DNA from: Nonomuraea longispora
GTDB taxonomy: Bacteria; Actinomycetota; Actinomycetes; Streptosporangiales; Streptosporangiaceae
Assembly: GCF_004348345.1 (NCBI RefSeq)
Contig: NZ_SMJZ01000073.1
Location: forward strand, 1 to 37,926
Direction: 5' to 3'
Length of the DNA: 37,926 bases
The notes under the pieces are model-generated. The model saw only the letters and a program-made list of their open reading frames with translations, ran no database searches and was not told the origin of the DNA. How positions within the stretch are numbered: the first letter of the stretch is position 1; each line of letters begins with the position of its first letter. The position numbers and the translations under genes are program-made. This document shows positions 1 through 37,926 of this stretch, in pieces.

Positions 1-1074
1 GAGGATGCGGAGTTCCAGTTTGGCCAGGTGGTTGCCGAGGCAGAAGTGCGCCCCGCCGCCTCCGAAGCCGATATGGGGGTTCGGGTCGCGGCCGATGTCG
101 AAGACGTCGGCGTCGGGGAAGACCGTGGTGTCGCGGTTGGCGGAGGAGTAGAAGACCACGACCTTGTCGTCGGCCTTGATCTGCTGCCCGCCCAGCACCT
201 GGTCGGTCGTGGAGGTGCGGCGGAAGAGGTTGACGGGGGAGACCCAGCGGACGATCTCGTCGGCGGCCGTCCCGGCGAGGGTGGGGTCGGCCACGAGGCG
301 GTCCCACTGGCCGGGGTGGTCGAAGAGGGCGAGCATGCCGCCGGAGGCGGCGTTGCGGGTGGTCTCGTTGCCGGCCACGACGAGGAGGAGGACGAACAGG
401 TCGAACTCGTTCTCGTCGAGCGTCTCGCCCTGCTCGTCGGGCTGGATGAGCTTGGTGACGATGTCGTTCCTGGGATTGGCCCGGCGTTGCGCCGCGAGCT
501 GGTTGGCGTAGGCGTAGACCTCCATGGCGGCGGCCGAACCCTCTTCGGGGGAGTCGGCGTAGTCGGGGTCCTGGGCGCCGATCATGCGGTTCGACCAGTT
601 GAAGAGCTTGTCGCGGTCGGTCACGGGCACGCCGAGCAGCTCGCAGATCACGTAGAGGGGCAGGGGCGCGGCGATCTCGGTGACGAAGTCCACCTCGCCT
701 GAGCACTTGTCGAGCAGGTCGTCGCAGATGTCGCGGATGTGCTGTTCGAGGGCTCCGATCGTGCGTGGGGTGAAGCCCCGGTTGACCAGGGAGCGCCGTC
801 TCGTGTGCTCGGGCGGGTCCTGGTTGAGCATCATGTGCCGCTGGAGGGCGACCTGGTCGTCGGCCATCTCGTCGAACAGGGCCAGCCGCCGGTAGGAGGA
901 GAAGAGATCGGAGTGCCGCGAGACGTGGACGACCTCGTCGTACGTGGTGACGGCCCAGAAGCCGGGATCCCCGTCGTGCCAGTGGATCGGCGAGTTCGCG
1001 CGCAGCCAGGCCAGCTGGTCGTGCGGAGGTCCGGTGGTCGCGTAGACGTCCCGGTCGACGAGGTCGATGTGCAC
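1..1074 (-). CDS. Cytochrome P450, CYP124/CYP142-like (3' end cut by window edge)
   Basis: This is a heme-thiolate monooxygenase; 358 residues are visible and the C-terminus lies beyond position 1. The I-helix motif AGNETT, the K-helix ExxR (EIVR) and the heme loop FGGGGAHFCLG are present. The heme-ligand Cys is residue 345 (positions 40-42). The ETTRNA I-helix and the heme loop resemble mycobacterial CYP124/CYP142, which oxidise sterol side chains and branched lipids; that subfamily placement is from memory. GTG at 1074 is preferred because AGAGG sits about 9 nt upstream; GTG at 1083 is the alternative. A perfect KstR-type operator lies 41 bp upstream, with a TTGACG/TAGAAC promoter around it. 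Together with the downstream igr-like operon this suggests sterol side-chain hydroxylation. No ferredoxin gene is adjacent in the window. Confidence 0.93.
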   Translation of the reverse strand, partial: MHIDLVDRDVYATTGPPHDQLAWLRANSPIHWHDGDPGFWAVTTYDEVVHVSRHSDLFSSYRRLALFDEMADDQVALQRHMMLNQDPPEHTRRRSLVNRGFTPRTIGALEQHIRDICDDLLDKCSGEVDFVTEIAAPLPLYVICELLGVPVTDRDKLFNWSNRMIGAQDPDYADSPEEGSAAAMEVYAYANQLAAQRRANPRNDIVTKLIQPDEQGETLDENEFDLFVLLLVVAGNETTRNAASGGMLALFDHPGQWDRLVADPTLAGTAADEIVRWVSPVNLFRRTSTTDQVLGGQQIKADDKVVVFYSSANRDTTVFPDADVFDIGRDPNPHIGFGGGGAHFCLGNHLAKLELRIL

Positions 1075-1114
1075 CCGGATCACCCTCTTGATCAAGCGCT
1101 CGGTTACGCACTAC

Positions 1115-1128
1115 TGCAACGTGTTCTA
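1115..1128. promoter_or_regulatory. KstR-like operator upstream of the P450 gene
   Basis: TGCAACGTGTTCTA fits the published KstR consensus TNNAACNNGTTNNA at every constrained position. On the minus strand it reads TAGAACACGTTGCA. It shares AACGTGTTCT with the site at the start of the TetR gene near 17065. Confidence 0.65.
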
Positions 1129-1151
1129 TTACGCCGCTGTACGGCCGTCAA
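1123..1151 (-). promoter_or_regulatory. Putative P450 promoter (-35 TTGACG, -10 TAGAAC)
   Basis: On the minus strand TTGACG (1146-1151) is separated by exactly 17 nt from TAGAAC (1123-1128). This is a good sigma-70-type pair. The -10 is the left half of the KstR-like operator, so repressor binding would block it. No transcription data are available. Confidence 0.55.
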
Positions 1152-1409
1152 GGAGCCTCGTGGTCGACACGCTTAGATCGTTCCTGGCAGGCCCTTTGCG
1201 GTTGCTGTGGCGCCTGCCCTCTGGGGTGCACGTTTCACCTCCGATGTTTGGGGTGGGGAAAATCTGGCTATGTGAACGTAGCCATCGGAGCGCTCACCCA
1301 ATTCACCGCCCACGGCCCTGCCCGGCACTCTTCTGTGAGTCACGTATCAGGACATGTCCGGGTTGTCGCCCTTGACACGCTCAGCCCGCTCGCACGAGCA
1401 TCAGAGCTG
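1129..1409. other. Intergenic region between divergent P450 and sugar operon
   Basis: This is the central part of a 366-base divergent gap (1075-1440), and it has no convincing gene. It holds a perfect 10-bp palindrome GGACATGTCC (1350-1359), a TTGACA hexamer (1372-1377) without a good -10 partner, and ACCTCCGATGT (1237-1247). The last is one mismatch from the core of the GntR-type operator at 1410. The small open frames here lack ribosome binding sites and recognisable products. Confidence 0.4.
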
Positions 1410-1427
1410 AGACATCCGATGTATAGA
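1410..1427 (+). promoter_or_regulatory. GntR-type operator and -10-like box of the sugar operon
   Basis: AGACATCCGATGT (1410-1422) contains the near-palindrome ACATCCGATGT. It is repeated, on the other strand, over the start of the GntR gene at about 13087-13100. TATAGA (1422-1427) follows directly and may be the -10, though that would give a very short leader before the GTG at 1441. The ribosome binding site GAAGGA is at 1429-1434. Confidence 0.6.
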
Positions 1428-1440
1428 TGAAGGATGCGGT

Positions 1441-2286
1441 GTGAAGCTGCTGCGAGTAGGACCTGCCGGCCAGGAGCGGCCGGTGGTGCTGGATGACGCC
1501 GGGAAGCTGCGCGACATCGGGGAGCCCGAGATCGACGGAGCTTTCCTCGCCTCCGGGGGAGTGGCGCGCGTCCGCGAGGCGCTCGAACGCGGCGATCTGC
1601 CCGTCGTCGACGCCGAGGGGCTGCGGATCGGCGCCCCTCTCGCGCGCCCCGGCAAGATCGTCTGCATCGGGCTGAACTACAGCGACCACGCCGCCGAGTC
1701 CGGTGCCGAGGCGCCGGCCGAGCCGGTCGTGTTCATGAAGGCGTCCAGCACCATGGTCGGTCCGCATGACGAGGTGCTGATCCCGCGTGGGAGCGTCAAG
1801 ACCGACTGGGAGGTGGAGCTGGCCATCGTCATCGGCCAGGAGGCCCGCTACCTGGGCAGCGCGGAGGAGGCCCGGGGGGTGATCGCCGGTTACGCGATCT
1901 CCAACGACGTCTCCGAGCGTGAGTTCCAGCTCGAGCGCGGCGGCCAGTGGGACAAGGGCAAGTCGTGCGAGACGTTCAACCCGTTCGGTCCGTGGCTGGT
2001 GACGGCCGACGAGGTGGGCGACCCGCAGCGGCTGCCCCTGCGTCTCTGGGTGAACGGCGAGCTGCGCCAGGACGGCGACACCAAGAACATGATCTTCGAT
2101 GTGGCCGAGGTGGTGCGTTACCTGAGCCAGTTCATGGTTCTGGAGCCGGGCGACGTGATCAACACCGGGACGCCCGCCGGGGTGGCGATGGGCATGCCGG
2201 GGCAGCCCTACCTCCGGGCCGGCGACGTGATGGAGCTGGAGATCGAAGGGCTGGGCCGGCAGCGCCAGACGGTGGGGCAGGCATGA
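1441..2286 (+). CDS. Fumarylacetoacetate hydrolase family protein, probable 2,4-diketo-3-deoxy-L-fuconate hydrolase
   Basis: This 281-residue FAH-fold enzyme is predicted to cleave the C-C bond of 2,4-diketo-3-deoxy-L-fuconate, giving pyruvate and L-lactate. This is the last step of the non-phosphorylative fucose route. Family marks are GLNYSDHA near residue 77, the acidic metal-site stretch [16 protein letters not shown], and the C-terminal [10 protein letters not shown] loop, with length typical of the small FAH class. The GTG start is set by GAAGGA 6 nt upstream and by the usual MKLLR N-terminus. The stop overlaps the start of the fuconate dehydratase (ATGA). The FAH family has many substrates; the assignment rests on the neighbouring FucD and SDR. 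Confidence 0.9.
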
Positions 2287-3578
2287 GCGGCTACCGCATC
2301 ACCGGGATGACGACGCACGACGTACGCTTCCCGACCTCGCGCGAGCTCGACGGCTCCGACGCGATGAACCCCGACCCCGACTACTCCGCCGCCTACGTCG
2401 TGCTCACGACCGACGACGGGTGCGAGGGACACGGGTTCGCGTTCACGATCGGGCGTGGCAACGACATCCAGACCGCGGCCATCACCGCGCTGGAGCCGTA
2501 CGTCGTCGGCAAGGACGTCGAGGACCTCGGCACGCTCTACCGCGACCTGGTCAACGACTCGCAGCTGCGGTGGCTGGGGCCGGAGAAGGGCGTCATGCAC
2601 ATGGCGATCTCCGCCGTGGTCAACGCGCTGTGGGACCTCAAGGCCAAGCGGGCGGGCAAGCCCCTCTGGCGGCTGCTGGCGGAGATGCCGCCCGAGGAGA
2701 TCGTCGGCCTCATCGACTTCCGTTACCTGAGCGACGCGCTGACCCAGGACGAAGCCCTCGAAATCCTGAAAAAGGCGGAAAAGGGGAAGGCTGAGCGCAT
2801 CAGCCACCTGGTCGAGACCGGCTACCCCGCCTACACCACCTCGCCCGGCTGGCTCGGCTACGACGACGAGAAGTTGCGCAGGCTCTGCAAGGAGGCCATC
2901 GACCAGGGCTTCGGGCAGATCAAGCTGAAGGTCGGCGCCGACCTCGACGACGACCGGCGCCGCTTCAGGGTGGCCCGCGAGGTGTGCGGGGCCGGCTACC
3001 CGATCGCGATCGACGCCAACCAGCGCTGGGACGTCGGCTCCGGCATCGAGTGGATCAACGCGCTGCGGGAGTTCGACCCGCACTGGGTGGAGGAACCGAC
3101 CAGCCCCGACGACGTGCTCGGCCACGCCGCCATCGCGCGGGGCATCGCGCCGGTCCCGGTGGCGACCGGCGAGCACGTACAGAACCGCATCGTGTTCAAG
3201 CAGCTGCTGCAGGCCGAGGCCGTCTCCTACGTGCAGATCGACGCGGCCCGCGTCGGCGGGGTCAACGAGAACCTCGCGATCCTGCTGCTCGCGGCGAAGT
3301 TCGGCGTCCCGGTGTGCCCGCACGCGGGCGGTGTCGGGCTGTGCGAGCTGGTGCAGCACCTGTCGATGTTCGACTACGTGGCCGTCACCGGCTCCATGGA
3401 GGGCCGCGTGATCGAGTACGTCGACCACCTGCACGAGCACTTCGCCGACCCGGTCGTCATCAGGAACGGCCGGTACGTCGCTCCCTCCGCGCCGGGCTTC
3501 AGCGCGCAGATGCACGCAGCGTCGATCGCCGCCCACACCTTCCCCGGCGGCGAGGTCTGGAGGAACGCGTGGGCCTGA
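2283..3578 (+). CDS. fucD: L-fuconate dehydratase (enolase superfamily)
   Basis: This 431-residue mandelate racemase-type enolase superfamily enzyme dehydrates L-fuconate to 2-keto-3-deoxy-L-fuconate; relatives also accept D-arabinonate and L-galactonate. The catalytic set is visible: the KxK pair K214/K216 in IKLKVG, metal ligands D244 (IDANQRW), E270 (VEEPTSPD) and E297 (GEHVQ), and the catalytic H347 (CPHAGG). The N-terminal block [19 protein letters not shown] and the TIGRGND segment match the characterised Xanthomonas FucD closely, as I recall it. The ATG overlaps the preceding stop by 4 nt, indicating translational coupling. This is the anchor that identifies the pathway. Confidence 0.96.
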
Positions 3579-4300
3579 AAGCGATCGTCACCGGCGGCGG
3601 CTCCGGCATCGGCCTGGCCACGGCCGCCGAGCTGACCGGGCGGGGGATGAAGGTCGCCTGCCTCGACCTCAACCCGCCGGGCGAGCCGTACCTCGGGATC
3701 AAGGCGGACGTCACCGACGACGCGGGGGTCAGGGCCGCGGTGGCGGAGGCCGGCGAGCGCCTGGGCGGAATCGACGTGGTGGTCAACAACGCGGGCATCG
3801 GCGCCCAAGGGACCATCGAGGACAACCCGGACGCCGAATGGCACAGGGTGTATGACGTCAACGTGCTGGGCATGGTCCGGGTGGCGCGGGCGGCGTTGCC
3901 GTATCTTAGGAGGTCGGAGCACGCCGCCATCGTCAACGTCTGCTCGGTCGCGGCCACCGCGGGGTTGCCGAACCGGGCGCTCTACAGCGCGACCAAAGGC
4001 GCGGTGCAGTCGCTCACGCTCGCCATGGCCGCCGACCACATCCGCGAGGGCATCCGGGTCAACTGCGTCAACCCGGGCACCGCCGACACACCGTGGGTCG
4101 CCAAGCTGCTCGACGTGGCCGACGACCCTGAGGCGGAGCGGGCGGCGCTGAGCGCCAGGCAGCCGATGGGCCGCCTGGTCAGCCCGGAGGAGGTCGCCGC
4201 GGCGATCGCCTACCTCGCCGGCCCGGAGGCGAGCGCCACCACCGGCACCGTGCTCGCGGTCGACGGCGGGATGCAGGGGTTGCGGCTCAGACCCAACTGA
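3569..4300 (+). CDS. SDR-family oxidoreductase, probable 2-keto-3-deoxy-L-fuconate 4-dehydrogenase
   Basis: This is a 243-residue classical short-chain dehydrogenase. It has the cofactor loop TGGGSGIG near residue 9, an Asp after beta-2 (CLDLN) suggesting NAD preference, the NNAG motif, the catalytic Ser region VCSVAATAG, and Tyr-x-x-x-Lys as YSATK. The C-terminus is [13 protein letters not shown] at 3569 is chosen because GGAGG lies at 3559-3563 and the open frame overlaps the fucD end by 10 nt. Context gives the role: it would oxidise the fuconate dehydratase product to the 2,4-diketo acid cleaved by the FAH enzyme. L-fucose dehydrogenase is the main alternative, but an aldo/keto reductase at the operon end fits that step better. 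Confidence 0.92.
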
Positions 4301-4320
4301 CCAAGGAAGGTGACACCCCC

Positions 4321-5340
4321 ATGAAGCTCGGATCGGCGGTCGCGGCGGCGGCCCTCCTGGCGGTCGTCACCGCCTGTGGCCCAGGCACGGCGGGAGGAGG
4401 CGACGGCGGCACCAGGATCGGCATCGACCACCCGCGCGCCGACTCCGACTTCTGGAACTCCTACATCAAGTACGTTCCGCGGATGGCCGGCGAGCTCAAG
4501 GTCGACCTCATGCCCGCCACCAACTCGCAGAACGATGTGGCGAAGCTGGTCAACAACGTGCAGGCGCTGATCGGGCAGGGGGCCAAGGTGATCGTCATGG
4601 CCCCGCAGGACACCGGCGCCGTCGCCAACACGCTCCAGCAACTGGAGAACAAGAAGATCCCGGTCGTGACCGTCGACACCCGGCCGGACAAGGGCAAGGT
4701 CTACATGGTCGTACGCGCCGACAACCGCGCGTACGGCACCAAGGCGTGCGAGTTCCTGGGTGAGAAGCTCGGCGGCAAGGGCAAGGTCGTGCAGCTCCAG
4801 GGCGCGCTCAGCTCGATCAACGGCCGTGACAGGTCGGAGGCGTTCCTGGAGTGCATGAAGACGAAGTTCCCCGGCATCACGGTCTTCAGCGAGCCGACCG
4901 AGTGGGAGGGAAGCAAGGCGGCGTCCATGTTGCAGACCCGCCTGGAGCAGAACCCCGACATCAAGGGGATCTACATGCACGCCGGAGGTGTGCACCTGGC
5001 CCCGACGTTGCAGGTGCTCAAGCAGAAGGGGCTGCTCGTGCCGCCGGGCGACCCGAAGCACATCTTCGTGGTCTCCAATGACGGCATCCCGCAGGAGTAC
5101 GCCGCGATCCGCAAGGGCGACATCGACGCCACCGTCTCGCAGCCCGCGGACCTGTACGCCAAGTACGCGCTCTTCTACGCCAAGGCGGCGGCGGACGGCA
5201 AGACGTTCAAGCCTGGCCCGACCGACCACGGCAGCACGATCATCCAGCTCCCGAACGGCCTGGAGGACCAGCTTCCCGCGCCGCTCGTGACCAAGGACAA
5301 CGTGGACGACAAGAGTCTCTGGGGCAACCAGGCCGGCTGA
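4321..5340 (+). CDS. Sugar ABC transporter substrate-binding lipoprotein (RbsB type)
   Basis: This 339-residue extracytoplasmic receptor is predicted to feed the ABC importer encoded next. A lipoprotein signal is clear: MKLG, a hydrophobic core, then the lipobox VVTAC with Cys near residue 19, followed by a Gly-rich linker. The mature part is a periplasmic-binding-protein type 1 fold of the ribose/galactose group (IGIDHPRADSDFW, NNVQALIGQGAKVIVMAP, VSNDGIPQEYAAI). It lies 20 bp after the SDR gene and overlaps the ATPase gene (TGATG). The ligand is inferred to be L-fucose or a stereochemically similar sugar such as L-galactose or D-arabinose. Confidence 0.93.
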   Translation: MKLGSAVAAAALLAVVTACGPGTAGGGDGGTRIGIDHPRADSDFWNSYIKYVPRMAGELKVDLMPATNSQNDVAKLVNNVQALIGQGAKVIVMAPQDTGAVANTLQQLENKKIPVVTVDTRPDKGKVYMVVRADNRAYGTKACEFLGEKLGGKGKVVQLQGALSSINGRDRSEAFLECMKTKFPGITVFSEPTEWEGSKAASMLQTRLEQNPDIKGIYMHAGGVHLAPTLQVLKQKGLLVPPGDPKHIFVVSNDGIPQEYAAIRKGDIDATVSQPADLYAKYALFYAKAAADGKTFKPGPTDHGSTIIQLPNGLEDQLPAPLVTKDNVDDKSLWGNQAG

Positions 5341-6821
5341 TGAACCATCACGTCGAAGCCCGGAACGTCGTCAAGCGGTTCGGCCCCACCACCGCGCTCG
5401 ACCGCGCGGGCATCGAGATCGCCGAGGGCGAGACCCGCGCGCTCGTCGGCAGGAACGGCGCCGGCAAGTCCACCCTCGTGTCGATCCTCACCGGGCTCCT
5501 GCGGCCCGACCAGGGCGAGGTGCTGTTCTCGGGCGAGCCGGCACCGCCCATCGCCGACCGTGACGCCTGGCGGCAGCGTGTCGCCTGCGTCTACCAGCAC
5601 TCGACGATCATCCCGGGGCTGTCGGTCGCCGAGAACCTCTTCCTCAACCGCCAGCCGGGCAGGGGCGGCCTGATCAGGTGGCGGGCGCTGCGGGACAGGG
5701 CGCGCGAGCTGCTGGACACGTACGAGGTGGACGTGGACGCGCAGGCCCTGGCCGGCGAGCTCACCGTGGAGCAGCGCCAGCTCGTCGAGATCGCCCGCGC
5801 GTTGTCGTTCGGGGCCAGGTTCATCATCCTCGACGAGCCGACCGCGCGGCTGGACGGCCCGGCCATCGAGCGGCTGTTCGCCCGCATGCGCTCGCTGCGC
5901 GAGCAGGGCGTCACGATGTTGTACATCTCCCACCACCTCGACGAGGTTTACGAGATCTGCCAGAGCGTCACGGTGTTCCGCGACGCCCGCCACATCGTGA
6001 CCAGCCCGGTCGCGGATCTCCCGCACGACGAGCTGGTCGCCGCGATGACGGGGGAGGCCACGGTGGCCTACACGTCCCGCTCGCGCACGCCCGGCGGCAC
6101 GGTGGTGTTGTCGGGCGAGCGGCTGTCGCTCGCCGGCCGCTACCAGGACGTCGACCTCACGGTCAGATCCGGCGAGGTCGTCGGCCTGGCGGGCTCCGCG
6201 AGCAGCGGCAAGGTCGGCCTGGCCGAGACGCTGGTCGGGCTGCACAGGGCCGACTCCGGCACGGTCACGGTCAACGGCAGGCGGCTCCGGCCGGGAGACG
6301 TGCCCGCCGCGCTGCGGGCAGGGCTCGGCTGGGTGCCGCAGGACCGCCACCGCGAGGGCTTCGTCCCGCGGTTGTCGGTGGGGGAGAACGCCACGTTCCC
6401 GATCGCCCGCAAGCTGGGACGGTACGGCCTGGTGTCGCCGTCGCGCCGCCGGGCGAAGGCCGAGGAGCTGATCGAGAGCCTGGACATCAAGACGGAAGGA
6501 GCCGACCAGCCGGTCGGTGACCTGTCCGGGGGCAACGCCCAGAAGGTGGTGTTCGCGCGGGCGCTCGTGGACGACCCGGACGTGCTGGTGGTGATCAACC
6601 CGACCGCCGGCGTCGACGTCAAGGCCAAGCAGGCGCTGCTCGGCGCCGTCGAGGACGCCGTCGAGCGGGGCGCGGGGGCCGTGGTGGTCTCCGACGAGCT
6701 CGATGACCTGCGCATCTGCGACAGGGTGCTGGTGATGTTCCACGGCAGGGTCGTCAAGGACTTGCCGCGTGGCTGGACGGACCACGAGCTCGTGGCCGTG
6801 ATGGAGGGCATGGAAGAGTGA
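5340..6821 (+). CDS. Sugar ABC transporter ATP-binding protein (RbsA/XylG type)
   Basis: This is a 493-residue tandem-ATPase subunit. The first nucleotide-binding domain has Walker A GRNGAGKST near residue 38 and Walker B FIILDEPTARLD. Its signature region is unusual, reading LTVEQRQLVEIARAL instead of LSGGQ. The second domain has a degenerate P-loop GSASSGKVG, with intact signature LSGGNAQKVVFARAL and a weak Walker B LVVINPTAG. One degenerate ATP site is usual in RbsA-type proteins; here each half is imperfect in a different motif. It is coupled to the binding protein upstream (TGATG) and the permease downstream (GTGA). Confidence 0.95.
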   Translation: MNHHVEARNVVKRFGPTTALDRAGIEIAEGETRALVGRNGAGKSTLVSILTGLLRPDQGEVLFSGEPAPPIADRDAWRQRVACVYQHSTIIPGLSVAENLFLNRQPGRGGLIRWRALRDRARELLDTYEVDVDAQALAGELTVEQRQLVEIARALSFGARFIILDEPTARLDGPAIERLFARMRSLREQGVTMLYISHHLDEVYEICQSVTVFRDARHIVTSPVADLPHDELVAAMTGEATVAYTSRSRTPGGTVVLSGERLSLAGRYQDVDLTVRSGEVVGLAGSASSGKVGLAETLVGLHRADSGTVTVNGRRLRPGDVPAALRAGLGWVPQDRHREGFVPRLSVGENATFPIARKLGRYGLVSPSRRRAKAEELIESLDIKTEGADQPVGDLSGGNAQKVVFARALVDDPDVLVVINPTAGVDVKAKQALLGAVEDAVERGAGAVVVSDELDDLRICDRVLVMFHGRVVKDLPRGWTDHELVAVMEGMEE

Positions 6822-7807
6822 CCAGTTCAACTGCGCCGGTCCTCCGGGTGCGGCCGGCCCGGTTCCGCGACCTGACGCTCGTGCCGGTGATCGTGCTGCT
6901 GCTCGTCGTGGGCGCCTTCCTCGACCCGACCTTCCTGACGGCGGGCAACCTGACCAACGTGCTCCAGCAGCAGGCGGCGATCTCGCTCCTGGTGCTGGCC
7001 GAGGCGATGATCCTCATCGCCGGGAAGTTCGACCTGTCGCTGGAGTCGACGGTCGGCACCGCGCCCGCGATCGCCGTGATGCTGATCATCCCGGTGTCGG
7101 CGGGCGGGTTCGGCACCGGGCTGCCCGGCCCGCTCGTGATCCCGCTGGCGCTGCTGGTCGGGGCCGCGATCGGGGCGATCAACGGTCTCCTCATCATCAG
7201 GTTCCAGCTGTCGGCGTTCATCGTCACGCTGGCCATGCTGATCGTGGTGCACGGTTTCCTGCAGGGGCCGACGGAGGGCAAGACGTTGTTCCAGCTGCCC
7301 GAATCGATCCTCTATCTCGGCAGCGTGTCGTGGCTGGGCCTTCCGGCGGCCGTCTGGATCGCCGGGGCGCTGTTCGCCGCCGGCGTCTTCGCCCTCGGAT
7401 ACCTCAGGGCCGGCCGCGCGCTCTACGCCATCGGCGGCAACGCCGACGCGGCCCGCGCGGCCGGCATCCGCGTCGACCGGGTGCTCTGGGCCGTGTTCAT
7501 CCTGGGCGGCACGCTGGCGGCGCTGGCCGGGATTCTGGAGACGGGACGCCTCGGGGCGATCGGCAACAACCAGGGCGTCGGGTGGATCTTCATGGTGTTC
7601 GCGGCGGCCGTCATCGGCGGCGTCAGCATGGACGGGGGCAAGGGCACCATCCTGGGCGCGCTCACGGGCGTGCTGGTGATCGGCCTGGTGCAGAACATCC
7701 TGACGCTGATCGGCGTGTCGGGCTTCTGGCAGCCTGTCATCTACGGCGCGATCATCCTCATCGCGCTGATGATCAGCAGAATCGCGGGCGGAAAGGCACA
7801 AGATTGA
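6818..7807 (+). CDS. Sugar ABC transporter permease (RbsC type)
   Basis: This 329-residue integral membrane protein of the BPD_transp_2 family has about eight to ten hydrophobic segments. The conserved segment LAEAMILIAGKFDLSLES is where RbsC proteins carry G-x-D-LS. The loop YAIGGNADAARAAGIRVDRV is the usual coupling motif for the ATPase. The GTG start overlaps the ATPase stop (GTGA). It forms the membrane channel for the importer of this operon and presumably works as a homodimer. Confidence 0.94.
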   Translation: MTSSTAPVLRVRPARFRDLTLVPVIVLLLVVGAFLDPTFLTAGNLTNVLQQQAAISLLVLAEAMILIAGKFDLSLESTVGTAPAIAVMLIIPVSAGGFGTGLPGPLVIPLALLVGAAIGAINGLLIIRFQLSAFIVTLAMLIVVHGFLQGPTEGKTLFQLPESILYLGSVSWLGLPAAVWIAGALFAAGVFALGYLRAGRALYAIGGNADAARAAGIRVDRVLWAVFILGGTLAALAGILETGRLGAIGNNQGVGWIFMVFAAAVIGGVSMDGGKGTILGALTGVLVIGLVQNILTLIGVSGFWQPVIYGAIILIALMISRIAGGKAQD

Positions 7808-8736
7808 ACTCAATGGAGCTGCCGCGCCACGGGTTCGGCGGGGCGCCCCTGGGCAACCTGTTCGAGTCGGTCGCGGAGGAACAGGCCCGCGCCACGGTGG
7901 ACGCCGCGTGGGACGCGGGTGTGCGGCTGTTCGACACCGCCCCCCACTACGGGCTCGGCCTGTCGGAGCGGCGTCTGGGCGCGGCGCTGGCCGGCCGCTC
8001 GGGCTACGTCCTGTCCACGAAGGTCGGCCGCCTGCTGGTGCCCGCGCGGCCGGGGAGAGAGCGTGACGGCGAGGGCTTCGACGTACCGGCCGCGATCGAG
8101 CGGGTGTGGGACTTCTCCGGCGACGGCGTACGCAGGTCGCTGGAGGAGTCGCTTGACCGCCTCGGGCTGCCGTCCGTCGACATCGTGCTCATTCACGACC
8201 CGGACGACCACGTCGACCAGGCGATCACGCAGGCGTACCCGGCGCTGGCCGAACTGCGCGACCAGGGTGTGGTGAAGGCCATCGGCGTCGGGATGAACCA
8301 GTGGCAGGCGCCGTTGCGCTTCGTCCGGGAGAGCGGCGTCGACGTCGTCATGCTCGCGGGCCGCTACACCCTGCTCGACCAGTCGGGCCTGCCGCTGCTG
8401 GGGGAGTGCGCGCAGCGCGGCGTCAGGGTGCTGGCGGCCGGGGTGTTCAACAGCGGCCTCCTCGCGACCCACGAGCCGGCGGGCACCTATGACTACCGGC
8501 CGGCGCCGGCCGAGCTGGTGGCGCATGCCAGTCGCATCGCCGCCGTCTGCGAGCGTCACGGCGTCACCCTGCCCCAGGCGGCCATGGCCTTCCCGCTGCG
8601 CCACCCCGCCGTCGCGTCGATCGTGGTGGGCGCCCGAGCTCCGGAGGAGGTCCGTACGAACGCCGCCCTGTGGTCCCGGCCGGTTCCCGGCTCGCTCTGG
8701 GAGGAGCTCGCGGCGGAAGGGCTGCTGCCGGCCTGA
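7804..8736 (+). CDS. Aldo/keto reductase, probable L-fucose (D-threo-aldose) 1-dehydrogenase
   Basis: This is a 310-residue AKR-fold oxidoreductase. The catalytic tetrad is visible: Asp in RLFDTAPHYG, Tyr in HYGLGLSE, Lys in LSTKVGR and His in LIHDPDDH. The sequence type resembles D-threo-aldose 1-dehydrogenases that oxidise L-fucose to its lactone, which would be step one of this operon's pathway. The TTG at 7804 is preferred: it overlaps the permease stop (TTGA) and has GGAAAGG 7 nt upstream. The ATG at 7813 is the alternative. No lactonase gene follows. Confidence 0.9.
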   Translation: MNSMELPRHGFGGAPLGNLFESVAEEQARATVDAAWDAGVRLFDTAPHYGLGLSERRLGAALAGRSGYVLSTKVGRLLVPARPGRERDGEGFDVPAAIERVWDFSGDGVRRSLEESLDRLGLPSVDIVLIHDPDDHVDQAITQAYPALAELRDQGVVKAIGVGMNQWQAPLRFVRESGVDVVMLAGRYTLLDQSGLPLLGECAQRGVRVLAAGVFNSGLLATHEPAGTYDYRPAPAELVAHASRIAAVCERHGVTLPQAAMAFPLRHPAVASIVVGARAPEEVRTNAALWSRPVPGSLWEELAAEGLLPA

Positions 8737-8815
8737 CCGCGGCCGCTCATCCGGCCTCCCTCCCACAGGGCGCTCGCATCGATCGCCCGCATCCGGGCGC
8801 CGAAGGCTCGGGTGG

Positions 8816-9763
8816 TCAGGAGGGGATGAACAGCCAGGACTTCGACGGTCCCGGCTCGTACGGCGCGTCCAGGCGCTTGGCCACCACTCCCGGCAGCTCC
8901 TGCTCGCGGGCCGCCTGCCGCACCGGGCCCGCCTCGCCCGGCCAGGACGGCGCGGTCTGCCAGTGGGGGCCGGCGAGGTCGAGCGCCTCCAGCGCGGCCC
9001 TGCGGTCCGTGTAGGGCTGGTCCACCAGGGACCGCCCGTCGTCGTAGAGGAGGTCGTAGAAGACGAGGATCTCGGCGCCTCCCAGGGTGACGAGCTCGCC
9101 GTCGAGCAGCGCCGTACGGCTGCCGAACGACTCCGCCAGCCCTCGCAGCCACGGGTGCTCGCGGGACGCAGTGGTGCGGCCGCCCTCGACGGGCACCAGC
9201 AGCCGCCGGCCTCCCCAGGCGAACTCGAAGGCGTAGGCGGAGGCGTCGCGCGGCGGCCTGGCGCGTTCGGCGGGCAGCATGGGCTCGACGTCGGGGAACG
9301 GGTCGCGGACCGGGGGATCCATGCGGTGGATCATCCAGTTCTTGCCCCGCGTACGGAACAACACGAACCGGCCGGAGGCCCGCGTGCCGTGCAGGACGAC
9401 CTTGACCTCGCGCTCCGACCACTTCTCGGTGTCGTACGTGCCGGTGTCCCAGATGGTCATGGTGCCGCCGCCGTACTCGCCCTTGGGGATCTCGCCGTGG
9501 AAGGTGAGGTATTCCAGCGGGTGGTCCTCGGTGTGCACGGCCAGGTGGTTGGTGGCGGGGTCGGCGGGCAGTCCCTTGGGCACGGCCCAGGAGACGAGCA
9601 CGCCGTCGCGTTCGAGCCGCAGGTCCCAGTGCAGCGACCGCGCGTGGTGCTCCTGGATGACGAACGCCCGGTCGTCTCCTGGGGCCGGGGGTTCGGCGGG
9701 GACGGGTTCAGGGGTGCGTCGGTCGTCGCGCTTGCTCCGGTATCGCGCAAGTTTGTCGGACAC
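8816..9763 (-). CDS. LigD-type 3'-phosphoesterase fused to a catalytically degenerate DNA ligase domain
   Basis: This is a 315-residue protein. Residues about 30-160 are a LigD phosphoesterase domain with H39, H45 and D47 (QEHHARSLHWD), the SWAVPKG loop and the HGEIPKGEYGGG motif. Residues about 175-315 resemble the ligase adenylation domain. Motif I, normally E-x-K-x-D-G, here reads EFAWGG, so the adenylated Lys is Ala182 and the Asp is Gly184. Motif III-like LLDGELV and motif IV-like GVVAKRLD remain. There is no OB domain and no polymerase domain. The GTG start has AGGAG 6 nt upstream. It follows the LacI gene by 9 bp on the same strand. 3'-end healing is plausible; ligation is not expected. 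Confidence 0.9.
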   Translation of the reverse strand: MSDKLARYRSKRDDRRTPEPVPAEPPAPGDDRAFVIQEHHARSLHWDLRLERDGVLVSWAVPKGLPADPATNHLAVHTEDHPLEYLTFHGEIPKGEYGGGTMTIWDTGTYDTEKWSEREVKVVLHGTRASGRFVLFRTRGKNWMIHRMDPPVRDPFPDVEPMLPAERARPPRDASAYAFEFAWGGRRLLVPVEGGRTTASREHPWLRGLAESFGSRTALLDGELVTLGGAEILVFYDLLYDDGRSLVDQPYTDRRAALEALDLAGPHWQTAPSWPGEAGPVRQAAREQELPGVVAKRLDAPYEPGPSKSWLFIPS

Positions 9764-9772
9764 ACCAGGCTC

Positions 9773-10789
9773 CTACCCGCCGGTGCTCTCTCTGATCATC
9801 AGCTCGTACGGCACCCGGATCTCGCGTGCCTCGGCCTGCGAGCCCTTGGCCATGCGGGCGGCCAGCTGATCGACGGCCTGGCGGGCGATCGCCTGCTTGT
9901 CGGGGGAGATCGTGGTGAGGGTGGGGGTGGCGTACCTGCCGTCCTCGATGTCGTCGAAGCCCGCCAGCGCCACGTCGCCGGGCACGTCGTGGCCGCGCTC
10001 CAGCAGCGTGCGCAGGGCGCCGAGGGCGAGCAGGTCGTTGAAGCAGAAGACCGCGTCCGGCGCCTGGCCACAGTCGAGCAGCCGGGCCATCGCGCGGGCG
10101 CCGTCGGCGCGGTGGTAGGTGTCGACGTGCTGCACGAGCCGGTCGTCGGCGGGCAGGCCGACCTCGGCCAGCGCCTCGAAATAGCCGGCCAGCCGCAGCC
10201 GTGACGTCTCCGCCGCGACGTCGTCCTGGGCGCCGATCGCCGCGATGCGCCGCCGGCCGGTCGCGGCCAGGTGGAGGGTGGCCTCCTTGGCCGCCGCCAC
10301 GTTGTCCACCACGACGTGGTCGGCAGGCCCGTCGTAGACGCGCTCGCCGAGCAGCACCATGGGTGTGTCGTCCATGCGGGCGGCCAGGTCCTCGGGCGTC
10401 AGCGCGAGCGGGCTGAAGATCAGTCCGTCGATCAGGTGGGCGCGGAACCCCTCGGCGACGAGTTGCTCGCGCTCGCGCGACGCGCCTGTCTGGTCGATCA
10501 GCACGGTCAGCCCGCGTTCCTCCGCCGCGCTCACCACGAGCCTGGCCAGCTCCGCGAAGTAAGGGATGTCCAGTTCGGGCACGGCCAGGGCGATGATCCC
10601 GGTGCGGCCCTGCCGCAGGTTCCTGGCCGACAGGTTGGGGCGGTAGTTGAGCTCCTTGATGGCCGCCTCGACCCGGCTCCTGGTGGCCGACGTGACGTGT
10701 ACGTAGCCGTTGACGACGTTCGAGACGGTCTTCACCGATACTCCGGCCAGCCTGGCCACGTCCTTGAGACCGACGCGCGGTTTCTCCAT
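9773..10789 (-). CDS. LacI-family transcriptional regulator
   Basis: This 338-residue repressor has an N-terminal HTH (KDVARLAGVSVKTVSNVVNG, about residues 8-27), a hinge region with PNLSARNLRQGRTG, and a periplasmic-binding-protein type 1 effector domain. The ATG has no clear Shine-Dalgarno. It is divergent from the GH51 gene, and the gap contains two CG-centred palindromes (10809-10828 and 10824-10837), the typical shape of LacI operators. It probably represses the arabinofuranosidase gene and itself; the effector is likely a sugar released by GH51. A LigD-like gene follows 9 bp downstream and may be co-transcribed. Confidence 0.94.
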   Translation of the reverse strand: MEKPRVGLKDVARLAGVSVKTVSNVVNGYVHVTSATRSRVEAAIKELNYRPNLSARNLRQGRTGIIALAVPELDIPYFAELARLVVSAAEERGLTVLIDQTGASREREQLVAEGFRAHLIDGLIFSPLALTPEDLAARMDDTPMVLLGERVYDGPADHVVVDNVAAAKEATLHLAATGRRRIAAIGAQDDVAAETSRLRLAGYFEALAEVGLPADDRLVQHVDTYHRADGARAMARLLDCGQAPDAVFCFNDLLALGALRTLLERGHDVPGDVALAGFDDIEDGRYATPTLTTISPDKQAIARQAVDQLAARMAKGSQAEAREIRVPYELMIRESTGG

Positions 10790-10808
10790 GACGGAAAGTG
10801 TAAAACCC

Positions 10809-10843
10809 TGTGTACAACGTTGAATACAACGATGTATAGATGA
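10809..10843 (+). promoter_or_regulatory. LacI-type double operator and GH51 promoter
   Basis: TGTGTACAAC/GTTGAATACA (10809-10828) matches its own reverse complement at 8 of 10 positions per half-site and has a central CG. ATACAACGATGTAT (10824-10837) is a second CG-centred palindrome with 6 of 7 matching. TGTACA (10811-10816) and TATAGA (10835-10840), 18 nt apart, form a plausible promoter that both palindromes overlap. CGATGTATAGATGA (10830-10843) also occurs at 1417-1430. Confidence 0.5.
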
Positions 10844-10872
10844 GCAGAGCCCTGACGAAGGAGGACGTGCCC

Positions 10873-12369
10873 ATGGATTCCGCCAAGCTCACCCTGGACC
10901 CGGCGTTCGAGGTCGGCCCGGTAGGGAAGCGACTGTTCGGCTCGTTCGTCGAGCACATGGGGCGGTGCGTGTACACGGGCGTGTTCGAGCCCGGACACCC
11001 GCGGGCGGGGGAGGACGGGCTGCGCCGCGACGTCATCGAGCTGACCAGGGAGATGGGCGTCACCACCGTGCGCTACCCGGGGGGCAACTTCGTCTCCAAC
11101 TACGAATGGGAGGACGGCGTCGGACCCGCGTCCGAGCGGCCCACGCGGCTCGACCTGGCCTGGAAGCAGATCGAGACGAACGCCTTCGGGCTCGACGAGT
11201 TCATGACCTGGCTGCGCGAGGTGGACGCCGAGCCGGTGATGGCCGTCAACCTGGGCACCAGGGGCGTCAAGGAGGCTCGCGACCTCGTCGAGTACGCCAA
11301 CTTCCCCGGCGGCACCCGCTGGTCCGACCTGCGGATCAAGCACGGCGTGCCGGAGCCGTACGGCATCAGGGTGTGGTGCCTGGGCAACGAGATGGACGGG
11401 CCCTGGCAGATCGGCGGCAAGACGGCCGACGAGTACGGCAGGCTCGCGTACGAGGCGGCCAAGGCCATGCGCCGGGTGGACCCCGGCCTGGAACTGATCG
11501 CCTGCGGCAGCTCCAACATGCGCATCCCGACGTTCGGCTCGTGGGAGGCCACGGTTCTGGAGCACTGCTACGACCAGGTCGACTACATCTCCGCGCACTC
11601 CTACTACGACCCGGTGGGAGGCGGCCGGGCCGACTTCCTGGCCTCGGCCGTGGAGATGGAGCAGCAGATCGAGGGCGTGATCGCCACGGCCGACCACGTG
11701 GCCGCCAAGCTCGGCAGCGGCAAGCGGCTCAAGGTCTCCTTCGACGAGTGGAACGTCTGGTCGCAGAGCCTGTTCGGCGGCGAGAACAGCCTGGACTGGG
11801 AGCACGCGCCGCGCATCATCGAGGAGGAGTACGACGTCGCCGGCGCGGCCGTCGTCGGCAGCCTGCTCATCACCCTGCTCAACCACGCCGACCGGGTCGG
11901 CATCGCCTGCCAGGCCCAGCTCGCCAACGTGATCGCCCCCATCCGCACCGAGCCGGGTGGCCCCGCCTGGCGGCAGACGATCTTCCACCCGTTCGCGCTC
12001 ACCGCCGCCCACGCCCGCGGGCGCATCCTGCGCGTGCAGGCCACGGCGCCCGCCATGCCGACCGAGCGCTACGGCGAGGTGCCCGTGCTGGCCACCGCGG
12101 CGACGCTGGACGACGACCGGCTGGCCGTCTTCGCGGTCAACCGCGGCGACCGGCCGCTGCCGGTGGAGATCGATCTGCGCGGCCTGCCGCGGGCGACGGA
12201 CCTCTCGCACGTCACGGTCGCCGACGACGACACCGGGGCGCGCAACACCGAGAGCGAGCCGCGCCGCGTGGAGCCTCGGGCCGCCGACGGAGCGAAGATC
12301 GACCGTGACCGGCTCACGGCGGTGCTGCCGCCGGTGTCCTTCAACCTGCTGAGGGCGCGGCTCTCCTAG
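10873..12369 (+). CDS. Alpha-L-arabinofuranosidase, GH51 family
   Basis: This is a 498-residue retaining glycoside hydrolase that removes terminal alpha-L-arabinofuranosyl units from arabinan, arabinoxylan or their oligosaccharides. The catalytic acid/base is E173 in WCLGNEMDG and the nucleophile is E292 in SFDEWNVW, with a (beta/alpha)8 barrel followed by the C-terminal beta-sandwich. The N-terminal stretch LFGSFVEHMGRCVY is characteristic. There is no signal peptide, so it should act on imported oligosaccharides in the cytoplasm. ATG at 10873 is chosen because GAAGGAGG lies at 10857-10864; an ATG at 10840 is in frame but falls at the promoter. It is convergent with the GntR gene. Confidence 0.95.
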   Translation: MDSAKLTLDPAFEVGPVGKRLFGSFVEHMGRCVYTGVFEPGHPRAGEDGLRRDVIELTREMGVTTVRYPGGNFVSNYEWEDGVGPASERPTRLDLAWKQIETNAFGLDEFMTWLREVDAEPVMAVNLGTRGVKEARDLVEYANFPGGTRWSDLRIKHGVPEPYGIRVWCLGNEMDGPWQIGGKTADEYGRLAYEAAKAMRRVDPGLELIACGSSNMRIPTFGSWEATVLEHCYDQVDYISAHSYYDPVGGGRADFLASAVEMEQQIEGVIATADHVAAKLGSGKRLKVSFDEWNVWSQSLFGGENSLDWEHAPRIIEEEYDVAGAAVVGSLLITLLNHADRVGIACQAQLANVIAPIRTEPGGPAWRQTIFHPFALTAAHARGRILRVQATAPAMPTERYGEVPVLATAATLDDDRLAVFAVNRGDRPLPVEIDLRGLPRATDLSHVTVADDDTGARNTESEPRRVEPRAADGAKIDRDRLTAVLPPVSFNLLRARLS

Positions 12370-12392
12370 CGCTGGAGGGCCGTCCCTGGTGA

Positions 12393-13091
12393 TCAGCCGA
12401 GCTCCAGTGCCCGGCGCAGCCACGACTCGACCCCGGCCACGTGCACGGTGGCCCAGGAGCGGGCGACGTCGGGCCGGCGGGCGGCGATGGCCTCGTAGAT
12501 CGCGGTGTGCTGCTCCCTGGTCTTCTCCATCGCGCCCTCCTGGGTGAGGCCGCGCCAGATCCGCGCCCGAGTGGTCGGACCTGACAGGCTCTCGATGAAC
12601 GAGCAGAGCACGCTGTTGCCCGACCCCCGGGCGATGCGCTGGTGGAAGGTCAGGTCGTTGGCCACCAGTTCCTCGACCGTGGGCTCGGCAGGGAGCGCCT
12701 CGAGGATCTCGCGCAGCTCGGCGATGTCCTGGTCGGTCATCAGCTCGGTCGCCATCGCCGTGGCGGCGGGCTCAAGGATGCGGCGGACCTCGAAGAACTG
12801 CAGCACCGTGTCGTCGCGGTGCAGGTCGAGCACGAACGACATGGTGTCGAGCAGCAGGCGCGGCTCCAGGCTGGTGACGTAGGTGCCGTCGCCCTGGCGT
12901 ACGTCGAGCACGTTGATCAGCGACAGCGCGCGCACGGCCTCACGCAGCGAGTTGCGGGACAGTCCGAGCCGTTCGGCGAGGTCGGCCTCCTTGGGCAGCC
13001 GGTCGCCCGGCGCCAGCTCGCCGGAGACGATCATCTGCTTGATCTTGTCGATGGCCGCGTCGGTGACCGCCACGCTTTTCTCCCTGGACAT
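12393..13091 (-). CDS. GntR-family regulator, FadR/FCD subfamily
   Basis: This 232-residue regulator has a winged HTH at about residues 10-75 (DRLPKEADLAERLGLSRNSLREAVRAL and GDGTYVTS) and an all-helical FCD ligand domain (EVRRILEPAATAMA, NDLTFHQRIARGSGN). FCD regulators usually sense small carboxylates or sugar acids. The ATG lies inside the palindrome GACATCCGATGTC (13087-13099), and no ribosome binding site is visible, so leaderless or coupled translation is possible. It begins 7 bp after the MBL stop on the same strand. A 13-base identical site in front of the sugar operon at 1410 makes that operon the likely target, with autoregulation. Confidence 0.94.
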   Translation of the reverse strand: MSREKSVAVTDAAIDKIKQMIVSGELAPGDRLPKEADLAERLGLSRNSLREAVRALSLINVLDVRQGDGTYVTSLEPRLLLDTMSFVLDLHRDDTVLQFFEVRRILEPAATAMATELMTDQDIAELREILEALPAEPTVEELVANDLTFHQRIARGSGNSVLCSFIESLSGPTTRARIWRGLTQEGAMEKTREQHTAIYEAIAARRPDVARSWATVHVAGVESWLRRALELG

Positions 13092-13099
13092 CGGATGTC
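13087..13099. promoter_or_regulatory. GntR operator overlapping the gntR start codon
   Basis: GACATCGGATGTC is a near-perfect palindrome spanning the GntR initiation codon and touching the MBL stop codon. The minus-strand string AGACATCCGATGT is identical to 1410-1422 in front of the sugar operon. Confidence 0.6.
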
Positions 13100-14121
13100 T
13101 AGGAGTCTAGAGCCTGGAAGCGGACCGGCTCGACACCGGCGTGGCGGCGTACGTGGCCCTGCACCTCCAGGGTGCGCAGGTGGGCCGCGGCCTCTCCGGC
13201 GGCCATGCCTCTCAGCATGGGGGACAGCTCGTCCCATGGCCTGTTCCAGGTCATCATCGCGGCGACCTCCCAGATGGTCAGCGGCTCCGGCCGCTCGGCC
13301 AGGAGGGCGCGCAGCCGTTGGAGCTTGTCCTCGTGATGGTCGCGGATCTCGGCTGCCCGCGCGGCCACATTGGGAAATGTCCATTCATGTGCTGGCAGCG
13401 CGTCCAGCGGCCCGAACCCGGCCACCCGATCCAGGGATCGCAGGAAATCCCCGAGCGGATCGACGTCGTCTCGGTCGTAGGGATAGATGCCGACGTGCGG
13501 GGTGATGCCGGGAAGGACGTGGTCACCGGTGAAGAGCCGGTCGGCGTCCTCCAGGTGCAGGCAGATGTGGCCGGGCGTGTGGCCGGGCGTGTGCACGGCC
13601 CGCAGCCTGCGCCCCGGCAGGTCGACCAGGTCGCCGTCGCGCAACTCGCGATCGGGCTGCGCCGGCGGCGCGGCACGGCCGCCCGACGCCTCGCGCGCCT
13701 CGTCGGGATCGGCCCCCGCCCGCCTGAGCATGTCGGACCGGAACGTGTCCTGCGCGTCGCCCGCGTACCCGATCATGAGCCTGACCAGCGCCGCGTCGTC
13801 CTCGTGCATGGCGATCCAGGCGCCGGACGCCTCCCTGACCTGCCCGGCGAGCCCGGCGTGGTCGGGATGGAAATGGGTGACCACCACGCCGCGCACCGAG
13901 GCCACGTCCATGCCGAGCGTCGCCAGGCCGCCGCTGAGCGCCTCCCACGCCTCCGGATGGTTCCACCCGGCGTCGACCAGCACCGGTCCTTGGGGCGACT
14001 CGACGGCGTAGACGAGCGTGTAGCCGAGCGGGTTGCCGGGGATCGGCACCGGCACGCTCCACACCCCGCCGCCGAGGTCCTGAGGACGTTGCTCGGTGTA
14101 CGGCCTGCGTCTGGTCTTCAT
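13099..14121 (-). CDS. MBL-fold metallo-hydrolase
   Basis: This 340-residue metallo-beta-lactamase-fold hydrolase has the zinc motif THFHPDHAG near residue 80, a further GHTPGH motif, TGDHVLPG, and a C-terminal winged-helix-like extension (LTIWEVAAMMTW, HLRTLEVQGHV). This architecture is common in actinobacterial hydrolases acting on thioesters or lactones, but the substrate cannot be read from the sequence. It follows the FadA5-like thiolase by 44 bp and precedes gntR by 7 bp, so it may be a thioesterase-like accessory enzyme of the lipid pathway. Being a lactonase for the sugar pathway, with its GntR neighbour, is a second possibility. ATG at 14121 has GGGGG a few bases upstream. Confidence 0.88.
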   Translation of the reverse strand: MKTRRRPYTEQRPQDLGGGVWSVPVPIPGNPLGYTLVYAVESPQGPVLVDAGWNHPEAWEALSGGLATLGMDVASVRGVVVTHFHPDHAGLAGQVREASGAWIAMHEDDAALVRLMIGYAGDAQDTFRSDMLRRAGADPDEAREASGGRAAPPAQPDRELRDGDLVDLPGRRLRAVHTPGHTPGHICLHLEDADRLFTGDHVLPGITPHVGIYPYDRDDVDPLGDFLRSLDRVAGFGPLDALPAHEWTFPNVAARAAEIRDHHEDKLQRLRALLAERPEPLTIWEVAAMMTWNRPWDELSPMLRGMAAGEAAAHLRTLEVQGHVRRHAGVEPVRFQALDS

Positions 14122-14165
14122 GCGCCCCCGATCGTGGTGCCCTGCGTGAAAATCGTGCTGAGAAG

Positions 14166-16320
<2,155 letters not shown>

Positions 16321-16383
16321 ACCCCCTGTATAAACGTTGCCACTGACATAACGGCGACATCTTTACCGTCGCGCGGTCGATTC

Positions 16384-16413
16384 GCCGCCCGGTCCTGAAC
16401 AGGGGCGGGCGGC
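16384..16413 (-). terminator. Hairpin after the TetR gene
   Basis: GCCGCCCG (16384-16391) and CGGGCGGC (16406-16413) pair perfectly, and an inner CCT/AGG adds three pairs. It begins at the base after the TetR stop. There is no U-tract, which is common for actinobacterial terminators. Confidence 0.6.
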
Positions 16414-17064
16414 TCAGACGTCGGCGAGCAGCCTGGTGGCGGCGGTCTCGATGCGGCGCTGGATCTGGTCGTACGTCCGGCGCCCGCGGAGCATCTCCAG
16501 CAGCTCCTGCACCCACACGCTGGCCAGGGACCCCGCGAGGTCGAGCTGCTCCTCGGTGGCGTCCTCGATCGACAGGCCGTCGGCCGAGACGCGCAGCAGC
16601 AGGCCCGTCATCCGGTCGCCGAACGGCGTCTGCACCTCGGCCATGATGAGGGAACGGATGAGCGCGTCGGCCAGCTCGGGCTCGCGCATGAGCCCGCGGG
16701 TCGCACGCATCAGCACGTCGACCGCGCGGCTCGCCGGGGTGGCGGCGCCGGGCGGGCGGCGCTCGATGCTGCTCTCCAGCAGGTCGAGCTCCTCGCCGAC
16801 CACCGCCACGACAAGATCCATCTTGGACGGGAAGTAGCGGTAGAGCGTGCCGAGCGCCACGCCCGCGCGCTCGGCCACGGTGCGCATCTGCATCGCCTCG
16901 ACCCCGCCGCGCGAGGCCAGCGCCGCCGCGGCCTGGACGATGCGCTTGCGGCGCTGGTGCTGGCTGCGACTACGGACGCTGTGCCCGCCGGGGGCGGGGT
17001 GGCTGTCGATGACCCCCTCGATGTCGCCGGAGGGCTCGGCGGTCGTCGCGTGCGTGGTACGCAT
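16414..17064 (-). CDS. kstR: TetR-family repressor, KstR-like
   Basis: This 216-residue regulator has a Ser/Pro-rich leader of about 35 residues, then a TetR HTH (MRTVAERAGVALGTLYRYFPSK, about residues 61-82) and an all-helical ligand domain. The C-terminal region (ASVWVQELLEMLRGRR, RRIETAATRLL) lines up well with M. tuberculosis KstR, the cholesterol-catabolism repressor that responds to a steroid-CoA thioester. The ATG has no ribosome binding site; TAACGT seven bases upstream fits a TANNNT -10 of a leaderless mRNA. A KstR-like site lies over that box, implying autoregulation. It is divergent from the igr-like operon. It could be a KstR paralogue rather than the orthologue. Confidence 0.88.
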   Translation of the reverse strand: MRTTHATTAEPSGDIEGVIDSHPAPGGHSVRSRSQHQRRKRIVQAAAALASRGGVEAMQMRTVAERAGVALGTLYRYFPSKMDLVVAVVGEELDLLESSIERRPPGAATPASRAVDVLMRATRGLMREPELADALIRSLIMAEVQTPFGDRMTGLLLRVSADGLSIEDATEEQLDLAGSLASVWVQELLEMLRGRRTYDQIQRRIETAATRLLADV

Positions 17065-17078
17065 AAGAACACGTTATC
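17065..17078. promoter_or_regulatory. KstR-like operator at the TetR gene start
   Basis: AAGAACACGTTATC has the invariant core AACNNGTT but not the outer T and A. It overlaps TAACGT (17071-17076, minus strand), the likely -10 of the TetR gene. AGAACACGTT is shared with the P450 operator. Confidence 0.55.
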
Positions 17079-17187
17079 TGATTTCTCGATGACGCGGCTT
17101 GTTACTCGCGGGTCACAAACTTGCCGTATAGGTGCATGTCTACGGCGTTACAGGCGTATATCTCGACTTATCGGTATAGGTGGCTAC

Positions 17188-17216
17188 TGGACAGATATTA
17201 GAATCTGTTCTAGTTT
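17188..17216 (+). promoter_or_regulatory. Promoter of the igr-like operon with KstR-like operator in the spacer
   Basis: TGGACA (17188-17193) and TAGTTT (17211-17216) are 17 nt apart. TAGAATCTGTTCTA (17199-17212), a palindrome TAGAA-N4-TTCTA, fills the spacer and runs into the -10. It differs from TNNAACNNGTTNNA at one position. The ribosome binding site GGAGGAG follows at 17243-17249. The 9-base direct repeat GTATAGGTG occurs upstream at 17126 and 17174. Confidence 0.6.
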
Positions 17217-17251
17217 GCGATTCGTCTTACCTAGCGCCTGCTGGAGGAGCG

Positions 17252-17707
17252 ATGACCGCGGACACGCTCGCGTCCCTGCTTCTCGACCGGGCCGAGGACG
17301 ACCGGCCGGGGCTCATGTTCGAGGACACGACGTGGTCGTGGCGCGAGCACGTCGCCGCCTGCCGGGCGACCGGCGCGTGGTTGCCGGCGCAGGGCGCTGG
17401 AGCGCACGTCGGGGTGCTCTGCGACAACGTTCCCGAGCTGGTCTTTCTCGTGGGCGCGGCGGCGCTGGGCGGGCCCGTGGTGGTCGCGCCGAACCCGACC
17501 CGGGCGGTCGGCGAACCGGTCCGTGACGCCCGCGCCACCGACGTGAGCCTCCTGCTCGCCGGCGACCCCTACGGGCCGGCCGCCCGTACGGTCGCCGAAG
17601 TCTGGCTCCGCACCCCCGGCGGGTTCCGGCTGCGGACGGACGCTGACGTCAAGGGGACAGAGGAGGAGTTCGTACGGCACGGCAGGCACCACCTCTTGGA
17701 GCGCTGA
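17252..17707 (+). CDS. Truncated FadD17-like acyl-CoA synthetase remnant
   Basis: This is a 151-residue open frame with a strong ribosome binding site (GGAGGAG) and a TGATG overlap to the next gene, so it is probably translated. Residues about 1-105 look like the N-terminus of a FadD17-type acyl-CoA ligase (FEDTTWSWREH, GVLCDNVPELVFLVGAAALGG, PNPTR). Residues about 115-151 (LRTPGGFRLRTDADV, EEEFVRHGRHHLLE) look like the extreme C-terminus of the same family. About 350 residues between, including the YTSGTTG-type ATP-binding motif and the hinge, are absent. It cannot be a functional ligase alone. It is either a decayed gene kept for translational coupling or a small protein of new use. Full-length fadD17 belongs to mycobacterial cholesterol genes. 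Confidence 0.75.
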   Translation: MTADTLASLLLDRAEDDRPGLMFEDTTWSWREHVAACRATGAWLPAQGAGAHVGVLCDNVPELVFLVGAAALGGPVVVAPNPTRAVGEPVRDARATDVSLLLAGDPYGPAARTVAEVWLRTPGGFRLRTDADVKGTEEEFVRHGRHHLLER

Positions 17708-18810
17708 TGGATTTCGATCTGGACGAGACCCAGCAGGACCTGAACAAGCTGGCGGCCGAGGTCCTGGCCGGGGAAGGGAACGAGGACCGGCTCCGGCAGG
17801 CCGGTCTGATGAGCGTGTGCGTCCCCGAGGAGGCGGGCGGGGCCGGGCTCGGGCCGGTGGAGATGGCCGTGGTGCTGCGCGAGGTGGGGGCGCGGGCGGC
17901 GCCGGTCCCCGCGCTGGCCACGTTGGTGAGCACGCTGGCCCTGGCCCGCCACGGCACCCCTGACCAGCAGCGTCGCGTCACCCGTGCCACCGTCGCCCTC
18001 CGCGAGCCCGGCCGGGCCCTGGCCGAACCGCCCACGACGGCCGCCCGCCGTATCGGCGGCCCGGACGGCTCCGCGAGTCGCGGGGCGGTTCCGTCCGATG
18101 CGCCCGGCGACGCGGGCGGAACGCCGGTTCCCGCCGGTGCGTCCGACGGCGGATGGGCGCTGACGGGGCGGAAGGTGTCGGTGCCCCATCTCGGCGGCTC
18201 GGCGCTCGTCGCAGCCGACGCGGGGTTGTTCCTGGTCGAAGGGATACCGGATGGGTCGGGCGGCCCCGGTGGGCCGGTGCGCGGGGTGCGGGCGGCTCCC
18301 GAGTTCGCCTCCACCGGCGAGCCCGCGGCCACTCTCGTGTTCGACGACGCCCCGGCCGAGCGGGTCGGCGGGCCCGAGGCGGTGGACGGAACCAGGAGGC
18401 TGTTCATGGCCGCCGTCGCCGCCCAGGCCTCCGGCGTCCTCGCGGGAGCGCTGGAGCTGACCACGTCGTACATCAGGACACGTCGGCAGTTCGGCCGGGC
18501 GCTGGCCGAGTTCCAGGCGGTGACCATGCAGATCGCCGACGTCTACATCGCGGGACGGGCGCTCGACGTGGCCATGTGGTCGGCGGCGTGGCGGCTGGGG
18601 GAAGGGCTGCCGGCCGACCAGGACCTGGCGCTGGCCGCGTACCACGCCGGAGAGGCCGTCAAGGCGCTCCACACCTGCCAGCACCTGCACGGCGGGCTTG
18701 GGCTGGACGTGACCTACCCGCTGCACCGCCACTTCGCGCAGGCCAAGCACCTGTCCCACCTGCTCGGCGGTGCCGGAGCCCAGCTCGACCTGATGGGAGC
18801 GCTCGTCTGA
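17707..18810 (+). CDS. fadE28: Acyl-CoA dehydrogenase, FadE28/ChsE1-like alpha subunit
   Basis: This 367-residue acyl-CoA dehydrogenase-fold subunit is slightly longer than mycobacterial FadE28. The FAD-binding C-terminal part is present (RRQFGRALAEFQAVTMQIAD, CQHLHGGLGLDVTYPLHR). In mycobacteria FadE28 pairs with FadE29 as an alpha2beta2 enzyme that dehydrogenates the three-carbon side chain of 3-oxo-pregnene carboxyl-CoA. Residues about 110-148 are a Gly/Ala/Pro-rich stretch (GGPDGSASRGAVPSDAPGD and following) that I would not expect in the middle domain. This is probably a lineage-specific loop. It overlaps both neighbours by single bases (TGATG), fitting stoichiometric co-translation. Confidence 0.92.
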   Translation: MDFDLDETQQDLNKLAAEVLAGEGNEDRLRQAGLMSVCVPEEAGGAGLGPVEMAVVLREVGARAAPVPALATLVSTLALARHGTPDQQRRVTRATVALREPGRALAEPPTTAARRIGGPDGSASRGAVPSDAPGDAGGTPVPAGASDGGWALTGRKVSVPHLGGSALVAADAGLFLVEGIPDGSGGPGGPVRGVRAAPEFASTGEPAATLVFDDAPAERVGGPEAVDGTRRLFMAAVAAQASGVLAGALELTTSYIRTRRQFGRALAEFQAVTMQIADVYIAGRALDVAMWSAAWRLGEGLPADQDLALAAYHAGEAVKALHTCQHLHGGLGLDVTYPLHRHFAQAKHLSHLLGGAGAQLDLMGALV

Positions 18811-19964
18811 TGCTGATCGACCTCACTCCTGACCAGCGCGCGCTCCGGGACGAGCTGCGCGAGTACTTCCATGGTTGCCTGACCGCCGAGGACCGCAGGA
18901 AGATCGCCGAGGACCCGTTCGGCGAGACGTACATGGAGCACTGCCGCCGCCTCGGCCGCGACGGCAGGCTCGGCCTCGGGTGGCCCAAGGAATACGGCGG
19001 TGGCGGCTACGGCCCCCTGGAGCAGCAGATCTTCGCCAACGAGATCGCCCGCGCCGGCGTGCCGTACCCGATCATCACGGTGCAGACCGTCGGGCCCACG
19101 CTCATGCAGTACGGGACTCCGGAGCAGAAGGACTTCTTCCTGCCGCGCATCCTCGCCGGCGAGTGCCACTTCGCCATCGGCTACAGCGAGCCGGAAGCGG
19201 GCACCGACCTGGCCTCCCTGCGGACCACGGCGGTGCTCGACGGCGACCACTACGTCGTCAACGGGCAGAAGATCTTCACCAGCGGCGCGCACTACGCGCA
19301 GTACATCTGGCTCGCGGCCCGTACGAACCTCGAGGCCAAGAAGCACAAGGGCATCACCATGATGATCGTCTCCACGGACGACCCCGGCTACTCGTGGACC
19401 CCGATCGTGACCATGGACGGCCGCCACCACACCAACGCCACGTACTACTCCGACGTGCGCGTCCCCGTGAACATGGTGGTAGGCGAGGTGGACCGCGGCT
19501 GGGACCTGATCGTCAACCAGCTCAACCACGAACGCGTCACCCTGGGCCCCGCGGGAAACCTCGGTCAGACCTACGACCGTTTCCTCGCCTGGGCGCGCCG
19601 TACGGGCCTGGCGGGCCATCCTGACGTACGGCGCGCGCTGGCCGCGGTGTGGGCCGCCTTCCGCACCAACGAGCTGCTCAACTGGCAGGTCGCCGCCAAC
19701 ATGGACCTCGGCTGGCTGGGAGCGCCCGACGCGTCCGCCACCAAGATCTACGGCTCGGAGCGCATGCAGGAAGCGGGCAGGATCGTCGGCGACACCCTGG
19801 CGAGGCACGGCGACCCGTCCGACCCCGAGACGGCCGAGCTGCTCGAACGCGTGGACCTCGGGGTCAAGGGCGCGGTGGTGCTGACGTTCGGCGGCGGGGT
19901 GAACGAGGTGCAGCGGGAACTGATCGCGATGCTCGGCCTGAACCTGCCGAGGCCCCCGCGATGA
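18810..19964 (+). CDS. fadE29: Acyl-CoA dehydrogenase, FadE29/ChsE2-like beta subunit
   Basis: This is a 384-residue acyl-CoA dehydrogenase with the normal core: GWPKEYGGGG, SEPEAGTDLASL (substrate/FAD loop), NGQKIFTSGAHYA and DVRVPVNMVVGEVDRGW. The length matches mycobacterial FadE29. Partnering with the preceding FadE28-like subunit is inferred from order and overlap; in the known enzyme the two chains share the FAD site. The ATG overlaps the previous stop (TGATG) and its own stop overlaps the next start (ATGA). The predicted reaction is alpha-beta dehydrogenation of the last steroid side-chain CoA ester. Confidence 0.95.
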   Translation: MLIDLTPDQRALRDELREYFHGCLTAEDRRKIAEDPFGETYMEHCRRLGRDGRLGLGWPKEYGGGGYGPLEQQIFANEIARAGVPYPIITVQTVGPTLMQYGTPEQKDFFLPRILAGECHFAIGYSEPEAGTDLASLRTTAVLDGDHYVVNGQKIFTSGAHYAQYIWLAARTNLEAKKHKGITMMIVSTDDPGYSWTPIVTMDGRHHTNATYYSDVRVPVNMVVGEVDRGWDLIVNQLNHERVTLGPAGNLGQTYDRFLAWARRTGLAGHPDVRRALAAVWAAFRTNELLNWQVAANMDLGWLGAPDASATKIYGSERMQEAGRIVGDTLARHGDPSDPETAELLERVDLGVKGAVVLTFGGGVNEVQRELIAMLGLNLPRPPR

Positions 19965-20854
19965 CCGAGGCGGAGCTGCGGGAGCTGGCGGGCAAGCAGG
20001 CGGCGCTGGGGGAGGTGCGCGGCGCGCCGGGCCCCGACCCGGTGAACGCGCCCATGATCAGGCACTGGCTGGCCGCCATGGGCGACACCAACCCGGCCTA
20101 CCTGGACAAGGGCCTGGCCCCACCCGCGATGGCGCAGGTGTGGACCATGCAGGCTCCCCGCCAGGGCCGCTCGCCGGTGGACGACCCGATGGCCGCGCTC
20201 GACGGCGCCGGCTACACGGGCGTGGTGGCGACCAACTGCGAGCAGACCTACCACCGCTACGCGCGCGTGGGTGAGCGGCTGACGCCCGCCACCCGGTTCA
20301 CCGACCTGGCGGGCCCCAAACAGACCGCGCTCGGCGTGGGCTACTTCGCCACCTGGAACGTCACCTGGTACGGCGACGGCGACGAGCCGGTGGCCGAGAT
20401 GCTCTTCCGCGTGCTCAAGTTCCGGCCCAGGCAAGGCGCGGGCGAGGAGCGGCCGCCGTACCCGTTGCAGCCGGCGGTCAACCAGGACACGGCGTTCTTC
20501 TGGGAGGGCGCGAAGAGCGGCGAGCTGCGCATCCAGACCTGCGCCGACTGCGGGCGGTTACGCCACCCGCCGGGCCCTCTGTGCACTCGCTGCCGCTCGT
20601 CCCACCTGACCTACACGGTCGCGAGCGGCCACGGAACCCTCTACAGCTACGTCGTCCACCACCATCCGCCGGTGCCCGGCCGGGAGACGCCGTTCGTGGT
20701 GGGCGTGGTGGAGCTGCCGGAGGGCGTACGGGTCGTGGGCAACGTCGTGGGCTGCCCGCCCGGGGAGGTGGAGATCGGGATGGCGCTGCGCGTGGCGTAC
20801 CGGCCGATGGACGACCGGCTCGTCCTCCCCATGTGGATCCCGGAGGAGCCGTGA
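19961..20854 (+). CDS. chsH2: ChsH2-like MaoC/DUF35 protein
   Basis: This 297-residue two-domain protein has an N-terminal MaoC-like hotdog half (about residues 1-155: VNAPMIRHWLAAMGDTNPAY, YFATWNVTWY). The C-terminal DUF35/OB-fold domain carries a zinc ribbon, CADCG and CTRCRS, near residues 190-210. In M. tuberculosis ChsH2, the hotdog part forms the enoyl-CoA hydratase with ChsH1, and the DUF35 part forms the retro-aldolase with Ltp2. The neighbours here are exactly those two partners. The hotdog half seems to lack the usual catalytic His/Asp loop, as expected for the structural subunit. Confidence 0.94.
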   Translation: MTEAELRELAGKQAALGEVRGAPGPDPVNAPMIRHWLAAMGDTNPAYLDKGLAPPAMAQVWTMQAPRQGRSPVDDPMAALDGAGYTGVVATNCEQTYHRYARVGERLTPATRFTDLAGPKQTALGVGYFATWNVTWYGDGDEPVAEMLFRVLKFRPRQGAGEERPPYPLQPAVNQDTAFFWEGAKSGELRIQTCADCGRLRHPPGPLCTRCRSSHLTYTVASGHGTLYSYVVHHHPPVPGRETPFVVGVVELPEGVRVVGNVVGCPPGEVEIGMALRVAYRPMDDRLVLPMWIPEEP

Positions 20855-21267
20855 TGCGAACGCTGACCGCGGACGAGGTCGAGGCCGGAGCCGAGCTGCC
20901 CGAGTTGTCCGTCGAGCTCACGCCGACCGTGGTCGTCTCGGCCGCCCTGGCCACCATGGACCTCACCCCGGTGCACCACGACACGGAACGGGCCCGCGCC
21001 CAGGGCTCGAAGGACATCTTCCTCAACATCCTGACCACGATGGGCCTGGTCCAGCGGTACGTCACCGACTGGGCGGGCCCGGAGGCCGTCATCAAGGGCA
21101 TCGACGTCAGGCTCGGCGTCCCGGCGTACGCGGGCGACCGCCTGACCTTCACCGGGACGGTCGTGTCGCGCGAGGGCGGGCGCGTCACGGTCGAGGTGCG
21201 CGGCAAGGTGAGCCTGGGCTCCCACGCCGGCGGCACCGTCACCCTGACCCTTCCCCCAGCCGGATGA
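20854..21267 (+). CDS. chsH1: ChsH1-like MaoC enoyl-CoA hydratase subunit
   Basis: This 137-residue single hotdog protein carries the hydratase-2-like motif DLTPVHHDTERARAQG near residue 36, which supplies the catalytic acid/base pair. It also has the helix SKDIFLNILTTMGLVQRY typical of ChsH1. With ChsH2 it is expected to hydrate the side-chain double bond formed by the FadE28/29 pair. The ATG overlaps the chsH2 stop (TGATG), and the gene end overlaps the possible upstream start of ltp2. Confidence 0.94.
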   Translation: MRTLTADEVEAGAELPELSVELTPTVVVSAALATMDLTPVHHDTERARAQGSKDIFLNILTTMGLVQRYVTDWAGPEAVIKGIDVRLGVPAYAGDRLTFTGTVVSREGGRVTVEVRGKVSLGSHAGGTVTLTLPPAG

Positions 21268-21281
21268 ACCAGAAGGAGAGG

Positions 21282-22460
21282 GTGTTGTCGCGAACGAGCG
21301 CCGCCATCGCGGGCATCGGCGCCACCGAGTTCAGCAAGCGGTCGGGACGGTCGGAGCTGCGGCTCGCCGCCGAGGCCGTGCTGTCGGCGCTGGACGACGC
21401 CGGGTTGTCACCCGGTGACGTGGACGGCCTGGTGACCTTCACCCAGGACGCGAACCAGGAGATCGCCGTGGCCAGGGAGACGGGCATCGGCGAGCTGACG
21501 TACTTCTCCCGCGTCGACTACGGAGGCGGTGCGGCCTGCGGGACGGTGGCGCACGCCGCCATGGCCGTGGCGACGGGCATGGCGCGTACGGTGGTGTGCT
21601 ACCGCGCCTTCAACGAACGTTCGGGACGTCGCTTCGGCCAGCCGAACGCCCGCACAGGAGGCGACCCCACCTCGCAGGGGCTGGAGATGAGCTGGCACGT
21701 GCCGTTCGGGCTGATGACGCCGGCGGCCTGGGTGGCCATGTTCGCGCAGCGCTATCTGCACGTCCACGGAGCGAGCTCCGAGGACTTCGGCCGGGTGGCG
21801 GTGGCCATGCGCAGGCACGCGGCCACCAACCCGGCCGCCTGGTTCCACCAGCGGCCCATCACGCTGGAGGAGCACCAGGCGTCCAGGTGGATCGTGGAGC
21901 CGCTGCACCTCCTCGACTGCTGCCAGGAGAGCGACGGCGCGGTGGCGCTCGTCGTGACCGGCGCCGAACACGCCCGCGACCTGCGCCGCTCGCCGGCGTA
22001 CATCACGGCGGCGGCCCAGGGGGCGGGCGCGGACCAGATGATGATGACGAGCTACTACCGGGACGACATGACCGGGCTTCCCGAAATGTCGGTCGTCGCC
22101 CGGCAACTCTGGGAACAGTCCGGCCTGACTCCCCGCGACATCACCACCGCCATCCTGTACGACCACTTCACCCCGTTCGTGCTCACCCAGCTGGAGGAGC
22201 TCGGCTTCTGCGGTCGCGGCGAGGCGCCGGAGTTCGTCAAGGACGGGGGCATCGGGCTGGACGGGCGCCTGCCGGTCAACCCGCACGGCGGGCAACTCGG
22301 GGAGGCCTACATCCACGGCATGAACGGCATCGCGGAGGCGGTGCGCCAGATCCGGGGCACCGCCGCCAACCAGCTGGCCGGCGTCACCAACGTCCTGGTC
22401 ACGGCCGGGACGGGGGTGCCCACCAGCGGTCTCATCCTGTCCGCGGCGGTCAGCCGTTGA
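21282..22460 (+). CDS. ltp2: Ltp2-like thiolase-fold retro-aldolase
   Basis: This is a thiolase-superfamily lipid-transfer protein of 392 residues from GTG 21282. Family blocks: AGIGATEFSKRSGRSELRL, YGGGAACGTVAHAAMAV, YRAFNERSGRRFGQ, EPLHLLDCCQESDGA, LYDHFTPFVLTQLEELGF and NPHGGQLGEAYIHGMNG. They match mycobacterial Ltp2, which with the ChsH2 DUF35 domain cleaves the 17-hydroxy side chain to androstenedione-type product and propionyl-CoA. The thiolase Cys is not used for thiolysis. GTG 21282 is favoured because the known homologue starts at this place and AAGGAG lies just upstream; ATG 21264 (ATGA overlap with chsH1) and TTG 21285 are alternatives. The 3' end overlaps the convergent sigma-like gene by 11 bp. 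Confidence 0.95.
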   Translation: MLSRTSAAIAGIGATEFSKRSGRSELRLAAEAVLSALDDAGLSPGDVDGLVTFTQDANQEIAVARETGIGELTYFSRVDYGGGAACGTVAHAAMAVATGMARTVVCYRAFNERSGRRFGQPNARTGGDPTSQGLEMSWHVPFGLMTPAAWVAMFAQRYLHVHGASSEDFGRVAVAMRRHAATNPAAWFHQRPITLEEHQASRWIVEPLHLLDCCQESDGAVALVVTGAEHARDLRRSPAYITAAAQGAGADQMMMTSYYRDDMTGLPEMSVVARQLWEQSGLTPRDITTAILYDHFTPFVLTQLEELGFCGRGEAPEFVKDGGIGLDGRLPVNPHGGQLGEAYIHGMNGIAEAVRQIRGTAANQLAGVTNVLVTAGTGVPTSGLILSAAVSR

Positions 22461-24015
22461 AGATCGGCACGGAGAAGAAGACGATCATCGCGATCGCCAC
22501 GCACATCAGGAACCCGACCAGCTCCCAGACCCAGTCGTAGTGGCGCTCCCGGCGGCGCCGCACCTTCCGCGGCCCGACGGGCGCCGGACGTCGCTTCGGC
22601 GCGGGCCTGGCCCGCACCGGGCGCGGCGCCAGCATCCCACCATCCTTCCGTGCGGAAGTGCCGCGAGCGGACGCCTCTGACGGCTCCCCGGAGCGCGGCC
22701 CGAGCATTGACGACTTCCGAGCGGGCTGCTCAAGCCCTCCGGAGGGCTGGTGGGCGGGATTCCTGCGGGTGGGGTGCCCCAGAGTGGGCGGCTCGCTCTG
22801 GTGAACCGCACTCTCGGGAGCCTCGTCGAGCGGAGCCTGCTGCTGGTCGGGCAGCCGGTAGACCGGCTCGGACGGCGCGGCGGACCGGGAGGGCGCGGCG
22901 GCCGGTCCGGCGGTGGCGTTTCCGCCGCTCCTGGCGCGCGGCCGGAACAGCGGCGCCGCCTCGCGGGCTTCGTCCTCCCCGCGCGACGGCGGCGGCGCTG
23001 GGCGGGCCGGCCCCTTGTGGACGAGGACGTCCCCCGTCATGTAGGGGTCGGGCGCGTCCTTGGGCAGGATCACGTCGCCCGTCGCGAACGGCCCAGGACC
23101 GTCGGGCTCGGGAGCGGCCATGAAGAACGGCCGCTCCCCCGGCGGTGAGGCCGACGCCCAGGGGCCGCCGAGCGGGTCCCTGAGCGGCCGGATGGAGCCG
23201 AGCGGGTCGCGCAGCCGATGGTGGTCGTCCGTGGCCTCGCGGTATTTCGGCATCGGGGTGGTGGTCGCGTCGTGCTCCGGCACCTGCGACGTCGAAGGCG
23301 GCGTCAGCAGCTCGGCGGGGAAGATCACCGTGCTGGTGGCGGGGTCGCCCTCGGCCGGCGGCTGCGGCCACATCGGCGGGCTGGGCCAGCGCGGCTTCAC
23401 GAACAGCGGGCCTGGAGCCGCGGAGCGGGAGCCGGCGAAGTGGATGCGCAGCGCGCCGGGCGGCTGCGGCCACGGCAGCCGGCCGAGCACGTCGTTCAGC
23501 GGCGCCACGTGCAGCGCGCTGTAGACTTCGGCCACCGGCTTGGGCACGCGAATCCCGGTCGCGGCGAGGGCCGAGCCGAGCGACTCCCTGAACCGGTTGG
23601 CGGCCGCCACCGTCAGTTCCTCGGCGGTGTCGGGCGCGATGTCCAGCACCCACGCGAGCTCGGCCTTGCTCAGCCCGCAAACCGCGCACAACACCAGCAC
23701 CTCGCGCTGGTGGGGCCGCAGGTCGCGCAGGACGCGCTCGACGAGCGCGGTGGCCGGGTCGATGAGCGGGTCGACGGCGGGCGGGGAGTAGACGATGTCG
23801 CGCCGGTGGATCTCACGGCGGGCGAACGCGTAAAGGGCGGCGCGGGGAGGCTGGGCGACCGGGACGCCGGTGAGCACGGCCACCAGGACATCGGACGCTG
23901 AGCCGACGTCGCCGAGCTGGTCGGCGCAGTATGCGAACAGCCCTGCGGCATGACGGTCGTAGAGCTCCGCGATCTGTTCGGCGCGCGGGCGCTGATCGGT
24001 GAGCGGCTGGGACAC
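22450..24015 (-). CDS. Sigma-70-like protein with long disordered linker and C-terminal membrane anchor
   Basis: This is a 521-residue protein. Residues about 10-160 look like a divergent ECF sigma factor: region-2-like IAELYDRHAAGLFAYC to YAFARREIHRRD, then region-4-like LRPHQREVLVLCAVCGLSKAELAWVLDIAPDT. Residues about 170-480 are Pro/Ala/Arg-rich and probably disordered, with repeats ATGDVILPKDAPDP/MTGDVLVHKG and DPLGSIRP/RDPLGG. The final 28 residues form one membrane helix after a basic block (RKVRRRRERH), so the sigma domain faces the cytoplasm. This recalls membrane-fused ECF groups but I cannot assign one. The GTG start has AGAGG about 9 nt upstream. It is divergent from the osmoprotectant operon. 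Confidence 0.85.
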   Translation of the reverse strand: MSQPLTDQRPRAEQIAELYDRHAAGLFAYCADQLGDVGSASDVLVAVLTGVPVAQPPRAALYAFARREIHRRDIVYSPPAVDPLIDPATALVERVLRDLRPHQREVLVLCAVCGLSKAELAWVLDIAPDTAEELTVAAANRFRESLGSALAATGIRVPKPVAEVYSALHVAPLNDVLGRLPWPQPPGALRIHFAGSRSAAPGPLFVKPRWPSPPMWPQPPAEGDPATSTVIFPAELLTPPSTSQVPEHDATTTPMPKYREATDDHHRLRDPLGSIRPLRDPLGGPWASASPPGERPFFMAAPEPDGPGPFATGDVILPKDAPDPYMTGDVLVHKGPARPAPPPSRGEDEAREAAPLFRPRARSGGNATAGPAAAPSRSAAPSEPVYRLPDQQQAPLDEAPESAVHQSEPPTLGHPTRRNPAHQPSGGLEQPARKSSMLGPRSGEPSEASARGTSARKDGGMLAPRPVRARPAPKRRPAPVGPRKVRRRRERHYDWVWELVGFLMCVAIAMIVFFSVPIFNG

Positions 24016-24281
24016 GGGCCGATCCTCTTGCTGAGTGCCGACGCTGAGGGTGAGGGTGCGCGTCAGGAGATTGTTGTGGTAATCATGCCAATCCCGATGG
24101 TCCGGCGCACTACCAGATGCAGATTTGGTGTAAATATCCCTGGTCAGTGAAACGCTTAAGCCCGCCCCGATGAGGACAGAGCGGCACGGATCGCCGTAGT
24201 CTGTGGATCCAAGAGATCATGCGGCGGTCGTGGCAGGGGGCTGCGACCCCTGCCAGAAGCCCACGGAGCGAAAGTTCGCGC
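24016..24281. other. Divergent leader between sigma-like gene and osmoprotectant operon, with hairpin
   Basis: This 266-base gap is relatively AT-rich at 24060-24160 (TTGTTGTGGTAATCATG, GTGTAAATATCC), so promoters for both directions probably lie here; none is clear enough to mark. A 9-bp perfect hairpin, TGGCAGGGG (24231-24239) with CCCCTGCCA (24247-24255) and a 7-nt loop, sits 27 bp before the ATPase start. It has no U-tract and may be a leader structure. Confidence 0.5.
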
Positions 24282-25343
24282 GTGATCACATTCGACGCTG
24301 TCACCAAACGTTTCCCGGACGGAACGGTTGCCGTGGACGACCTCACCCTGGAGGCCCCCACAGGCGAGATCACCGTACTCGTCGGGCCCTCGGGCTGCGG
24401 CAAGACGACCTCCCTCCGGATGATCAATCGCATGATCGACGCCTCGGAGGGAAAGATCCTCCTCGACGGCGTGCCGGTCCAGAGCATCGCCCCCCCGACG
24501 CTGCGCCGCGGCATCGGGTACGTCATCCAGCAGGCCGGGCTGTTCCCGCACCGGAAGATCGTCGACAACATCGCCACCGTCCCCTACCTCCTCGGCTGGG
24601 ACCGGAAGAGGGCCCGCGGCAGGGCCATGGAGCTGCTCGAACGGGTCGGGCTCGACGCGGCGCTGGCCGGCCGCTACCCGTTCCAGCTGTCGGGCGGGCA
24701 ACAGCAGCGCGTGGGCGTGGCCAGGGCGCTGGCCGCCGACCCGCCCGTGCTCCTCATGGACGAGCCGTTCAGCGCGGTCGACCCCGTGGTGCGTACGACC
24801 CTGCAGGAGGAGCTGCTCAGGCTCCAGAGTGAGCTGAACAAGACCATCGTGTTCGTCACGCACGACATCGACGAGGCCATCAAGCTCGGCGACAAGGTGG
24901 CGGTGCTGCGCGTCGGCGGCAGGCTCGCGCAGCTGGCCGCGCCCAAGACGTTGTTGTCGGAGCCGTCCGACGACTTCGTCCGCGAGTTCCTCGGTCACGA
25001 CAGGGGGATCAGGCGGCTGCAGTTCGTCTCCACGGAGGGGCTGCGGCTGCGTACCGACCTGACGGTCCGGCAGGGCGGCGAGGGCGGCTCGTCGGAGGAG
25101 CCGTGGCTGCTGGTCGTCGACGAGCAGGGCGGGCCGGTCGGATGGATCGCCGGGGCGCGCCCCGGCGAGCTGGAGCCGTTCGGGACGTTCCTGTACGGCC
25201 GCGACTCGATGCGCTCGGCGCTCGACGCGGCGCTGCTGTCGCCGTCGGGCTGCTCGGTGGCCGTGGACGACGAGGGCAAGGTCGTCGGCGTGGCCACGAG
25301 AGAGGCACTCGACGAGGCGCTGGCGGAGGCCGCGGATGGGTGA
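24282..25343 (+). CDS. Osmoprotectant (betaine/choline/carnitine) ABC transporter ATPase, OpuCA type
   Basis: This is a 353-residue ATPase with Walker A GPSGCGKTT near residue 36, signature LSGGQQQRVGVARAL, Walker B VLLMDEPFSAVD and switch His in FVTHDIDEAI. After about residue 240 there is a CBS-like tail (WLLVVDEQGGPVGWI, CSVAVDDEGKVVGVATREAL), which in OpuA/OpuC relatives tunes activity with ionic strength or c-di-AMP. GTG at 24282 fits the usual ITFDAVTKRF start; GGAG lies 13 nt upstream, so the ribosome binding site is weak. ATG at 24219 would add 21 residues and absorb the hairpin into coding sequence. The stop overlaps the permease start by 8 nt. Confidence 0.94.
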   Translation: MITFDAVTKRFPDGTVAVDDLTLEAPTGEITVLVGPSGCGKTTSLRMINRMIDASEGKILLDGVPVQSIAPPTLRRGIGYVIQQAGLFPHRKIVDNIATVPYLLGWDRKRARGRAMELLERVGLDAALAGRYPFQLSGGQQQRVGVARALAADPPVLLMDEPFSAVDPVVRTTLQEELLRLQSELNKTIVFVTHDIDEAIKLGDKVAVLRVGGRLAQLAAPKTLLSEPSDDFVREFLGHDRGIRRLQFVSTEGLRLRTDLTVRQGGEGGSSEEPWLLVVDEQGGPVGWIAGARPGELEPFGTFLYGRDSMRSALDAALLSPSGCSVAVDDEGKVVGVATREALDEALAEAADG

Positions 25344-26016
25344 GGGTCCTCCTTCCCTCTGGGAGTGGATCGGGCGCAACTGGGACACCGGCCGGGCGGG
25401 CAGCATCAAGGACCTGCTCCTCGACCACCTCACCATGTCGCTCGTGCCGATCCTGCTCGCGCTCGTCGTGGCGCTGCCGCTGGGCCTGGCCTGTGTGCGC
25501 TGGCGCTGGCTCTACCAGCCCGCCTCCGGCCTGATGAACGTCGTCTACGCGCTGCCGTCGCTGCCGGTCTTCATGCTGCTGATCTCGGTGACCGGGCTGA
25601 CGCAGACCACGGTGATCATCCCGCTCGCCTTCTACGGCGTGGCGGTCCTCCTGCCCGCCGTGGTCGGCGGGCTGGACTCGGTGCCCGACCACGTGCGCCA
25701 GTCGGCCGTCGCGATGGGCTTCACGCCGCGGCGCCGGCTGCTGGCGGTGGAACTGCCGATCGCGGTGCCGGTGGTGCTGGCCGGCCTGCGGGTGGTCGCG
25801 GTCTCCAGCATCAGCCTGGTCAGCGTGGGCGCGCTGATCGGGCAGGGCGGCCTCGGCGGGCTGTTCACCCGGGCGTACCAGAACCCGTTCATGCCGCCGG
25901 TGATCGTCGGCATCGTACTGATCGTGCTGCTGGCGCTGATCGCGGACGGCCTGCTGGTCCTGGCGCAGCGGCTGCTCACCCCGTGGGTGCGCGCGCGGAA
26001 GGGGGCCACGTCGTGA
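25336..26016 (+). CDS. Osmoprotectant ABC transporter permease 1 (OpuCB/ProW type)
   Basis: This 226-residue inner-membrane permease has about five to six helices. It carries the EAA-type loop DSVPDHVRQSAVAMGFTPRRRL that docks on the ATPase, and the conserved segments LMNVVYALPSLPVFMLL and GALIGQGGLGGLFTRAYQ. It overlaps the ATPase gene by 8 nt and ends in a GTGA overlap with the second permease. The two permeases are expected to form a heterodimer. Confidence 0.93.
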   Translation: MGEGPPSLWEWIGRNWDTGRAGSIKDLLLDHLTMSLVPILLALVVALPLGLACVRWRWLYQPASGLMNVVYALPSLPVFMLLISVTGLTQTTVIIPLAFYGVAVLLPAVVGGLDSVPDHVRQSAVAMGFTPRRRLLAVELPIAVPVVLAGLRVVAVSSISLVSVGALIGQGGLGGLFTRAYQNPFMPPVIVGIVLIVLLALIADGLLVLAQRLLTPWVRARKGATS

Positions 26017-26705
26017 ACTGGCTGATCTCGTTCTTCGCCTGGATGGGGGAGTTCTTCGGCAACGGCGAGAACTGGTCGGGACCCGGCGGAATCCCCATGC
26101 GACTGCTGGAGCACCTGGAGTTCTCGGCGCTGGCGCTGCTGCTGGCCGTGCTGGTGGCCGTGCCGCTGGGGCTGGTGATCGGGCACACGGGCCGGGGAGA
26201 GGTGCTGGTCGTCATCTCGGCGAACCTGGCGCGGGCGCTGCCGACGCTGGGGCTGCTGGTGATGTTCGTGCTGCTGCTCGGCACGGCCTCGATCTGGCCG
26301 GTGATCATTCCGCTGGTGCTGCTGTCGGTTCCGCCGATCCTGGTCAACACCTTCGAGGGCATCAAGGGGGTCGATCCCGACCTGCGCGACGCGGCGTACG
26401 GGATGGGCCTGCGCGGCGGGCAGGTGCTCGGGCGGGTGCTGGTGCCGGTCGCGCTGCCGCTGATCCTGCTGGGCTGCCGGCTGTCGGCGATCCAGGTCGT
26501 GGCCACCACGACGGTCGCGGCGTACACCGGGCTCGGCGGGCTCGGGCGTTACGTGATCGACGGTTTCGCGACGAAGGATTACGCCGGCGTCGTCGGTGGT
26601 TCCGTATTGATCGTGCTGTTCGCGCTCGTGGTGCAGCTCCTGTTCACACTCGCGCAGAGGGTGACGGTCTCGCCGGGGGTGAGCCGGCGAGTGAATGTTC
26701 GATAG
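26013..26705 (+). CDS. Osmoprotectant ABC transporter permease 2 (OpuCD type)
   Basis: This 230-residue permease is paralogous to the preceding one, with the EAA-type loop VDPDLRDAAYGMGLRGGQVLG, the pore segment LARALPTLGLLVMFVLL and TTVAAYTGLGGLGRYVIDG. The GTG start overlaps the stop of permease 1 (GTGA). N-terminal FFAWMGEFFGNGENWSGPGGIPMRLLEHL precedes the first helix. It forms the importer channel with permease 1. Confidence 0.93.
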   Translation: MNWLISFFAWMGEFFGNGENWSGPGGIPMRLLEHLEFSALALLLAVLVAVPLGLVIGHTGRGEVLVVISANLARALPTLGLLVMFVLLLGTASIWPVIIPLVLLSVPPILVNTFEGIKGVDPDLRDAAYGMGLRGGQVLGRVLVPVALPLILLGCRLSAIQVVATTTVAAYTGLGGLGRYVIDGFATKDYAGVVGGSVLIVLFALVVQLLFTLAQRVTVSPGVSRRVNVR

Positions 26706-26743
26706 CCTCCTGAATTACCTCCCGCTTGAGAAGGGAAAGCAAC

Positions 26744-27664
26744 ATGAGACGCATGTTCGGCACCGCGGCGGTGCTCGTGTCAGCGGTGCTCACGCTGGCC
26801 GCCTGCGGTGGCGGCGGCACCGCGGGCAACCCGCTCGACACCACGAGTGCGGCCCCCAGCGGTACGGCCTCGGGCGGGGGCAAGGCCGTCATCGGATCGT
26901 TCGACTTCGACGAGAGCGTGCTGCTCGCCTCGATCTACGCCCAGGCCCTCGAGGCCAAGGGCGTGCAGGTGGAGGAGAAGCCGCGCATCGGCAGCCGCGA
27001 GGCCGTCTATGACCAGGTCAAGAGCGGTGGCCTGACCATCGTGCCGGAATACAACGGCAACCTCCTCGCCTTCATCGACCAGGCCGCCACAGCCGCCACC
27101 ACCGACGAGGTGAACACGGCGCTGAAGGAGAAGCTGCCCGCCGAGCTGGAGGTGCTCGACTCCTCGCCCGCCGAGGACAAGGACACCCTGTCCGTCACCA
27201 AGGACACCCAGACCAAGCAGTCGCTCACCACCATGGACGACCTCGCCAAGGTCTCCACGAGCATGATCGTCGGTGGCCCGCCCGAGTTCAAGAAACGGTG
27301 GGAGAAGCGGTTCAAGGACGTCTACGGGGTCGAGTTCAAGGAGTGGAAGCCCACCGGGCCCACCACGGCCGACGCCCTGAAGGACGGCACGATCCAGGTC
27401 GGCAACGTCTTCAGCACCGACCCGAAGATCGCCGCCAACGACCTGGCGCCGCTCGAGGACACCAAGAACATCTTCCCGGCCCAGAACGTGACGCCGCTGC
27501 TCCACAAGGCGTCCGCCTCCGACCCGATCCGCACGACGCTCAACGGCATCTCCGCCAAACTGACCACCGAGTCGCTGCTGGAGATGATGCAGAAGATCTC
27601 CGTCAACAAGGACGAGCCCGCCATGGTGGCCGAGGAATGGCTGACCTCCAACGGCCTGCGCTGA
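26744..27664 (+). CDS. Osmoprotectant-binding lipoprotein (OpuCC/ProX type)
   Basis: This is a 306-residue substrate receptor. Its signal is MRRMFGTAAVLV followed by the lipobox LTLAAC, with the lipid-modified Cys near residue 21. A Gly/Ser/Thr linker follows, then an OpuAC-type periplasmic-binding fold (VIGSFDFDESVLLASIYAQAL, EYNGNLLAFI, VGNVFSTDPKIAANDL). The ATG at 26744 is preceded by GAAGGGAAAG. A 38-bp gap separates it from permease 2. Ligand identity (glycine betaine, choline, carnitine, ectoine) cannot be decided by eye. Confidence 0.92.
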   Translation: MRRMFGTAAVLVSAVLTLAACGGGGTAGNPLDTTSAAPSGTASGGGKAVIGSFDFDESVLLASIYAQALEAKGVQVEEKPRIGSREAVYDQVKSGGLTIVPEYNGNLLAFIDQAATAATTDEVNTALKEKLPAELEVLDSSPAEDKDTLSVTKDTQTKQSLTTMDDLAKVSTSMIVGGPPEFKKRWEKRFKDVYGVEFKEWKPTGPTTADALKDGTIQVGNVFSTDPKIAANDLAPLEDTKNIFPAQNVTPLLHKASASDPIRTTLNGISAKLTTESLLEMMQKISVNKDEPAMVAEEWLTSNGLR

Positions 27665-27704
27665 CGCCCGCCGCATGGGCCGCCGGACGCCGGGGGTCCT
27701 CGCG

Positions 27705-28187
27705 GTGAGCGAGTTCACGGAGGCGATGGCGCAGCTCGCGGCCGGCGTGGCGGTGGTGACCGTACGCGACGGGCGCGACGATCTGGGCACCACCGTCTCG
27801 GCGCTGATGTCCGTGTCGCTGGATCCGCCGCTCGTCCTGGTGAGCGTGGGCAGCCGCGGTTACCTCAACGAGGTGCTGCTGCGCCAGGACCGCTGGGCCG
27901 CGTCGCTGCTGTCGTCGGGGCAGGCGGCCGTCGCCAGCAGGTTCGCCACCCCCGGGCGGCCCAGCGCCCGCCTGCTGGTGGCCGGCACACCGCACCATCG
28001 CGGGCCGCACACGCAGGCGCTGGTGGTGGAGGGAGGGGTGGCCGCGCTGGAGGCCGAGACCACCAAGGTGGTGCCGGCCGGCGACCACACCCTCTATGTC
28101 GCCACCGTCCTCGCCGTCGACTACGTCGAGCCCGACCTGCAGCCCCTCGTGCGGCTCCGCGGTCGCTACCGCGCGATCGGCATGTGA
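27705..28187 (+). CDS. Flavin reductase-like domain protein
   Basis: This is a 160-residue protein of the FMN-binding split-barrel flavin reductase family (FTEAMAQLAAGVAVVTV, TTVSALMSVSLDPPLVLVSV, HTLYVATVLAVDYV). Such enzymes supply reduced FMN/FAD to two-component monooxygenases or act as diffusible reductases. It is shorter than steroid-pathway HsaB and lacks an adjacent monooxygenase gene, so its partner is unknown. GTG at 27705 fits the domain start; ATG at 27675 would add ten residues. It follows the osmoprotectant receptor by about 40 bp and is convergent with sppA with a 16-bp gap. Confidence 0.87.
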   Translation: MSEFTEAMAQLAAGVAVVTVRDGRDDLGTTVSALMSVSLDPPLVLVSVGSRGYLNEVLLRQDRWAASLLSSGQAAVASRFATPGRPSARLLVAGTPHHRGPHTQALVVEGGVAALEAETTKVVPAGDHTLYVATVLAVDYVEPDLQPLVRLRGRYRAIGM

Positions 28188-28203
28188 CGGCTGCGCCCCG
28201 CCG

Positions 28204-29901
28204 TCAGCGGATGACGTACCACGAAGGCAGGATGAGCGGACCCGTGGCGGGCAGGCCCAGCTCGGCGGAGAGCCGGGCCAGCGGGCCCCAGGCGTCCATG
28301 CGGAGCCTGGCCAGCGCAGCCGACTTGTCCTCGCTCGAGTCGGGGCCGCGCAGGCGCTCCAGCGGGTTGAGCCGGGGATAGACCCGCACCGGCGCGTCGT
28401 CGGCCAGGCCGGCCCGCCCGCGCGCCAGGGCCAGCGCGTGCTCCAGCCCGCCCAGCTCGTCGACCAGGCCGTTCGCCTGCGCGTCGGCGCCGGTCCACAC
28501 CCGCCCCCTGGCCAGCTCGTGGGCGCGCTCGCGGGTCAGGTCGCGGCTCTTGGCCACCTTGCCCACGAAGTCGTCGTAGATCCGGTCGAGCCAGGCGTTG
28601 ATCCGCTCCCACTGCTCGGGGGAGAAGCCGCGCGAGGAGGAGAACATCCCGGCGTTGGCCCCGCTGCCCACGAGCTCGGTGCTCATCCCGATCTTCTCGA
28701 ACAGCTCGGCGAGCACGGCCTTGCCGCCGTAGACCCCGATCGAGCCCGTCAGCGTGCCCGGCTGCGCCACGATCACGTCGGCGGCCATCGACACGAAGTA
28801 GCCGCCGGAGGCCGCCACGTCGCCCATCGACACGATCACCGGCTTGACCTTGCGCGTCAGCGTCACCTCGCGCCACACCGTGTCGCTGGCGACGTAGGAG
28901 CCCCCCGGGCTGTCGACCCGGAACACGACGGCCTTGACCTGCTCGTCCCGCCTGGCCGCCCGCAGCGCGGCGCTGATCGTGTCGGAGCCCATCGCCCCGC
29001 CCCCGCCGAGCGGGCTGCGCCCGCTGCGGCCGGACCTGATCATGCCGTGGCCGTGGACCAGCGCGACCGCGTCGGACATCGGCTGCGGCAGCCTGCGCAC
29101 GGCGGCGCCCTTGGCGTAGCGAGAGACGTACAGCAGGTGGGCCTCGGCGCCCGCGGACCGCTTGACCTCGTCGTAGACCTCGTCGCGGTAGGCCAGCGCG
29201 TCGACCAGCCCTTCCTCCAGCGCCTCGGCGGAGGTGAACGGGCCCCGGTCGAACAGCTCGCGCACCTTGCCGGGGTCGAGCCTGCGGCCCTCGGCGATGC
29301 CCGCGACCAGGCTCTCGGTGACCGACTCCACGATGCGGCCGATGGACTCGCGGTGCGCCTCGGTCATGTGGTCCTGGGTGAAGGTGTTGGCGGCGGTTTT
29401 GTACTCGTGCCGCTGCGCCACTTCGTAGCCGACGCCCAGCTTGGACAGCGTGCCCTTGACGAAGCGCTGCTCCACCGCCACCCCGGTCAGCCCGACGTCG
29501 CCGCTCGGCTGCAGGTGGACCCGCTCGAAGGCGGTGGCCAGGTAGTAGGGCACGGTGCCGCCGCCGAACTCGCCGAACGTCTCGGCGAACGCCACTGCCG
29601 GCTTGCCGGAGGCGCGGAAGTGGGTCACCGCCTGGCGCAGCTCCTGCACCATGGCCAGGCCCATCGGGTTGCCCCCGATCTTGACGACCAGCCCCTTGAC
29701 CCTGGGGTCCTGCCTGGCCCGCCGGAGCCCCGACAGGACGTCGGACAGGCGTGGCTTGCGCATCGACAGGACCACGGTGAGCGGATCCGACGGTGGGCCT
29801 TCCGTGAGGCCCTCGGTGAGGTCGAGCTCCAGCACCAGCGGGGCGGTGCGCCGCTGGCGAAGCCTGTCGACGGTTTCGAAGATCGCCTTGCCTGCGTCCA
29901 T
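28204..29901 (-). CDS. sppA: Signal peptide peptidase SppA (67K type)
   Basis: This 565-residue serine protease of family S49 has two tandem crotonase-like halves. The catalytic Ser365 is in GDVAASGGYF and the general-base Lys168 in HEYKTAANTF, the Ser/Lys dyad split over the two halves as in E. coli SppA. SppA degrades cleaved signal peptides. There is no clear N-terminal transmembrane helix, unlike the E. coli enzyme, so it may be peripheral or cytoplasmic; actinobacterial SppA proteins often look like this. ATG at 29901 has AGGGTGG 6 nt upstream. It is divergent from the SARP gene across a strong inverted repeat. Confidence 0.93.
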   Translation of the reverse strand: MDAGKAIFETVDRLRQRRTAPLVLELDLTEGLTEGPPSDPLTVVLSMRKPRLSDVLSGLRRARQDPRVKGLVVKIGGNPMGLAMVQELRQAVTHFRASGKPAVAFAETFGEFGGGTVPYYLATAFERVHLQPSGDVGLTGVAVEQRFVKGTLSKLGVGYEVAQRHEYKTAANTFTQDHMTEAHRESIGRIVESVTESLVAGIAEGRRLDPGKVRELFDRGPFTSAEALEEGLVDALAYRDEVYDEVKRSAGAEAHLLYVSRYAKGAAVRRLPQPMSDAVALVHGHGMIRSGRSGRSPLGGGGAMGSDTISAALRAARRDEQVKAVVFRVDSPGGSYVASDTVWREVTLTRKVKPVIVSMGDVAASGGYFVSMAADVIVAQPGTLTGSIGVYGGKAVLAELFEKIGMSTELVGSGANAGMFSSSRGFSPEQWERINAWLDRIYDDFVGKVAKSRDLTRERAHELARGRVWTGADAQANGLVDELGGLEHALALARGRAGLADDAPVRVYPRLNPLERLRGPDSSEDKSAALARLRMDAWGPLARLSAELGLPATGPLILPSWYVIR

Positions 29902-29955
29902 GAGAGCCACCCTAAAGCGGCACCATCCGAAACGCGCTGAGAAGATGTGGCCGGG

Positions 29956-29999
29956 GCCCGCGCTCCTGGCCGGGGCCCTTGGCGGCCAGGAGCGCGGGC
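29956..29999. repeat. Perfect 16-bp inverted repeat between sppA and the SARP gene
   Basis: GCCCGCGCTCCTGGCC (29956-29971) and GGCCAGGAGCGCGGGC (29984-29999) are exact reverse complements around a 12-nt loop. It occupies the centre of a divergent promoter region, 18 bp before the first possible SARP ATG (30017). It could be a leader hairpin or a large operator. Confidence 0.85.
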
Positions 30000-30052
30000 G
30001 CCGCGATAGCTTCGACATGAGTGCCGGTCAAAGGAAGGGAGCGCGGCGGGGT

Positions 30053-32815
30053 ATGCCCGGGGTTTCGATCCGTCTTCTCGGACCGTTCGAGGTGCGGCTG
30101 CCCGACCGTACGGTGCAGATCGCCTCGAAACGGCAGCGTGCTCTACTGGCGAGCCTCGCCCTGCAGCCGGGGCGCATCGTGTCCGTCGAGATTCTGACCG
30201 AGCGGATCTGGGGCGCTGACCTGCCGTCGAGCCCTCGCGAGGCCGTGCAGAACAACGTTCACCGGCTCCGACGGCTGCTCGGGCCCGAGCAGGGCGGGCT
30301 GGTGCGCAACGTCGTCGACGGATACGTGCTGGACGTCGGCCCCGACCAGGTGGACGCGTCGCGGTTCGCCGGGCTCGTCCACGACGCGGAGCGGGCCGCG
30401 GTCGACGAGCCAGAGCGCGCCCGCGAGCTGCTGCGGGCCGCGCTGGAGTTGTGGCGGGGCGAGCCGCTCGGCGACGTCGCGTCCGACTCGCTCCAGCGTG
30501 ACCACGCGCCCGCGCTGACCGAGCGTTACCTCGCGGCCGTCGAGCGGCGGATCGACCTCGACCTGGCGCTCGGCGACCGCGCGCCGAGCACGCTGATCGC
30601 CGAGTTGCGCGTGCTGACCTCCCGCTTCCCGGTACGCGAGCCGCTGTGGGAGCGGCTGCTGACCGTGCTGATCGCGGACCGGCGGCAGGCGGAGGCGCTG
30701 GAGGCGTACGAGTCCGTACGGAAGATCGTCGCGGACACGCTCGGCGCGGACCCGTCGGCGGCCCTGCGTCGCCTGCACCGGCAGCTGCTGGACGGAGACC
30801 CCGAGCCGGAACGGGTGACACCGCGGCAGTTGCCGCCGACGCCGGCGGGGTTCGCCGGCCGGACGGCCGAGCTCGGCGCGCTCGACGAGGAGCTCGCCCG
30901 CTGGTCCGGCAGCGGGCTCGCCCTGGTCGCGATCCACGGCGTCGGCGGCGCGGGCAAGTCGGCGCTCGCGGTGCACTGGGCCAGGCTCAGGCAGGACCGT
31001 TTCTCCGACGGGCAGCTCTACCTCGACCTGCACGGCTACGGCCCCGGCCGGCCGATCACGGCGGAGGCGGCGCTCGGCCGGCTGCTGCGCTCGATCGGCA
31101 CGCCGCCCGACCGCGTCCCGAACGACGCGGGCGAGGCCGCGGCGCTGCTGCGCACCCTGCTCGCCGGGCGCCGGATGCTGCTCCTCCTCGACAACGCCCA
31201 CGACGCCGGACACGTCAGGTCGCTGCTGCCGGGTTCCGACTGCTTCGTCATCGTCACCAGCAGGAGCGACCTGCGCGGCCTGGCCGCGCGCGACGGGGCG
31301 CACCGGCTGGCGCTGCGCGAGCTGCCCGACGACGACGCCCTGGCGCTGCTGACGACGGCGATCCCATGGCACAGGGCGGAGGCGGAGCCCGACGCGCTGG
31401 CCGAGCTGGCCCGGCTGTGCGGACGCCTGCCGCTGGCCCTGCGCATCGCCGCCGAGCTGGGCTCCCAGTATCCCGACCGTTCGCTCGCCGACCTGGTCGA
31501 CGACCTGCGGCAGCGTCGCAGCCCGCTGGACGCCCTGGCCGACAGCGACCCAGGAGCCGACCTGCGTACGGTGTTCTCGTGGTCGTACGACCTGCTTCCG
31601 CAGGACCTGGCCCGTGCCTTCTCCCACCTCGGTTGCTACCCGGGCAGTGACATCGGGCTGCCGGGCGCGGCCGCGCTGCTGGACGTCGCGCCGGCCACGG
31701 CGCGCGACCTGCTCGACCGGCTGGCCGCCGTGCACCTGCTGGAGAGGCACCGGCCGGGGCGCTACCGGCTGCACGACCTGCTCAGGGAGTACGCCGGGGA
31801 GCGGCTGGCCGCCGACCGGCCGGAAGCGGGTGCGGCGGCGTTGCGCCGGGTCCTCGACTGGTATCTGCGGGCGGCCGGCAAAGCCCGCATCGCGCTCGGC
31901 TTCTCACGCCCGATCTCGCTCACCGGCAGCGTCGGCGAGACCGCGGTCCCGCTGCCCGACCTTCCCGACAGCGGTGCGGCGTCCGAATGGTTCGAGACCG
32001 AACGCAGCACGCTGGTCGCCGCCGTCGCCGCCGCCGCCGACCACGGCCTGCCGGATCACGGCTGGCAGCTGGCCTCCGAGATACGGGACTTCCTCGACCG
32101 GGCGCGCTATTTCCCCGACTGGCTGGCGGCGGGCCGGTCAGGGCTGGAGTGCGCGGAGCAACTCGGCGATCCGCTGGCCGGATACCAGGCCGCGTTCGTG
32201 CTCGGGGGCGCCTACTCCATCACCGGCGCGTACGAGGAGGCCGACGCGACGCTGCGCCAGGCCCTGCGGAACGCCGAGCGGCTCGGCGACACCGCGAAGA
32301 TCTCCCGGGCACTGAGCCTGCTCGGGCTGGTCTGGCAGCGGGCCGAGGACTACGACCGCGCGTTGGCCTACCATCGGCAGGCCGAGGTCGCCGCCCGGCC
32401 CGAGCCCTACGCGGTGGTCCGGGCCCATGCCCTGCTCAACTACGGCGCCACCCAGATCGTGGCCGGGCGCTGCGCCGACGCCCTTGGCAACACCCGCGAG
32501 GCGCTGGAGATCTACCAGGAGCACGGTCTTGAGCTGCAGGAGGCGTGCGCATGGACCAACCTCGCCGCGGCCTACCAAGGGACCGCCGACTACCCGACGG
32601 CGTTGGACCACTGCGAGAAGGCGCTGGCGATCTCCCTGCGGCTGGCCGACGTGAGCGGTCAGGTCGAGTCGTTGACGACCCAGGGCGAGATCCAGCTCGC
32701 GATGGGCCGCCCGGATGCCGCGCGCGCCTCCTGGGAGGAGGCGCGCGGGCTGCTCAGACCGGCTGATCCCAATCACGCCAGTCTCGATCAGCTGCTCAGG
32801 GGCCTGAGCTGCTGA
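30053..32815 (+). CDS. SARP/AfsR-type transcriptional regulator with NB-ARC ATPase and TPR domains
   Basis: This is a 920-residue regulator. Residues about 1-95 are an OmpR-like winged HTH (VSIRLLGPFEVRL, EAVQNNVHRLRRLLG), about 100-245 a bacterial transcriptional activation domain (EPLWERLLTVLIADRRQAEALEAYE), and about 265-560 an NB-ARC/STAND ATPase with Walker A GVGGAGKSA and Walker B RMLLLLDNA. The rest is TPR repeats to the end (ADATLRQALRNAERLGD, ALDHCEKALAISLRLAD). AfsR-type proteins activate secondary metabolism or development. ATG at 30053 is chosen because GGCGGGG is just upstream and homologues start at this point; ATG 30017 is possible. No biosynthetic cluster is in the window. The nearest plausible targets are the subtilases. 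Confidence 0.92.
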   Translation: MPGVSIRLLGPFEVRLPDRTVQIASKRQRALLASLALQPGRIVSVEILTERIWGADLPSSPREAVQNNVHRLRRLLGPEQGGLVRNVVDGYVLDVGPDQVDASRFAGLVHDAERAAVDEPERARELLRAALELWRGEPLGDVASDSLQRDHAPALTERYLAAVERRIDLDLALGDRAPSTLIAELRVLTSRFPVREPLWERLLTVLIADRRQAEALEAYESVRKIVADTLGADPSAALRRLHRQLLDGDPEPERVTPRQLPPTPAGFAGRTAELGALDEELARWSGSGLALVAIHGVGGAGKSALAVHWARLRQDRFSDGQLYLDLHGYGPGRPITAEAALGRLLRSIGTPPDRVPNDAGEAAALLRTLLAGRRMLLLLDNAHDAGHVRSLLPGSDCFVIVTSRSDLRGLAARDGAHRLALRELPDDDALALLTTAIPWHRAEAEPDALAELARLCGRLPLALRIAAELGSQYPDRSLADLVDDLRQRRSPLDALADSDPGADLRTVFSWSYDLLPQDLARAFSHLGCYPGSDIGLPGAAALLDVAPATARDLLDRLAAVHLLERHRPGRYRLHDLLREYAGERLAADRPEAGAAALRRVLDWYLRAAGKARIALGFSRPISLTGSVGETAVPLPDLPDSGAASEWFETERSTLVAAVAAAADHGLPDHGWQLASEIRDFLDRARYFPDWLAAGRSGLECAEQLGDPLAGYQAAFVLGGAYSITGAYEEADATLRQALRNAERLGDTAKISRALSLLGLVWQRAEDYDRALAYHRQAEVAARPEPYAVVRAHALLNYGATQIVAGRCADALGNTREALEIYQEHGLELQEACAWTNLAAAYQGTADYPTALDHCEKALAISLRLADVSGQVESLTTQGEIQLAMGRPDAARASWEEARGLLRPADPNHASLDQLLRGLSC

Positions 32816-33031
32816 TCACGCGAAGCCGGTTGTCCGGTTCTGGTAATGGTTGCCTCCCCCGTGCACTTGCCACCACGTACTCCCTGGGGAGCCGATGTCG
32901 GGACAGCACATCAGAGGCCGCTATCAAATCGCTCTCATGCGCCCACCGCGGTGGAAAGCGGGATCGCCGGGGCTTGGGCGTGAGCTTCGGGAGCGTCGGC
33001 GGGTGAGCGGTGAGCGCCCACCCGCCGACGG
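32816..33031. other. Intergenic region between convergent SARP and subtilase genes
   Basis: There is no convincing gene in these 216 bases. It contains a 12-bp perfect palindrome CCACCGCGGTGG (32943-32954) and the long terminator hairpin at 32995-33029. A short open frame on the plus strand has no ribosome binding site of note and no recognisable product. Confidence 0.5.
32995..33029 (-). terminator. Terminator hairpin after subtilase 1
   Basis: GTCGGCGGGTG (32995-33005) and CACCCGCCGAC (33019-33029) form an 11-bp perfect stem. It starts 3 bp after the stop of the subtilase at 33032 and could also serve the convergent SARP transcript. Confidence 0.7.
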
Positions 33032-34387
33032 TCAGCGGGCGCGCAACGCGGCCCACACGTCGATGCGGGGCGTTGTGACCTCGGTGCCCGCGCTCTCGTA
33101 CGTGATCGGCTTGCCGGTGCGCTGCAGCGTCGCCAGCAGTCCGTCCACCGGGGCGTTGCGGCGCTTCTCGCGCAGCAGCGCGAAGGCGCCCGCCACGTGC
33201 GGGGCGGCCATCGAGGTGCCGCTGAGCGTCGCGTACGCGTTTCCGGCGATCGCCCCCGTGATGGACACGCCCGGCGCGTAGACGTCGAGCAGCGTGCCCC
33301 GGTTGGAGAAGGCGGCCACGGCGTCCTGCTTGTCCGTGGCGCCGACGGCGACGGTGTTCGAGACGCACGCCGGCCACGACACCGACGCGTCGAGGCCGGC
33401 GTTGCCCGAGGCGACCACCGTGGCGACGCCCTTGGCGAGGAGCTTGTCCACCTCGGCCTTGAAGTCGGCACCGTCGCCCGTGTCGCAGGCGGTGGTGTAC
33501 TCGCCGCCGCCCAGGCTGAGGTTGACGGAGGCGAGCTTGTACTGGGACGTCAACAGTTCGGCGTACGCCATGCCGGTCAGGATCGACGAGTCGTAGGCCA
33601 GGATGCAGACGGGCTGGCCGGAGCAGTACGGCGAGTTGTCGAACCGGCTGAACACCTGCACCGGCACGATGAGCGCCTTGGGCGCGACGCCGTCGGCGGC
33701 GAAGCCGGCGGTCCGCTGCCCGGCGGCGATGCCGGCGACGTGGGTGCCGTGGTAGCACAGGCCGTACTGCGGCTGCGGGGCGTCCTTCGTGCAGGCTGCG
33801 CTCTCGGCGCTGGCGGCGCCCGGGCCGGCCTGGGACTCGGTGCCGTTGGGGCACAGCGGCGTGGAGCCGTCGACGGGGTCGGTGGCGGAGAAGCACGCCT
33901 CCGACACGATGCGGTCGCCGAAGGCCGGGTGGTCGGTGTCGATCCCGGTGTCCAGGATCGCGACGGCCGTGCGGTTGCCGGTGGTGCCGTCGGCGTGCGC
34001 CCGGTCGGCGCCGATCAGAGGGACGCTCTCCACCAGCGAGGGTTTGTTGAGCTTGTCCTTGCGGATCGAGACGACCGCGGTCTGCGCGGCGAGCTTCTCG
34101 AGTTCGGCGCGGGTGCCGCGGTAGACGAAGAAGTTCAGCGCGCCGGCCACTGCGGCGGGCGGTGCCGCGAAGATGTTCTTCTTGCCCCGCTTGATCTTCT
34201 CAGCGCTCGACAGCACGGACTTCACCTGGTCGGGCTGTTGCACGCGGACGATGGCGCGGTGTTCGCCGCTCGCCGTGATCGAGGGGTCGATCTTGCTTTT
34301 CGGGTCGGCGAGGGCGGGTGTGGCGATGAGCGCGGCCGAAGTGGTGGCTAAGGCGATCGCGCCGGCCAGCAGAGACGACAGTCTCAA
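33032..34387 (-). CDS. Secreted subtilisin-like serine protease 1 (S8)
   Basis: This is a 451-residue subtilase. The signal peptide is residues 1-about 26, ending at ATPALA. A short propeptide of inhibitor-I9-like type follows (EHRAIVRVQQPDQVKSVL and FFVYRGTRAELEKLAAQ). The catalytic domain has D146 (ILDTGID), H213 (HGTHVAG) and S392 (SGTSMAAPHVAG); the oxyanion Asn is in VVASGNAG. A Cys-containing insert between Asp and His (EACFSA, LCPNGTES) is shared with the two paralogues. TTG at 34387 is favoured because GGAGGA lies 4 nt before it and the signal peptide then starts MRLSSLL. An ATG at 34414 would add nine charged, Pro-rich residues. It has its own promoter and terminator. Confidence 0.93.
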   Translation of the reverse strand: MRLSSLLAGAIALATTSAALIATPALADPKSKIDPSITASGEHRAIVRVQQPDQVKSVLSSAEKIKRGKKNIFAAPPAAVAGALNFFVYRGTRAELEKLAAQTAVVSIRKDKLNKPSLVESVPLIGADRAHADGTTGNRTAVAILDTGIDTDHPAFGDRIVSEACFSATDPVDGSTPLCPNGTESQAGPGAASAESAACTKDAPQPQYGLCYHGTHVAGIAAGQRTAGFAADGVAPKALIVPVQVFSRFDNSPYCSGQPVCILAYDSSILTGMAYAELLTSQYKLASVNLSLGGGEYTTACDTGDGADFKAEVDKLLAKGVATVVASGNAGLDASVSWPACVSNTVAVGATDKQDAVAAFSNRGTLLDVYAPGVSITGAIAGNAYATLSGTSMAAPHVAGAFALLREKRRNAPVDGLLATLQRTGKPITYESAGTEVTTPRIDVWAALRAR

Positions 34388-34425
34388 CTGATCCTCCGGT
34401 GGTTCGGGGGGCAATTCTCACCGGA

Positions 34426-34453
34426 AGTGTAGTAATCGGACAAGTGTTGTCAG
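34426..34453 (-). promoter_or_regulatory. Putative promoter of subtilase 1
   Basis: On the minus strand CTGACA (34448-34453) and TACACT (34426-34431) are 16 nt apart, at 5 of 6 and 4 of 6 matches to the sigma-70 boxes. The AT-rich region upstream (34450-34500) follows the terminator of subtilase 2. Confidence 0.45.
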
Positions 34454-34506
34454 AAGGGCAGATGAGTTCTGTTATCCGTTCTTGTTCTCTTCTGTGATGA
34501 CCGGCG

Positions 34507-34532
34507 CGGCCGGAGCCTCCGGACTCCGGCCG
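34507..34532 (-). terminator. Terminator hairpin after subtilase 2
   Basis: CGGCCGGAG (34507-34515) pairs with CTCCGGCCG (34524-34532) around an 8-nt loop, 10 bp after the stop at 34543. No U-tract follows. Confidence 0.65.
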
Positions 34533-34542
34533 TGACGCCCCT

Positions 34543-35916
34543 TCAGACGCGTGCGGCAGGGGTGGCCCGTTCCGCGTCAATCCTGGCGGTGACCGTCGAG
34601 GTGCCTCCGGCGTCGTACCGGATGGGTGTGCCCGTGCTCTTCAGCCGCTGCAGGCTCTGCGCGACGGTGTTGTTCGCGTACGCCTGCTTCATCAGCGCGA
34701 ACATGCCGGCCACATGGGGGGCGGCCATCGAGGTGCCGCTCAGCTCGCCGTAGGTGTCGTCGGGCACCGAGGAGTTGATGCCCACCCCCGGCGCGAACAG
34801 GTCCAGCATGGCCCCCCGGTTACTGAAGGCCGCGGGGGTGTCGTTGTCGCCGGTCGCGCCCACCGCGACGGCTGTGGAGATGCAGGCGGGAGAGGAGACA
34901 CCGGTCGGGGAGCCGCTGTTGCCCGCCGCCACCACGGGCGCCACGCCCAGCGCCACGAGCGCGTCGAACTCCGGCTTGACCCCCGCGGCCGCGGGGTCGG
35001 CGTCGCACGCCTCGGTGAACAGGCCCCCGCCGGCCAGGCTCAGGTTCACCGCGGCGACGTTGCTGCCCCTCGCGACCCGGGCCACGTATTCGAGCGCCAG
35101 CTTCTGGTCCGAGGTGTAGCTGAGGAAACAGGGCGCGCTGCCGCCCCCTGACCCGCAGGTCAGGGGGTTGTCCACGCGGCTGAAGACCTGGATGGCGAGG
35201 ATCCCCGCCGCGGGGGCGACGCCGTTGGACGGCGCCCCCGCGGTCACCGCGCCCGCCGCGATGCCGGCCACGTGCGTGCCGTGCGAGCAGGCGTTCGCCC
35301 CGTTGACCAGGCACTGGGCGGTCTCGGCATCCGCCGAGCCCGGCCCTGTCTGGCTCGGCTGGCTGTTCGGGCAGAGCGAGACGGTGCCGTCACTGGCGTC
35401 GGAGGAGGAGAAGCACGCCTCGTCCACCAGCCGGCCGCGGAAGAACGGATGGTCCCGGTCGATGCCCGTGTCGAGCACGGCGACCGTCGTGCCCCTCCCC
35501 GTCCAGCCGGCGGTGTTCGCCCGGTCCGAGCGGATCAGGGCGGTGCTGGCGTCCAGCGTGGGATGGCGCAACTCGTCCTTGTAGACGGACTGGATCCTGT
35601 CGTCCTTCCTGAGCTTGGCCAGCGTGCGCTGGTCCACCTCGGCGACGAAGAATCGCGACGACGAGGCCGCCTCCAGGACCCGGCTCCCCTCCGAGGCCTG
35701 TTCGAGCTCCTTGGCGACGACCTGGGCGTTCTGGCCGGGCTTGAGCTGGATGATGGAGCGAACCCGGGTCTTCGCCTTGATCTCCGCGACGAGCGCGGGG
35801 CTGATGACGGGGTCGCCGGTGTCTTTCGTGTCGGCTTGCAGCGGCGGCGCCGCGAACAGCACGGCGCACGACACGGCCAGCGCGCTCGCGCATGCCGACA
35901 GAGACCGTAGCCTCAC
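34543..35916 (-). CDS. Secreted subtilisin-like serine protease 2 (S8)
   Basis: This is a 457-residue paralogue of its neighbours. The signal peptide starts MRLRSLS and ends near PPLQA; the propeptide (RSIIQLKPGQNAQVVAKEL, FFVAEVDQRTLAKLRKD) precedes the catalytic domain. Triad: D149 (VLDTGID), H212 (HGTHVAG), S396 (SGTSMAAPHVAG), with the oxyanion Asn in VVAAGNSG. The Cys insert (EACFSS, LCPNSQPS, CLVNGANACSHG) matches protease 3 more closely than protease 1. GTG at 35916 is chosen because GGAGGA lies 5 nt upstream and it starts the signal peptide; upstream in-frame codons give a poor leader. A 150-bp gap to the upstream terminator leaves room for a separate promoter. Confidence 0.93.
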   Translation of the reverse strand: MRLRSLSACASALAVSCAVLFAAPPLQADTKDTGDPVISPALVAEIKAKTRVRSIIQLKPGQNAQVVAKELEQASEGSRVLEAASSSRFFVAEVDQRTLAKLRKDDRIQSVYKDELRHPTLDASTALIRSDRANTAGWTGRGTTVAVLDTGIDRDHPFFRGRLVDEACFSSSDASDGTVSLCPNSQPSQTGPGSADAETAQCLVNGANACSHGTHVAGIAAGAVTAGAPSNGVAPAAGILAIQVFSRVDNPLTCGSGGGSAPCFLSYTSDQKLALEYVARVARGSNVAAVNLSLAGGGLFTEACDADPAAAGVKPEFDALVALGVAPVVAAGNSGSPTGVSSPACISTAVAVGATGDNDTPAAFSNRGAMLDLFAPGVGINSSVPDDTYGELSGTSMAAPHVAGMFALMKQAYANNTVAQSLQRLKSTGTPIRYDAGGTSTVTARIDAERATPAARV

Positions 35917-36069
35917 ATGTTCCTCCGAAGGTCGGTTCGTCCTTGAGGCTGGGAGCGTTCCGCTCCTGGCCGCGTACTGCCGCATACATCCCCCTTGCCA
36001 CAAGGGTGATGTGGGAGATGAAAGCGAGCACCGCGACCTTGGAGACGTTTTTGCCTCAGGGCGACCAAA

Positions 36070-36103
36070 GGGAAAGGCCGGTCGGACGAGACCGGCCTTT
36101 CCC
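36070..36103 (-). terminator. Strong terminator after subtilase 3
   Basis: GGGAAAGGCCGGTC (36070-36083) and GACCGGCCTTTCCC (36090-36103) form a 14-bp perfect stem with a 6-nt loop. It starts 5 bp after the stop at 36109 and separates subtilase 3 from subtilase 2. Confidence 0.8.
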
Positions 36104-36108
36104 ATGGG

Positions 36109-37926
36109 TCACCTGGTCGACTTGACGACCTTCTTCGTCGCCTTCTTCAGCGCCGACTTGGACGGCTTCTCGCTGAGCCGCACCTTCTCGGCGGCGGCCA
36201 GCGTCGTGGTGCCGTTCGTGCCGTGCGCCCAGTTCAGCCAGGCCGTCAGCAGCGCGCCGTCCAGCCTGGCCTTGCCCGTGCCGGTGTTCTTCAGCACCCG
36301 GTACGCCTTGCCGAGCGAGGACGCCTTCGTCAGCTCGGGGAACACCTTGCTCGACTTGCCGATCAGCTTCAGGTAGCAGGTGAGCGTGTCGTCGGCGATC
36401 GTCCCGCTGCCGCGGTGGATCTCCACGGCCCACTTCTTGGCCGTCAGTTTCCTGGCCGTCCTGCCCCGCGTGCAGACCGTGCTCGCCGGTTTCACGACAG
36501 GGCTCGCGGTGACCGTCACCGTGACCGTCACGGTGGGCAGCGGCACCGGTGAGGCGGACGACGTCGGCTCCGGGCCAGGGTCCGCCGGGTCGTCCGGCTG
36601 GGGAGAGGGGCCGCTGCCGTCACCCGGATCGGGGCGGGGGTCGTCGGGCGGCGCCACCGGGGTCTGCGAGATCGGCGGCTGCGGCGCGGCCCCGGCCAGC
36701 GCCGCCGCCAGGTCGAGGCGTGGCGTGGTGACCTGCGTGCCGTTGGCGTCGTACACGTACGGCCTGCCGGTCGTCTTCAGCTTGTCGATCAGCTCGGCCA
36801 TCGGCGTCTGCGGGAAGGCCGCCTTCATCAGCGCGAGCCCGCCTGCCACGTGCGGGGTGGCCATGGAGGTGCCGCTGTAGACGGTGGTCGCGTCGTCCGG
36901 CACCGACGACTCGATGTCCACGCCCGGCGCGAACAGGTCGAGCACGGCGCCGCGGTTGGAGAAGTCCGCGATGGCGTCGCCGCCGTCGTTCGCGCCCACG
37001 GCCACGGCGCTGGAGATGCAGGCCGGGTACGAGGCCCCCTCGAAGAACTCGTTGCCCGCGGCCACCACGGTCGCTATGCCCTTGGCCAGCAGCGCGTCGA
37101 TCTTCGGCTTGAAGATCGCCCCTTCCTCGGAGGTGTCGCACTCGTTCTCGAACAACAGCCCGCCGAGGCTCAGGTTCACCGCGGCGACCGGCTGGCTCAG
37201 CCCGGCCACGTAGTCCATGGCCTGCAGCAGCGACGACTCGTAGGCCAGCAGGCACGACGGCTCGCCGCAGAGGTTCTCGTCGTTGACCCGGCTGAACACC
37301 TGCACCGCCACGATGCCCGCCCCGGGCGCCACACCGCCGCTGCCGGCCGCGATGCCCGCCACGTGGGTGCCGTGGTCGCACAGGTTGACGCCGCCCGACA
37401 GGCACTTCCCGGTGGTCGCGTCGGCCGCGCCGGCCCCGGACTGCTGTGTCTGGCCGTTCGGGCAGAGCGACTCGACGCCGGGTTCGACGGCGGAGAAGCA
37501 GGCCTCGGCCACGACGCGGCCGTTGTACCAGGGGTGGTCGGGGTCGATGCCGGTGTCCAGCACCGCCACCGCCTGGCCGGCGCCGGTGAAGCCCTTGGCG
37601 TGTGCCTGGTCGGCGCCGATCAGCGTGAGGTTCGAGCCGGCCTGGGTCGGCGTGTACGTCCTGTCGCGGCGGATGGAGGCGACCCGCGGGTCCTCGGCCA
37701 GTCTGGCCAGCTCCTCGGCGGTGCCCTTCACGACCATGAACGCCTGGCTCTGCGGCTGCAGCACCACGTCCACGCTCTCGGCGGCGGCCTGGGCCGCGAC
37801 GGGAGCGTTCTCCGCGGGGCCGGTCAGCTCGACGATGGCTCGCGCGACGCCACCGTCGACGCCTAAGCCCTCCTCGACCTTCTCCTCGGGCGGGGCCTCG
37901 GTTTCCGAGGGAGACTCAGCGGGGGG
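36109..37926 (-). CDS. Secreted subtilisin-like serine protease 3 with C-terminal extension (5' end cut by window edge)
   Basis: At least 605 residues are visible; the signal peptide and start lie beyond 37926. The visible N-terminus is a Glu/Pro-rich stretch, then a propeptide (GGVARAIVELTGPAENAPV, FMVVKGTAEELARLAED). The catalytic domain has Asp in VLDTGID, His in DHGTHVAG, Asn in VVAAGNEFFEG and Ser in SGTSMATPHVAG. After it come a Pro/Asp/Ser-rich linker, a TVTVTVTVTAS repeat (36507-36534), and a basic domain of about 115 residues (CTRGRTARKLTAKKW, CYLKLIGKSSKVF, WLNWAHG) rich in Lys at its end. I do not recognise that domain; cell-wall or substrate attachment is possible. The other two subtilases lack it. 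Confidence 0.92.
   Translation of the reverse strand, partial: PPAESPSETEAPPEEKVEEGLGVDGGVARAIVELTGPAENAPVAAQAAAESVDVVLQPQSQAFMVVKGTAEELARLAEDPRVASIRRDRTYTPTQAGSNLTLIGADQAHAKGFTGAGQAVAVLDTGIDPDHPWYNGRVVAEACFSAVEPGVESLCPNGQTQQSGAGAADATTGKCLSGGVNLCDHGTHVAGIAAGSGGVAPGAGIVAVQVFSRVNDENLCGEPSCLLAYESSLLQAMDYVAGLSQPVAAVNLSLGGLLFENECDTSEEGAIFKPKIDALLAKGIATVVAAGNEFFEGASYPACISSAVAVGANDGGDAIADFSNRGAVLDLFAPGVDIESSVPDDATTVYSGTSMATPHVAGGLALMKAAFPQTPMAELIDKLKTTGRPYVYDANGTQVTTPRLDLAAALAGAAPQPPISQTPVAPPDDPRPDPGDGSGPSPQPDDPADPGPEPTSSASPVPLPTVTVTVTVTASPVVKPASTVCTRGRTARKLTAKKWAVEIHRGSGTIADDTLTCYLKLIGKSSKVFPELTKASSLGKAYRVLKNTGTGKARLDGALLTAWLNWAHGTNGTTTLAAAEKVRLSEKPSKSALKKATKKVVKSTR

Follow-up and report, generated by a model that had tools for sequence, protein, structure and literature searches.

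A sister clade of KstR and its predicted operators at sterol side-chain genes of Nonomuraea longispora

Four palindromic sites in a 37,926 nt stretch of the Nonomuraea longispora genome are quite likely to be operators of a TetR family protein (encoded at 16414-17064) from a sister clade of KstR, which would sterically repress a sterol side-chain regulon together with a glycosyltransferase (GT) cluster. The whole stretch (71% G+C; GCF_004348345.1, contig NZ_SMJZ01000073.1, positions 1-37,926 of the forward strand) is referred to below as the window. The GTDB lineage of the organism is Bacteria; Actinomycetota; Actinomycetes; Streptosporangiales; Streptosporangiaceae.

Operator sites and predicted target genes

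All four 14-mers put forward in a sequence-only reading of this DNA are present at their coordinates, and their fit to TNNAACNNGTTNNA (8, 7, 6 and 7 of 8 positions, in the order below) was reproduced. Counts of loci refer to a footprint set of 81 loci, i.e., the window and 80 related loci.

1115-1128, plus strand: P450 operator TGCAACGTGTTCTA, 8/8 core positions; equivalent site in 10/12 P450-holding loci and in 3/3 congeneric genomes
15314-15327, minus strand: FadA5 operator AGTAACGCGTTCTA, on the gene strand TAGAACGCGTTACT; a TAGAACNNGTTAC(A/T) site in 69/69 loci
17065-17078, minus strand: kstR operator AAGAACACGTTATC, abutting the kstR start codon; GAACACGTTAY in 81/81 loci, window included
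17199-17212, plus strand: igr operator TAGAATCTGTTCTA; TRRAATNNGTTCTA in 78/81 loci, window included

The core AGAACA/TGTTCT had been described as common to all four sites, which holds for three of them, the 15314 site having AGAACG/CGTTCT. The TNNAACNNGTTNNA operator is found at the target promoters, with the igr and kstR sites off at one and two core positions, respectively: the former has T for C at one position in almost all loci, the latter misses two core positions in all of them. The half-site logic is the same as in experimentally supported KstR sites such as ACTGAAACGTGTTCTAG, reported in PMC1995591.

The shared operator does precede a CYP125-family P450 gene, a FadA5-type thiolase gene, the TetR gene and an igr-like operon, and the regulon is indeed split by a segment of sugar catabolism genes. 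The placement of the sites just upstream of side-chain genes also stands, with the qualification that the 15314 site, located about 33 bp 5' of the thiolase GTG, overlaps the stop codon of a sigma-factor gene (15325-16320, minus strand) as well. The relevant genes are as follows.

1-1095, minus strand: cytochrome P450 of the CYP125 family, truncated at the window end; provisional start codon; Pfam p450, no NCBIfam cut-off reached
13099-14121, minus strand: hydrolase of the MBL fold, located downstream of FadA5; NF053820 382 bits, below the cut-off of 525
14166-15281, minus strand: FadA5-type steroid 3-ketoacyl-CoA thiolase; NF005889 599 bits, above the cut-off of 515
16414-17064, minus strand: gene for a KstR-like TetR repressor in a clade sister to KstR, by profile, structure matches and tree
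17252-17707, plus strand: N-terminal fragment (151 aa) of an acyl-CoA synthetase of CasI/FadD type; NF052587 matches residues 3-103 with 78 bits (cut-off 900)
17707-18810, plus strand: acyl-CoA dehydrogenase (Pfam), ChsE-type subunit by position
18804-19964, plus strand: acyl-CoA dehydrogenase (Pfam, below NCBIfam cut-off), ChsE-type subunit by position
19961-20854, plus strand: ChsH2-type hydratase with DUF35 (OB_ChsH2_C, zf-ChsH2; Pfam)
20851-21267, plus strand: ChsH1-type MaoC hydratase (Pfam)
21264-22460, plus strand: Ltp2-type aldolase (thiolase-like); NF005892 692 bits, above the cut-off of 469

The best PDB matches of the truncated P450 are CYP125MRCA (446 bits) and CYP125 chains, e.g., 2xn8 (331 bits), followed by CYP124 (296 bits). 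Gene order and profiles place both ChsE subunits, ChsH2, ChsH1 and Ltp2 together in a predicted igr operon. Taking the igr gene order of M. tuberculosis (Rv3540c-Rv3545c type) for comparison, the two acyl-CoA dehydrogenases, ChsH2, ChsH1 and Ltp2 follow each other identically, while CYP125 lies outside the operon and the CasI-type acyl-CoA synthetase gene, the first one in many relatives, is represented by a fragment (the gene is longer in N. deserti).

Of the ring-degradation genes, KshA (PF19298) has zero matches across the genome. PF00890 has 51, of which the five strong ones were inspected: four are of Sdh/Frd/NadB type, and the fifth scores 140-158 bits against KstD cut-offs of 788-789. 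The sole genome match to TIGR03213 reaches 168 bits against the HsaC cut-off of 450. With KshA not found, and with the strongest KstD- and HsaC-like candidates far under their cut-offs, the regulon looks like one of side-chain degradation without ring degradation, as judged from gene content.

Conservation of the sites and promoter architecture

Pattern counts by themselves do not set the four sites apart; conservation does. At up to two mismatches the window contains 67 matches (28.1 expected), and at up to one mismatch nine, including three of the four proposed operators. We defined a strict site as one with at most one mismatch to TAGAACNNGTTCTA, which is its own reverse complement, or at most two mismatches with all 8 core positions intact. 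Two window sites (1115 and 17199) are strict, whereas 100 dinucleotide-shuffled versions of the window contain 0.01 on average; those at 15314 and 17065 fall outside this definition.

The genome scan suggested by the sequence-only reading, for the motif near steroid genes, gave a mixed outcome. Exact TNNAAYNNGTTCTA, a pattern which leaves out the 15314 and 17065 sites, occurs in 10 places of the 9.16-Mb genome. Two of them are the window sterol promoters, three are other intergenic spots kept in 3/3 congeners, and three lie within coding genes, two of these being LacI-type and recurring in 2/3 and 1/3 congeners; the places C195:1055 and C21:3574 recur in 2/3 congeners. The loose scan (TAGAACNNGTTCTA, two mismatches) was uninformative, with 117 places versus 298 for the reversed-pattern control. 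Of its four other one-mismatch places, two fall inside coding genes; the remaining two are intergenic with non-sterol neighbours, one of them being the GT site described below.

The footprint loci were picked by similarity to the TetR gene and therefore share ancestry, the genera other than Nonomuraea providing the more independent rows. Beyond the near-invariant sites listed above, the distance between the kstR and igr sites is 131-135 bp in 79 of the 80 relatives (124 in L088). The MBL gene has a site of its own in 2/55 loci, and the P450 genes of L081 and L089 have none within 300 bp. In a survey of 110 loci, strict sites within 350 bp upstream were found for P450 (18/22), FadA5 (68/76, leaving 8 without), GT (18/27, leaving 9 without), a PNPOx-family gene (3/3) and kstR (93/110). 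The seven control genes had none: prenyltransferase-like 0/26, sigma 0/38, ChsH1 0/75, Ltp2 0/70, FadEb 0/88, ChsH2 0/72 and the 22450-type gene 0/52, or 0/421 when pooled. The GDP-mannose-dehydratase-like gene (GMD) has a site in 14/17 loci after correction of its starts and was left out of the controls because it has a common intergenic region with GT.

Chance or coding-sequence matches, as might be suspected in a 71% G+C window with this many loose matches and with recurrent LacI-type coding matches elsewhere in the genome, are a vanishingly improbable source of the four sites: near-invariance over 69-81 loci, the empty controls and the excess of strict sites over shuffled sequence speak against it, and the conservation footprint rules it out. 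By this footprint, it is very probable that the four sites are genuinely bound by a repressor of sterol side-chain genes.

The region between kstR and the igr operon contains the following conserved elements.

Within the kstR promoter, minus strand: putative -10 TAACGT, overlapped by the operator at 17065-17078; a leaderless promoter is predicted
17101-17118, minus strand: conserved box GTTACTCGCGGGTCACAA, which fits GTnAC-n6-GTnAC; centred some 45 bp upstream of the kstR start
17188-17193, plus strand: putative -35 TGGACA of the igr promoter
17211-17216, plus strand: putative -10 TAGTTT of the igr promoter; TGGACA-N17-TANTTT in 73/81 loci

A generic promoter scan of 16950-17300 found no consensus promoter. 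The igr operator sits within the putative -35/-10 spacer, where a bound repressor would sterically block transcription. At its own promoter the repressor would cover the -10 of a probably leaderless kstR transcript, the start codon being within 2 nt of the operator in 80/81 loci. Its predicted binding positions at FadA5 and P450 lie 5' of the coding sequence, about 33 bp from the FadA5 start codon and a few tens of bp from the provisional P450 start.

The box GTTAC-N6-GTCAC is present in the kstR promoter of 74/81 loci, at the same offset in 72, and is missing or altered in 7; just 11 of 30 further loci have it, two of them lacking a recognisable kstR site as reference. Alternatively, it could belong to the kstR promoter or be the target of an ECF sigma factor (GTTAC-N6-GTCACAA), a doubtful reading to which we nevertheless allow some weight. 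The GTCACAA-N16-CATG spacing resembles that of ECF41 promoters, an ECF sigma gene adjoins in Nonomuraea, and a search for GTTACYNNNNRGTCACAA within one mismatch returned only the window copy in the genome. However, the box is kept in genera without such a sigma gene at their examined loci. It also fits exactly the GlnR consensus GTnAC-n6-GTnAC (PMC3087709). A GlnR/MtrA-type box would probably place the repressor under nitrogen control, the same logic as in M. smegmatis, where GlnR acts through KstR according to a review (PMC10704036, citing Ma et al. 2022); for N. longispora, the conserved box points to it.

The regulator and its relation to KstR

KstR chains are the best structural relatives of the TetR protein (118 bits), and its DNA-binding domain is of KstR type, with 66% identity to that of M. 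tuberculosis KstR (33/50, including GTLYRYFPSK). The ligand domain is 24% identical. The score against the curated KstR equivalog NF033703 is 146.3 bits, below the cut-off of 280, which is exceeded by another protein (316 bits) from the KshA-positive genome G116 (positive comparison L214). In a tree of 71 sequences, KstR proper, including M. tuberculosis KstR, has a support of 1.0 and the G116 protein groups with it (support 1.0), while the window clade is separate (0.966). The cut-off, the tree and the ligand-domain identity led us to reject KstR orthology.

If the protein were nevertheless KstR itself, this would be an ordinary cholesterol regulon with 3-oxo-4-cholestenoyl-CoA as the inducer. 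The closest structures and the same operator core agree with such a reading, as do mycobacterial KstR sites at P450, FadA5 and igr promoters (Rv3545c/Rv3546), which are among those reported in PMC1995591. Set against the NF033703 score, the grouping of the G116 protein and the state of the ring-degradation genes, it appears unlikely to us. As the regulator is not KstR proper, 3-oxo-cholestenoyl-CoA as its ligand would be a guess; an acyl-CoA-like lipid intermediate probably releases the repressor.

The genome has 74 matches to the KstR profile, mostly via the general TetR DNA-binding domain, so the operators might be real but serve chiefly another regulator, or both this protein and an unlinked TetR. 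This is improbable: the best match is the TetR protein (146 bits) and the next one scores just 42, the kstR site is retained in L081 and L091, whose flanks yielded no igr genes, and the DNA-binding domain is on average 95% identical in a sample of 48 clade members. We favour the sister-clade protein, a repressor that would keep the DNA-reading domain and the operator of KstR with a different ligand domain.

The likeness to KstR (Rv3574 family) thus covers the TetR fold, a similar recognition region, the operator, predicted autoregulation and targets of CYP125, FadA5 and igr kinds. It does not extend to the clade, the ligand domain, ring-degradation genes (not detected here), the predicted GT cluster targets or the GlnR-type box in the kstR promoter. 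KstR relatives from cholate clusters (the 3bjb group) are KstR-related TetR proteins of the same bacterial family, but form a separate clade (support 1.0). Such a hit is present in 9 genomes, and in 8 of them it is located no more than 10 kb from kshA. The name KstR3 was given to a cholate-type-cluster gene in one paper, and the usages in two papers look like different genes. Fifteen pieces around Ltp2 or KshA were taken from KshA-positive genomes; 14 lack a strict site and L214 has five, so most such clusters look like a different system.

Distribution of the clade and the glycosyltransferase cluster

The window clade was found in 92 of 120 genomes of the family; 39 of these carriers have no Ltp2 hit. 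The regulator gene lies beside the GT cluster in 18 of the 20 Ltp2-less carriers examined, often with the same operator. Strong KshA is absent from 77 of the 92 carriers (71 if weaker matches above the Pfam cut-off count as KshA). The "local sterol" regulon of the sequence-only reading is too narrow, as the same operator also precedes the GT and PNPOx-family genes and is conserved there in other genera. In Nonomuraea the regulon would comprise CYP125, FadA5-MBL, igr and kstR, along with a GT/methyltransferase/prenyltransferase-like cluster outside the window. Two candidate operators beyond the window are on contig C110 (4537 and 9862). The repressor seems to be tied more widely to this uncharacterised cluster than to sterol breakdown.

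We tentatively speculate, giving it slightly less than even weight, that this is a third KstR-type regulator of the family, apart from KstR and the cholate-cluster type. It would have kept the operator and changed the ligand domain, with the GT/methyltransferase/prenyltransferase-like cluster as its most constant partner. In Nonomuraea and others, it may also control a side-chain-only module stopping at 17-keto steroids, itself under nitrogen control by GlnR. In open-access literature we found no paper on the clade, its link to glycosyltransferases or the kstR box outside mycobacteria, and none joining KstR, cholesterol and Nonomuraea.

KstR and its motif are, in our judgement, widely read as signs of actinobacterial cholesterol catabolism. 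As the clade persists without a strong KshA (77/92) or an Ltp2 hit (39/92), operator motifs alone would over-predict cholesterol degraders. According to PMC3388012, a study of 31 genomes traced KstR back to the ancestor of Mycobacteria and Rhodococcus; the present analysis finds a sister clade sharing the KstR operator in the majority of the genomes sampled from another family, where it outlives the sterol genes. An uncharacterised glycosyltransferase cluster thereby acquires a candidate regulator, and strains cleaving sterol side chains without ring opening would be relevant to steroid manufacture.

Operator sites and their conservation

The window belongs to a host genome of 9.16 Mb in 465 contigs (G000); the closest named locus by TetR protein is that of N. 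deserti (95%).

Gene order around the predicted operators
1-1095, minus strand: CYP125-family P450
between the P450 and the MBL hydrolase: sugar/acid catabolism segment (FAA hydrolase, enolase-superfamily, SDR, sugar ABC transporter, aldo/keto reductase, DNA-ligase-D-type gene, LacI, arabinofuranosidase, GntR)
after this segment, minus strand: MBL hydrolase and FadA5-type thiolase
15325-16320, minus strand: ECF-type sigma factor with SnoaL domain, between kstR and fadA5
after the sigma factor, minus strand: TetR gene (kstR)
17101-17118: GTTAC-N6-GTCAC(AA) box
divergent from the TetR gene, plus strand: igr-like operon

The four 14-mers are as the sequence-only reading described them, except that the AGAACA/TGTTCT core it assigned to all four is present in three and not in the remaining one. 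At up to two mismatches the window contains 67 matches against 28.1 expected, so site scores carry little weight by themselves. Two window sites, 1115 and 17199, satisfy a strict definition (at most one mismatch to the operator consensus, or at most two with all 8 core positions intact), where 100 shuffles average 0.01.

To collect relatives, named genomes were scanned once with the TetR protein; of 254 loci the best 80 were retained, which come from Nonomuraea, from 11 further named genera and from one other Streptosporangiaceae. In the window plus these 80, the kstR site GAACACGTTAY is found in 81/81 and the igr site TRRAATNNGTTCTA in 78/81; their spacing is 131-135 bp in 79 of the 80 relatives and 124 bp in L088. 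Among the same best 80, FadA5 has an upstream site in 69/69 loci (distance to the aligned start 44-135 bp), the P450 in 10/12, MBL in 2/55 and FAH in 3/9, four of these nine being without upstream sequence.

Strict sites were surveyed in 110 loci (the best 80 of 254 and 30 fetched later). They precede the P450 in 18/22, FadA5 in 68/76 and kstR in 93/110, while seven other genes pooled have 0/421 (prenyltransferase-like 26, sigma 38, ChsH1 75, Ltp2 70, 22450-type 52, FadEb 88, ChsH2 72). Some were found at FadEa (18/62), MT (4/9), ADH (1/3), FAH (2/3), MBL (4/64) and, with corrected starts, GMD (14/17); those inspected adjoin target promoters. The near-invariant kstR, igr and FadA5 sites, set against 0/421, bear out the earlier proposal: the predicted sites are very probably real operators of a real regulon.

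Several local features accompany these genes. The sigma/SnoaL gene lies near kstR in almost all Nonomuraea loci and in L092; in most other genera it was not found near kstR, and fadA5 often follows kstR directly. Frame 22450-24015 encodes a conserved 521-aa protein adjoining igr in many relatives, with a weak sigma-70 region 4 match below cut-off. A CasI/FadD-type acyl-CoA synthetase gene at 17252-17707 is cut down to a 151-aa N-terminal fragment, whose alignment to the longer N. deserti frame covers 116 residues at 80% identity; among 75 relatives with FadEa this frame has at least 430 aa in 44, is shorter in one and has no match in 30. A perfect 15-bp inverted repeat with a 7-nt loop (15280-15316) spans the FadA5 Shine-Dalgarno, start codon and operator edge and could mask the ribosome site in mRNA. 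It is exact in the window and in one of 54 relatives (L016); among nine other relatives listed, eight have its shorter core CCAGA-N7-TCTGG.

Regulator and promoter anatomy

The TetR protein scores 118 bits against KstR structures and 146 against the curated KstR model, missing its cut-off of 280. A tree of 71 sequences has three groups: KstR proper including M. tuberculosis KstR (n=15, support 1.0), the 3bjb group (n=7, support 1.0) and, with support 0.966, the window group, whose 49 tips include three that are more distant. The cut-off score and the separate group speak against the regulator being KstR itself. Its identity to M. tuberculosis KstR is 33/50 in the DNA-binding domain and 30/124 in the ligand domain, from which we infer that the window clade has retained operator reading and that its ligand sensing is probably altered. 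KstR proper of the same family, in L214, has 43/50 and 71/129, respectively. The L214 locus (G116:C129) also carries igr and five strict KstR sites, among them a perfect TAGAACATGTTCTA 6 bp upstream of the likely kshA start codon.

The igr operator sits between TGGACA and TAGTTT (17-nt spacer), and TGGACA-N17-TANTTT recurs in 73/81 (window and best 80 of 254 loci). In the same set the kstR operator directly adjoins the start codon, with CAT at most 2 nt away in 80/81. It covers TAACGT, which is positioned as the putative -10 of a leaderless transcript; a generic promoter scan found no consensus promoter. Kendall et al. (PMC1995591) place the mycobacterial kstR operator upstream of the -10, partly overlapping it, which is the same logic.

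Between the two operators, GTNAC-n6-GTNAC is found in 74/81 (window and best 80 of 254 loci), 72 of them with unchanged spacing to the kstR site, and a box of this form occurs in 11 of 30 further loci. The box probably belongs to kstR, because it is retained in L081 and L091, whose flanks showed no igr genes. It agrees with the GlnR consensus of S. venezuelae, GTnAC-n6-GTnAC (PMC3087709). According to a review (PMC10704036), GlnR governs cholesterol catabolism via KstR in M. smegmatis, and in some cases MtrA competes with GlnR. The genome has one copy of the box within one mismatch, which counts neither way since GlnR sites vary.

Steroid capacity of the genome and the family

KshA_C has no match in the host genome. 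Among 51 FAD_binding_2 matches the five strong ones were examined. Four belong to the succinate dehydrogenase, fumarate reductase or aspartate oxidase type; the remaining one reaches 140-158, with KstD cut-offs at 788-789. The sole TIGR03213 match reaches 168, with the HsaC cut-off at 450. Contig C182 has one array of six MCE matches. For KshA, KstD and HsaC as looked for in this genome, the regulon is apparently side-chain-only.

The family survey covered 120 genomes, counted by score thresholds with relatedness ignored. KshA_C exceeds the Pfam cut-off in 34 and is strong (E <1e-80) in 27, these 27 all lying within the 65 genomes with Ltp2 at E <=1e-120 (63 over cut-off). The window-type regulator (>=62% identity) is present in 92/120; of these carriers 15 have strong KshA (21 counting weaker matches), 53 have Ltp2 and 39 do not, although at least one scored without it (G009, L247) has a partial match. 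Ltp2 without strong KshA occurs in 38 genomes, with the window type in 38/38. KstR proper is found in 14, with strong KshA in 12.

Sites beyond sterol genes

An exact search of the host genome with TNNAAYNNGTTCTA gave ten places (three for the reversed pattern), two of them window sites. Three intergenic places recur.

Intergenic TNNAAYNNGTTCTA places, each in 3/3 congeners at an unchanged position
C110:4537 (L111): before a GT4 glycosyltransferase gene (GT)
C110:9862 (L111): before a PNPOx-family gene
C463:29838 (L110): between nitronate-monooxygenase-like and carotenoid-oxygenase-like genes

Two congeners carry the last site twice, 42 bp apart, and in congener G100 the GT/PNPOx sites lie within ~27 kb of the igr site. 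Places within LacI-type genes also recur (2/3 and 1/3 congeners), so recurrence within the genus is no proof of an operator. For the mycobacterial Rv0223c motif, a negative gel shift is given in PMC1995591. Two further places recur in 2/3 congeners: TATAACATGTTCTA at G000:C195:1055 (L004), between a solute-binding-protein-like gene and what we take from its ORF to be an FbiC-like gene end, and TTCAACAGGTTCTA at G000:C21:3574 (L015), between or within two overlapping reading frames.

The GT site also occurs in other genera, in 6/6 loci that have GT inside their flanks, as does the PNPOx site (2/2); strict sites in all 110 loci number 18/27 and 3/3, respectively. The cluster comprises GT4, a class I methyltransferase, DUF1702, a second methyltransferase, PNPOx, a prenyltransferase by database name (no Pfam match) and an alcohol dehydrogenase of the NDMA type that falls short of its cut-off.

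Of the 39 regulator-positive, Ltp2-negative genomes 20 were fetched as pieces of ~19.5 kb, and in 18 GT lies on the regulator's piece. CYP125, FadA5, FadE, ChsH and Ltp2 had no match in 12 of the 20 (E 1e-12, 38% identity); in one of these, L260, an acyl-CoA synthetase was matched. GT is present on all 12, and one or more strict sites on 10 (means of shuffles 0.00-0.03). In some deeper loci, e.g., L245, kstR and a divergent MBL gene flank the site, and GT is located further along.

Overall, the predicted regulon is a variant whose regulator comes from a sister clade of KstR and which probably has a nitrogen input. The regulator's tie to the glycosyltransferase cluster seems wider than that to sterol breakdown, and is perhaps older.
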